Positions 1-45,050 of a DNA stretch of 45,050 nt are shown here, piece by piece (the stretch's first letter is position 1; every line of letters starts with the position of its first letter). The position numbers and the translations under genes were made by a program. The DNA lies in the NCBI GenBank assembly GCA_017503075.1, contig JAFVTU010000023.1:1-45050 (forward strand). The letters are read 5' to 3'. The notes under the pieces are model-generated. The model was not told the DNA's origin, made no database searches, and saw nothing but the letters and a program-made list of their open reading frames with translations. Origin of the DNA: Paludibacteraceae bacterium. GTDB lineage: Bacteria > Bacteroidota > Bacteroidia > Bacteroidales > Paludibacteraceae.

Positions 1-43
1 TACGAGATGTACTGTCAATAGGTCAATAGCCAATAGCCCATAA

Positions 44-85
44 CCAATAGCGCCATCGGCGCGTCCCATAGCCCAAAGGGCGTCC
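44..85 (-). repeat. Two GGAC-hairpin-TATTGG palindromic elements
   Basis: Read on the minus strand, 66-85 is GGAC, GCCC-TTT-GGGC, TATGG, and 44-66 is GGAC, GCGCC-GAT-GGCGC, TATTGG. They sit in a tandem CAATAGC-type array (about 20-50). The flanks match the other copies in this window, while the stems differ and stay fully paired. Confidence 0.75.
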
Positions 86-96
86 ACTAAACAAAA

Positions 97-140
97 AAAA
101 TGCACTTTTCCCCAAAAAAGTGTATTTTTTTTATTTTTTT
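97..140 (+). terminator. Intrinsic terminator of a gene lying upstream of the window
   Basis: AAAATGCACTTTT and AAAAGTGTATTTT pair around a CCCCAA loop, followed by a T-rich run. No gene lies before it in the window, so it probably ends a transcript entering from the left. Confidence 0.6.
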
Positions 141-175
141 TCTTCAAACTGACAAGTTTTAGCAGTTTGAAGCAG

Positions 176-183
176 TAATTTTG
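176..183 (+). promoter_or_regulatory. Bacteroidota -7 promoter box (TAATTTTG)
   Basis: GCAGTAATTTTGCACC has the same core as the rplS promoter at 12638. No TTTG is found at the usual 20-base spacing, so only the -7 box is supported. It would drive the 39-codon frame at 223 and the ArdC-like gene at 379. Confidence 0.6.
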
Positions 184-222
184 CACCGTCAAACAAAATT
201 AACTACTAAAACTATTACGATT

Positions 223-342
223 ATGCAACTCGAATTCAACTTCAATCAAAAGGATCTGCGCACCAATGTTGCGGAATTGACCAACAACATCTACAGCATT
301 CTTATTTGGATGCAAATTTTGGCGAATCCAACTAAAATTTAA
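223..342 (+). CDS. Small protein, 39 residues, unknown function
   Basis: An ATG frame starts about 40 bases after a -7 promoter box and ends 36 bases before the ArdC-like gene. The product begins MQLEFNFNQK and ends ILANPTKI; it is polar with a short hydrophobic patch near ILIWMQIL. I do not recognise the family. Position between promoter and next gene, and sensible codons, argue that it is translated, either as a small protein or as a leader frame of the downstream gene. There is no frameshift joining it to that gene. Confidence 0.45.
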   Translation: MQLEFNFNQKDLRTNVAELTNNIYSILIWMQILANPTKI

Positions 343-378
343 ATCAAATATTATTCACTTTTTAATTTTTTTACAATT

Positions 379-726
379 ATGACAACTACAATCAACGAGG
401 TGAATACACTCACCACCAACCAGCTCTCATCTAAAATGCACGATTATCGTATGCATCTGCGTACAATTACCGATGGTCTTGTAGAAATGGCGAAGGCAGC
501 AGGCCGCAGCAAATACACATGTAATCAGCTACTTCGCGAGTGCTACAACCTCATCGATGCCGAATTAAAGACTTATGAACAGTGGAAAGAAGAAGGCGCT
601 TATGTTCGCCGTGGTGAGCATGCCTATCTATTTTGGGGTAAACCTGTGACCAACGAACGCGGCTTCAAGTACTGCCCAGTAGAATTCCGTTTCTGCCGCG
701 AGCAAGTCCGCTTCAAACCATCCTAA
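379..726 (+). CDS. ArdC-like N-terminal domain protein, 115 residues
   Basis: The region around residues 66-87 (TYEQWKEEGAYVRRGEHAY followed by LFWGKPV) resembles the W-x(4)-G-x-V-x-x-G-E segment of the single-stranded-DNA-binding N-terminal domain of ArdC antirestriction proteins. The rest of ArdC, its zinc metallopeptidase-like C-terminal domain, is absent, and the protein is about a third of the usual ArdC length. Such proteins normally travel on conjugative elements, but no transfer or integrase gene is visible nearby. It is probably transcribed with the 39-codon frame upstream, and a hairpin terminator follows at 803. The domain assignment is by motif resemblance only. Confidence 0.55.
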   Translation: MTTTINEVNTLTTNQLSSKMHDYRMHLRTITDGLVEMAKAAGRSKYTCNQLLRECYNLIDAELKTYEQWKEEGAYVRRGEHAYLFWGKPVTNERGFKYCPVEFRFCREQVRFKPS

Positions 727-730
727 ACAA

Positions 731-790
731 TCCTATACTACTCTACACTACTCTACTCTACACCATCCTACACAGCGCAAAGCGCTACTA
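731..790. repeat. TACTCTACAC-type array ending in a GCGC hairpin
   Basis: Roughly 10-base units (CTATACTA, CTACACTA, CTACTCTA) run into AGCGC-AAA-GCGCT flanked by CTACACA and ACTACACC. The same array and hairpin context recurs at 3541-3895, where the hairpin is AGCGC-TCC-GCGCT. Confidence 0.7.
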
Positions 791-802
791 CACCACACAA
801 AA

Positions 803-836
803 AACGAGTTGCCCAATCAGGCAACTCGTTTTTTAT
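803..836. terminator. Bidirectional intrinsic terminator between convergent genes
   Basis: AACGAGTTGCC pairs perfectly with GGCAACTCGTT around CAATCA, with A runs before and T runs after. It sits between the ArdC-like gene (plus) and the secreted protein gene (minus) and can serve both. Confidence 0.85.
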
Positions 837-850
837 TACAAACCAACCAC

Positions 851-2362
851 TTAGAGCTGTGCACCCATCACGTTGTAGGTCTTCTCACCGCGGATAATCA
901 TCAGCTGACCATTCTTCATCACTTTCACAGGAATCACAACGGTAGTTACATCCTCTACACCAGTAGTACCACCTGCAATCTTCACAACGATTTGACTTGC
1001 ACGTACTTGAGCAGTAGAAGCAGTGAATACCACACTAGCCGCATTACCTGTCCATGTTCCCACAGGACCAGAGTAGGTATAATCGCCAGTTGATGCAGTC
1101 AAGTTACCAGGACCATACTTAGCATTATCATTTGCAGTACAAGTAAACTCAACAGAAACGATATTACCTACTGTAGATGTCAAAGTCAGCGTTTGATTCT
1201 GATAAATACGGTAATGGCACTCGTCGTTATATTTACTGATAACACCCTTTGTAACAGCCATTGTGATACCGCCTTTGCTTACGCTGTAAGGAGTTTGGTT
1301 AGAAGTATCCTCTGACGCATTACCCTTATCTACATCCGCATCAAATGTCACAGTACCTGCTACTGGTGTATCAGGAGTGTCTGGAGTATCAGGCGTGTCT
1401 GGAGTATCTGGAGTGTCAGAACCACCATTCTCATTCAATGTAATATCCTCATAATCAGCATCTGCATCATATGCATATACCTCCACTACTTGATCAAATT
1501 TGTATGTCTTGCCATCTTCGCCCACATATGAACCCTTGAAAGAGTAGTTACCCTCGTTGTCGGTATTCTTGATGGTCACAGTGCCTACTTCCTCGCCAAT
1601 CATTACAGAGTCGTTCTCACTTGCCCACAGCCCTGCAAAAAGCAAATCATAGGTGCCATTGAGTGCAGTTTTGCTATTTGCCTCTACGATGATATATAGT
1701 TCAGGATAGATATAGTCATATGACTCTTCATCCAAGTTCTTATACAAATCTATATCGTAAAACTTTACACCTTCATACTCATAATAGTAAGCATCAGCAT
1801 ATTGCAAACCAGTGATCTCAACCACATCACCTGTACCAGGATTTGGGTCATCGCCTCCAGGGTTGTCGCCACCAGGGTTATCACCACCACCTTCGCCTAC
1901 TTTATATACATAGAATGGTTTGTATTGAGCATTACCCGTCTTATCAGCATACATGCGATAAAGAGGATTACCATTATTAGCATTCTCATACAAGAAATAA
2001 TCAACACCGCTAAGTGTGCAATACAATACACCACTAGCATTCACATTGCATACACTACCAGTAGCAGCATACTTGAATGTGTTTTTCACGGTTAAAGAGA
2101 TGTATTGTTCTCCATCTTTGAGGAGAACACCACCATCAGCAGCTTCTACTACATACTCTACCCAACCTGAAGCGGCTGCTGTAGCTGTTTTGTTACCATC
2201 CCAACCTGTTACGCCAAGTTCAGCGTCATCACAGTACAATACTACTTTGTCACCTGCAGACAAAGTTGCAATGTCGGTTACCTTTGAATAACCTTCACCT
2301 AAACCTGCAAAACTCATCATAGAGAGGAGCATTGCGCCAAGCATAAGAGTAAATTTCTTCAT
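851..2362 (-). CDS. Secreted multidomain protein with short C-terminal YNVMG motif
   Basis: 503 residues. A signal peptide (MKKFTLMLGAMLLSMMSFA) is followed by a beta-rich domain to about residue 156. A Gly/Pro/Asp/Asn linker (157-178, GGDNP repeats) leads to a second beta-rich domain (about 180-310). A TPD-repeat linker (about 316-333) leads to a third domain (about 337-465). The end, GQLMII then KTYNVMGAQL, matches the ends of the secreted proteins at 14062 and, less well, 6933, suggesting a shared sorting or anchoring signal. No catalytic motif is recognised. The start is 33 bases from the end of recF on the same strand, with no clear promoter between. Likely exported or surface exposed; function unknown. 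Confidence 0.75.
   Translation of the reverse strand: MKKFTLMLGAMLLSMMSFAGLGEGYSKVTDIATLSAGDKVVLYCDDAELGVTGWDGNKTATAAASGWVEYVVEAADGGVLLKDGEQYISLTVKNTFKYAATGSVCNVNASGVLYCTLSGVDYFLYENANNGNPLYRMYADKTGNAQYKPFYVYKVGEGGGDNPGGDNPGGDDPNPGTGDVVEITGLQYADAYYYEYEGVKFYDIDLYKNLDEESYDYIYPELYIIVEANSKTALNGTYDLLFAGLWASENDSVMIGEEVGTVTIKNTDNEGNYSFKGSYVGEDGKTYKFDQVVEVYAYDADADYEDITLNENGGSDTPDTPDTPDTPDTPDTPVAGTVTFDADVDKGNASEDTSNQTPYSVSKGGITMAVTKGVISKYNDECHYRIYQNQTLTLTSTVGNIVSVEFTCTANDNAKYGPGNLTASTGDYTYSGPVGTWTGNAASVVFTASTAQVRASQIVVKIAGGTTGVEDVTTVVIPVKVMKNGQLMIIRGEKTYNVMGAQL
1372..1425. repeat. Tandem 9-base coding repeat (Thr-Pro-Asp linker)
   Basis: The units (GTATCAGGA, GTGTCTGGA and variants) encode consecutive TPD tripeptides on the minus strand. 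A perfect 9-base period could change copy number without shifting frame, altering linker length between two domains of the secreted protein. Confidence 0.75.
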
Positions 2363-2394
2363 AAGCTTAAAATTTTAATAGTTAATATATAATG

Positions 2395-3516
2395 TTAATT
2401 TATCTCGTGTATATTTCCGTTGTTCACTTCAAACACTTTGGCATGTTCGCTATGTGCTGTTAGCAAGGCAGTCAGATGTTGGCGGTCAGTATCGGTAATG
2501 AATATCTGTCCAAACTGTTCACCAGCAACTAGTTGCACTATTCTTTCCACACGCTCGCTATCTAGTTTGTCAAAGATATCATCCAGCAATAGTATGGGCT
2601 TCTGGTTTACTGCATGCACCGAGTTGAGGAACAATGCTTGTCCCAGTTTCATGGCCAACAAATAGGATTTCTGTTGTCCTTGACTACCGACGCGTTTAAG
2701 TGGATAGTCGCCTAGTTTCATCTCCAATTCATCCTTGTGTACGCCTTGCGAAGTCCAACCTAATATCAAGTCGCGCGAGCGTGTACGTGCGAATGCCTCC
2801 GTCAAGTCGCGATCATGCAACTGCGAAACATATTCCAGCGACACCTGCTCTTTTGCGCCCGATATAGCATTATACACCTCTTGAAAATAGGGTGTAAACT
2901 GCTCTATAAACCGCACTCTTTCTTGATATATCGGCATGGCGTATTGCACCATCTGCAACTCCAAAACCTCAAACAAATCCACAGGCAGCTCGTCCAAACC
3001 CACATTTTCGTATTGTTTCAACAGTGCATTACGCTGTTTGAGCAGTGCATTGTATTGAGTCAAGTGCTCCAGATATGCTCGGTTGTATTGCGATATTACG
3101 CCATCTATAAATCGGCGTCGTTCATCGCTGCCTTCCACTACCAGTTCGCTATCTTGTGGCGACACCATCACCAGCGGTATCAGTCCGATATGGTCAAGCA
3201 ATCGCTTGTAATCTTTCTTGCCACGACGAAATTGCTTTTTCACGCCTCTTTTCAGGCCGCAGCTGACGACCTCCTCATCCTCCTCCTTTATCTGGTATCG
3301 TCCTTGCACCATAGCCATCTCCTCATCGTGATGGATGTTCTGGCTATCGATGGCGTTATATGCTGATTTTGTGAAACTTAAGTAGTATATTGCATCCAAT
3401 ATATTCGTTTTTCCCTGCCCATTCAATCCCACGAAACAATTGAGTTTATCCGAGAAGCTCATTCCCGCTTCCCGAATGTTCTTATAGTTCAATATGTTCA
3501 GTTCTCGCAATATCAT
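2395..3516 (-). CDS. recF: DNA replication and repair protein RecF
   Basis: 373 residues, full family length. Residues 30-38 (GLNGQGKTN) are the Walker A loop. GSQGQQKS near residue 287 is the ABC signature, and ILLLDDIFDKLDSER is the Walker B with D-loop region of the SMC-like RecF ATPases. RecF loads RecA at single-strand gaps with RecO and RecR. In many bacteria recF lies beside dnaA and dnaN; here it stands alone, downstream of a sigma-54 regulator gene and a long low-complexity array. No Bacteroidota promoter was found in front of it, so it may depend on read-through or on a promoter hidden in the array. Confidence 0.95.
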   Translation of the reverse strand: MILRELNILNYKNIREAGMSFSDKLNCFVGLNGQGKTNILDAIYYLSFTKSAYNAIDSQNIHHDEEMAMVQGRYQIKEEDEEVVSCGLKRGVKKQFRRGKKDYKRLLDHIGLIPLVMVSPQDSELVVEGSDERRRFIDGVISQYNRAYLEHLTQYNALLKQRNALLKQYENVGLDELPVDLFEVLELQMVQYAMPIYQERVRFIEQFTPYFQEVYNAISGAKEQVSLEYVSQLHDRDLTEAFARTRSRDLILGWTSQGVHKDELEMKLGDYPLKRVGSQGQQKSYLLAMKLGQALFLNSVHAVNQKPILLLDDIFDKLDSERVERIVQLVAGEQFGQIFITDTDRQHLTALLTAHSEHAKVFEVNNGNIHEIN

Positions 3517-3897
3517 TGTTTATTCGAATGCTCGCTTTACTCGCTGTGTAGTGTTGTGTAGTGTTGTGTAGTAGCGCTCCGCGCTGTGTAGCGTTGTATC
3601 GCGGTGGCACTACTCTACACTACTCTATACTACTCTATACTACTCTCTACTACTCTACACTACACTACTCTATTCTACTCTATCCTACTCTATACTACCC
3701 TATACTACTCTATACTACTCTATACTACCCTATACTACTCTACACTACTCTACACTACTCTATACTACTCTATCCTACTCTATACTACTCTATTCTACTC
3801 TATCCTACTCTACACTACCCTATACTACCCTATACTACTCTATTCTACTCCATTCTACTCCATTCTACTCCATTCTACTCCATTCTACTCTATCCCA
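3517..3897. repeat. Long degenerate TACTCTATAC array between two genes
   Basis: Between the regulator stop and the recF start, about 290 bases consist of 10-base units (TACTCTATAC and its variants CTACAC, CTATTC, CTATCC, CCCTATAC, CCATTC). Then comes an AGCGC-TCC-GCGCT hairpin (3573-3585) and GTGTAGTGTT repeats (3541-3571). The array starts within about two bases of the regulator stop codon. No conserved gene, promoter or RNA could be found in it. Open frames across it translate to pure repeats and are not genes. Confidence 0.9.
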
Positions 3898-5064
3898 TCA
3901 CGCGAAGCTCGCCACATCACTCGCCGTAATGGTCTCACCACCCAATATGATGAGTCGCTCCACCACATTGCGCAGTTCTCGGATGTTACCCGGCCAGTTC
4001 CTTTCTTGCAATGCAGCCACAGCCCCCTCATCAAATCCCTTGATCTTCCATCCCTGTTCTTGGCATATCTGCTCTGCAAAGTGTTTGACTAGCAGCGGTA
4101 TATCTTCTTTTCTATCATCCAGCGATGGCACATGTATTGGTATCACGTTCAGGCGATGGAAGAGGTCTTCGCGGAAGCGTCCTTCGGCTATCTCATGCTT
4201 GAGATCTTTGTTGGTAGCTGCTAATACGCGTACATTCACTTTTATCGGTTTGTCGCTACCCACGCGAGTAATTTCATTCTCTTGTAAAGCGCGCAGCACT
4301 TTTGCCTGTGCCGACAAGCTCATGTCGCCGATTTCGTCCAAAAATAATGTTCCGCCATCTGCTTGCTCGAACTTGCCCGCGCGGTCTTTGATGGCACTAG
4401 TGAAACTACCCTTGGTATGTCCAAACAGCTCACTCTCAATCAGTTCGCTCGGTATAGCTGCACAGTTCACTTCCACCATTGGTTTCTTGGCGCGTGTGCT
4501 GTTCTCGTGTATGAGGTGTGCCACCACCTCCTTACCCGTACCATTGGCACCAGTGATCATCACGCGCGCCTCCGTAGGTGCCACTTTCTCTATTATTTCG
4601 CGCACGCGCTCAATGGCTGCACTCTCACCTACCATCTTGTTGCGTGCACCTATTTTCTTGCGTAGTACTTTGGTCTCTTGCACCAGCGACTTATGCTCCA
4701 CTGCATGCTGCGTAGTTACCAATAATCTATTCAGATCCAGCGGCTTAACTATAAAGTCATACGCGCCATTCTTCAGCGCATCCACTGCTGTTTCCACGGT
4801 GCCATGACCCGATATCATCACCACGGGGGCTTCTTCACCGCCTTGCTCTTGTTGGGTTTTGCGGTATGCTTGCAGCACCTCCATACCATCCAACTCTGGC
4901 ATCTTAATATCAGTATAAATCAGGTCGTACTTAGCCGCTAGTGCCATCTCCAAACCAACGCGTCCATTCTCCGCCACATCTACTGTATATCCCTCAAACT
5001 CAAGAATCTCCTTCAGCGTGTTACGAATCGCGCGCTCGTCATCTATTACCAAAATCTTTGCCAT
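3898..5064 (-). CDS. Sigma-54-type response regulator lacking a C-terminal HTH
   Basis: 388 residues from the chosen start MAKILVIDDE. Residues 1-120 are a CheY-like receiver with acid residues D8/D9, phospho-acceptor D52 (YTDIKMPELDG) and K108 (VKP). Residues 144-371 are a sigma-54 AAA+ domain: Walker A GANGTGKE (172-179), loop GSFTSA (219-224, in place of the canonical GAFTGA), Walker B LFLDEIGD, and WPGNIREL (357-364). The chain ends 17 residues after this, so the Fis-type DNA-binding helix-turn-helix of NtrC proteins is missing. A longer frame up to 5133 exists, but it contains the promoter at 5091-5122; translation must start after it, at 5070 or 5064. No histidine kinase is adjacent. 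Confidence 0.9.
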   Translation of the reverse strand: MAKILVIDDERAIRNTLKEILEFEGYTVDVAENGRVGLEMALAAKYDLIYTDIKMPELDGMEVLQAYRKTQQEQGGEEAPVVMISGHGTVETAVDALKNGAYDFIVKPLDLNRLLVTTQHAVEHKSLVQETKVLRKKIGARNKMVGESAAIERVREIIEKVAPTEARVMITGANGTGKEVVAHLIHENSTRAKKPMVEVNCAAIPSELIESELFGHTKGSFTSAIKDRAGKFEQADGGTLFLDEIGDMSLSAQAKVLRALQENEITRVGSDKPIKVNVRVLAATNKDLKHEIAEGRFREDLFHRLNVIPIHVPSLDDRKEDIPLLVKHFAEQICQEQGWKIKGFDEGAVAALQERNWPGNIRELRNVVERLIILGGETITASDVASFA

Positions 5065-5090
5065 AGCCATCCAAATTATATAATTTGGTG

Positions 5091-5122
5091 CAAAATTACT
5101 AAATTCTTCCGACATATGCAAA
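5091..5122 (-). promoter_or_regulatory. Promoter of the sigma-54 regulator
   Basis: On the minus strand, TTTG (5119-5122) lies exactly 20 bases from TAATTTTG (5091-5098). This fixes the gene start downstream and gives a leader of only about 15-20 bases. The -33 region reads TTTGCATATGT, an extension shared with several other promoters here. Confidence 0.85.
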
Positions 5123-5174
5123 CATTTATTCAAAAAAAAGAAATATATACCTGTTGTACCCTGTGAACCTTGGT

Positions 5175-5282
5175 CTCCTTGCCACCTTTACACCTTACAC
5201 CTTACACCTTTACACCTTACACCTTTACACTTTACACCTTACACCTTTACACTTTACACCTTACACTTTACACCTTACCCCA
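5175..5282. repeat. CACCTTA/CACCTTTA tandem array
   Basis: About 13 irregular 7-8 base units (ACACCTT, ACACCTTT, ACACTTT) run between divergent promoters. They contain no start-proximal signal and no stem. Together with the promoter at 5335 they account for the gap between the regulator and the next gene. Confidence 0.85.
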
Positions 5283-5334
5283 CACCCCAATATTTAACAA
5301 TATTTTGCTAATAACAAATTTTCTTTGCAAAATA

Positions 5335-5366
5335 TTTGCATATATCAATTATTTTTCGTACCTTTG
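5335..5366 (+). promoter_or_regulatory. Promoter of the small surface protein at 5454
   Basis: TTTG (5335-5338), 20 bases, TACCTTTG (5359-5366). The -33 box continues as TTTGCATATAT. Confidence 0.85.
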
Positions 5367-5453
5367 CGCCCGATTGTTGTGGATTTCCTATTTTTGTGGA
5401 AAATCTGCATTAAAAACCTGATTATTAATACATAAAAACACATACACTTGCAT

Positions 5454-5870
5454 ATGAGCTTGATTTCTACACGCAACTCATTATTTTCACCCCTTACGCA
5501 CGCGCATCCAAGAGGCGCAATACTAGCGATTTTACTGCTATTTTTTACTATTCAAGTAGGTGCTCAGGAGTTTTCCTCCACCTCTGCTTATCGTGTTCAG
5601 CAGATTGACATGTCTGCTCAATCCGTGCAAGTAGAGGGTTATCAGCAATACCACTCTACTATCTATGAGCCATTCTCATCATCCACACCTAGTTATGGCG
5701 GCAGCAACAACGACCAATCATCGGGTATGGGTGGCAGGAGAAACGCTTTTGGTCACCCAGACGATCCTAATAAAGATCCAGAATCCCCTATCGGTGAGCC
5801 ATGGATTATGCTGGTATTTGCAGCGTTAGTTGCTGTAGTTATCGCACTTCGTAAGAAGCAACATGCCTAA
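5454..5870 (+). CDS. Small exported protein with C-terminal membrane anchor
   Basis: 138 residues from the ATG at 5454; a TTG six bases earlier is less likely. A long N-region with arginines leads into a hydrophobic stretch (AILAILLLFFTIQVGA) ending in a signal-peptidase-like GAQ. A low-complexity Ser/Gln/Tyr segment and an acidic DDPNKDPESP segment follow. The C-terminus is one hydrophobic helix (WIMLVFAALVAVVIAL) with a basic tail RKKQHA. This architecture is common in small Bacteroidales proteins of unknown role. It has its own promoter and is followed by a repeat-filled gap. Confidence 0.7.
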   Translation: MSLISTRNSLFSPLTHAHPRGAILAILLLFFTIQVGAQEFSSTSAYRVQQIDMSAQSVQVEGYQQYHSTIYEPFSSSTPSYGGSNNDQSSGMGGRRNAFGHPDDPNKDPESPIGEPWIMLVFAALVAVVIALRKKQHA

Positions 5871-6200
5871 TGATTGCCCCTTGGTTGCCACCTATCTACA
5901 TAGGGACTTCATAGGGACTTCATAGGAACTTCATAGGGACTTCACCGAAGGATTAGCATAGGACAACTAAGGGATGTATAAGGGATGTATAAAGAATATA
6001 TATGGGATGCCAATAGCCAATAGCCTATCGCCCAAAACCAACCAACATAACAGCAACACCCCATCGGTTCAGTCCTCGGCGCTATCCGCCGAGCATAACA
6101 ATAACAATAACACCCGCAACAACGTCGCAGAGCGACAAATAACATAGATAACAAAACAACGTGGCTTCGCCACACAAAACGTCGCTAAGCGACCAAGAAG
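5871..6200. repeat. Repeat-filled gap: 11-base arrays, CAATAGC array and four hairpins
   Basis: The region opens with AGGGACTTCAT units (about 5900-5945, 11 bases) and AAGGGATGTAT units (about 5967-5995). A CAATAGC-type array follows near 6008-6032. Then come four perfect hairpins in AACAAC-rich spacer: CTCGGCG/CGCCGAG (6075-6093), GTCGC-AGA-GCGAC (6124-6136), GTGGC-TTC-GCCAC (6161-6173) and GTCGC-TAA-GCGAC (6181-6193). No promoter consensus or additional gene was found. The last hairpin is 7 bases from the ORF6N start and may affect its translation. Confidence 0.85.
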
Positions 6201-6836
6201 ATGCCAACAAAAAGAGCACATAAAGCAGTTGTAAAAAAGGCGCAAACCACGCCTCTTCTCCCTATATCTATGGAAGATGTGCAAAACAAGATTGTTATCT
6301 TGCGCGGTGAGCCTGTTATATTAGATCGTGACGTTGCTACATTATACGGAGTAGAAACACGTGAAATTAATCAAGCAATAAAGAATAACCCTGGAAAATT
6401 CCCAGCAGGATATACTTATATACTTAATAATCAGGAAGTTGCAGAGATGAGATCAAAAATTTTGACCACATCCTCAGAAACTACTGAAAATGAGAAGGTT
6501 AACGTAAATATAACTAAAAGTCACTATAATCCTACGGCTCTTACAGAGAAGGGATTGTATATGATGGCGACCATATTGAAAAGTGAACGAGCCACTCAGA
6601 CTACTATCGCCATTATTGAGACGTTCGCTAAAACCCGATATTTGAAACGTGAATTAGTGGCACTACATAAAGAAACTGACTCAACACAAGCATCCGAAAA
6701 GCTGAAGCGCTTTGGAGAAGTAATCGCAGACCTTGTGATGCCAGATTTGGAAACCTCCGAAACAGAGTCTACATTAGAACTAGATTTCTTTATTGGGAAG
6801 CTGAAACATACTGTCAAACGGACAAAGAAACAATAA
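6201..6836 (+). CDS. ORF6N domain protein (phage-type DNA-binding)
   Basis: 211 residues. Residues 24-110 match the ORF6N pattern: a start like VQNKIVILRGEPVILDRDVA, then TLYGVETREINQAIKNN, KFPAGYTYIL and, further on, TALTEKGLYMMATIL. ORF6N domains occur in phage and mobile-element proteins and are thought to bind DNA. The last 70 residues are charged with a basic KRTKKQ end, and no second known domain is visible. It stands alone between two hairpin-rich gaps, without a phage neighbourhood or promoter consensus, so it is probably a domesticated or remnant phage gene. Confidence 0.85.
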   Translation: MPTKRAHKAVVKKAQTTPLLPISMEDVQNKIVILRGEPVILDRDVATLYGVETREINQAIKNNPGKFPAGYTYILNNQEVAEMRSKILTTSSETTENEKVNVNITKSHYNPTALTEKGLYMMATILKSERATQTTIAIIETFAKTRYLKRELVALHKETDSTQASEKLKRFGEVIADLVMPDLETSETESTLELDFFIGKLKHTVKRTKKQ

Positions 6837-6932
6837 CAGCAAAACCAACGTCGCAAAGCGACATACAACATAGAATATTAACCCTAGTCTATAGCCTATT
6901 GCCAATAGCCTATAGCCAACAGAAAAAAACAT
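6837..6932. repeat. Hairpin GTCGC-AAA-GCGAC and CAATAGCC array
   Basis: GTCGC-AAA-GCGAC (6850-6862) in AACCAAC/ATACAACATAG context repeats the hairpin type found just before the ORF6N gene, so the gene is bracketed by it. A CTATAGCC/CAATAGCC array follows (6891-6920). Confidence 0.75.
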
Positions 6933-9900
6933 ATGAAACACAATCTACTTAAATCGGTTATCATTTCAGTAATCCTTCTAATGGGAGTTTCTAACGCATG
7001 GGCGTATGAAAATTTCAACGAGATTTGGGGCACTTACAATATTGGAGGTAATGACGAAGGTGCTGCATTTTCTTCTAACAAGGACTTAGGAGTTGTATCT
7101 AAATTTACTATTCAAGCTTTTTATCTGAAGTGTAAAGATAATTGGGGGGCGAGTAGGACTTGCTGGACTGCCGGTGCATTGTACTATGAGGTCAACGGGG
7201 GAGGATTTACAGAAGTTATTAATACTGCTACAGATTGGAAACCAGACGGATGGGCAGAAGCAGAGTACCAATTCAAGAAAGAAAACATGAATCTTACCTT
7301 AGCTACGAATTCTGGTGAATACACAGTGAAATTCTACGGAAAAGTCTGGGGCGATAGAGATACATATTTAAGTAACAATGGAAACAATTATGAATGGACA
7401 TTTACAATAAATCCTCCTGATATAACAAATATCCAAGTTAATGCAACAGGTTGTATTGGAGGTATAGGTACGCAACAAGATCCATATATCGTAGCATATG
7501 GAGCATCATTAACATTAACAGCTTCAGTGACAAATAGCGATGCAAACTCAAATACGCATTATAAATTTGGGAATAAAGATGCCAGCACAACAAACACATA
7601 TACTATTTCAAACATCACTAATTCTGATAAACAGTCGCTAACTATCACTGCTCAAAACATCAATAAAACTGACAACAGTTTGAAAGGAAATAGTAAAACA
7701 ACGACAATTTACTACAAATATTCGCCACTATACGTTTATGTTAATGGTACAAATCATCTATTTGATAACGACACAAAGAAAGTTACTGTTGCACTTACCC
7801 AAAATAATGGCGACGAAACGTACGCATTCAAAATCCATGACAATTTCGGCCATTGGCTAGGTAACAATGGAACTATGGAGCGTGGAGGGAATGCTGTTCA
7901 TAGTGGAGGTTGGACAATGAGTGCTGGCGCTGAAGATTGCAAGCTGAAAGCAGATTTAACCGGTGAGTACACATTTACTTTCATGCCTGCAACGAACAAA
8001 GTAACTGTCACATATCCTCAAAAATCATATTTTATCGCAGGTTCATGGGATAATTGGGCAGGAACAGCACCTTCATTCGTGGATGCTAGTACACCTGTTT
8101 CCATCTACCTAGAAGCAGATCAAACCTATAGTTTCAAAGTCGCTGACTTGACTGCTAATGCAACATGGTATGGCAATAATGGAACTATGACACGCGCCAA
8201 TTCCACTGCCTGGACAATGACTAATGGAGCAAACAATTGCCAAATTTATGCGGATCTCTCTGGTAACTACACATTTACCTTTGATAAATCTACTAAGAAG
8301 TTGACCGTCACATACCCAACCAAAGTAACTTTAGGTTATTGCGAGTTTGGACAATACGGAATAGAATACGATGGCACAACATATTATTCAAAACCCGATG
8401 AGAATGTAGAAATCAACATACCACGTGGTGCTTCAGTACGAGTGTTAGAAGGAACACCTCTTAATAACGCGTACACAGGCGGAGTATTAATGGTCTTACC
8501 TACCAAAGTTCCAAATGTAGAAAACACACCCATCACCATTGAAGGCGATACGAAGTTTGATGATATGTTCGTAACGAAAGCTTCGCATACGGTATATCTG
8601 AATGTACCAAACGACTGGACAACAGCAAAAATATACGCATGGAATGAGGATGGAAATACCACCTTAGAAAACCCAAAATCTATTGATATAAACGGTAATA
8701 CATACTACGAATTTAGCATCCCTGCGGGATATAATAACTTTGAATTCCGCACTAGTGATGACACCAAGAGAACTGCTAGTTTCCCATTTGGTATTCCTCT
8801 TAATAAGGTCAATTGTTATACTATCACAAACACTGTAACCCAACATACGGGGTACAAGGTCTACTCTGGCACTTGGGGCATTCTTCCTGCACAAGAAGGC
8901 GATTACCGATTGCTTTATGTGGAGCAAACTGTTGAATATGGAGAAATAACATTTGACAAATCACACCCTTCTGACATCGTCAAGCTAACCAACATTGGCG
9001 ACAAAGATATCGTTAGCCTACACCTATATAATGAACGCGCGGAAGGAGTCAACGGTATGAACAACGCTGCGGTTATTTTGCAAAGATGTACAGGTTACGT
9101 TGAAGGCGTAGCACAGTGGGAAGAAGTTGAGTACCACATGGTGTACAACCGCCTATTCTCCGAAGCATCTGCTGCCTTATTGCCAGGACGTAGAAACACC
9201 GTAGAGTTGCGAGACCACGATGGTTTAGAGGTAATCAAAGCAGTAGCTGACAGCGAAGAACACGACTATGGTTCTGGCGTTTGGAACTTCACCATCCAGA
9301 AGACTAACGAAAGTGCTACCCTACTCCTCGACGAAAATAACCTCGAACCTTACGAGGGCAACTACTATATCCGTACCAATAATACTGCAGGTGGTTGGAA
9401 AAATTACATGCAACCTGACAACTACATGACCTTCTCACAATATGCAAAAGATAATAGTGGCTTTTCACACTACTACTGCAAATGGATTAACCATAATGGT
9501 GATGGAGATGGCGGTACTGCACACGCAAATGTCAAATTTATGGTTGCAAATGACTATGCCACTAATTTGGCGAAAGAATGCGCACAAGATGACTACACAT
9601 TAGAGGATGGTATATTGTTTGAAGATGCCAATGTCCGTTGGTCATGGGATGTTGTAACCAACAAAATCTCGCGCGCGTATATACGAGGTGCATATGATGG
9701 TCATGGACAACGATTAAATAACATCGTATTGGATTATACCACTGGTGGTTTAACCACCCCTCCCGATGTGACATTAGACGATAGAGGTGACTGGATTTAC
9801 CAAGTAGATGTAACGGATGTTGAACCTGGCGCCACCTTAACTTCACTAACAGCTACTTATCCATCAAAATCAAGTGGAGAAAAAGAATATCAGTACGATG

Positions 9901-11426
9901 GAACAAAAGCGGATGGCACAAAATATAAAGATGGTGATAAGTACACTGTAGAACCTACAACACAAACATTTGCAGAAAACATAGACATGCTCACTGGTGA
10001 CGGAGATAATACCTACACCGTGCGTGTACTATATGACTTTAAGATTGATAAGACATTGGTGGCATTAGTGCCGAATGAAAACGTAGCTGACATAGAAATT
10101 GACGTAATTATTGAGCGTGTGGATCAAGACGAGGCTACACAAGTACGAGCTCAAATCAATGCCGCTCGCACAACAGAAGGTTCAACCGTATATGCGGTAA
10201 TGTCATTTACCCAAGATCACATTACTGGTGGTGCATCCAAATACGCAAAACAATTCTACTGGATATCCTTCCCATTCGATGTCCGTGTTTCTGATGTCTT
10301 TGGATTCGGCGAATATGGCAAACATTGGATTATCCAATGGTACGATGGAGCTGAACGTGCTAAAAATGGTTGTTGGATAGACTCACCTACATACTGGAGA
10401 TTCCAAACCGATACCACTGATTATGTACTAGAAGCAGGAAAAGGTTATGTGCTAACACTAGATTTGGCAGAGATGGATGTATTTGCCAATACAAACAAAG
10501 TGAGTCTTTACTTCCCATCTAGAAATACAGTACAAACCGTTAATGGTGACATCATTCAGGACCTTAACGAAATTGAGTTAGAGCCATATACTTGTACTAT
10601 CCTACGTAATGACAGATATATCAAAGATAGCCACTGGCACATGCTCGGCGTTCCTTCATATGCCAATAAGAATAAATCATTCACTCAGAATAACGTGGCA
10701 TACTTCTACCAATACAACTCTGCAAATGACACATATACTCCAACCTCATCAGGATCATTCAACTTCAATTCAATGTTCTCATACATGGTTCAGTTTGCAG
10801 GTACTATCAATTGGAGTGAATTTGCTTTCGACGCCAACGGTAGTCAAGGATTAGCAGCCAAGAGAAATACCGATAACGCAAATGACAAGCACGTATTGCG
10901 CCTTGAATTGCAAAAGAATAGTTTATTTGTTGATCAGACATTTGTTCAACTACAAGCAGAAGAAGCAACTGAGATGTTTGATATGAACCTTGATTTGACC
11001 AAGATGGTTAATTCAGGAAATAATATCTACTCGCTTATTCCAGGTACAGAAAGCAATATCGAAGTGGCTGCAAATGCAATGCCAATCGCAGAGACCATTA
11101 TCCCTCTTGGTGTTAAGATCACAGCAGCAGGCGAATATACCTTCGCGATGCCGGATGGAACAGATGGTATTGTGGTTGAACTCATTGACTACGAGACTAA
11201 TACCACAACCAACCTACTGCTTGACAACTACACCGTTAACCTCGGCAAGGGCACCTTCGAAAGCCGCTTCGCTCTCCATGTAAGACCAGATAAAACAGTC
11301 ACCAGCCTTGATAATATAGGCGATGAGACAACAGGCGATGAGGCGAAGAAGTACATCATCGATGGCAAACTATTCTTGCAAAAGGACAACACCCTCTACG
11401 ATGCACAAGGACATATCGTGCGCTAA
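6933..11426 (+). CDS. Large secreted protein with duplicated carbohydrate-binding-like domains
   Basis: 1497 residues. The signal peptide ends GVSNAWA before YENFNE. Residues about 266-364 and 367-459 are a tandem duplication: both carry a GNNGTM segment, then W-T-M, and end Y/NYTFTF...VTVTYP, like small starch-binding or E-set modules. SWDNWAG near residue 370 and the segment near 553-615 (VYLNVPNDWTTAKIYAWN) resemble CBM26-type modules. The middle and C-terminal parts are long beta-rich regions with no catalytic motif seen. The end, IDGKLFLQ then LYDAQGHIVR, resembles the terminal motif of the proteins at 851 and 14062. Probably a surface protein binding or sensing glycans. Function is inferred from domains only. 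Confidence 0.75.
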   Translation: MKHNLLKSVIISVILLMGVSNAWAYENFNEIWGTYNIGGNDEGAAFSSNKDLGVVSKFTIQAFYLKCKDNWGASRTCWTAGALYYEVNGGGFTEVINTATDWKPDGWAEAEYQFKKENMNLTLATNSGEYTVKFYGKVWGDRDTYLSNNGNNYEWTFTINPPDITNIQVNATGCIGGIGTQQDPYIVAYGASLTLTASVTNSDANSNTHYKFGNKDASTTNTYTISNITNSDKQSLTITAQNINKTDNSLKGNSKTTTIYYKYSPLYVYVNGTNHLFDNDTKKVTVALTQNNGDETYAFKIHDNFGHWLGNNGTMERGGNAVHSGGWTMSAGAEDCKLKADLTGEYTFTFMPATNKVTVTYPQKSYFIAGSWDNWAGTAPSFVDASTPVSIYLEADQTYSFKVADLTANATWYGNNGTMTRANSTAWTMTNGANNCQIYADLSGNYTFTFDKSTKKLTVTYPTKVTLGYCEFGQYGIEYDGTTYYSKPDENVEINIPRGASVRVLEGTPLNNAYTGGVLMVLPTKVPNVENTPITIEGDTKFDDMFVTKASHTVYLNVPNDWTTAKIYAWNEDGNTTLENPKSIDINGNTYYEFSIPAGYNNFEFRTSDDTKRTASFPFGIPLNKVNCYTITNTVTQHTGYKVYSGTWGILPAQEGDYRLLYVEQTVEYGEITFDKSHPSDIVKLTNIGDKDIVSLHLYNERAEGVNGMNNAAVILQRCTGYVEGVAQWEEVEYHMVYNRLFSEASAALLPGRRNTVELRDHDGLEVIKAVADSEEHDYGSGVWNFTIQKTNESATLLLDENNLEPYEGNYYIRTNNTAGGWKNYMQPDNYMTFSQYAKDNSGFSHYYCKWINHNGDGDGGTAHANVKFMVANDYATNLAKECAQDDYTLEDGILFEDANVRWSWDVVTNKISRAYIRGAYDGHGQRLNNIVLDYTTGGLTTPPDVTLDDRGDWIYQVDVTDVEPGATLTSLTATYPSKSSGEKEYQYDGTKADGTKYKDGDKYTVEPTTQTFAENIDMLTGDGDNTYTVRVLYDFKIDKTLVALVPNENVADIEIDVIIERVDQDEATQVRAQINAARTTEGSTVYAVMSFTQDHITGGASKYAKQFYWISFPFDVRVSDVFGFGEYGKHWIIQWYDGAERAKNGCWIDSPTYWRFQTDTTDYVLEAGKGYVLTLDLAEMDVFANTNKVSLYFPSRNTVQTVNGDIIQDLNEIELEPYTCTILRNDRYIKDSHWHMLGVPSYANKNKSFTQNNVAYFYQYNSANDTYTPTSSGSFNFNSMFSYMVQFAGTINWSEFAFDANGSQGLAAKRNTDNANDKHVLRLELQKNSLFVDQTFVQLQAEEATEMFDMNLDLTKMVNSGNNIYSLIPGTESNIEVAANAMPIAETIIPLGVKITAAGEYTFAMPDGTDGIVVELIDYETNTTTNLLLDNYTVNLGKGTFESRFALHVRPDKTVTSLDNIGDETTGDEAKKYIIDGKLFLQKDNTLYDAQGHIVR

Positions 11427-11482
11427 GGCGCAGCTATATGTTTAGTGGACGCCGCAAAACGGCTACTGTTTAGGGTTTAGAG
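11419..11482. repeat. Stop-codon hairpin plus GGAC-hairpin-TACTG element
   Basis: TGCGC-TAAG-GCGCA (11419-11432) holds the stop codon TAA of the preceding gene in its loop. It is followed by GGAC, GCCG-CAAAA-CGGC, TACTG (11447-11468) and TTTAGGGTTTAGAG. The second hairpin is a full member of the GGAC family; the first shares only the right flank (CTATATGTTTAG). Confidence 0.75.
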
Positions 11483-11496
11483 AAAACACTATAGAA

Positions 11497-11533
11497 AAAA
11501 AGACAAGAGTTGAGCATCACGCTCAACTCTTGT
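11497..11533 (-). terminator. Intrinsic terminator of ddh
   Basis: ACAAGAGTTGAGC and GCTCAACTCTTGT pair perfectly around a 5-base loop. Read on the minus strand the hairpin is followed by a run of T (the A run at 11494-11501), so it ends the ddh transcript. Confidence 0.8.
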
Positions 11534-11581
11534 TGTAGATTATCTAATTGTCTGAAAGCCCCGAAAGGGCTTCCAACAACC

Positions 11582-12439
11582 TTACACCAACTGGCGTATC
11601 AGTTTTTCTTCCTCACCAGGCAGCATTGCTATTGGTGGCAACTCTATCATCGTATAAGCGCCATATTGCCCTTTCTGCTGCATCCGTACCGCTGCACGAG
11701 CAGCTGACACCATCACCTGTGCCGTCAGAGCTGGGTTATTGATGCGCATCGTAAACTCCAGATGTTGCCCCTCCACATTGCTCGACACACCATCGCGCAC
11801 TAGATTCACACCATGCCCTACGCTATTAATCGCCGCTACTGACTCCACCACAATCATTTTAGTATCGTCACTAGCGAAATACGCATCTGCCTTCAGCAGT
11901 GATTCTACCACCTGAGCGTCTGCACCGTCCTCTAACTCCACATACACTTCTCTTCGGTGTACTCCCTTACCCATAGGGATAGTCATTGACAGCGCATCCT
12001 TCACACCAGCAATAGCCTTCGCTGCCACGGTATGTCCCATCGAGCGACCAGGACCAAAATTGGTATATGTCACTCCCTCTGGCACCAACGCCATAAGCAA
12101 CGCACGCACCACAGAGTCAGATCCAGGATCCCATCCTGCCGAAATCACACTCACTGCCTTATTGGCCTTAGCTACAGGCATAAGCGATTGTCGGAGATCA
12201 TAAATCTTTTGATGAATATCAAACGAATCCACCGTACATATCCCCCTCTGCAGCAGTGCCTTAGCAAAAGGTTCCACCTCACGCGTAGGGGTACATAGCA
12301 GTACAACATCCGCTTCAATATCATCCAGATTATCATTGTGGTGATATATGCCCGCGAGCTCCATATCTGGAGCCGCCTTGATCGCCTGCTCCGCAGCACG
12401 ACCTATATTTCCATATCCAAGAATCGCTACTTTCATCAT
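11582..12439 (-). CDS. ddh: meso-Diaminopimelate D-dehydrogenase
   Basis: 285 residues. GYGNIGRAA (about 8-16) is the Rossmann NADP-binding loop. SAGWDPGSDSVVRA, FGPGRSMGH and INNPALTAQVMVSAARAA are characteristic of meso-DAP dehydrogenase, which makes meso-diaminopimelate from tetrahydrodipicolinate in one reductive amination step. This supplies lysine and peptidoglycan. The length fits small family members. Two ATG codons open the frame; either could be used. It has its own promoter at 12546 and a terminator after the stop, so it is probably monocistronic. Confidence 0.93.
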   Translation of the reverse strand: MMKVAILGYGNIGRAAEQAIKAAPDMELAGIYHHNDNLDDIEADVVLLCTPTREVEPFAKALLQRGICTVDSFDIHQKIYDLRQSLMPVAKANKAVSVISAGWDPGSDSVVRALLMALVPEGVTYTNFGPGRSMGHTVAAKAIAGVKDALSMTIPMGKGVHRREVYVELEDGADAQVVESLLKADAYFASDDTKMIVVESVAAINSVGHGVNLVRDGVSSNVEGQHLEFTMRINNPALTAQVMVSAARAAVRMQQKGQYGAYTMIELPPIAMLPGEEEKLIRQLV

Positions 12440-12469
12440 GTGGTGTAATGTTAACTAGTGTGGTCTTTT

Positions 12470-12515
12470 CTATTATTGTATCTAGTGCATCTAGTGTATC
12501 TAGATTTCCTAAATT
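12470..12515. repeat. TATCTAGTGC 10-base array in the ddh leader
   Basis: Units GTATCTAGTG, CATCTAGTGT and ATCTAGAT lie between the ddh promoter and start codon, inside the predicted 5' untranslated leader. The rest of 12440-12545 shows no stem or known regulatory RNA. Confidence 0.65.
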
Positions 12516-12545
12516 GACTATATTATCTAAATAACCTCGAGGGTG

Positions 12546-12576
12546 CAAAATTACACATTTTTTCTGAAACAACAAA
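12546..12576 (-). promoter_or_regulatory. Promoter of ddh
   Basis: On the minus strand TTTG (12573-12576) is 19 bases from TAATTTTG (12546-12553). The leader to the ddh start is about 100 bases. Confidence 0.75.
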
Positions 12577-12613
12577 AGGGAAGAAGCAAAAAGATGATTT
12601 TTTAGCAAAAATA

Positions 12614-12645
12614 TTTGGTCAATCCAAAAAAAAGCAGTAATTTTG
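12614..12645 (+). promoter_or_regulatory. Promoter of rplS
   Basis: TTTG (12614-12617), 20 bases, TAATTTTG (12638-12645). The spacer (GGTCAATCC, A run, GCAG) is nearly identical to that of the tRNA-Gln(TTG) promoter at 18998. Confidence 0.88.
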
Positions 12646-12649
12646 CACC

Positions 12650-12752
12650 GATTTTCGACTATAGTCTCTGGCGATCAGCATAGAGTACGTATGATTGCGG
12701 CTCGAACAGTAGTGTATACTATAGTTATTTAACCCATTAAACAAACAACGAA
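12650..12752 (+). promoter_or_regulatory. Possible structured L19 leader
   Basis: About 100 bases separate promoter and rplS start. The octamer ACTATAGT occurs at 12658-12665 and 12718-12725; being self-complementary, the two copies can pair and enclose about 52 bases. Ribosomal protein genes often carry autoregulatory leaders, and this may be one. The fold is inferred by eye. Confidence 0.4.
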
Positions 12753-13106
12753 ATGGATTTAATGAAAATTGCCGAAGAGGCATTCGCTGGCGAGAAGAAA
12801 GAGTTTCCAGCATTCGCTGCAGGTGATCAAGTGACTGTAGCTTATCGTATTAAAGAGGGTAACAAGGAGCGTATTCAAGAGTTCCGCGGTGATGTAATTT
12901 GCATCCACGGTAGCGGTGACAAGAAGCGCTTCACCGTTCGCAAGATGTCTGGCAACGTAGGTGTAGAGCGTATCTTCCCTATGGATAGCCCATTCATCGA
13001 GAAAATTACTGTGAACAAATACGGTAAAGTTCGTCGCTCTAAATTGTACTACTTGCGTGCTCTTACTGGTAAGAAAGCTCGTATTCCAGAGCGCCGCGTG
13101 AAGTAA
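12753..13106 (+). CDS. rplS: Large ribosomal subunit protein bL19
   Basis: 117 residues, normal length. [21 protein letters not shown] (21 residues apart from the start of the family core) is followed by [37 protein letters not shown], all diagnostic of L19, which sits at the 30S-50S interface. The start is the only ATG in context after the leader; a second Met at codon 4 is less likely. A GTCAC-TTC-GTGAC hairpin begins two bases after the stop, then a short array and tRNA-Gln. Confidence 0.97.
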
Positions 13107-13107
13107 T

Positions 13108-13164
13108 GTCACTTCGTGACAATTTAAAACTCTTAGAACCTTTAGAACTCTTAGAACTTTAAAC
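13108..13164. repeat. GTCAC hairpin and CTTAGAAC array
   Basis: GTCAC-TTC-GTGAC (13108-13120) is followed by about four 9-10 base units (ACTCTTAGA, ACCTTTAGA). These fill the gap between rplS and tRNA-Gln. No promoter consensus is seen, so the tRNA may be transcribed from the rplS promoter. Confidence 0.65.
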
Positions 13165-13175
13165 TGTCACGATAT

Positions 13176-13246
13176 TGCCAAATGGTGTAACGGTAGCACT
13201 ACAGATTCTGGTTCTGTCTGTCTGGGTTCGAATCCTAGTTTGGCAA
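13176..13246 (+). tRNA. tRNA-Gln (anticodon CTG)
   Basis: Cloverleaf: acceptor TGCCAAA/TTTGGCA with discriminator A, D-arm TGGTGTAACGGTAGCA, anticodon stem ACAGA/TCTGT with loop TTCTGGT (anticodon CTG, reads CAG), and T-arm with GGTTCGAATCC. CCA is not encoded. The last 18 bases and following CAAAA recur twice downstream. Confidence 0.95.
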
Positions 13247-13247
13247 C

Positions 13248-13290
13248 AAAATGAGAATCTCCTTATTGGAGGTTCTTATTTTGTTTCTAA
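13248..13290 (+). terminator. Terminator after tRNA-Gln(CTG)
   Basis: AAAATGAGAATCTCC pairs with GGAGGTTCTTATTTT around TTATT, then TGTTTC. Confidence 0.8.
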
Positions 13291-13434
13291 ACTCATGGAT
13301 GAGAACCCACTAAAGGGGTCCCCACCAAGCTTTGCTTGGAAGGGGAGAGTGAGGATGTGCGGTTGCCTAATGTCGCGGGCGACATTCTTTGCAACAAGCA
13401 CAAGCCGAACGACGAATCCTAGTTTGGCAACAAA

Positions 13435-13470
13435 AAAGAAAGATTCTCATCTGAGAGTCTTTCTTTTTTT
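13435..13470 (+). terminator. Terminator after first tRNA-end copy
   Basis: AAAGAAAGA-TCTCA pairs with TGAGA-TCTTTCTTT, followed by TTTTT. It is attached to a copy of the tRNA 3' end rather than to a complete gene. Confidence 0.75.
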
Positions 13471-13491
13471 TCTACTGAACTAGCACAAAAA

Positions 13492-13518
13492 TAAATCGAA
13501 CTTCGTGAGTTCGATTTA
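13492..13518. repeat. TAAATC...GATTTA palindrome, followed by AGAGGAA
   Basis: TAAATCGAACT and AGTTCGATTTA pair perfectly (11 bp) around TCGTG and run into AGAGGAA. The palindrome at 19071-19094 has the same ends and the same AGAGGAA after it but a different centre. Confidence 0.75.
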
Positions 13519-13676
13519 AGAGGAAGAATGACGGTCGCCCAATGTTGCAAAGCAACATTCATTGCGACAAGTCCATTCTGACGAGGGGGAGAGTGAGGAT
13601 GTGCGGTTGCCTAATGCTGCAAAGCAGCAGTCATTGCAACAAGCACAAGCCGAACGACGAATCCTAGTTTGGCAAC

Positions 13677-13716
13677 AAAACGAAAGGCTTCCCTTCTGGG
13701 AGGTCTTTCGTTTTGT
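13677..13716 (+). terminator. Terminator after second tRNA-end copy
   Basis: AAAACGAAAG-CTTCCC pairs with GGGAGGTCTTTCGTTTT around TTCT, then a T-rich tail. Confidence 0.75.
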
Positions 13717-13899
13717 TGTTGCTAGAGAATCTAGAAGGGCTGGAAGGGCTAGAGAGGCGGGAAGGGGTAAAGTGTAAGGCATAAAGACGAGAAAGGTGAC
13801 AAAAATTGCAAAAATTACCAAGAAGAGAAACAAATTTTCATCAAAATCAACGAAAAACATACAAAAAATCACAAAAAGTATAAAAAAAATGGAAAAATG

Positions 13900-13931
13900 T
13901 TTGCATATATGAATTATATATATTACCTTTG
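13900..13931 (+). promoter_or_regulatory. Promoter of the secreted protein at 14062
   Basis: TTTG (13900-13903), 20 bases, TACCTTTG (13924-13931); the -33 box extends as TTTGCATATAT. The leader is about 120 bases and contains a TATATATATAATAAGG stretch. Confidence 0.85.
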
Positions 13932-14061
13932 CACGTGATTTTGCTAAACAAAAACGGCAAAAAGTAAAAAGCAGCCGCTGCAAAGTCCATTTACGCGCAT
14001 ACACGCATATATATATAATAAGGTATATAGTTTTTAAGGTACAATTTTAAATTTTATTTTT

Positions 14062-16290
14062 ATGAAAAAGATTTACTCTCTTTTCATGGCACTAAGTATT
14101 GTGCTATGTGCCATGGCTAGTTCTCCTTATGTAATGGAGAGACAATTGGCTGTTTCCAACTCTAAAGTGGTAAACAAGCAAGCAAAATTCAACCAACAAG
14201 ATCGCGAAGCTATCGCAGCAAAGCGTATGGCAAAAGCAACACCTGCATTGCAAGTGAATGGCGCTCGCCAAATTGAGGCTGTGCAAACCATCGCTAAACA
14301 AGCAATGCCTGCTAACGCTGTTCGCAAAGCTCCTGCTAAAGCCACAGAAGGGATTGTAGCTACTGACACAGTGGTTATCCTTGGAGGAGAGTGGTCGTAT
14401 GAGTATTATGCAGAGAGTGGCGACTGGTACATGGCTGTGATTGACGAAACACAAACCTACGTAGTACGTTTGGACTACTTGGCAGAGGAGAGCGGCTTTG
14501 CTGGTACATTCGGTATTGATGATTTGGATTTGGATTATTCTTACTTGACTATCTATGACACAGATGGCACCAAGACCTTCGTGGATTATGTAGAAGCAGA
14601 ATTTACAGTAACCGTTACCGAAGATAGCAAATTCTTGGAGGCAAACTTGCTATGCGAGGATAGTATCCGTTACCTCGTAAGTGCAGCAGAGTTGCCATTG
14701 CCTGAGGCAAAGGACACCGTAGAGTTGGCTTATACCAATGGTCACTTGGAGGACGGCACGCGCAGCACCGAGACTTTCCAATTCTGGGCTGACGAGAATG
14801 GTGTTTACACCTCATTCCTTATCGCTTCTGATGAAGTAGTGGGAGAATACACTCAAGACGATATGTATGTAGCTTATGCAAACTACATCATGTTTGTAGA
14901 TGGCATAGATACTACTTTCGTTGACTTCTTGGGTCTCAACTTGACTGTCACCAAAGAAGATCAAACCTATTTTGCAGACGCATACGCATTGGGCGTTGAT
15001 ACCGTTATGTATCACATCACCATGTCATATACCAAACCTGCTCCAACCGACACCATCGACATCGTAGCCACCAACATGACTATTGACGAATTCGAGTTCA
15101 TTGGTATGTATTTCTGCACCATCACCGCAAGCAACGACGAATACACCGTTACTCTCGATATGGCCAATGGTTTGCCACTAGGCGAACTCACCAGCGCAGA
15201 TTTCAATGTAGATTGGAGTTCTGTTTATCGTGTTGCAGATTCGACAGAGATTGCGTTTGAAGATATCCTCAGCGCAACTGTTACAGAAGTGGACGGACAA
15301 CGTGCTATCAAAGCTCAAGCATTGGGTGTAGATACCATTCTCTACAACTTAGATCTCAGTTATGTGTTGCCAACCGCAACTGATACCGTAGAGGTAGTAT
15401 TCACTACCCCTGCAAGTGCAGAATACTATGACTCATACGGTGATTATTATATCTATAATGAAAACGAGGAGTATATCGTAGCATTAGACATCTTTGCAGA
15501 GAAGAACGCATTGGAAGGCGAATACGAAGGCGAAGACTTTGATTATTATTACACTGAAGTAGGTCTTATCGTAGATGGCGATACTACTGGCGTGGCTGTA
15601 GCAGCAGCAAAAGCAACTATAACAAAAGTAAGCGAAGAATTAGCACATATTGACGCTGAGTTGCTCTGCGAGAACGAAGTGCTTTATTTGGTTAGCACCG
15701 ATGTAACCATGTCAAAATTAGGTTTGCAATACGATATGACAGAGGGCAAAGTAAATCGCGAATATAACCTCAATGATGAATTGACCTTCAACACCGATTA
15801 CGTAGCAGATTATGGTGAATTATATGTGGACGTAATAGCTGGTGACATGAGCGACTTGATGTCATTGCTCTTCTTCGTAAACGATACTGTAGAAGGTTTG
15901 GTACTTCCAGAAGGTACATATCCAATCAGTGATACATACGCTGAAGGTACTGTATTAGCATCTACTGGCTATGATGAAGACTATGGCGCAATGCCATCTA
16001 ACTACTGCACATTGGTTGTAGATGGAGGTAAATTGTATCTCAATGAATGTTTCTTCATGGTAGGCGGAAGTGTAGTAGTAGAGCACGTGGATGGTCACTT
16101 GAAGATTACCGTTGATGCTGTGAACTCATACGACGTTCCTGCACATATCGTATATGAGGCAAATCCAGCAGAGACAGGTTTCGAGAATATCAAAGTAAAC
16201 ACCAACGCAAGCAAAATGATTGAGAACGACCAACTCTTGATCATCAAAGACGGCGTGAAATACAATGTTATGGGTTCTGTAGTAAAATAA
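14062..16290 (+). CDS. Secreted acidic repeat protein with YNVMG C-terminal motif
   Basis: 742 residues. Signal peptide MKKIYSLFMALSIVLCAMA. An Ala/Lys/Gln-rich segment to about residue 95 is followed by several related ~100-residue beta-rich units. Each opens near DTVE/DTID and includes a GEYT.DD or GELT.ADF type segment and a DTVMYH/DTILYN/CENEVLYL type strand. The units look distantly like the middle domain of the protein at 851. The end is DQLLIIKDGVKYNVMGSVVK, closely matching the end of the 851 protein. Strongly acidic. Probably exported to the surface; no enzymatic motif is seen. Confidence 0.75.
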   Translation: MKKIYSLFMALSIVLCAMASSPYVMERQLAVSNSKVVNKQAKFNQQDREAIAAKRMAKATPALQVNGARQIEAVQTIAKQAMPANAVRKAPAKATEGIVATDTVVILGGEWSYEYYAESGDWYMAVIDETQTYVVRLDYLAEESGFAGTFGIDDLDLDYSYLTIYDTDGTKTFVDYVEAEFTVTVTEDSKFLEANLLCEDSIRYLVSAAELPLPEAKDTVELAYTNGHLEDGTRSTETFQFWADENGVYTSFLIASDEVVGEYTQDDMYVAYANYIMFVDGIDTTFVDFLGLNLTVTKEDQTYFADAYALGVDTVMYHITMSYTKPAPTDTIDIVATNMTIDEFEFIGMYFCTITASNDEYTVTLDMANGLPLGELTSADFNVDWSSVYRVADSTEIAFEDILSATVTEVDGQRAIKAQALGVDTILYNLDLSYVLPTATDTVEVVFTTPASAEYYDSYGDYYIYNENEEYIVALDIFAEKNALEGEYEGEDFDYYYTEVGLIVDGDTTGVAVAAAKATITKVSEELAHIDAELLCENEVLYLVSTDVTMSKLGLQYDMTEGKVNREYNLNDELTFNTDYVADYGELYVDVIAGDMSDLMSLLFFVNDTVEGLVLPEGTYPISDTYAEGTVLASTGYDEDYGAMPSNYCTLVVDGGKLYLNECFFMVGGSVVVEHVDGHLKITVDAVNSYDVPAHIVYEANPAETGFENIKVNTNASKMIENDQLLIIKDGVKYNVMGSVVK

Positions 16291-16311
16291 TTACTCATCA
16301 CATACACAGTC

Positions 16312-16345
16312 AAGGAGGGTGCTACGGCATCCTCCTTTTTTATAG
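16312..16345 (+). terminator. Terminator after the 14062 gene
   Basis: AAGGAGG-TGC and GCA-CCTCCTT pair with single mismatches, followed by TTTTTA. Confidence 0.85.
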
Positions 16346-16368
16346 AAAACATTTTTTCAGACTATTTG

Positions 16369-16400
16369 TTTGTATATGTCCAAAAAAAGCAGTACCTTTG
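16369..16400 (+). promoter_or_regulatory. Promoter of tyrS
   Basis: TTTG (16369-16372), 20 bases, TACCTTTG (16393-16400), preceded by an A run and GCAG as in the rplS and tRNA-Gln(TTG) promoters. Confidence 0.88.
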
Positions 16401-16440
16401 CACGGTTTTTTGATTATACACCTTATTATATATATAAGCA

Positions 16441-17736
16441 ATGAAGAATTTTGTAGAAGAATTGCGTTGGCGTGGCATGTTGCAAGACATGATGCCAGGC
16501 ACCGAAGAACAACTGATGAAAGAACCTACTGCTGCATACTTGGGTATTGACCCTACTGCAGATAGTTTGCATATTGGGCACCTCTGCGGTATCATGATGC
16601 TCAAGCACCTGCAAAATGCAGGTCACAAACCCATCGCGCTGATTGGTGGTGCAACAGGTATGATTGGCGACCCAAGTGGCAAATCAGCCGAGCGTAACCT
16701 GCTGGACGAACCTACCCTACGCCACAACCAAGAGTGCATTAAGAAGCAACTAGAGCGTTTCCTCAACTTCGGCGAAGGCGAGAATGCTGCTGAGCTCGTA
16801 AACAACTACGACTGGATGAAGGACTACACCTTCCTCGACTTTGCACGCGAAGTGGGCAAACTCATCACCGTCAACTATATGATGGCAAAAGACTCTGTTA
16901 AAAAACGCTTCAATGGCGAGTATAGCCAAGGTATGTCGTTCACAGAGTTCACCTATCAACTGCTCCAAGGATACGACTACGTATATCTCAACAAGCACAA
17001 GAACTGCAAACTCCAAATGGGTGGTAGCGACCAATGGGGAAACATCACCACAGGTACCGAGCTCATCAAGAAGATGGGTGGCGGTGAGGTTTTTGCATTG
17101 ACTTGCCCACTCATTACCAAAGCTGACGGCGGTAAGTTCGGTAAGACCGAGAGTGGCAACGTATGGCTCGACCGCAAATACACCAGCCCATATCGTTTCT
17201 ATCAGTTCTGGCTCAACGTGAGCGATGATGATGCCAAACGCTATATCCGCATCTTCACTTGCCTCGACAAAGAGACCATCGACGCACTCATCGCAGCACA
17301 CGACGAGGCACCACACATGCGTACCTTGCAAAAGCGATTGGCAGAAGAGGTGACCGTGATGGTACATAGCCGCGAAGATTATGAGGCAGCCGTAGAGGCA
17401 AGCAACATCTTGTTTGGCAATGCGACACACGAGGCACTAAGCAAACTAGACGAGGAGATGTTCCTGCAAGTATTTGACGGCGTGGAGAAATACGAAATTA
17501 GCCGCGAAGACATTGAGGCAGGTATTCCTCCACTCGACCTATTGGCAGAGAAAACCAAGATCTTCCCATCCAAAGGCGAAGCACGCAAGATGATTATCGC
17601 CAACGGCTTCTCTATCAACAAGGAGAAATTCACCGACCCACAAAAGGCAATCACCATTGATATGCTCCTCAATGGCAAATACCTGCTCTGCCAAAAAGGT
17701 AAAAAGAATTACTATATTGTAGAAGTAAAAGGATAA
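16441..17736 (+). CDS. tyrS: Tyrosyl-tRNA synthetase
   Basis: 431 residues, usual for the bacterial enzyme. The class I HIGH motif appears as LHIGHL (about 47-52), and the KMSKS loop as KFGKTESGN (about 233-241). GGSDQWGNI and YDYVYL belong to the tyrosine and tRNA binding core. The last ~65 residues, starting at [19 protein letters not shown], form the S4 RNA-binding domain. The enzyme charges tRNA-Tyr. It has its own promoter and a short leader, and is followed by two palindromic elements. Confidence 0.97.
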
Positions 17737-17737
17737 T

Positions 17738-17783
17738 GGACGCCCATTGGGCTATTGGATAATGGACGGCTAACGCCTATTGG
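17738..17783. repeat. Two GGAC-hairpin-TATTGG elements after tyrS
   Basis: 17738-17758: GGAC, GCCC-ATT-GGGC, TATTGG. 17764-17783: GGAC, GGC-TAAC-GCC, TATTGG. They are spaced by ATAAT and begin two bases after the tyrS stop. Confidence 0.8.
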
Positions 17784-17799
17784 GTAATGGCTATAGACA

Positions 17800-17835
17800 G
17801 AAAATCAGCGAAGCAGGAGTTTCGCTGATTTTCGT
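17800..17835 (+). terminator. Probable terminator of tyrS
   Basis: GAAAATCAGCGAA pairs with TTCGCTGATTTTC over 13 bp around an 8-base loop. The T tract lies mostly inside the stem, so strength is uncertain. Confidence 0.6.
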
Positions 17836-17893
17836 TTAGAGAGGGTATTTCGTAATAAAAAGGTATCATTTGTTATGAAAACAACGGTGGAAA

Positions 17894-17924
17894 TTGTGTA
17901 TTTGCTTAAAATATCGTACCTTTG
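17894..17924 (+). promoter_or_regulatory. Promoter of the PCMD protein
   Basis: TACCTTTG (17917-17924) with TTG (17894-17896) 20 bases upstream. A second TTTG at 17901 is too close. Confidence 0.7.
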
Positions 17925-17985
17925 CAGCACATTTTGCTTCGCCTTGGTGCGGAGCTATTATTATGCAAATCACACTCGTTGAATA

Positions 17986-18936
17986 ATGAAAAAAGTATTT
18001 CTACTCTTTTTTTTATGCCTAACAGTAGGCATGTATGCAGAACGAATTGACACTATTCCCTTCGGAGATATGGAGAGTTGGGCAGTTCGTTACATCAAAG
18101 AATCCAAACTTTTAGGCGGTCAAACCAAAACACTGTATGCTTTAGCCCCTACCGACACCATTTGGGAAAACGGTTCTTATACCTACGGATTGAACGGCAA
18201 TCCTTGGGCAACCAGCAACGCCTATGCCAATGTGATTGGCATTGAGAAAGCCGCAGGCACTATGACACCCGAAGCAAGAGAAGATGGGGGTACATGTTGC
18301 CGTATGGATGTGGACTTGCTAGGTGTTCGCGTGATGGGAATAATTGATATACAAGTACTTGTGCCAGGCACATTGTTCACAGGACGCAATCTTGAACCTA
18401 TCACTACTGCCGCTGACCCATATCAAAACATTGACTTTGGAGTACCATTCACTGAGCGACCAAGTGCTTTGCAGTTTGATTATAAATGCATCATCTCCCC
18501 TGAGAATTGGATATGGTTTGCTAAAGGTACTGCTAAGCCAAAAAAACTAGAAGGACACGACGAGGCAGAAGCATATCTATATTTGCAACATCGCTGGGAG
18601 GATGAGAAAGGCAAGATTCACTCTATCCGCGTAGGCACTGCCTACGAACGCTTCACCGAAGATCAACTCACATGGGTAAATGGTCATCGCATACCTATCC
18701 ACTATGGCGATATCACGGGTGAACCTTGGTACGAAGATTATATGGGCTTCAAGTGTATGCAACGCGCTGTGAATTCGAGAGGCAAAGTGACCCCCATCAT
18801 CGAAGAAGGTTGGGACGGCACACTAGAACCTACTCACCTCGTTATCATGCTCACTTCGGGTAAATACGAAGCATTCGTCGGCAAGGAAGGCAACGTGTTT
18901 TGGGTAGATAATGTGAGTCTAGTGTACGAAGATTAA
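17986..18936 (+). CDS. PCMD-domain secreted protein (putative carbohydrate metabolism)
   Basis: 316 residues. Signal peptide MKKVFLLFFLCLTVGMYA. The mature part starts with IPFGDMESWAVRYIKESKLLG and contains NPWATSNAY, FTGRN, FGVPFTERPSALQFDYK and a C-terminal VFWVDNVSLVYE. These are features of the PCMD beta-sandwich family (Pfam 13201), which is found in Bacteroidetes exported proteins near glycan genes and whose exact role is unsettled. No SusC/SusD pair is present here. It has its own promoter. Confidence 0.75.
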   Translation: MKKVFLLFFLCLTVGMYAERIDTIPFGDMESWAVRYIKESKLLGGQTKTLYALAPTDTIWENGSYTYGLNGNPWATSNAYANVIGIEKAAGTMTPEAREDGGTCCRMDVDLLGVRVMGIIDIQVLVPGTLFTGRNLEPITTAADPYQNIDFGVPFTERPSALQFDYKCIISPENWIWFAKGTAKPKKLEGHDEAEAYLYLQHRWEDEKGKIHSIRVGTAYERFTEDQLTWVNGHRIPIHYGDITGEPWYEDYMGFKCMQRAVNSRGKVTPIIEEGWDGTLEPTHLVIMLTSGKYEAFVGKEGNVFWVDNVSLVYED

Positions 18937-18997
18937 GCACATAATACGAGATTTTGCAAAGAAAATAGCATTTTTTTTGAAAAAAAGCAGCAAATAA

Positions 18998-19029
18998 TTT
19001 GGTCAATTCAAAAAAAAGCAGTACCTTTG
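18998..19029 (+). promoter_or_regulatory. Promoter of tRNA-Gln(TTG)
   Basis: TTTG (18998-19001), 20 bases, TACCTTTG (19022-19029), with the GGTCAATTC, A run, GCAG spacer also seen before rplS. The primary transcript would carry about 125 bases of structured leader before the tRNA. Confidence 0.88.
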
Positions 19030-19070
19030 CACCCGCTTTCGAAAAGAAAGAATGAAAACCACCTCAAAAC

Positions 19071-19150
19071 TAAATCAAAACGCGTTTTGATTTAAGAGGA
19101 AAAACAAACGAAGCGCACCACTTGCGTAGCAAGTCAATTCGCGTAGTTTG
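19071..19150. repeat. 24-base perfect palindrome plus nested hairpin before tRNA-Gln(TTG)
   Basis: TAAATCAAAACG is followed directly by its reverse complement (19071-19094), then AGAGGAA. A nested structure follows: AAACAAAC ... ACTTGC-GTA-GCAAGT ... GTTTGTTT. The layout (palindrome, AGAGGAA, nested hairpin) equals that at 13492-13568 next to the other tRNA-Gln gene. Confidence 0.8.
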
Positions 19151-19159
19151 TTTTGACGA

Positions 19160-19231
19160 TGACCAATGGTATAAAGGCTATTACGTCAGATTTTGGTTCT
19201 GAAAATCTTGGTTCGATTCCAGGTTGGTCAA
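19160..19231 (+). tRNA. tRNA-Gln (anticodon TTG)
   Basis: Acceptor TGACCAA/TTGGTCA with discriminator A, anticodon stem TCAGA/TCTGA with loop TTTTGGT (anticodon TTG, reads CAA), and T-arm GGTTCGATTCC. CCA is not encoded. Together with the gene at 13176 it covers both glutamine codons. Confidence 0.95.
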
Positions 19232-19239
19232 CTAAAGAA

Positions 19240-19261
19240 GCCCGTCCAAACGGGCTTTTTT
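19240..19261 (+). terminator. Terminator after tRNA-Gln(TTG)
   Basis: GCCCGT-CCAA-ACGGGC followed by seven T. Confidence 0.9.
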
Positions 19262-19311
19262 TGAGAGAAATCTCAACGTGTGATGGGATACGGGCAGCCA
19301 CACCAACAGTA

Positions 19312-19365
19312 GTTTAAAGTTTAGAGGACGCTCGCACAGCGAGCTACAGTTTAGAGTTTAAAGGC
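19312..19365. repeat. GGAC-hairpin-TACAG element in a TTTAGAG array
   Basis: GGAC, GCTCGC-ACA-GCGAGC, TACAG (19326-19349), flanked by GTTTAAAGTTTAGA and TTTAGAGTTTAAAG. Confidence 0.8.
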
Positions 19366-19405
19366 TGGGAATTCTGCCCTATTATTGAGTAACACTTTAT
19401 AAAAA

Positions 19406-19993
19406 ATGAAAACATTTGAATTGGTAGGTACTCCACGTAGCGAGTACGGCAAGAAAGCTGCTAAGACTTTCCGCAAAGAGAACCTCGTACCTTGCAACCT
19501 CTATGGCAATGGCGAGAACGTGACTTTCACTGTAACTGTTGACGATGTACGCAAACTCATCTACACTCCTGACACCATGGCAGTGGCTTTGACCATTGGC
19601 GAGGCTAAGAAGATGGCGGTAGTAAAAGAGTTGCAATTCCACCCAGTAAGCGAGCAATTGCTTCATATTGACTTCCTCGAAGTAACTGAGGATAAGCCTG
19701 TAACCGTAGCTATCCCTGTACAATTGCAAGGTCACGCAGAAGGTGTGAAAGCCGGTGGTAAATTGGCTCTTGAGATGAAGAAGCTGAAAGTGAACGGTAT
19801 CTACACACAAATTCCTAATCGCGTTGAAATCGACGTTACCAACCTCGGTTTGGGTAAGAAATTGTATGTAGGCGAAGTTAAACTCGAAGGTCTAAAACTG
19901 ATGAACCCTGCAGATTCTTGCGTTGCTCGCGTGAAAGCAACTCGCGCAAGCCAACAAGCTGCAGCTGCAGATGCTAAGGGCAAAAAGAAATAA
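19406..19993 (+). CDS. rplY: Large ribosomal subunit protein bL25 (long Ctc form)
   Basis: 195 residues: an N-terminal L25 5S-rRNA-binding domain (about 1-92) plus the C-terminal TL5/Ctc beta domain (about 100-180). Visible motifs are RSEYGKKAAKTFRKENLVPC, LYGNGEN, HPVSEQLLHIDFLEV and PVQLQGHAEGVKAGGKL. The tail is Ala/Lys-rich. It is followed by pth, the common bacterial order. No promoter was found directly before it; the previous one serves the tRNA, which has a terminator. Confidence 0.95.
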   Translation: MKTFELVGTPRSEYGKKAAKTFRKENLVPCNLYGNGENVTFTVTVDDVRKLIYTPDTMAVALTIGEAKKMAVVKELQFHPVSEQLLHIDFLEVTEDKPVTVAIPVQLQGHAEGVKAGGKLALEMKKLKVNGIYTQIPNRVEIDVTNLGLGKKLYVGEVKLEGLKLMNPADSCVARVKATRASQQAAAADAKGKKK

Positions 19994-20021
19994 TATACAC
20001 CACTCATAAGAGCGGTAAAAG

Positions 20022-20056
20022 AAAAGAGTGGAAAAGGTTTCTTTCCACTCTTTTTA
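20022..20056 (+). terminator. Terminator after rplY
   Basis: AAAAGAGTGGAAA pairs with TTTCCACTCTTTT, followed by T. Some read-through into pth is likely, since no promoter is seen before pth. Confidence 0.8.
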
Positions 20057-20105
20057 GTTTAGAGGACGGCGCGATGCGCCTACTGTTTAGTGTTTAGAGT
20101 TTAGT
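20056..20105. repeat. GGAC-hairpin-TACTG element before pth
   Basis: GGAC, GGCGC-GAT-GCGCC, TACTG (20064-20085) in a TTTAGAG/GTTTAGT 7-base array that ends 3 bases before the pth start codon, so the array replaces the usual ribosome-binding region. Confidence 0.8.
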
Positions 20106-20108
20106 GAT

Positions 20109-20672
20109 ATGAAATATCTAATTGTTGGATTAGGAAATATCGGCGATGAATATGCCAATACACGCCATAATATCGGTTTTATGATGGCCGATGCATTTGC
20201 AGAAAGCAAGAATGCAACGTGGGAAGACAAACGCTATGGCTTTGTAGCGCGTTGCCGTGCAAAAAGTGCTGAAATCATCTTACTCAAGCCATCAACATAT
20301 ATGAACCTTAGCGGTAATGCTGTGCGCTATTGGCTACAACAAGAGAAAATCCCTGTGGAGAATATGTTGGTACTGGTAGATGATTTGAACTTGCCTTTTG
20401 GTAGTATCCGTATGCGCAAACAAGGTAGCAATGGAGGTCACAACGGTTTAGGACATATTCAACAAGTGCTTGGTACACAGAATTATGCACGCCTTCGCTT
20501 TGGTATTGGTAACGATTTCAACAAAGGTGCACAATGCAACTTCGTTCTCGGCGAATGGAGTGAGGAAGAGAAGAAAACGCTGCCCGATCGACTCAAATTA
20601 GTGAGCGAAATCATACCCTCCTTCTGCCTACAAGGCATGGATCGCACCATGAACCAATACAATGGCAAATAA
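20109..20672 (+). CDS. pth: Peptidyl-tRNA hydrolase
   Basis: 187 residues. The catalytic set is in place: N10 in GLGN, H20 in NTRHNIGF, and the aspartate pair at 91-92 in [22 protein letters not shown] and [12 protein letters not shown] are also diagnostic. The enzyme frees tRNA from peptidyl-tRNA that drops off the ribosome. It lies between rplY and the S4-domain gene, with palindromic elements in both gaps. Confidence 0.97.
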
Positions 20673-20717
20673 GTTTAGAGGACGCTGCTAATGCAGCTAT
20701 TGTTTAGTGTTTAGAGA
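20672..20717. repeat. GGAC-hairpin-TATTG element between pth and the S4 gene
   Basis: GGAC, GCTGC-TAAT-GCAGC, TATTG (20680-20702), flanked by AGTTTAGA and TTTAGTGTTTAGAG. The element fills almost the entire intergenic gap. Confidence 0.8.
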
Positions 20718-20723
20718 TTCAGG

Positions 20724-21140
20724 ATGGAGGTCAGAGTAGATAAATACCTTTGGGCAATGCGGATTTACAAAACCCGTTCAATTGCCACTGACGCCTGCAA
20801 ATGTGGGCGTGTGAAGATGAACGGCGTAGAACTCAAACCCAGCCGAGTATTTCATGTGGGTGATATATTTACTGTCCGCAAAGGTCCTATTACCTACACC
20901 TATCGCATATTACAGCTACATAACAATCGATTGGGAGCAAAAATGGTACCAGAGTACCTACAAGACATTACGCCTAAAGAGCAATTAGAACTACTGGAAC
21001 TGGCTCGTTATGCAGCACAAAGCGGACGAGATAGAGGTACAGGACGCCCTACTAAGAAAGACAGACGAGAAATAGAGCAGTTTTTCTCGGATGACTACAA
21101 CTATTTATTAGACGAAGACTATGATTTTGAAGAAGAATAA
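20724..21140 (+). CDS. S4-domain RNA-binding protein, Hsp15/HslR-like
   Basis: 138 residues. The N-terminal S4 domain (VRVDKYLWAMRIYKTRS, then CKCGRVKMNG and FHVGDIFTVRK, about 3-60) matches the HslR family, which in E. coli binds 50S subunits carrying stalled nascent chains. The C-terminus has GRPTKKDRREIEQFF and an acidic tail. Pairing with pth, another rescue enzyme, fits that role. The 3' end overlaps the next gene by 20 bases. Confidence 0.88.
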   Translation: MEVRVDKYLWAMRIYKTRSIATDACKCGRVKMNGVELKPSRVFHVGDIFTVRKGPITYTYRILQLHNNRLGAKMVPEYLQDITPKEQLELLELARYAAQSGRDRGTGRPTKKDRREIEQFFSDDYNYLLDEDYDFEEE

Positions 21141-21567
21141 TATTGCCGAGTATATCCTATACCTCTGGCAAATAGAGGATTATCTACGCGCCTTTCCTCA
21201 GCAATCAGAAGCAACTCAAGAGTTGCAGGACTTGAGCAACATGATGCACCAAGAGAATATTATGGAAGGAGGACACCTGCAATTGGCACAAAATGCTTTG
21301 GCAGAATTGGAAGATTTACATAACGACCTCTTGGATCAAGAAGCCACGTATCGTGCAGCAATGATTCAACTTACCCCATCGCTCAATCTACTGAAAGCAA
21401 AAACCAATCGTCCTACAATGAGCGATGTGGAAGCATGCCTGATATTGCTCTATCAAATTATGCTGCTCAATCTGCAGAAACGTCCGATTTCATCGGAAAC
21501 TCAACAAGTGCAGAAGCAAGCCACACAAGTGTTGCAATACTTGAGCAAAACTTACAAGGAGCAATAA
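21121..21567 (+). CDS. DUF4924 family protein
   Basis: 148 residues. The opening IAEYILYLWQIEDYLRAF is typical of this Bacteroidetes-specific helical family of unknown function. The whole chain looks alpha-helical with no membrane segment. Its start lies inside the S4 gene, indicating translational coupling. Confidence 0.75.
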   Translation: MILKKNNIAEYILYLWQIEDYLRAFPQQSEATQELQDLSNMMHQENIMEGGHLQLAQNALAELEDLHNDLLDQEATYRAAMIQLTPSLNLLKAKTNRPTMSDVEACLILLYQIMLLNLQKRPISSETQQVQKQATQVLQYLSKTYKEQ

Positions 21568-21573
21568 ACTATT

Positions 21574-21616
21574 AGACCGCTACGCTGTTGGATATTGGAC
21601 CGCCTTCGGCTGTTAG
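21574..21616. repeat. Two diverged hairpin elements (TGTTGG and TGTTAG variants)
   Basis: AGAC-CGC-TAC-GC-TGTTGG (21574-21591) and GGACC, GCC-TTC-GGC, TGTTAG (21597-21616). The layout is that of the GGAC family with a changed right flank. They lie just before the nth start, so a longer nth frame beginning at a TTG here is not real. Confidence 0.6.
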
Positions 21617-21627
21617 AATTTAGACAC

Positions 21628-22266
21628 ATGAAGACCAAAGAACGATATGAAAGGGCATTGGCGTGGTTTGAAGCAAACATGCCCGTTGCTGAGAGCGAGT
21701 TGCATTTTGAAAATGAATACCAGCTCTTGGTAGCTGTAATGTTATCTGCTCAATGTACCGACAAACGAGTTAATTTGGTCACTCCAGCTCTATTTGAGGC
21801 CTACCCTACTATTGCAGATTTAGCCGAATCCACCGCAGAAGATGTGCTCAAATATATCCGTTCGGTGAGTTATCCAAACAGCAAAGCCGAGCACTTAGTT
21901 CAAATGGCGAAGCGTGTGGCGGAAGTATATGAAGGCAAAATCCCAGATACCCGTGAAGAATTGCAAACGTTGGCAGGTGTGGGACGCAAAACAGCCAATG
22001 TGGTATTAGCAGTATGGTGGAACCAACCTACTATGGCGGTAGATACGCATATCTTCCGTGTCGCTGAACGTATCGGATTGACTACTAAAGCAAAGAATCC
22101 ACTAGATAGCGAGAAACAACTTATCAAATATATCCCCGAAGACATCATACCCAAAGCGCACCATTGGCTCTTATTGCATGGTCGCTATACCTGCCAAGCT
22201 CGTACTCCTAAGTGCGAGAAGTGCGGATTAAACACAATTTGCAGGTATTTTTCTCAAAAAAAATAA
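21628..22266 (+). CDS. nth: Endonuclease III
   Basis: 212 residues from the ATG at 21628. Helix-hairpin-helix LAGVGRKTANVV with the catalytic lysine is followed by AVDTHIFRV with the catalytic aspartate. The C-terminal [4Fe-4S] ligands are spaced C-x6-C-x2-C-x5-C. The enzyme removes oxidised pyrimidines and nicks abasic sites in base excision repair. It is last in the rplY to nth gene run. Confidence 0.96.
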   Translation: MKTKERYERALAWFEANMPVAESELHFENEYQLLVAVMLSAQCTDKRVNLVTPALFEAYPTIADLAESTAEDVLKYIRSVSYPNSKAEHLVQMAKRVAEVYEGKIPDTREELQTLAGVGRKTANVVLAVWWNQPTMAVDTHIFRVAERIGLTTKAKNPLDSEKQLIKYIPEDIIPKAHHWLLLHGRYTCQARTPKCEKCGLNTICRYFSQKK

Positions 22267-22273
22267 TATACTC

Positions 22274-22304
22274 TTGCATAAATGCAAGAAATTTACTAAC
22301 TTTG
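22274..22304 (+). promoter_or_regulatory. Promoter of tamB with overlapping palindrome
   Basis: TTG (22274-22276), 20 bases, TAACTTTG (22297-22304). CTTGCAT-AA-ATGCAAG (22273-22288) is a perfect 7-bp inverted repeat over the -33 box and could be an operator, or a hairpin ending the nth transcript. Confidence 0.7.
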
Positions 22305-22330
22305 CGCAATTTTTACTTTGGAGTAATTTT

Positions 22331-25300
22331 GTGAAAAAGCAAGTAAACCAACATATTGAGAAAACTAATGACCTTAGAGAACCTGTTTTGCAATCTAAGC
22401 AGAAAACAAAAGTAGAAAAAACTTTTGCGGGTATTTTTATTGCGTTAGGGATATTATTACTCATCTTTGGTGGTATCATCGGATTATTGCATCTGAAAAG
22501 AGTGCAGACATATATCATCGGCAAAGTCACTAACAGACTAGAGTTATTGCTCAATGCTGATATCAAGATAGCCCAATTTCACTACCGTCCTCTATCTCAT
22601 TTGGCAATTGATAGTATCTATCTCAGCGACCAACAATATGATACTTTGGCATTTATTGACCAATTGCAAATGGAGTTCCAGCCCTTACAATTGCGCCATC
22701 AGAAGATAGATATTCAGCAATTGAGATTGCAAAACCCTTACATCAATCTGCAATCAACATCAGATAGTACGCTCAATATTCAATTCCTAATTGATGCCTT
22801 TAAGCGTGACACGGCTAGTTTCCCATTTCGCGTAAATATTAACACTCTCAAGCTTGAACATTCACGCATACGATACAACGAGATATTGGTGGATGAGCTG
22901 AGTATTGATCTAGCACTACCCGTATTTAGCAATGATTCGCTTGATGTACAGTTGCATGACATGCATCTGCGTGCACAACTAGATCATATTGATGCTCATT
23001 TTGAAGCGGACCTACACGGAAGTTTGGATTCCGTGTGTGCTCAAAATATGCAACTAATATTCAGAGGTGAACAACTATTTTCTGGTAGTATAGCTATAGT
23101 GCAACCGACCCAACTGGAATCACTTTATATCCAAGCCGACAGCACTGATTTGTTTTGCAATGGTGCGTTGTTACAAACTTTGCTAGAACAGTTATCGGTA
23201 CAATCCTTTTCACTACCACCTATCATTACTCAATTAGGCGATGTACATTACCATGGCAATATCCATGGTTGGTTGGATTCATTGAGTTTGAAAGGTGCTT
23301 TTAACAATTCTCTAGGATCTATTGATGTTGAAGGATACATCCACAGCGATACCACCTTCCAAAACTTTTATTTCAGTGGTAATGTACACACCCAGTCATT
23401 TCAACTAGGCAGATTATTGAAGCAAGCTGATTTGGGTAGTGTCACGCTTGATGCACAAGTCAATGGGCTATTTGAGGATGGGCAATTTGTTGAAGCAACG
23501 ACTACAGCAAAGATTCAACAATTTGAATACAAAAACTATTCTTATCAAAATATTCAGATAGAAGCAGATATTGCCCCACAAGAAATTAAAGGAGAACTGA
23601 ATATAAAAGATGAGAATATACAATTAGATATCGCTGATGGACTGGTAGACTGGTCAGAAGAAGAGACACGCTTATGGCTAAACATGGAAGTATCTAATTT
23701 TAAACCTGCTACCCTAAATCTTATACAACAGTACCCGAATCTAACATTAGGCGCTGCTATTAATATTCACCTATACACATCTGGAAAAGTTCATCAGATG
23801 TTGGATAACATGACAGGTTATGTCATTGTGGATACTCTGCACATCATTAATGGTGAGAAACAAACCACCATGCAGCAGTTTGAACTAACAATCGAGGATA
23901 ACAGCAACGAAATGACCAATGCGCATACTATGTCCATACGATCAGACTATTTGACTGCCGATTTGGATGGATTATTTTTATACAACACTCTACCTACAAC
24001 TGTTCTACAGTTGCTACATGCTCATATTCCTAGCGTCGTAGAACAACCCGTTTGTACGTCTACCAATAATCATGTAGAAATGCAAGCTAAAATCCGTAAT
24101 TTTACACCTATTCTTCAGGTATTAGAACTTGGAATAGATTTGCCCGATGCATTTGATATAAAAGGACATATTTATGAAGACCAGCAAGAGTTTGAAATAA
24201 AAACATCCATTCCATATATCAGAACTAGCGGAACTAATATGGAGAATATCAAGATTGCCCTTGACAACCATAATGAACAGTTGGAATTATCTCTATCTGT
24301 TCTCAATCATTTACCAAAAGATAATCCCACAGCAGCTAAATTGGGAGACATCAAAGCTGGCATAAAGTTAAGCGCAAAAAACGATGCACTTGATTTGCTA
24401 GTCAACTTGGAGAACACCGATAAAGTTCGCAATGAGGGAATCATCCATGCTGCATCCCAATTGTCAAGAAACAACGATACGGTACAGCTTGACATTCAAA
24501 TATTGCCTACTAATTTTATTCTCAACGACTCCTCCTGGAACATTAGCGAAGCAAACATTAGGTATGTCCCTGCTAAAAAAATCATGGATGTACATAACTT
24601 CGCATTATACACTGATTATCAATCTATTGCTATCAACGGCAGAGCATCAGTATCAGATAGCGATTCGCTGAATGTAACACTCCACAATATCAACATGGAC
24701 TATCTGCTTAGCTATACGGAAGCTAACGAAGCCATTTCTATAATGGGTCCAGCCACAGGAGAAGCACACATCTATGGTTTATTCTCTGAACCAATGCTAG
24801 AAGCACAAGCACAAATCCCAAATGGAGGATTAAATGGCGTGTACATGGGTGATGTAACTGCCGAAGCAAAACTAGATAGGGAAAACAAGACCATCTTAAT
24901 AGATGGCCAAATAGTAGATTCCACTAATCATCTAGTGGCACAAGTGGCAGGTAAAGTTATACCTAGAGACAAGTGGTGGGGATTAGATATCGCGTGCGAT
25001 AGCGTTGATTTGCATTTTATTGATTTTTGGACTAATGGAATTATCGCTGATCCACAAGGTAGAGCCTATGGTAATGTAAAAGTAGAGGGACAAAGACATA
25101 AGGTATGGGTAACAGGTAGAGCCTTGGCAAAGGACGCACAAATCACAATACCACAAATAGGAACTACATTTTATCTGACGGATTCAATCTTTTTGGACTC
25201 TACTGCCATTCTGTTCCCCAACATTACCATGTATGACCAATATGGTAATCAAGGTTCGTTTAGTGGACATATATGGCATGAGAATTTTATGGATATCACT

Positions 25301-26632
25301 TATGACCTAAAAGCGCAAGCTAACAACATGATGGTCATGAATCTGCCAGCGGATCAACAATCCTTCTTCTATGGTCAGGTATTTGGTACTGGTGATGTAC
25401 ATATTCATGGTGATGAAGCCAATTGTTATATAGATGTCAATGCAAAGACAGAAGCTAACACCAAATTCTATCTCAATGTAAATAGTGCGAGCAAAGCTAC
25501 CTCATCTAACTTTATTAATTTCGTACAGCCAAACAAAGACTCACAGGAGCAAGAGGATTTGTCACCCTCTACCAATCAGACAACTTCTGCCGCACCTGAA
25601 ACTTATTTGCGACTGTCCTTACAAGGAGAAGTAACCCCAGAAGCTGACATTAACATCAAACTAGGAGGAGAAGATGGTATTAGAGGACGTGGAGAAGGTA
25701 ATCTAAAATTGGTATATGAAGACCCCTCTGAAAACATACAAATGCAAGGCGATTATACATTGCAGTCGGGTAAGTTTGATTTTTCAATTGGAAATATTGT
25801 TCGACGCCATTTCACAATTAGAGAGGGGAGTAAGATAACATGGACTAGTGATCCACTTACACCAGAAGTGGACATTTACGGCATCTATAACACATCTGCA
25901 TCACTGCGTGATCTATTTGGTAGTGAAAGTGACCAAATAGCTACAGATAGAACATCTGTACCTGTCAACTGCGTATTACATATGACCAGTGAATTATTTA
26001 ATCCAATATTGGACTTTGCTATTGAACTCCCCCAATCAGATGAGTCGGTACAAAGTCAGATTAAATCTATCATCAATACTGAAGAGATGTTGATGCGTCA
26101 GGTAATCTATATCCTCGCCTTCAACCGATTCTACACCCCAGACTATCTACAGAATACGCAGAATATCGGATTAAACGAAACCTATTCGCTATTGTCATCA
26201 ACTATCACGGGACAAATCAACTCTTGGCTTAGTAAACTGACCGATGTGTTTACCATGGGCTTTAATTTCCGAACTGACGGAGAAGGCGAAACAGCGAGCC
26301 AAGAATATGAAGCTAACTTCCAGATACATCCTATTAACCAATTAATTATCAATGGTAACTTTGGTTATAGATATAATGACATTAGTAATCGTCCATTCTT
26401 CGGGGATTTGGATATAGAGTATTTGTTGACAGATAACGGCAAACTGCGAGCTAAAGCATTTACACATACCGTGGACAAATATTCACTGCGTCAAGCAAAT
26501 ACAGTACAAGGTGTAGGTTTCGTCTTTAAACACGATTTTGATTGGAATGACAAACCTATAAAAAAGGCAAAAAAGAAAGAGAATACCAAAAAGGAAAAAA
26601 GAAACAAGAAAATTGAAAAAGACAAAAAATAG
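22331..26632 (+). CDS. tamB: Translocation and assembly module protein TamB (DUF490)
   Basis: 1433 residues from a GTG start. An upstream frame reaches 22274 but contains the promoter, so GTG at 22331 is the first plausible start after it. One N-terminal membrane anchor (about 35-57, TFAGIFIALGILLLIFGGI) is followed by a very long beta-helical chain typical of AsmA/TamB lipid-transfer bridges. The conserved C-terminal DUF490 domain occupies roughly the last 400 residues (LRLSLQGEV, GKFDFSIGNIVRRHFTI, LGLNETY-type segments). The tail is extremely lysine-rich. It works between inner and outer membrane. The next gene starts 3 bases after the stop. Confidence 0.9.
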   Translation: MKKQVNQHIEKTNDLREPVLQSKQKTKVEKTFAGIFIALGILLLIFGGIIGLLHLKRVQTYIIGKVTNRLELLLNADIKIAQFHYRPLSHLAIDSIYLSDQQYDTLAFIDQLQMEFQPLQLRHQKIDIQQLRLQNPYINLQSTSDSTLNIQFLIDAFKRDTASFPFRVNINTLKLEHSRIRYNEILVDELSIDLALPVFSNDSLDVQLHDMHLRAQLDHIDAHFEADLHGSLDSVCAQNMQLIFRGEQLFSGSIAIVQPTQLESLYIQADSTDLFCNGALLQTLLEQLSVQSFSLPPIITQLGDVHYHGNIHGWLDSLSLKGAFNNSLGSIDVEGYIHSDTTFQNFYFSGNVHTQSFQLGRLLKQADLGSVTLDAQVNGLFEDGQFVEATTTAKIQQFEYKNYSYQNIQIEADIAPQEIKGELNIKDENIQLDIADGLVDWSEEETRLWLNMEVSNFKPATLNLIQQYPNLTLGAAINIHLYTSGKVHQMLDNMTGYVIVDTLHIINGEKQTTMQQFELTIEDNSNEMTNAHTMSIRSDYLTADLDGLFLYNTLPTTVLQLLHAHIPSVVEQPVCTSTNNHVEMQAKIRNFTPILQVLELGIDLPDAFDIKGHIYEDQQEFEIKTSIPYIRTSGTNMENIKIALDNHNEQLELSLSVLNHLPKDNPTAAKLGDIKAGIKLSAKNDALDLLVNLENTDKVRNEGIIHAASQLSRNNDTVQLDIQILPTNFILNDSSWNISEANIRYVPAKKIMDVHNFALYTDYQSIAINGRASVSDSDSLNVTLHNINMDYLLSYTEANEAISIMGPATGEAHIYGLFSEPMLEAQAQIPNGGLNGVYMGDVTAEAKLDRENKTILIDGQIVDSTNHLVAQVAGKVIPRDKWWGLDIACDSVDLHFIDFWTNGIIADPQGRAYGNVKVEGQRHKVWVTGRALAKDAQITIPQIGTTFYLTDSIFLDSTAILFPNITMYDQYGNQGSFSGHIWHENFMDITYDLKAQANNMMVMNLPADQQSFFYGQVFGTGDVHIHGDEANCYIDVNAKTEANTKFYLNVNSASKATSSNFINFVQPNKDSQEQEDLSPSTNQTTSAAPETYLRLSLQGEVTPEADINIKLGGEDGIRGRGEGNLKLVYEDPSENIQMQGDYTLQSGKFDFSIGNIVRRHFTIREGSKITWTSDPLTPEVDIYGIYNTSASLRDLFGSESDQIATDRTSVPVNCVLHMTSELFNPILDFAIELPQSDESVQSQIKSIINTEEMLMRQVIYILAFNRFYTPDYLQNTQNIGLNETYSLLSSTITGQINSWLSKLTDVFTMGFNFRTDGEGETASQEYEANFQIHPINQLIINGNFGYRYNDISNRPFFGDLDIEYLLTDNGKLRAKAFTHTVDKYSLRQANTVQGVGFVFKHDFDWNDKPIKKAKKKENTKKEKRNKKIEKDKK

Positions 26633-26635
26633 CCC

Positions 26636-28213
26636 ATGTTAATAAAATGTTATGGTGCAGCACCACAAGGTATTGATGCTGTAATTGTCACAATAGAAGT
26701 GCATGCAGTGCCTGGATTTGAGTTTACGCTCGTAGGATTGCCTGATAATGCAGTCAAGGAAAGTCATGAACGTATTGTGGCTGCATTGACCGTAAATGGT
26801 TACAACAAACCACGCCATACACTGACCATCAACATGGCTCCTGCAGATATTAAGAAAGAGGGGGCTGCCTATGACCTACCGCTGGCGATAGGTATGCTAA
26901 CCGCAGAAGAAGAAGTTAAAACTGCGCTCTTGGGGCAATATCTGATTATGGGTGAGTTGTCGCTGGATGGTACATTACAACCAATACAAGGTGTATTGCC
27001 TATGGCTTTGGCTGCACGAAAAGCGGGATTTAAAGGTATGATTTTGCCCGAACAAAATGCCCGTGAAGCGGCTGTTGTGCAGGGGTTGGAAGTATATGGA
27101 TTGAAGAACCTACTGGAAGTGGTGCGTTTCTTGAATGAGACACAGGCTTTTGAGCCCACCCAAGTAGATACTGCTGCAGAATTTGCGAACCATGCCTTCA
27201 CTTCTGATTTGGATTTCTCGGATGTTCGTGGGCAAGAAAATGTACGTCGTGCGATGGAAGTAGCAGCCGCTGGCGGACACAATATGCTGATGGTAGGTCC
27301 TCCAGGAGCGGGCAAAAGTATGATGGCAAAGCGTATGCCATCTATCCTACCTCCACTGAATTTGGAAGAAGCACTAGAAACTACCAAGATTTATTCCGTT
27401 TCAGGTCTGATGGCACGCCGCAAAGAGAGAGATGGTATGTCAAGTGCTTTGATTGTGCAACGCCCATTCCGCAGCCCTCATCACACAGTGACCGATGTCG
27501 CTTTGGTGGGTGGTGGCACCAATCCTCATCCTGGAGAAATCAGTTTGGCACATAACGGAGTGCTTTTCCTAGATGAACTCCCTGAGTACAAAAGAAGTGC
27601 ATTAGAGGTAATGCGTCAGCCATTGGAAGATAGGAAGATATGTGTGACACGCACCAAGATGAGTGTGGAATATCCTGCGAGTTTTATGTTGGTGGCGGCT
27701 ATGAACCCTTGTCCATGTGGACACTATGGCGAGAACAATCCTGCTCACCCTTGTACTTGTACCCCTGCACAGATTCACCGTTATATGAGCCGCATATCAG
27801 GTCCTTTGTTGGATCGTATTGATATTCAATGCGATATACAAGCAGTCCCCTACTCTACGCTGAAAGATGCTCAACCGGGTGAGAGTAGCAAAGTGATGCG
27901 TGAACGAGTAATACGCGCACGCGAAGTACAACAGAAACGTTTTGCAGCATACAATGCAGAAGCTCAAAAGCCCGTACATTGCAATGCACAGATGACACCG
28001 AAGTTGGTGCGCGAGTTTTGTCAGTTGGACGCGCAGGGCGATAAAATGCTTTCGTTCGCTATGGATAAGATGGGGCTCTCCGCACGCGCGTATGATCGTA
28101 TATTAAAAGTAGCACGCACTATTGCGGATTTGGATGCTAGCGAGAATATCCAAATGCAACATATCTCCGAAGCCATCGGCTATCGCAGTTTGGATAGAGA
28201 GGATTGGATATAA
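26636..28213 (+). CDS. ComM/YifB family AAA+ ATPase (Mg-chelatase-like)
   Basis: 525 residues. The N-terminal Lon-protease-like domain has GFEFTLVGLPDNAVKESHER and TINMAPADIKKEGAAYDLP. Walker A is GPPGAGKSMMAKR (about 221-233) and Walker B VLFLDELPEY. A zinc-like CPCGHYG...HPCTCTP insert and the C-terminal RAYDRILKVARTIADL domain follow. Family members such as ComM are helicases that promote branch migration during natural transformation; whether this organism is transformable is unknown. Adjacent to tamB with a 3-base gap, so probably co-transcribed. Confidence 0.92.
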   Translation: MLIKCYGAAPQGIDAVIVTIEVHAVPGFEFTLVGLPDNAVKESHERIVAALTVNGYNKPRHTLTINMAPADIKKEGAAYDLPLAIGMLTAEEEVKTALLGQYLIMGELSLDGTLQPIQGVLPMALAARKAGFKGMILPEQNAREAAVVQGLEVYGLKNLLEVVRFLNETQAFEPTQVDTAAEFANHAFTSDLDFSDVRGQENVRRAMEVAAAGGHNMLMVGPPGAGKSMMAKRMPSILPPLNLEEALETTKIYSVSGLMARRKERDGMSSALIVQRPFRSPHHTVTDVALVGGGTNPHPGEISLAHNGVLFLDELPEYKRSALEVMRQPLEDRKICVTRTKMSVEYPASFMLVAAMNPCPCGHYGENNPAHPCTCTPAQIHRYMSRISGPLLDRIDIQCDIQAVPYSTLKDAQPGESSKVMRERVIRAREVQQKRFAAYNAEAQKPVHCNAQMTPKLVREFCQLDAQGDKMLSFAMDKMGLSARAYDRILKVARTIADLDASENIQMQHISEAIGYRSLDREDWI

Positions 28214-28234
28214 TCTAAAAAAATATATAACTCC

Positions 28235-29410
28235 ATGAAAAAACATTTATTTCTTTTATCTATCATAGTACTGATTGTACTATCAGGTTGTTCAAACCAT
28301 TGCTGTCAAAAACCCAAAAATGTGATTTACCTTATTGGCGATGGTATGGGATTTGGTGCTGTAAGCTCTCTTCTTCTTAGTATGGAAGAAGAAACTGGTT
28401 TTGAACAAGCACCCGTGATTGGACTAAGCGAAACATGCTCAGCGAACAATTATGTGACCGACTCCCCTGCCGGCGGAACTGCATTGGCGACTGGCACCCG
28501 CACTTGCAATGGATTCTTGGGTGTAGATCCAGACAGCATACAACTAGAAAGCATCTTGAAGAAAGCACAAAAAATGGGCAAGAAAACAGGTATTGTGGTG
28601 AATACTACCTTGACAGAAGCTACTCCAGGTGCTTTTTATGCAGGTGTAACTTCAAGAAAAGAAAGTTATAAGATTGCAGAGCAGTTTACAGAAAGTGGCG
28701 TAGATGTAGCCATCGGCGCAGGATTGAGTGCATTCATCAATCGTCCTGACTCTGTGGATATGACTGCTGTGCTGATTGAGAAGGGATATGATGTATATTT
28801 GGACTGGAAGTCAGTATTGGCAACAGAGTCGGAGAAGTTTGTCGGTATATTGGATATGAGTGATGTACACCGCCGAAACAAAAAGAGCAATACTACTGCT
28901 AGCGCAGCAGAAGGTCAAGAAGTATGTTTAGCTGCGCAATTGGCAGCAACAGAGGGTAATGCAGATACCACACGATTCTCAGAGCCAACCGAATATCTAC
29001 ATAAGGCATGTACAAAAGCACTGAGCGTTTTGGAAAAAGATGCACCAAAGGGATTCTTCCTGATGGTGGAGAGTGCGATTATTGATGGCTATGGTCACAA
29101 CAATGATTCGGAAGGTATGATTGAAGAGATGAAGGAGTTTGACCAGACACTCAAAGCACTGATTGCATATGTGGATGAGCACCCCAACACGCTATTGGTA
29201 GTGACGGCAGACCATGAGACAGGTGGCACAGGTGTGGCATACAAGAGCCACGAAGTGAATCAGCCAGAAGGTTTACACCTAAACTTCAGCACAAAAGGAC
29301 ATACAGGAACGGTAGTGCCAATATTTGCATATGGTGCTGGTGCTGAAAAGTTTAGAGGAATCTTCCAAAACAAAGAATTACCTGGAATTATTGAGGAATT
29401 AATGAAATAG
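28235..29410 (+). CDS. Alkaline phosphatase, lipoprotein form
   Basis: 391 residues. A lipoprotein signal ends LIVLSGC, so Cys19 would be lipidated. KNVIYLIGDGMG holds the first metal aspartate. TDSPAGGTALATG holds the nucleophile serine, VVTADHETGG the metal Asp/His pair, and KGHTGTVVPIFAYG the last metal histidine. These match the PhoA superfamily, which hydrolyses phosphomonoesters with zinc. It lies 21 bases after the ATPase gene and is followed by a terminator. Confidence 0.92.
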   Translation: MKKHLFLLSIIVLIVLSGCSNHCCQKPKNVIYLIGDGMGFGAVSSLLLSMEEETGFEQAPVIGLSETCSANNYVTDSPAGGTALATGTRTCNGFLGVDPDSIQLESILKKAQKMGKKTGIVVNTTLTEATPGAFYAGVTSRKESYKIAEQFTESGVDVAIGAGLSAFINRPDSVDMTAVLIEKGYDVYLDWKSVLATESEKFVGILDMSDVHRRNKKSNTTASAAEGQEVCLAAQLAATEGNADTTRFSEPTEYLHKACTKALSVLEKDAPKGFFLMVESAIIDGYGHNNDSEGMIEEMKEFDQTLKALIAYVDEHPNTLLVVTADHETGGTGVAYKSHEVNQPEGLHLNFSTKGHTGTVVPIFAYGAGAEKFRGIFQNKELPGIIEELMK

Positions 29411-29440
29411 ATTGTCGATATGATCTATAACCTAGATAAG

Positions 29441-29478
29441 AAGAAAGACTAAGCTAAATGCTTAGTCTTTCTTTATTG
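29441..29478. terminator. Terminator between phosphatase and pnp
   Basis: AAGAAAGACTAAGC pairs perfectly with GCTTAGTCTTTCTT around TAAAT. A and T flanks allow use in both directions. A second small hairpin (CGATTC-AG-GAATCG) follows near 29493-29506. Confidence 0.85.
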
Positions 29479-29525
29479 GAAAATCAAGAATCTCGATTCA
29501 GGAATCGTGGATTCTAATATCTAGA

Positions 29526-31787
29526 TTAGTGACGATTCAAGCGTGCACCGTCTGCCTCTGGGTTGCGGCGCTCTGGGCGTGGACCACGACGCTCAGGACG
29601 AGGACCGCGATCACCACGAACTGGACGCTCTGGCTCTACATAACCCTCTGGTTTCTCCTTCAATGCCTTAGCACTGAGTTTGAACTTACCAGTCTTTTGG
29701 TCAACCTCCATGAGTTTGATAGTAATCTTATCACCCTCTTGGATACCTGTCTCCTCCATCGTCTCGTAACGTTTCCAGTCAATCTCAGAGATATGGAGCA
29801 AGCCCTCTTTACCAGGCATGAACTCTACGAAGCAACCATAAGGCATGATAGACTTAACGGTAGATTGATACACCTCGCCAACCTCTGGGATAGCCACAAT
29901 AGCTTTGATCTTAGCCACAGCAGCGTCCATAGACTCTTGGTTGTTAGATGCTACCTCCACCTTGCCGCCTTCTTCGATCTCATCGATAGAAACGACAGCA
30001 CCTGTCTCAGCTTGGATACCTTGGATAATCTTACCACCAGGACCAATCACTGCACCAATCATATCCTTAGGAATAATGAAGGAAACGATACGTGGAGCAT
30101 GAGGTTTGAAGTCTGGGCGAGCAGCAGGCATAGTCTCCTCGATCTTGTCAAGGATATACATACGTGCTTGGTGAGCTTGTGCGAGAGCGTTCTCAAGGAT
30201 CTCGTAGCTGAGGCCGTCCACCTTGATATCCATTTGGCAAGCGGTAAGACCGTCGCGTGTACCAGTGGTCTTGAAGTCCATATCACCGAGGTGATCCTCA
30301 TCACCGAGGATGTCGCTGAGGATAGCGTACTTGGTGCCCTTGCACTCAGAGATAAGACCCATAGCAATACCAGAAACTGGTTTGATAGGTACACCAGCGT
30401 CCATAAGTGCCAGAGTACCTGCGCAAACGGTAGCCATAGAAGAAGAACCGTTAGACTCGAGGATATCGCTGACTACGCGAACAGTATATGGGAAATCAGC
30501 AGGCACAACGCTCTTGAGGGCGCGGCAAGCCAAGTTACCGTGACCAATCTCACGACGACCTACGCCACGTTGTGGGCGAGCTTCGCCAGTAGAGAATGGA
30601 GGGAAGTTATAGTGCAATAGGAACTTATCTGTACCTTGAACCAATGCCTCATCAACGATCTTCTCATCGCGGCTGGTACCAAGAGTAACAGTAGAGAGCG
30701 ATTGTGTCTCACCACGGGTGAAGATTGAAGAGCCGTGAGGTCCTGGCAGTGGAGCTACCTCGCACCAGATAGGACGAATCTCGGTAGTTGTACGGCCATC
30801 AAGACGCTTACCCTCATCGAGGATAGAGCGACGCATAGCCTCTTTCTCAACATCGTGGTAGTATTTATTTACAAGTGCTTCGATGTCATCTACCTCTACG
30901 CCAAGTGCCTCAGCGCGAGCAGCCATATACTCGGCTTTCTCTGCCTTGAAGTCCTCGCGGATTTGGGTGAACATCTCCTCGCGGTGGTGCTTGTCGGTGT
31001 CCGCAGCAGTAGCTTGTGCGTATGCGCGAGCGTAGCTGAAGTCGTGAACGGCTTGTTTGAGTTCATCGTCGTTGATTTCGTGGCAGTACTCGCGTTTAAC
31101 GGTCTTGCCATACGCTTCCATCATCTCGATTTGGGCTTGGCATTGAGGTTTGATAGCCTCGTGAGCTACGCGGATAGCCTCAAGCATATCTGCCTCGCTG
31201 ACCTCTTTCATCTCACCTTCTACCATCATAATGTTATCAAGGGTAGCAGCCACAACGAGCTCGATATCAGCTTGTTCGCATTGAGCGAAAGTAGGGTTAA
31301 TCACGAACTCGCCATTTACGCGCGCTACGCGAACCTCAGATATAGGACCCTCGAATGGGATATCAGAGCAAGCGAGTGCAGCAGAAGCAGCAAGACCAGC
31401 GATAGACTCTGGCATATCAATGCCATCGGCAGAGTACATGGTTACATTTACGAAAGTATCTGCGTGATAATCAGCAGGGAAAAGAGGACGCAAAGCACGG
31501 TCGATGAGACGAGCGATAAGAATCTCGTAGTCAGATGCTTTACCCTCGCGGCGGGTGAAACCACCTGGGAAACGACCAGCAGAAGCAAATTTCTCTTTGT
31601 ACTCAACGGTAAGCGGCATGAAATCCGTACCTGGAACTGCATCCTTAGCGGAGCAAACAGTGGCAAGCAACATGGTATTACCGAGTGTAGCCATCACAGC
31701 GCCATCGGCTTGTTTGGCGAGCTTGCCAGTTTCGAGCGTAATCACACGCCCATCAGGGAGAGTAATCTCCTTTCTTACAATATTCAT
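29526..31787 (-). CDS. pnp: Polyribonucleotide nucleotidyltransferase
   Basis: 753 residues, complete. Two RNase PH domains (the first with [15 protein letters not shown]; the second with [16 protein letters not shown] and the catalytic [15 protein letters not shown]) surround a helical linker. A KH domain ([16 protein letters not shown]) and an S1 domain ([20 protein letters not shown]) follow. The C-terminus is an Arg/Gly/Pro-rich tail (RGPRPERR repeats). PNPase degrades RNA 3' to 5' using phosphate. It has its own promoter. Long plus-strand frames across the gene are antisense shadows. Confidence 0.97.
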
Positions 31788-31852
31788 CTTAATTTAATCG
31801 TTTTAGCGGATACGGTTTGTATCCAGTTAGTTATAGACCACAAATGTCGGTG

Positions 31853-31883
31853 CAAAGGTACTACTTTTTTTTGAGATACACAA
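31853..31883 (-). promoter_or_regulatory. Promoter of pnp
   Basis: On the minus strand TTG (31881-31883) is 20 bases from TACCTTTG (31853-31860); the leader is about 60 bases. Confidence 0.75.
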
Positions 31884-31935
31884 GAAAAAGCGCAGAAACT
31901 TTGATTTTTCTGCGCTAATATAGTAGTATTTTATT

Positions 31936-32787
31936 TCACAGCGATTGAAGATCGCGTTGGATTTGCTGTTGAAGGGCGGAGAGAGAAGCGAATTTTTGCT
32001 CTGCACGAAGGAAACGCACGAAAGAAATAGCGAGGAGCTTGCCATATAAATCACCCTTATAATCAATAATATAGGCTTCGATAGTGATATGGTCGTTGCC
32101 GATAGTTGGATTAGTACCTACATTGACAATTGCATGGTACTCCACCCCATCCATTTGCGCATGTGCTGCATAGACCCCCTGCATAGGAAGTTTTTTAGAA
32201 TCAAGCAATTGGATATTAGCGGTAGGAAAACCGATTTGAGTACCTATTCCGTTGCCGTGGATGACTGTACCCGTTAGCGTATAGTCGTACCCCAAGAGGC
32301 GGTTGGCATCGTGTACTTGTCCTGCAGCAAGTAGTTTGCGTATGCGCGATGAACTAACTGCCACTCCGTCCACCAGACACTCATGTGCGCGTAGTACGCG
32401 CAAACCTACCCTATGAGCGATCTTCTCATATTCTGAGAAACCCTTTAAGCAATCAGAACCAAAATGATGATCATAGCCCAAAAGAAGCACCTCCACATCA
32501 TATTGCTCATAGAGGCATTGCATAAACTGCTCAGCAGTAAGCTGTTGCACCGCAGCAAAATCTAAGAAATGCACCTCGCCGTAATTCTGAAGCAAGGCTT
32601 TTCGCTCGTCATATGTAGTGAGCATCGCAGGAGCTTGTCCCATAAGTAGCTCCTTTGGATGACGGTCGAACGTATAGATTGTAGGGGAGAGCTGATGGTG
32701 CTTAGCATGCTCATGCAACTGGGCAAAGAGGAAACGGTGTCCACGATGGACACCATCGAAAAATCCTATAGTTGCTATGCGGGGCAT
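31936..32787 (-). CDS. ribF: Bifunctional riboflavin kinase / FAD synthetase
   Basis: 283 residues. TIGFFDGVHRGHRFLF opens the adenylyltransferase domain; SSSRIRKLLAAGQV is its ISSTxxR-like motif. The C-terminal riboflavin kinase domain has GNGIGTQIGFPTANI and VNVGTNPTIG. The enzyme makes FMN and then FAD. The N-terminus is shorter than in E. coli, beginning right at the nucleotide-binding strand. It follows the acyltransferase gene across a 10-base repeat array. Confidence 0.95.
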   Translation of the reverse strand: MPRIATIGFFDGVHRGHRFLFAQLHEHAKHHQLSPTIYTFDRHPKELLMGQAPAMLTTYDERKALLQNYGEVHFLDFAAVQQLTAEQFMQCLYEQYDVEVLLLGYDHHFGSDCLKGFSEYEKIAHRVGLRVLRAHECLVDGVAVSSSRIRKLLAAGQVHDANRLLGYDYTLTGTVIHGNGIGTQIGFPTANIQLLDSKKLPMQGVYAAHAQMDGVEYHAIVNVGTNPTIGNDHITIEAYIIDYKGDLYGKLLAISFVRFLRAEQKFASLSALQQQIQRDLQSL

Positions 32788-32791
32788 GGTT

Positions 32792-32844
32792 TAGTATTGT
32801 TCAACGTTGTTCAATATTGTTCAGTATTGTTCAACGTTGTTTAG
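32792..32844. repeat. ATTGTTCAAC 10-base tandem array
   Basis: Five units (ATTGTTCAAC, GTTGTTCAAT, ATTGTTCAGT, ATTGTTCAAC, GTTGTTTAGA) fill the gap between ribF and the upstream acyltransferase gene and run into the latter's stop codon. Confidence 0.85.
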
Positions 32845-34082
32845 AGTTTGATGTAAATCTTCTTGCGGTAGAGGATGTATGCTATACCCCAGAATACGAG
32901 CACCAAACTCAAAGCACATGCGAAGGAACCACCTTCGTTGCCAAAGAGCGGCTGCATGCACACCTTATACCAGAAACTCCACACATTATACATTTGTTCG
33001 TTATACTCAAAGCGGATACTACGCATTATATACACTGCAATAGCACTCAAGCAGAAGATAAACAATGGGTTAACACCAAAACACTCAAAGAACTTATACC
33101 AGTTATTGGCCACTTTCTTAGTAGCAATCTCACACTTAGTAGTAGCCTCTTTGGCATTGCGCTCTGGTAAGCGGATATCCAATACCCAAGTCAGAATAGC
33201 GAGCAAAGAGCTAGCCAAACCGCAGGTGACGAGGATATAGCTTGCAGACCACATGCTCTTGTTGATAGGATATGCATAATCGAGCAAGAAACCAAGAAGC
33301 ATCATTACCGCTCCAGCAAGGAGAAGGCGGGTAACTTTGCCCCAGTTATCCTTGACATTCATGATGAGATGTCCCATCCATGCACCAATCAACACATGCG
33401 CTACGCAAGGGATAGTAGAGAGCACACCCTCTGGATCAAAGCCAATACGCTCACCTGCCGCATTGGTCATGTGATAGATATGATTGTCGCCGAGCAACTT
33501 GAGGTCCACAATAGACTCCATGTTGGCAGCGTTGAGTTCGAAACTATTGGTTACGCTCTGCATGATACAATAGATGATCATCAGAACAGCAGCTACCCAA
33601 GGGCAGTTCTTAGGTTTAGCAGCCAGCATAAGCAAGCCGCCGAAGATACTCACAAGACCCAAGCGTGGGAACACGCCCAAGATACGGATATGCTCGATTG
33701 GATAGGTCCAAACGGCATGCAAGAGGGTAGTTCCTTCTTTAGTGATTTGTCCAAGAAACATTCCAAGCCAACTGAGCGCCCAACCGATGAGAACGATGAG
33801 CAGACCACGCGTGATAACCTTCTGAGCCACAGACCAAGTGAGAGCGTGGTTAGTCTTCTTATGGCTAATATACATAGCGATACCCATACAGAAAACGAAG
33901 AATGGGAAGACGAGGTCGGTAGGTGTGCAACCGTTCCATGCCGCATGGCGGAGAGGCGCATAGATATGTGACCAAGTACCAGGGTTATTGACAAGGATCA
34001 TGCCCGCGATGGTGATACCACGCAAAACGTCCAAAGAGAGGAGGCGTTTTTTAGGGGTTGGGGTGATAGTTTCTTGTGACAT
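32841..34082 (-). CDS. Membrane acyltransferase of the HGSNAT/NagX type
   Basis: 413 residues with roughly ten to eleven hydrophobic segments. LSLDVLRGITIAGMILVNNPG near the N-terminus and PTDLVFPFFVFCMGIAM are signatures of the DUF1624/DUF5009 family related to lysosomal heparan-alpha-glucosaminide N-acetyltransferase, which passes acetyl groups across the membrane to amino sugars. The substrate here is unknown; amino-sugar acetylation during glycan use is the likely role. No promoter consensus was found in the short upstream gap, which holds CCGG hairpins. Confidence 0.82.
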   Translation of the reverse strand: MSQETITPTPKKRLLSLDVLRGITIAGMILVNNPGTWSHIYAPLRHAAWNGCTPTDLVFPFFVFCMGIAMYISHKKTNHALTWSVAQKVITRGLLIVLIGWALSWLGMFLGQITKEGTTLLHAVWTYPIEHIRILGVFPRLGLVSIFGGLLMLAAKPKNCPWVAAVLMIIYCIMQSVTNSFELNAANMESIVDLKLLGDNHIYHMTNAAGERIGFDPEGVLSTIPCVAHVLIGAWMGHLIMNVKDNWGKVTRLLLAGAVMMLLGFLLDYAYPINKSMWSASYILVTCGLASSLLAILTWVLDIRLPERNAKEATTKCEIATKKVANNWYKFFECFGVNPLFIFCLSAIAVYIMRSIRFEYNEQMYNVWSFWYKVCMQPLFGNEGGSFACALSLVLVFWGIAYILYRKKIYIKL

Positions 34083-34105
34083 AGTATTTTGATTTTATAA
34101 TTATA

Positions 34106-34137
34106 CCGGAAATTCCGGCGAGTCCGGATTTACCGGA
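34106..34137. repeat. Pair of CCGG hairpins
   Basis: CCGGAAATTCCGG (34106-34118) and TCCGG-ATTTA-CCGGA (34123-34137) lie between the acyltransferase start and the tsf terminator. Confidence 0.65.
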
Positions 34138-34148
34138 TACTTATATAG

Positions 34149-34182
34149 AAAACAGCCCCCCGTGTGCGCGGAGGGCTGTTTT
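34149..34182 (-). terminator. Terminator of the rplM-rpsI-rpsB-tsf cluster
   Basis: On the minus strand AAAACAGCCCTCCGCG and a GGGCTGTTTT arm form a strong stem with T tract, 11 bases after the tsf stop. Confidence 0.85.
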
Positions 34183-34192
34183 ATCAGTTTTA

Positions 34193-35182
34193 TTACTCTT
34201 GGTTGAGGGTTACGCGCTTGAAGTCGATTACGTTAACGTTGTTCTTCTTCAAAACGTCTTTCACGAGCTCTTTGCTCTCGCTCATGATGTATTGTTGCTC
34301 TACCAAAGTGCTCTCTTTCAAGAACTTACCAAGACGACCTTGTGCAATCATCTCAACTTTCTTCATGTTGATGTTTGCCTCAGCCTCAGCAGGAACAGTA
34401 GCGCGGATTTGGCGTGCTGTCTCAGCTTGCTCTGGGGTCAACCAACCTTTAGCCATGTTAGACTCAATGTGGTCATCGCTATCCACGTGAGCTGGGTTGA
34501 TACCTGCTTTGCGAACTGCTTGCTCAACTGCTTTGTTGATTTCGTCTTGTTTGGTTTTCTCGATTGCTACAGAAAGCTCGCGGTCTTTAATCTCTTGTGC
34601 TACGTGGTCAGCATCCAAAGCGATTGGAGACATAGAAGCCACTTGCATAGAGATACCGTGGAGTACTTCAGCGTTAGCATCCTCAGCGTCAGCAGCAACG
34701 AGTGCGCTGAGCTTGTTGCCAAGGTGGTTGTAAGCATCTACCTTAGGAGCTACGAGGAAAGCGTAGTCGCTGAGTTCCATCTTCTCACCAGTCACGCCAG
34801 AGCGCTCAGTTACAGCATCTTGTACGGTGAAGTCACCCAACTTGCAAGCCTTAAGAGCCTCAAGGTCAGCTGGTTTCTCAGCCATAGCCACCTCAAGGAT
34901 AGCCTTAACCATATTGACATAATCTTCGTTCTTAGCTACGAAGTCGGTCTCGCACTTCACGCCTACGATTGCACCAAAGCCATTCTCAGCCTTAGCCAAA
35001 ACGCAACCTTCAGAAGCCTCGCGCTCGCTACGCTTTGCAGCGATAGCTTGACCACGCTTACGGAGCAAGTCCTTAGCCACTTCGAAGTCGCCGTTAGCCT
35101 CCTCAAGTGCTTTCTTGACATCCATCATACCTGCGCCAGTGATGTCGCGCAGTTTCTTAATATCTGCTAATGTAACAGCCAT
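34193..35182 (-). CDS. tsf: Elongation factor Ts
   Basis: 329 residues. The N-terminus (TLADIKKLRDITGAGMMDVKK, 21 letters with a standard UBA-like fold) and the core CVLAKAENGFGAIVGVKCET, TDFVAKN are diagnostic. The chain is longer than E. coli EF-Ts, as usual in Bacteroidetes. EF-Ts recycles EF-Tu by GDP exchange. It lies 30 bases after rpsB and is closed by a terminator. Confidence 0.97.
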   Translation of the reverse strand: MAVTLADIKKLRDITGAGMMDVKKALEEANGDFEVAKDLLRKRGQAIAAKRSEREASEGCVLAKAENGFGAIVGVKCETDFVAKNEDYVNMVKAILEVAMAEKPADLEALKACKLGDFTVQDAVTERSGVTGEKMELSDYAFLVAPKVDAYNHLGNKLSALVAADAEDANAEVLHGISMQVASMSPIALDADHVAQEIKDRELSVAIEKTKQDEINKAVEQAVRKAGINPAHVDSDDHIESNMAKGWLTPEQAETARQIRATVPAEAEANINMKKVEMIAQGRLGKFLKESTLVEQQYIMSESKELVKDVLKKNNVNVIDFKRVTLNQE

Positions 35183-35212
35183 TGTTTCTAGAATTTATCT
35201 GTTTATCAATAA

Positions 35213-36055
35213 TTACTCAGCTTTAGCCTCTTCAGCAGGAGCAGCTACTTCTGCTACTTTCTCAGCCTCTGCTTTTGGAGCAGCTTTGCGAACGCGTTGA
35301 CGGCGCTCTTTTGGAGCTGGAGCCTCACCAGCAGCTTGTGCTGCAGCAGCCTCTTCGTCAGCTTTCTCTACTTTGCGCTCTTCAAGACCCTCTTGGATAG
35401 CTGCGCAAACAGCGGTCAAGATGACGTCGATAGACTTGGTAGCATCGTCGTTAGCTGGGATTACGAAGTCGATGTTGTTAGGGTTAGAGTTGGTATCAAC
35501 AATACCAAATACAGGAATACCCAAACGGTTAGCCTCAGCTACAGCGATGTGCTCTTTCATTACGTCAACAACGAATACTGCGCTAGGAAGACGAGTCAAG
35601 TCAGAGATAGAACCGAGGTTCTTCTCGAGTTTCTCGCGTTGGCGAGTGATTTGGAGTTTCTCGCGTTTAGAAATGTTGTTGAAAGTACCGTCGGTCATCA
35701 TCTTGTCGATGGTTGACATTTTCTTCACAGCCTTGCGGATAGTAGGGAAGTTGGTGAGCATACCACCAGCCCAACGCTCGGTGATGTAAGGCATGTTGAT
35801 CTCTTGAGCCTTTTGTGCTACTACCTCTTGACCTTGTTTCTTGGTAGAAACGAAGAGGATCTTACGACCAGATTTAGCGATAGCTTTCAATGCCTCAGCA
35901 GCCTCGTCGATTTTCACTACGGTCTTGTTGAGGTCGATGATGTGGATACCATTGCGCTCCATGTAGATGTAAGGAGCCATAGCTGGATTCCATTTGCGTT
36001 TGAGGTGACCAAAGTGGCAGCCAGCCTCGAGAAGTTGATCAAAATTTGTTCTCAT
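35213..36055 (-). CDS. rpsB: Small ribosomal subunit protein uS2
   Basis: 280 residues. LLEAGCHFGHLKRKWNPAM, YITERWAGGMLTNF and DTNSNPNNIDFVIPANDDA are uS2 hallmarks. The last ~50 residues are an Ala/Glu/Pro/Lys-rich extension (EEAAAAQAAGEAPAP) often seen in this phylum. Classic rpsB-tsf order. A nested palindrome occupies the upstream gap. Confidence 0.97.
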   Translation of the reverse strand: MRTNFDQLLEAGCHFGHLKRKWNPAMAPYIYMERNGIHIIDLNKTVVKIDEAAEALKAIAKSGRKILFVSTKKQGQEVVAQKAQEINMPYITERWAGGMLTNFPTIRKAVKKMSTIDKMMTDGTFNNISKREKLQITRQREKLEKNLGSISDLTRLPSAVFVVDVMKEHIAVAEANRLGIPVFGIVDTNSNPNNIDFVIPANDDATKSIDVILTAVCAAIQEGLEERKVEKADEEAAAAQAAGEAPAPKERRQRVRKAAPKAEAEKVAEVAAPAEEAKAE

Positions 36056-36089
36056 TTTGTTTGATTAGTTTTGAATTATTTATTACATA

Positions 36090-36180
36090 ATTTATCCGTT
36101 GCCTCCGCTACGCAGAGAAGCGCGCATAGGAGGAATAACAGAGTAATCCGTGGCGAGCAACAAGTTGCCACCACGGAGTC
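36090..36180. repeat. Nested palindromes between rpsI and rpsB
   Basis: TCCGTGG (36147-36153) pairs with CCACGGA (36171-36177), enclosing GCAAC-AA-GTTGC. A weaker GCCTCC...GGAGG structure precedes it (about 36100-36133). The form, an outer arm around an inner hairpin, equals the cassettes near the tRNA-Gln genes. Confidence 0.65.
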
Positions 36181-36195
36181 ACTGCTATTTGGATA

Positions 36196-36582
36196 TTAAC
36201 GCTTACTAAATTGGAAGTGTTTGCGTGCTTTTGGTTGACCTGGCTTCTTACGCTCTACCTCACGAGCATCGCGAGTCATGAAGCCCTCAGCCTTCAACGC
36301 TGGTTTGTCCTCTGGGTTGATCTTCACCAAAGCGCGAGCGATTGCAAGACGCAAAGCCTCTGCTTGGCCTTTGTAGCCACCACCATCGAGGTTTACTTTG
36401 ATATCATATTTCTCAGCCACTTCAAGTTTGTTAAGAGGTTGCTTAACAACATATTGAAGAATTGGACTTGGGAAGTACACATCCAAATCACGGCCATTGA
36501 TTGTGATCTTGCCGGTACCTTCTTGTACATAAACGCGAGCAACTGCTGCTTTACGACGACCTAATGCATTAATCATTTCCAT
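36196..36582 (-). CDS. rpsI: Small ribosomal subunit protein uS9
   Basis: 128 residues. INALGRRKAAVARVYVQEGTG at the start, GGGYKGQAEALRLAIARAL, and the basic end KPGQPKARKHFQFSKR, whose last residues reach the decoding site. It lies 8 bases after rplM. Confidence 0.97.
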   Translation of the reverse strand: MEMINALGRRKAAVARVYVQEGTGKITINGRDLDVYFPSPILQYVVKQPLNKLEVAEKYDIKVNLDGGGYKGQAEALRLAIARALVKINPEDKPALKAEGFMTRDAREVERKKPGQPKARKHFQFSKR

Positions 36583-36590
36583 ATCTTCAA

Positions 36591-37046
36591 TTATTTAAGT
36601 GTGTTGATGTCTAATTGTTTTGGTTGTTGAGCTTGCATGTTGTGCTCTGCACCTGCAAATACGTGGAGGTTACCGATGATCTTGCGACCAAGACGATTCT
36701 TTGGAAGCATACCTTTAACCACCTTTTGGATCAAACGATCTGCGCCCTTCTCAAGCATTTGAGCAGGAGTCATCTCGCGTTGACCACCTGGGAAGCCAGT
36801 GTAGCGTACATATACGCGGTCATTCCACTTGTTACCAGTCAATTGCACTTTGTCTGCATTGATGATAATCACATTGTCACCACAATCCACGTTAGGAGTG
36901 AAGTTTGGTTTGTACTTGCCACGGAGGAGCTTAGCTACCTTCGAGCACATACGGCCAAGTACTTGGCCCTCAGCATCAATAACAACCCATTCCTTTTGAA
37001 CGGTTGCCTTGTTAGCTGATACAGTCTTGTAACTTAATGTATCCAT
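36591..37046 (-). CDS. rplM: Large ribosomal subunit protein uL13
   Basis: 151 residues. WVVIDAEGQVLGRMCSKVAKL, YVRYTGFPGGQREMT and VKGMLPKNRLGRKI are characteristic. It is first gene of rplM-rpsI, a near-universal pair. Confidence 0.97.
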   Translation of the reverse strand: MDTLSYKTVSANKATVQKEWVVIDAEGQVLGRMCSKVAKLLRGKYKPNFTPNVDCGDNVIIINADKVQLTGNKWNDRVYVRYTGFPGGQREMTPAQMLEKGADRLIQKVVKGMLPKNRLGRKIIGNLHVFAGAEHNMQAQQPKQLDINTLK

Positions 37047-37059
37047 TTGTTTTTAATGT

Positions 37060-37120
37060 TTTGACCATGTCGACAGACAACTTTACGTGCTCTATGAGCC
37101 CCACTGCCCAACATGGCGAA
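37060..37120 (-). promoter_or_regulatory. Possible structured uL13 leader
   Basis: Between promoter and rplM start, CCATGT (37065-37070) and ACATGG (37111-37116) can close a stem around an inner hairpin GCTC-ATA-GAGC (minus strand). Location and size suit an autoregulatory ribosomal-protein leader; inferred by eye. Confidence 0.4.
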
Positions 37121-37201
37121 TTAATATAAATAAAGTTTTAAATGTTTCAAAAGTTTTAAGGGTTTCAATGGCTGTTCAACCAAATCGCCCGAAAAAGCAT
37201 G

Positions 37202-37232
37202 CAAAGGTACAACAAAAAATGCATATGTGCAA
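37202..37232 (-). promoter_or_regulatory. Promoter of the rplM operon
   Basis: On the minus strand CTTG (37230-37233) is 20 bases from TACCTTTG (37202-37209). The leader is about 150 bases and also contains TTTCAA-type repeats (37130-37170). Confidence 0.78.
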
Positions 37233-37287
37233 GTTTTTTTAGAAAAAAAATGCATTTTTGGATAAAAAAAGTGTACATGGGCTGCAT

Positions 37288-37902
37288 CTAGCGACCGTAG
37301 CTTCGAGGTGGTTGAGTCCCTTCTAGGGACGAAATTGGTGCCCTCGAAGTTACAAGCGTGTCGGTAGATGCTAGGGCATCTGCACTCACCTGACCAAATA
37401 TTACGACATTTTTTTTGCAAAATTCTTTAGGTGTCCATAATTTCCATGGATTTTCGTAGCCATTGCGAAGCTCCTGCTTGACATCCTCTATATCGCGTAA
37501 TTGACGCTTTGGAGCAGTCGATTTACTTCCCTTTGCTGCCAATTTCTTTTCTCTGTTGGCTTCACGAATTTGCTCCTCCACCTTGAAATCAGCCTCGAGC
37601 ATTTCGATTACTTTAGGATAAATCTTATTGAATATCTGAGGGTTGTCGGTAAACCAAACCAATGAGGAATCAAACTCTGCTTGGGTAATACCATGTTTGT
37701 CCAGCACATTTTTATAATACCCCGATAGTTCCTGATCGTGGGAGTAGTTATACCCCGCCACCTGTATAGCACCATCCGCGCGATGCAAATCATACAGCAC
37801 ATCTCGCATCTCACGATTGGACAACACACCACGTGGACGGCAACCTACGATTGCCAACAAGATGCATGCTATGCATGCTATTTTTGTGTTAAAAAGTTTC
37901 AA
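37288..37902 (-). CDS. DUF4296 lipoprotein with palindrome-derived C-terminus
   Basis: 204 residues. A lipoprotein signal ends LLAIVGC (Cys21). REMRDVLYDLHRADGAIQV and the following helical region match DUF4296, a Bacteroidetes family of unknown function often found near lspA, as here. After about residue 170 the sequence becomes Ser/Thr/Ala-rich. Residues about 185-201 (RAPISSLEGTQPPRS) are encoded by the palindromic element at 37302-37348, and residues just before by hairpin AGATGC-TAGG-GCATCT. The usual family end was therefore probably extended by insertion of repeat DNA. It is third gene of metK-lspA-DUF4296, 12 bases after lspA. Confidence 0.85.
   Translation of the reverse strand: MKLFNTKIACIACILLAIVGCRPRGVLSNREMRDVLYDLHRADGAIQVAGYNYSHDQELSGYYKNVLDKHGITQAEFDSSLVWFTDNPQIFNKIYPKVIEMLEADFKVEEQIREANREKKLAAKGSKSTAPKRQLRDIEDVKQELRNGYENPWKLWTPKEFCKKNVVIFGQVSADALASTDTLVTSRAPISSLEGTQPPRSYGR
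37302..37348. repeat. TTCGAGG...CCTCGAA palindromic element, inside a CDS
   Basis: Left TTCGAGGTGG, central hairpin GTCCCT-TCT-AGGGAC (37316-37330), right GGTGCCCTCGAA. The copy at 40089 has the same ends and a different hairpin. The element forms the last codons of the DUF4296 gene. Confidence 0.85.
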
Positions 37903-37914
37903 AGTTTCAGGGTT

Positions 37915-38481
37915 TCAATGTTTCTCTTTCTTTGGGAAAATCTGATTCAGGCTTTCATCCAAGTCTTTGCGATAGAAGATAATAATCAAGAACACCGCTA
38001 CCGTGATGAACGAGTCTGCTATATTGAATACGGGGCGGAAGAATAACACCTCGCCAGCAGCGTTGCGTATCAATGGGAAATAGAGCATATCCACAACCCT
38101 ACCATGAAACCACTCGGCATAGCCCCATATTTTGCCATAAAACACACAGTCAATGATATTGCCCAATGCACCAGCAATCACCATTGCTATGGTTGTCAGA
38201 TAGCCAGTACGCACGGTTTGCTTGTGAATCATCGTGTGGATATACCATCCAAGTACGCCCACTGCCACTATACGAAATAGCGTCAGCAGCAACTTGCTAA
38301 ACCACTCTATACCAAAAGCCATGCCATTGTTTTCCACAAAGACTATCCAAAACCACGAGAACACTTCGCGTGCCTCGCCGATTTCGAAATGCGTTTTGAT
38401 ATACACCTTCGACACTTGGTCAAGCACCAATGCAAATAGCACGATGCCAATCACGAGCCAAGTTTGTTTTGTTTTTGTCAT
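37915..38481 (-). CDS. lspA: Lipoprotein signal peptidase (signal peptidase II)
   Basis: 188 residues with four hydrophobic segments. The catalytic aspartates lie in [10 protein letters not shown] and [20 protein letters not shown] is the conserved NxGxAF-like segment. It cleaves lipoprotein signal peptides after lipidation. Its ATG overlaps the metK stop (ATGA), so translation is coupled and transcription shared. Confidence 0.95.
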
Positions 38482-39722
38482 AATCCAAATGCTTGTTTAA
38501 TTTCAGCCACTTTGTCAAGTTTTTCCCATGTAAACAATTCCACTTCGCGCTCAATCACTTGTCCGTTGTCCACAAAAGTTTTCTTCAACACCTCGTTAGT
38601 GCGGCCCATATGTCCGTAGCGGGCAGTCTCTTCGTACATTGGTTGTTTGAGTTTCAATGTTTCGATAATAGCTTGTGGACGGAGGTCAAATAGTTCACTC
38701 ACTTTCTTGGCAATCTCGCCGTCGCTCATTGCCACTTTGGCAGTACCATAGGTATTCACGCAGACGCTCACAGGTTGTGCCACACCAATCGCATAACTGA
38801 TTTGCACCAGCACTTCCTTAGCTACACCTGCTGCAACCATATTTTTCGCAATCCAACGAGCCGCATATGCAGCAGAACGGTCCACCTTTGATGGGTCCTT
38901 GCCTGAGAAAGCACCACCGCCATGAGCTCCGCGACCTCCGTAGGTATCCACGATTATTTTGCGCCCTGTTAGACCTGTATCGCCGTGAGGTCCCCCGATA
39001 ACGAAATTACCTGTAGGATTAACAAGCAACTTGAAGTCACCTTTCAATAGCTCGGCATAACGTGCATCGCGTTTGGCTACGCGAGGCAACAGTACGCGCT
39101 GGATATCTGCTTTTATCTGCTCTTGAGTAGCCTCCTCGTCGTGTTGGGTACTTACTACAATGGTATCAATACGCAGTGGTTCGCCCTCTTCGCTATACTC
39201 CATAGTCACTTGGCTCTTGGAGTCAGGACGGAGGTACAACATCTCCTCGCCCTCTTTGCGTACACGCGCGAGCGTATATACTAAGGTGTGTGCCAAATCG
39301 AGGGTCAGAGGCATATAGTTCTCGGTTTCATCACTGGCATAACCGAACATCATTCCTTGGTCGCCTGCACCTTGCTCACCCACATTCTCCGTTCCTTGAC
39401 CTTTCACGCCACGTGCAATATCTGCACTCTGCTCGTGCAAAGCAGTTAAGATGCCACAGCTCTCTGCCTCGAACTTATAGGCAGACTTGGTATAGCCAAT
39501 CTCTGCGATGGTTTTGCGCACGGTGCTTTGGATATCCACATATTTCTCGCTTGACACTTCACCTGCCACAATCACTTGTCCTGTGGTTACCATAGTCTCG
39601 CACGCCACGTGTGAGTTAGGGTCTAATGCCAAGAATTGGTCTAAGATGGCGTCACTGATTTGATCCGCCACTTTGTCTGGGTGTCCTTCACTGACACTCT
39701 CGGATGTAAATAAGTAGTTCAT
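38478..39722 (-). CDS. metK: S-adenosylmethionine synthetase
   Basis: 414 residues. [52 protein letters not shown] and the closing YGHMGR region are all conserved. The enzyme makes SAM from methionine and ATP as a tetramer. Expression is predicted to be controlled by the SAM-II-type riboswitch and terminator in its leader. First gene of a likely operon with lspA and the DUF4296 gene. Confidence 0.97.
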
Positions 39723-39740
39723 TTTCTATTGTTAGGGTCA

Positions 39741-39776
39741 AAAAAATCCACAAGCGACTGTTTGGGTCTTGTGGAA
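39741..39776 (-). terminator. Terminator in the metK leader (expression platform)
   Basis: On the minus strand TCCACAAG and CTTGTGGA pair around a 13-base loop, followed by TTTTTTT, before the metK start. The CAAG arm is also complementary to CTTG at the end of the aptamer, allowing an exclusive alternative pairing. Confidence 0.75.
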
Positions 39777-39778
39777 AA

Positions 39779-39832
39779 CAAGTTTTTAGCATTATTTTAT
39801 AGAGGTCGCAAGCAGTCCAAATCTATCCTCTT
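39779..39832 (-). promoter_or_regulatory. SAM-II-type riboswitch aptamer
   Basis: On the minus strand the P1 arms GAGG (39827-39830) and CCTC (39802-39805) enclose a loop with GATTTGG and TGCTTGC. They are followed by TATAAAATAATGCTAAAAAC. This order, GAUUU...UUGC in the loop and AUAAA..GCUAAAA after P1, matches the SAM-II pseudoknot consensus known from alphaproteobacteria and Bacteroidota. The CTAAA can pair with TTTGG in the loop to make the pseudoknot. It lies between the metK promoter and metK. Confidence 0.82.
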
Positions 39833-39845
39833 TCAAAATCGGGTG

Positions 39846-39877
39846 CAAAGGTACGACAAAATTCGCACATACGCAAG
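39846..39877 (-). promoter_or_regulatory. Promoter of metK
   Basis: On the minus strand CTTG (39874-39877) is 20 bases from TACCTTTG (39846-39853), placing the transcription start just before the aptamer. Confidence 0.78.
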
Positions 39878-39879
39878 CA

Positions 39880-40190
39880 AAGCGAACATTATTTTCAAAA
39901 AAGATAGACTTTTGTCTATTGAATATGTTCATCTACTGCTCGTTGGAAGCTTGCTTACATAAGAGTACGTAGAAGAGCATATTCAGAAGGCGAAGCCGTA
40001 TTTTTCAAAAAAGTGCGAGCGTGCGAGGTATATACCCGCATTTTTGTAGTAACTTTGCATACATTGTAGCTAAATCCCTTCTATGATTTCGAGGTGGGCT
40101 CGTGTTCACACGAGGTCGGTGCCCTCGAAATCTGTCCTCTCCTGCAGGCGGAGTCCGAAATGTATCCTCACACTACAGCGCAGCGATCTA
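39880..40190. repeat. Gap between metK promoter and holA with TTCGAGG element
   Basis: No gene is visible. 40086-40131 is a palindromic element: ATTTCGAGG (40086-40094) and CCTCGAAAT (40123-40131) enclose hairpin CTCGTG-TTCA-CACGAG (40099-40114). It matches the copy at 37302 in its ends. Outside it, ATACAT and ATGTAT (around 40060 and 40160) could pair. A TAACTTTG at 40050 has no partner -33 box. A small GGCGAAGCC hairpin lies near 39989. Confidence 0.75.
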
Positions 40191-41228
40191 TCAATGCAAA
40201 ATCTTATAAATTAGTTCTTTCCACAGGTCCGAATCCTTCGCACTCGGATTATTGATACCCTTCAATCGCGCATCTATCTCACGGAAATAGCCAATGATAG
40301 CAAAGGTTTTGCCCGCAGAGAATCGGCGTGCTGCTGCCGCATAATCCTTCACAAAAAACGGCGACACCCCCAACGCACTAGCCGCTACTCGATCACTCTT
40401 ATCGGGTAGGTAGTGATAAATCATCAAGTTAGCAAAGAAGCCATACAATATTCCCAACTCTTTCACCATTGGGTGTTCCTTAGCCGACGCAAAGTACTGC
40501 GTGATACGATTGGCTTTAACCACATCCCCTTTAATCAATGCATCTTGCAACTCAAACACATTAAAATCCTTCGATATACCGATATTACGCTCCACCAAAG
40601 CAGCATCAATCACTTTCACTCCCTCGGGACGACCGTCAATCAACTTCTGCAACGCTCCCACAATTTGTGTCAAATCCGTACCAATACTATCGGCAAGGAT
40701 CTTTGTTACCTTTTCATCTATTCGTACCTCATCGCCATCAGCTTTTAGCTCTGCATTGCGTTGTGCCACATAGTCACGAATCCATTTCTCTACTTGATAA
40801 TCACGCAATGGTTCTGACTCCATCAATATGCCACCCTTCTTCTCCCAGTTCTTAAACAGGTTCAATCGTTTATCTGGCGAACCGTATTTATAGCAGAACA
40901 CTAATATCGTCGAAGGCTGTGGATTATCCATATACATCGCTAATGCATCCCATTTCTTGATGTTCTGTGCCTCTTTCACAATGATTACTTTGTATCCACC
41001 CATCATAGCAAAACCGCGTGCCGCACCAATCACGGGCGACACATCGCCACCGCTCAAATCCTTGCCATAGATGATTGTTTGATCAAACTCACGCGCCATT
41101 TCATCCAACACATTCTGCTCAATATACTCTGCCACCTTATCTATATAATAAGGTTCTTTTCCACAAAGCATGTACGCAGGTGCATACTTGCCCTGCTTCA
41201 AACCAATCATCACTTCTTCGTACTTCAT
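40191..41228 (-). CDS. holA: DNA polymerase III subunit delta
   Basis: 345 residues. APAYMLCGKEPYYIDKVAEYI at the N-terminus, the AAA-like fold without Walker A, FNVFELQDALIKGDVVKA and the C-terminal AAARRFSAGKTFAIIGYFREID domain fit HolA, the clamp-loader subunit that opens the beta ring. The start overlaps the radical SAM gene stop by four bases (ATGA). Confidence 0.92.
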   Translation of the reverse strand: MKYEEVMIGLKQGKYAPAYMLCGKEPYYIDKVAEYIEQNVLDEMAREFDQTIIYGKDLSGGDVSPVIGAARGFAMMGGYKVIIVKEAQNIKKWDALAMYMDNPQPSTILVFCYKYGSPDKRLNLFKNWEKKGGILMESEPLRDYQVEKWIRDYVAQRNAELKADGDEVRIDEKVTKILADSIGTDLTQIVGALQKLIDGRPEGVKVIDAALVERNIGISKDFNVFELQDALIKGDVVKANRITQYFASAKEHPMVKELGILYGFFANLMIYHYLPDKSDRVAASALGVSPFFVKDYAAAARRFSAGKTFAIIGYFREIDARLKGINNPSAKDSDLWKELIYKILH

Positions 41229-41908
41229 CCTACTCCTAAATCTGTATTGTTAATTAATATCTCTATTTTCTTTGATTGTTTCAATGTCGGATACACTTCC
41301 TCTACAAACCATTTCGCCAAGTCATTATCCCGCTTGACTGAGGTACTATTCTCGCAGAAAATATTCACGCTCGCATATTCAAAGTACTGCTCCGCCAATG
41401 CGATGTCCCTCAATATCCGTTCTTTGGTATCGCCTTTCGTGCAACATAGCAAACACACACCATGAAAGTATTTTGCCATGTCCGTAGGCGTAACATCTTC
41501 ACTTATTCCCTTTTTCCATTTCCTGCGTAAGTTAGCATCAAAACTCTCCACCCCACAGCGAAACTTCACCTCTACCCCATCAAATTGCTCTGCAAACTTC
41601 GCCAACTTGTGGCGATACATATAGTGCGCTTCAAACCAGAGCGTATGAATATTCTTCTCTTTCACCACTTCCTTAATCATTCCCAACGTCCGCTCATCCA
41701 ACTCCATTGCCGAGCCTGAGTTGATCACATCCAACACCCCATACACACCCTGCACTTGTGACAACACCTCTCTATTGACTGCAAAGGGATCATCACTCAC
41801 ATCCTCATGATAGTCGCAGAAAGTACATTTATTCCACTTACACCCCGTCCCTTGCAACAGCACAAACTCCCGAGGTAACACAGTATCTATCAACGCGTAT
41901 CTTTCCAT
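41225..41908 (-). CDS. Radical SAM protein, possible queuosine salvage enzyme
   Basis: 227 residues. GTGCKWNKCTFCDYH holds three cysteines spaced C-x4-C-x2-C, a widened form of the radical SAM cluster motif C-x3-C-x2-C. INSGSAMELDE and FRCGVESFDANLRRKWKKGI, CLLCCTKGDTKERI belong to a partial TIM barrel that binds SAM. It is short for the superfamily and has no extra domain. The upstream partner gene is a queuosine precursor transporter 53 bases away, with palindromic elements in between. That context suggests a part in queuosine salvage, comparable to the radical SAM queuosine lyase QueL of clostridia. Identity with QueL is not established. Confidence 0.75.
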   Translation of the reverse strand: MERYALIDTVLPREFVLLQGTGCKWNKCTFCDYHEDVSDDPFAVNREVLSQVQGVYGVLDVINSGSAMELDERTLGMIKEVVKEKNIHTLWFEAHYMYRHKLAKFAEQFDGVEVKFRCGVESFDANLRRKWKKGISEDVTPTDMAKYFHGVCLLCCTKGDTKERILRDIALAEQYFEYASVNIFCENSTSVKRDNDLAKWFVEEVYPTLKQSKKIEILINNTDLGVG

Positions 41909-41917
41909 AACCTATCT

Positions 41918-41955
41918 CCTATAGCGGCTCTGCCGCGTCCAATAGCGAAGCGTCC
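41918..41955. repeat. Two GGAC-hairpin elements between radical SAM and transporter genes
   Basis: Minus strand: 41918-41940 is GGAC, GCGGC-AGA-GCCGC, TATAGG; 41939-41955 is GGAC, GC-TTC-GC, TATTGG, the shortest stem seen in the family. Confidence 0.7.
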
Positions 41956-41961
41956 TATATC

Positions 41962-42708
41962 CTATAACCTTTTCCGTATCGCAGAAATCACCGCATACGC
42001 CATCGGTGTACCGAACACTGCCTCTATCAACAACTTCGACACATACTGGAATGCTATCATCAACATTAAATCGCGTGCAGAGACGGTTCCCGCAAAAGCA
42101 ATCAGCACAAATGGTAGAGAGTCAAACACATACGCCACTGCTGAACTTCCTATAGTACGCACCCACAAGCGTTTGCCTGCCGTCCATTTCTTAATCTTCT
42201 CCATTAGCCATGCATTGGACAGTTCGCCTAAGAGGAAACCCGTCAATGATGCTAACACGATACGAGGGACATAACTAAACATCGTATTATACGCTTGTGC
42301 TGTAGTATCCAGATAATCAGGCGATGGCAGCCATACACCAATCTGCGTGCAGATTACTACAACGAGATTGCATAGAAATGTGGTAAAAATCACTTTGCGA
42401 GCGGTCTTGTATCCCCAAATCTCGGTCAGCACATCGCCCAACATATATGCAAAGGGAAATGTAATAGTACCCGCATCAAAATAAAACAGATTCCAAAGAC
42501 CAATTACTTTCACTGCCATGATATTAGACACCACATACAGCGTCACAAACAATGCAGTTACCACAATAAAGGAAGTATTCTTGCCTCTTGCCTCTAAACT
42601 GTAGCTCGCTTGCGAGCGTTCTGTAGGCGCATTTGCGCCGTCCTCTAAACGGTTGGCATCCGCCAACACGCGGTTTTTGAAAGGGTTTTCCGCTACCTTT
42701 TTTTCCAT
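41962..42708 (-). CDS. Queuosine precursor transporter (YhhQ/VUT family)
   Basis: 248 residues. From residue 44 (SFIVVTALFVTLYVVSNIMA) onward there are about six membrane helices. FYFDAGTITFPFAYMLGDVLTEIWGYK is split across positions 74-100 and is the family signature. LSNAWLMEKIKKW and DSLPFVLIAF also belong. YhhQ proteins import queuine or its precursors preQ0/preQ1. Unusually, residues 20-39 (RLEDGANAPTERSQASYSLE) are encoded by two palindromic repeat elements lying in frame in the cytoplasmic N-terminal tail. No alternative start between the repeat and the first helix is available. It is first gene of a likely operon with the radical SAM gene and holA. Confidence 0.9.
   Translation of the reverse strand: MEKKVAENPFKNRVLADANRLEDGANAPTERSQASYSLEARGKNTSFIVVTALFVTLYVVSNIMAVKVIGLWNLFYFDAGTITFPFAYMLGDVLTEIWGYKTARKVIFTTFLCNLVVVICTQIGVWLPSPDYLDTTAQAYNTMFSYVPRIVLASLTGFLLGELSNAWLMEKIKKWTAGKRLWVRTIGSSAVAYVFDSLPFVLIAFAGTVSARDLMLMIAFQYVSKLLIEAVFGTPMAYAVISAIRKRL
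42591..42650. repeat. Two GGAC-hairpin-TACAG elements inside a CDS
   Basis: Minus strand: GGAC, GGCGC-AAAT-GCGCC, TACAG (42621-42643), then GAAC, GCTCGC-AA-GCGAGC, TACAG (42599-42621), flanked by TTTAGAG on both sides exactly as in the intergenic copies. They are read through in frame by the transporter gene. Confidence 0.88.
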
Positions 42709-42737
42709 ATATTCTGTCTGATACTAATAATTTTGCA

Positions 42738-42769
42738 CAAAGGTACTACATTTTTCCAACATATGCAAA
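42738..42769 (-). promoter_or_regulatory. Promoter of the queuosine transporter operon
   Basis: On the minus strand TTTG (42766-42769) is 20 bases from TACCTTTG (42738-42745), with the TTTGCATATGT extension. Confidence 0.85.
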
Positions 42770-42801
42770 TTTAGCATTTCATTTAATCATAAAATCCTCA
42801 A

Positions 42802-43056
42802 TCATTCAATCTTCTTTAGATATTTTTGTGCAAAGGAGCAAACGGGAATTATCGTATAATTATTTTCGTTCGCCCATTTTACCGCATGTCCCATTAGCAG
42901 CGTCCCTATCCCTCGCCCACTCTCGTAGGCATACGTATGCAAGATAGTCATTTTATTGCCTACTAACGTAAACTCTATCTTACCCAGCAACTTGCCTTCT
43001 TCCGTAGCAAGAATCTCTTTATCTGTAACAGTCATTTTAATCATAGCAATAATCAT
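42802..43056 (-). CDS. Small GNAT-fold acetyltransferase (YjdJ type)
   Basis: 84 residues. GKIEFTLVGNKMTILHTYAY, then ESGRGIGTLLMGHAVKWA (acetyl-CoA loop variant of R/Q-x-x-G-x-G/A) and TIIPVCSFAQKYLKK match the single-domain ~90-residue GNAT subfamily. The conserved cysteine in PVCSFA is present. The substrate is unknown. Three Met codons near the start make the exact N-terminus uncertain. Confidence 0.8.
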   Translation of the reverse strand: MIIAMIKMTVTDKEILATEEGKLLGKIEFTLVGNKMTILHTYAYESGRGIGTLLMGHAVKWANENNYTIIPVCSFAQKYLKKIE

Positions 43057-43118
43057 TTAGTATTTCTACCTACCACCCCACAAAAACCACGCCATCTTAA
43101 ACCTTTTTGCTCTTTTCA

Positions 43119-43150
43119 TTTGTTTTTTTGAAAAAATTCCCGTATCTTTG
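43119..43150 (+). promoter_or_regulatory. Promoter of the gene at 43331
   Basis: TTTG (43119-43122), 20 bases, TATCTTTG (43143-43150). The leader is about 170 bases. Confidence 0.82.
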
Positions 43151-43157
43151 CACTCGA

Positions 43158-43301
43158 TTTGCTACTAACTACTACGAATTTACTACTAACTTCTACTATT
43201 TCCACCCATCATTTCGCCATTTCAAAGCTTCAATTAGCATCTTGCACACTATCAATAGTAGGTGATTAGTAGGTTATTAGTAGGTGATTAGTAGGTTAGT
43301 C
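43158..43301. repeat. ACTACTAAC and GTAGGTGATTA arrays in a leader
   Basis: An 11-base array (GTAGGTGATTA, GTAGGTTATTA; 43257-43301) follows a run containing TACTAACTACTAC and TACTACTAAC (43158-43195). The two are largely complementary, so the leader RNA could fold into a long stem. Confidence 0.7.
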
Positions 43302-43330
43302 AGCCAAGATTATTAAAACATCAACTAAAT

Positions 43331-43846
43331 ATGGCAGAGATAAAATTAGAACACCCAGTCCGTGAAGTACACGGAGCTTTTACAAAGAAAGGTATCATCA
43401 ACCGTCAAAAAAAGTACCGTGATGATAACGGTCGCGTTATTCACGAAGGCAGACAGGAGGGCTATGCTGTCCGTAATCCCCGTGACTACAAGAAGAAACC
43501 GCCACAAGGCGCAGAATTGGAGCATATCAACCTCTTCCGCCAAGCGTGTCTCATTACCAAGGAAATCCTTGATGCCGAAAAACCAGAGGAGACACCTATC
43601 GTCGCTATTTTTCCTCCACGACCAAAATATCTTACGAAAGAGGAAGCACTATCATTACTTGCAGACTACCGCAGACGGTATAAAGCTCAACTTCCAAACA
43701 CACGCGGTACACGTCCCGACCCACAGGCTCCAATTGACAAGACCACCCACACCCCGAAGCGTTATTTCCGCCTCGACAATTTCATCCGCTCCATGGTCTA
43801 TCAATCCCTCAAAGCCGATCAATCCACCCAACAACCGGCAGATTAG
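43331..43846 (+). CDS. Unknown basic protein, 171 residues
   Basis: Opens KLEHPVREVHGAFTKKGIINR and has GRVIHEGRQEGYAVRNPRDYKKKP then AELEHINLFRQA. The chain is soluble and rich in Lys, Arg and Pro. I do not recognise a named family, though the first ~80 residues look conserved-domain-like. It has its own promoter and a repeat-rich leader, and is followed by a promoter for the next small gene. Confidence 0.75.
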   Translation: MAEIKLEHPVREVHGAFTKKGIINRQKKYRDDNGRVIHEGRQEGYAVRNPRDYKKKPPQGAELEHINLFRQACLITKEILDAEKPEETPIVAIFPPRPKYLTKEEALSLLADYRRRYKAQLPNTRGTRPDPQAPIDKTTHTPKRYFRLDNFIRSMVYQSLKADQSTQQPAD

Positions 43847-43876
43847 TGCCAAATTTTGCACAAAATGCAAAATATA

Positions 43877-43908
43877 TTTGCATATATCAGAATTTACTTG
43901 TAATTTTG
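43877..43908 (+). promoter_or_regulatory. Promoter with overlapping inverted repeat
   Basis: TTTG (43877-43880), 20 bases, TAATTTTG (43901-43908). ATGCAAA-ATATA-TTTGCAT (43865-43883) is a 7-bp inverted repeat covering the -33 box, a possible operator. Confidence 0.85.
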
Positions 43909-43962
43909 CAGCGTCAAGTAAAATAGGGGTATTATACACCCGCAAATACGGAGAACAAAACT

Positions 43963-44121
43963 ATGGCACGACCAATTAAAGAAACACCAACATTATACGG
44001 TGAAGACGCACGTCGTTTTGCTATCAGTTACAAAAGGAACAATAACTACCCGTCCTCTCTCCAAGACGCTAAACCGGAGAAAGTAACATATAAAATAACA
44101 ACATTACCGCCTATGGCATAA
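43963..44121 (+). CDS. Small protein, 52 residues, MARPIKETP type
   Basis: ATG frame with its own promoter about 55 bases upstream. It begins MARPIKETPTLYGEDARRF and ends TTLPPMA. The opening resembles small Bacteroidales proteins of the form MARxIxxTPxLxGxDAxRF, of unknown function, that often sit near toxin-like genes. No partner is evident here. Confidence 0.65.
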   Translation: MARPIKETPTLYGEDARRFAISYKRNNNYPSSLQDAKPEKVTYKITTLPPMA

Positions 44122-44219
44122 AGACGAATTTTACTGACATACATCATTAAGCATTTGCTTTATTAGGATATTATCACTCTTCCACAAACAGTAATAGACT
44201 TCCGAAATATCGCGAATGT

Positions 44220-44370
44220 TCACGCTGTAAAGTGTGGACTTTCTGCATATATTGGAGTCTATGGGAGTGGAAGCCCGATAATACCAATATTAACAAGCGA
44301 GAGTCCATACTTTTTTTGTGGTATGGGAAGAGCGCAGAAACCAAGCCCGGCAAAGGTGCAAGAGCCGGAA
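44220..44370 (+). ncRNA. Candidate structured RNA or leader before a lipoprotein gene
   Basis: A long interrupted stem: GGACTTTC (44236-44243) with GAGAGTCC (44299-44306), inside it ATATTGG (44249-44255) with CCAATAT (44284-44290), and inside that GGG/CCC. Two more hairpins follow: CCATAC/GTATGG (44305-44326, sharing two bases with the first stem) and CCGGC/GGCCG-type CCGGC with GCCGG (44347-44368). No known riboswitch is recognised. The lipoprotein gene starts 20 bases later. Confidence 0.5.
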
Positions 44371-44387
44371 CTAAATACTCATTAATT

Positions 44388-45050
44388 ATGGCACAGAAAA
44401 TTCTTTCTGCACTTGGCATCGGAATGATTGCCGTGCTATTTCTCGTCTCCTGCGAGGACGAACCAAGTTCAAGCAGCAAGTTAACCTTCAAAGGTGTGAA
44501 TCTAAACAACGCAAAGGCTCTTGCGTTGGTACAAGAGGGTAACGGAGGATCCAAAGCTCCGCGTAAAATGCCGGCAGATGAAGGCGAAAAACCGCAAACC
44601 AAATTCCTCTACACCGTAGATGAAGAGGGAAACATGAATGCGGCGATTTTCTATTTCAACGAAGTGGACTCTACCACCAACACCAAGGCGCTACGTCTGA
44701 GTATCGAAAATATCTTTGCGGTTGGCGATGATTATCTCTGGCTGTACGGCTGTCAGTACGACTGCGACGACTTGGATTTATTGCCCGAAAAAGCCCGCAA
44801 GTACGTACAAGAGCAGATTGATGCCAGCCGTAACCGCCCCGGGCATTTCAATTATCTGATCCGCAAAACGGACGGCGCGCTATTTGATTTAACAAACTTA
44901 ACTGTACTGCCGATTGATTGGGACGGCTCTATAAAAAATAGCGTTAAGACCAGCAATGACCTCAAGCAATATGGCATGGTGGCGCAAGTAGGAAAAGAAC
45001 TCTACTGGGCGGAAGGTAATTATCAAGGTGGTTTACGCAAATTGGTGGAC
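44388..45050 (+). CDS. Lipoprotein of unknown function (3' end outside the window)
   Basis: 221 codons are present with no stop. MAQKILSALGIGMIAVLFLV then SC gives a lipobox with Cys22, followed by acidic EDEPSSSS. The mature part has a short basic patch (KAPRKMP) and beta-rich segments (LYTVDEEGNMNAAIFYF, DDYLWLYGCQYDCDDLD). No family is recognised. Its codons look more G+C-rich than those of neighbours, and its leader is highly structured, which may mean a different origin. Confidence 0.75.
   Translation, partial: MAQKILSALGIGMIAVLFLVSCEDEPSSSSKLTFKGVNLNNAKALALVQEGNGGSKAPRKMPADEGEKPQTKFLYTVDEEGNMNAAIFYFNEVDSTTNTKALRLSIENIFAVGDDYLWLYGCQYDCDDLDLLPEKARKYVQEQIDASRNRPGHFNYLIRKTDGALFDLTNLTVLPIDWDGSIKNSVKTSNDLKQYGMVAQVGKELYWAEGNYQGGLRKLVD

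Follow-up and report, generated by a model that had tools for sequence, protein, structure and literature searches.

Introduction

REPs, which include the GTAG and CGTC superfamilies, are described (PMC3733652) as palindromes of 20-40 bp that bear an unpaired four-nucleotide tag at one end, located in gaps between co-directional or convergent genes, with some copies within genes. According to the same source, RAYT genes are flanked by REPs or inverted repeats, the CGTC REPs reportedly have no dedicated transposase, and REPs have been interpreted as acting in operon-gap transcripts. The Rickettsia palindromic elements (RPEs), also found in Wolbachia, are palindromes that occur both between genes and in frame in conserved protein genes, where they are apparently tolerated. 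They are reported to be 105-150 bp long and to form families with a conserved peptide (PMC2229807, PMC10969869). Tandem arrays of 7-bp units such as TAACTGA, lying in gaps near start codons, are documented in Beggiatoaceae, Cyanobacteria and some Bacteroidetes (PMC4679880). Dispersed hairpins are likewise described from mitochondria, in other organisms; palindromes of Nematomorpha lie within coding genes, but in that account they reach 284 bp, both arms encode conserved protein regions, and they are not inserted units (PMC6649704). The d(GCGNAGC) DNA mini-hairpins, described from synthetic oligonucleotides, are exceptionally stable, with GCGAAGC melting near 78 °C (PMC4686876).

The window analysed here, a stretch of 45,050 nucleotides from a Paludibacteraceae bacterium, carries members of a family of palindromic insertion units of about 16 to 24 bp, with the form G[GA]AC-hairpin-TAYWG, found in one Bacteroidales genus. 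We call them a novel variety of RPE/REP-like elements. They are similar to REPs in their tagged palindrome and their genomic placement, but the tag is GGAC, the stems of 2-6 bp vary within one genome with none constant across the family, the units stand in tandem, joined by TATTGGAC-type linkers, and a RAYT-like gene is neither present in all carriers nor flanked by units. The likeness to RPEs, which the initial annotation had pointed out, proved stronger than first noted, with units lying in frame within conserved genes; in contrast to RPEs, these much shorter units have no constant stem and no family consensus, and show short constant feet, 7-bp linkers and a loop rule that depends on stem length. 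The 7-bp tandem arrangement is shared with the TAACTGA-type arrays, whereas here the array sequence varies by site and carries hairpin units. Unlike MITEs, the units have no constant terminal inverted repeats, as the GGAC and TAYWG feet are not inverted repeats. Intrinsic terminators were rejected, since the hairpin is followed not by a T run but by the TAYWG foot and then TTTAG, TATTGG or similar, and so was a known RNA family, the Rfam matches being two tRNAs and a SAM-II aptamer only. A search of open-licence papers found none on this element.

Results

A family of paired hairpins with constant feet

All 14 sites listed in the initial annotation have a paired stem (Table 1). Nine fit the strict form, in which GGAC is followed by a stem of at least 3 bp, a loop and TAYWG; the other five are one site with a TATGG foot, one 2-bp unit, one with a GAAC foot and two GACC..TGTTR variants. 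Over 319,068 bases of the window's own genome (G000), comprising the window and 15 more stretches, one of them chosen for a known match, a pattern count gave 25 elements against 1 in reversed sequence, and in the same bases left feet made of the letters of GGAC in other orders gave 0 to 5. Genome-wide, the strict TTTAG form, TTTAGNGGACN(9-26)TAYWGTTTAG, had 22 matches against 0 in the control, 2 of the 22 falling in contig C29, where window bases 1-19,959 recur; GGACGN(6-20)CTATTGG had 65 against 2, with 3 of the 65 in the recurring stretch of C29 and a few unpaired. A 15-mer of the 66..85 element is present at two more genomic places, one within that stretch.

The element itself served as query to fetch part of a 2.29-Mb set of related DNA, in which 196 of 327 flank-defined sites pair at 4 or more outer positions, compared with 4 of 120 in reversed sequence, and the stems of this set are mostly perfect. 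The two outcomes that had been named as contrary to a real family, a chance-level count and unpaired stems in other copies, were looked for and neither was found. The stems had also been described as unusually variable, which holds in part: there are 48 distinct arms among 228 copies, but ten arms account for 166 of these and the commonest for 46, so that the stems are less free than their appearance suggests. That structure is kept while sequence is free is borne out by the pairing statistics, the ortholog comparisons, the loop rule and the rates of change in loops and arms. When stretches of 12 relatives were searched de novo for further pairs of hairpin feet, no pair exceeded 4 counts.

The element was found in a single genus of gut bacteria, with records titled Paludibacteraceae, and is dense in about 15 close species and sparse in some others of the genus. 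Phage carriage was rejected, with 0 element matches in viral contigs.

Table 1. Hairpin units of the window, their context and their counterparts in relatives (G-numbers label genomes; ORF names marked with an asterisk were given by eye)
Position	Strand	Feature	Context	Orthologous sites
45..66	-	element GGAC-GCGCC-GAT-GGCGC-TATTG	then TATTGG heptads	
66..85	-	element GGAC-GCCC-TTT-GGGC-TATGG	tandem with 45..66 element	
11447..11468	+	element GGAC-GCCG-CAAAA-CGGC-TACTG	TTTAG context; 3' of stop of ORF 6933-11426	
17738..17757	+	element GGAC-GCCC-ATT-GGGC-TATTG	immediately 3' of stop of ORF 16441-17736	loop GTT in G176; 7-bp array in G081
17764..17782	+	element GGAC-GGC-TAAC-GCC-TATTG		swapped for GCCGC-AA-GCGGC in G176
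19326..19349	+	element GGAC-GCTCGC-ACA-GCGAGC-TACAG	upstream of rplY-like* ORF 19406-19993	kept in G176; missing from TTTAG array of G079 and G096; absent in G102
20064..20085	+	element GGAC-GGCGC-GAT-GCGCC-TACTG	between rplY-like* and pth-like* ORFs	hairpin identical in G056; loop AAA and foot GAAC in G060; stem GCCGC in G099; stem GCGTC in G102; array only in G176 and G081
20680..20702	+	element GGAC-GCTGC-TAAT-GCAGC-TATTG	3' of stop of ORF 20109-20672	7-bp arrays without hairpin in five relatives
21575..21590	+	variant unit GACC-GC-TAC-GC-TGTTG	2-bp stem; opposite strand has GNA loop	
21598..21615	+	variant unit GACC-GCC-TTC-GGC-TGTTA		
40173..40188	-	variant unit GATC-GC-TGC-GC-TGTAG	absent from the initial annotation	three units of this kind in G081
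41919..41940	-	element GGAC-GCGGC-AGA-GCCGC-TATAG		
41940..41955	-	minimal unit GGAC-GC-TTC-GC-TATTG	opposite strand d(GCGAAGC)	
41962..42708	-	host gene, Pfam Vut_1		
42599..42621	-	element GAAC-GCTCGC-AA-GCGAGC-TACAG	in frame within ORF 41962-42708	
42621..42643	-	element GGAC-GGCGCA-AA-TGCGCC-TACAG	in frame within ORF 41962-42708	conserved in G081

The loop depends on stem length

Three-nucleotide loops have the sequence TNC in 38 of 42 units with a 2-bp stem, 11 of 13 with 3 bp, 22 of 46 with 4 bp, 5 of 67 with 5 bp and 0 of 25 with 6 bp, compared with a background of 1,442 among 16,634 (8.7%) for all GCNNNGC in the same DNA; the 42 two-bp units represent six distinct sequences, orthologs included, and not 42 independent events. 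Four-nucleotide loops are TNNC in 5 of 6 cases at 2-3 bp stems and in 0 of 7 at 5 bp. Read on the opposite strand, these are GNA or GNNA loops closed by two G-C pairs, and the rule applies to one strand: among the units of 2-3 bp, 49 of 55 three-nucleotide loops follow it, and top-strand GNA is found in 0 of 55. It is weaker in units with other feet (10/15 for GACC..TGTTAG, 12/14 for GATC..TGTAG).

The loop rule tracks stem length as a stability threshold of a DNA hairpin would, on the strand with the GTCC 3' foot. On one strand the minimal unit reads as exactly d(GCGNAGC), the mini-hairpin known from synthetic oligonucleotides (PMC4686876), which here is a natural dispersed unit; no natural dispersed use was found in our search of open-licence papers. 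Folding of the 2-bp unit with a DNA energy model gave no fold, its stability resting on the literature, and RNA folding gave none on either strand. The dependence of TNC loops on stem length and the match to d(GCGNAGC) lead us to the view that a hairpin of one DNA strand is most likely the form in which the unit works, and that it would be kept for its stability rather than its sequence.

Placement in operon gaps and in-frame insertion

In gaps between co-directional genes, 28 clusters are in sense and 2 in antisense orientation, and many units lie directly 3' of a stop codon. A DNA hairpin alone does not explain this sense bias, which an RNA role would fit. Cluster density, with 20 in 1.45 Mb of called ORFs against 39 in 0.22 Mb outside, is as expected from insertion and purifying selection. 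Units were found in frame within conserved genes, namely AroA, TruA, Mfd, LigA, RecQ, PriA, Vut_1 and a glycosyltransferase. The in-ORF clusters of the non-TTTAG type are antisense in 14 cases and sense in 2 (14 vs 6, p 0.12, for all in-ORF clusters). The feet encode the peptides SLED..YSLE (sense) or SNSP..RPIA (antisense), and the part encoded by the hairpin varies; in the Vut_1 gene of the window (41962..42708), the N-terminal peptide RLEDGANAPTERSQASYSLEARG is encoded by the elements 42599..42621 and 42621..42643. Direct repeats that might be taken for a target-site duplication, as in MITEs, border the units, but they belong to the 7-bp arrays, which blur the junctions. These arrays differ in sequence from site to site, some contain hairpin units, and period-7 arrays occur in non-carrier relatives too. 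The replication strand was not readable from GC skew.

Orthologous sites across relatives

Comparison of orthologous gaps, which the initial annotation had proposed as a check, revealed that units differ between species as whole blocks, being present, absent or swapped (Table 1). Loops change faster than arms: over 33 pairs of equal length, changes were seen at 17 of 104 loop sites and at 13 of 298 arm sites. Among ortholog pairs, some of them counted from both ends, 14 have a loop-only change and 7 an equal-length arm change, of which 4 are two-sided only. Contig C29 was rejected as a strain comparison, being identical to the window save for a 22-bp array difference.

Candidate enzymes and host factors

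A Y1/RAYT partner had been suggested, and G000 does encode a RAYT-like protein (369 aa, HVH motif), but relatives of it occur in 8 of the 15 dense carriers and are common in non-carriers. The protein matches NCBIfam REP_Tyr_transpos with an E-value of 9.8e-10 and 38.5 bits, below the cut-off of 80, and Pfam Y1_Tnp with 24.5 bits (cut-off 23), and it weakly resembles IS200-type transposases of solved structure (E 0.27). Its relatives in G060 and G098 have 65-66% identity, and weaker ones are present in G101, G176, G096, G081 and G099; at E 0.001 no match was obtained in the remaining seven dense carriers (G056, G080, G059, G079, G102, G103 and G104), of which G056 and G080 are 98 and 94% complete. 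Matches are found in 119 of 163 other genomes of the genus, many covering the C-terminal part only, and thus indicate no link with the elements. A search with PF01797 over 178 genomes of the genus gave weak matches in 3 of the 15 dense carriers and missed most RAYT-like relatives. In G000, G060 and G098, the roughly 1.5 kb on either side of the RAYT-like gene contain no element.

A reverse transcriptase as writer was rejected: RVT_1 is found in 9 of 29 genomes and is missing in G000 and G099, and its presence in only 7 of 15 carriers leaves no common partner of this kind. SbcD passes the cut-off in 2 of 29 genomes from the genus, whereas among 14 control genomes 13 have a match and 8 of these score over the cut-off. 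Loss of SbcCD was rejected as the cause of the genus restriction, as SbcD is nearly absent in carriers and non-carriers alike; G059 is a carrier, yet one of the two genomes with SbcD.

Discussion

We favour, with a probability of about 0.5, the explanation that these are DNA-hairpin palindromic insertion units, kept or copied by their fold rather than by stem sequence. The unit would fold as single-stranded DNA on the strand with the GTCC foot, for example where this strand is exposed in replication or repair, and the fold could allow copies to persist, or to be copied between sites that have the short feet and 7-bp linkers in common. As any stable stem would suffice, the stems vary, and copies in gaps or in tolerant protein loops would survive. 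The copying step might be a switch of template from one short direct repeat to another, or the action of a hairpin-specific enzyme such as the RAYT-like Y1 protein of G000, and the near-absence of SbcD in the genus may aid the persistence of palindromes.

It is unlikely that the units are instead RNA elements, in which the hairpins act in operon-gap transcripts (in stability, processing or translation uncoupling) and RNA pairing is selected. The sense bias between co-directional genes and the many units just 3' of stop codons would be accounted for, and REPs have been interpreted likewise (PMC3733652). However, sense-strand wobble bias is absent from the one-mismatch stems (C.A 6, T.G 5 and A.C 2 of 20, a small number), the in-ORF units outside the TTTAG type are mostly antisense, and the TNC rule lacks an RNA equivalent at 2-3 bp, the 2-bp unit giving no RNA fold on either strand. 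The UNCG tetraloop has a usual closing pair; TNC and the next G do spell UNCG, but the base following is C, so that this pair is missing. Movement of non-autonomous elements by a hairpin-handling transposase (RAYT-like Y1 HUH) or another transposase, as for REPs and MITEs, appears rather unlikely, even though it would explain the one-strand DNA rule, the fixed unpaired GGAC foot, the special strand, the 20-bp size, the dispersed copies and the filled and empty sites, and a candidate protein with an HVH motif is at hand in G000, with relatives in G060 and G098. Against it stand the dense carriers that gave no RAYT-like match, the wide occurrence of such matches elsewhere in the genus, the few carriers with PF01797, and the lack of units near the gene, when RAYT genes described elsewhere are flanked by REPs or inverted repeats (PMC3733652); moreover, the stem is not constant and the ends are not inverted.

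Perfect stems could also arise without selection, if a palindrome writer recopied the arms by snap-back or quasi-palindrome template switching. The mostly perfect stems agree with this, as do a few orthologs in which both arms change together (e.g. GGCGC/GCCGC), and template switching is known from other organisms to homogenise arms (PMC8604942, PMC3820800). We nevertheless regard it as quite improbable, since loop-only changes outnumber equal-length arm changes among the orthologs, the stem always stops at the same foot, unlike open-ended snap-back, and the repertoire of arms is limited. Snap-back ends of 2 bp could be extended by human Pol theta in one study, but not by a fragment of a bacterial family-A polymerase (PMC11292364), which also argues against such a writer.

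Returning to the DNA-hairpin reading, a more specific form of it can be put forward tentatively: a selfish or mobile unit recognised by its shape instead of its stem sequence, in which a natural one-strand mini-hairpin of GCGNAGC type stands between two short feet. It would be a protein-coding palindromic insertion, far smaller than RPEs, and its copying might be the work of a hairpin-specific enzyme, for which the RAYT-like protein is a possibility, or of a stem-tolerant replication step.

Dispersed palindromes are usually grouped by stem sequence, and here the stem is free and stability seems decisive. The loop rule provides a readout, from sequence alone, of a requirement at the DNA level and on one strand. 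The units are also a naturally occurring example of peptides being inserted in frame, repeatedly, into conserved enzymes, DNA ligase among them, and their filled, empty and swapped alleles over about 15 related species make the spread of tiny palindromes testable.

Structure and recurrence of the element

The window is one of the 30 contigs of a 2.06-Mb Bacteroidales assembly. The initial annotation had listed 14 palindromic sites in it, all of which we found, each with a paired stem, and had proposed a count against chance. In 319,068 bases of the same genome (the window and 15 further stretches, one chosen for a known match), the strict form, composed of GGAC, a stem of at least 3 bp, a loop and TAYWG, occurs 25 times against once in the reversed sequence, and permuted letter orders of GGAC gave 0 to 5 matches. 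Genome-wide searches gave 22 matches for the TTTAG form (control 0) and 65 for the CTATTGG form (control 2); two and three of these, respectively, are in contig C29, within its repeat of bases 1-19,959 of the window. The only difference between the two copies is either an array polymorphism or an assembly difference.

The unit reads G[GA]AC, a stem whose first base is G and last base C, a loop mostly of 2–5 bases, and TAYWG. A unit may be alone within a 7-bp array (TTTAGAG), or several may follow one another, joined by linkers such as TATTGGAC, and the alternative feet GACC..TGTTAG and GATC..TGTAG are also seen. A set of 2.29 Mb contained 228 copies, 132 of which come from loci retrieved by the element itself. 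They show 48 distinct arms, the ten commonest of which account for 166 copies (GCCC 46, GGC 18, GGCGC 17, GGCG 16, GCTCGC 15, GCCGC 14, GCGGC 12, GCGCC 10, GGCAC 9 and GCCTC 9). The pairing proposed for the window extends to other copies, with at least four outer pairs in 196/327 flank-defined sites versus 4/120 in reversed sequence. A single mismatch within the stem was present at 20 of the 327 sites (C.A 6, T.G 5, C.C 3, A.C 2, G.G 2, T.T 1, T.C 1).

Coordinates of features in the window and in other loci of the genus
Location	Strand	Feature	Details
Window 1-19,959		Region repeated in part of contig C29 (same genome)	Sole difference 22 bp in an array
Window 3609-3893		10-bp tandem array ACTACTCTAT	About 29 copies, between ORFs 2395-3516 (-) and 3929-4807 (+)
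Window 5183-5278		7/8-bp array CACCTTA/CACCTTTA	The contig C29 copy has 22 bp less
Window 39776-39836	-	SAM-II riboswitch aptamer	53.4 bits, Rfam gathering score 44
Window 42599-42643		In-frame units close to the Vut_1 protein start	Codes RLEDGANAPTERSQASYSLEARG, conserved in the relative G081
Locus L229, 4038-4866		Four elements of the TTTAG type	Within 830 bases
Locus L336, 425-1534 (contig C5, same genome)	-	RAYT-like protein	369 aa, HVH motif, C-terminal extension

Distribution among genomes

The strict pattern was absent from the 20 relatives of a first sample, and when 358 genomes of the family were scanned, the matches above control were confined to one genus. The 14 genomes closest by the pth-like protein (86–99% identity) all have 3 to 31 matches. 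Among sparser or more distant genomes, G041, G051 and G108 have 7, 7 and 3, with paired elements among those listed, and G120 and G173 have 8 and 4, part of which are listed; three genomes (G042, G050, G005) have a single match apiece, and none of the three matches listed for G009 pairs. A genome-collection scan gave at least 109 stretches with matches, and 80/80 of those listed belong to Bacteroidales, most being MAGs of Paludibacteraceae from the gut of ruminants and horses, with one record labelled Bacteroidaceae. The viral contigs searched gave no matches. The element is dense in about 15 close species. By TRF, tandem arrays are frequent in carriers, with 62, 63 and 40 per Mb for periods of 7, 11 and 14, and likewise in stretches from the other species of this genus, with 46, 55 and 42 per Mb.

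Dependence of the loop on stem length

In units with a 2-bp stem and a 3-base loop, the loop starts with T in 42/42 and ends with C in 38/42, these 42 units comprising only six distinct sequences, namely all four TNC types, so that the middle base is unconstrained, and TTT and TGT, each one transition from TNC. TNC loops make up 38/42 at 2 bp, 11/13 at 3 bp, 22/46 at 4 bp, 5/67 at 5 bp and 0/25 at 6 bp, compared with a background of 1,442/16,634 GCNNNGC (8.7%) in the same DNA. Four-base loops are TNNC in 5/6 at 2–3 bp, 4/7 at 4 bp and 0/7 at 5 bp, and units with other feet follow a looser rule, with 10/15 for GACC..TGTTAG and 12/14 for GATC..TGTAG. The complementary strand of the 2-bp units reads GC-GNA-GC and GC-GNNA-GC; on the top strand GNA was found in 0/55 at 2–3 bp stems and in 14/67 at 5 bp. 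According to PMC4686876, DNA mini-hairpins combine two or more G-C pairs with a loop of the GNA or GNNA type, and the melting temperature of GCGAAGC is near 78 °C. A loop requirement that weakens with a longer stem is expected of a stability threshold, and the requirement holds on one strand only.

Genomic placement and orthologous gaps

Placement was recorded for 61 clusters in stretches not returned by the element search, some contigs having been chosen for holding matches. In co-directional gene gaps, 28 clusters are sense and 2 antisense (p ~9e-7), 6 lie in convergent gaps, 3 in divergent gaps and 2 at edges; inside ORFs, 14 are antisense and 6 sense (p 0.12). With ORFs called by a simple longest-frame rule, this corresponds to 39 clusters in 0.22 Mb outside ORFs versus 20 in 1.45 Mb of called ORFs. 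The cluster at L229 apparently belongs to a larger tandem duplication.

Orthologous gaps differ by whole blocks. Among ortholog pairs, some counted from both ends, the element is absent in the partner in 103, identical in 28, changed in the loop only in 14, changed in the arms at the same length in 7 (4 two-sided only), different in stem and length in 10 and different in number in 11. Base changes affect 17/104 loop sites versus 13/298 arm sites (33 same-length pairs, each counted once). Upstream of the rplY-like gene, the unit is present in the window's genome and G176; G079 and G096 have a TTTAG array without it, 23 bp being absent in the alignment and the array differing in other ways too, GTTTAGAGTTTAAAGG is all that G102 has there, and other relatives have unrelated arrays. 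In the rplY-like/pth-like gap, one hairpin is common to the window's genome and G056, the loop differs in G060, the stems are different in G099, G098 and G102, the right arm is missing in G104 and G101, and the array stands alone in G176 and G081. Between G079 and G103, a two-hairpin insert is exchanged for a TTTAGTG array with matching borders. Palindromes of the CCCTCC..GGAGGG type occupy the same gaps in relatives (L095, L093, L098), including species beyond the dense group (outgroup loci such as L117 and L113).

Elements inside proteins

Nineteen element-bearing frames were translated and 10 sent to Pfam, and 10/10 could be assigned to a family (AroA twice, TruA, Mfd, LigA, RecQ, PriA, glycosyltransferase twice and Vut_1); RecN, RecJ and an M16 peptidase, named by eye, are among the others. 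For LigA, 20 of the 22 genomes searched gave proteins, G103 and G081 yielding only short, unrelated-looking matches. Three linkers vary in length and content among carriers, being hairpin-coded (SLEDGA..YSLEVKG), array-coded (KGERLKVKG-like), antisense (SNSP..RPIG) or of other sequence, and they are mostly shorter in the seven genomes that do not belong to the dense group, although G041, G051 and G108 among these seven bear some elements. In G099 an additional insertion sits within the hairpin loop. The G102 linker holds a peptide like TPTPSLKGRE, which may derive from a CCCTCC..GGAGGG-type palindrome.

Candidate enzymes

A Y1/RAYT partner had been suggested, and the window's genome does encode a RAYT-like protein (Y1_Tnp 24.5 bits, cut-off 23; NCBIfam REP_Tyr_transpos E 9.8e-10, yet under cut-off), which is a candidate. 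PF01797 matches occur in just 3/15 dense carriers (the window's genome, G060 and G098), and no element was found in the surroundings of the gene (~1.5 kb) in these three. A search with the protein itself matched 127/178 genomes, many over the C-terminal part only, including eight carriers (those three, G101, G176, G096, G081 and G099); G056, G059, G079, G080, G102, G103 and G104 gave no match. The gene for this protein in the window's genome itself contains two palindromes in frame, different in kind from the element, CTCGGCG-TTAATT-CGCCGAG and GCTCGGCG-CTAATT-CGCCGAGC. RVT_1 is missing from 8/15 carriers. SbcD (TIGR00619) exceeds the cut-off in only 2/29 genomes of the genus, one a carrier, and is scarce in carriers and non-carriers alike, most carriers having weak and partial matches only. 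Since several genomes are 62–90% complete, absence of a gene from a single genome carries little weight.

DNA or RNA hairpin, and relation to known elements

The hairpins could instead act in the transcript of operon gaps, for which the sense bias in these gaps is the best evidence, a bias that a DNA hairpin leaves unexplained. UNCG is an RNA tetraloop, and TNC with the next G spells UNCG; however, in 2- and 3-bp units the base that follows is C, so that the UNCG closing pair is absent, and TNNC loops are incompatible with UNCG. Folding of the 2-bp unit as RNA gave no structure on either strand, and DNA folding with the tool's parameters likewise gave none. Nor do the stem mismatches show a wobble bias for the sense transcript, in a small sample (n=20). 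Because of the missing RNA fold, closing pair and wobble bias, the sequences favour a DNA hairpin.

As a DNA hairpin, the unit would fold as single-stranded DNA in the cell and could be copied by template switch or by an enzyme. The peptides that the units encode may be neutral to the host proteins. The element differs from Rickettsia palindromic elements (RPEs) in length and consensus features, and from REPs in tag, stem and flanking features, and is therefore assigned to neither. In our analysis, it would work like a relative of REPs and RPEs that is independent of the stem sequence and dependent on shape.
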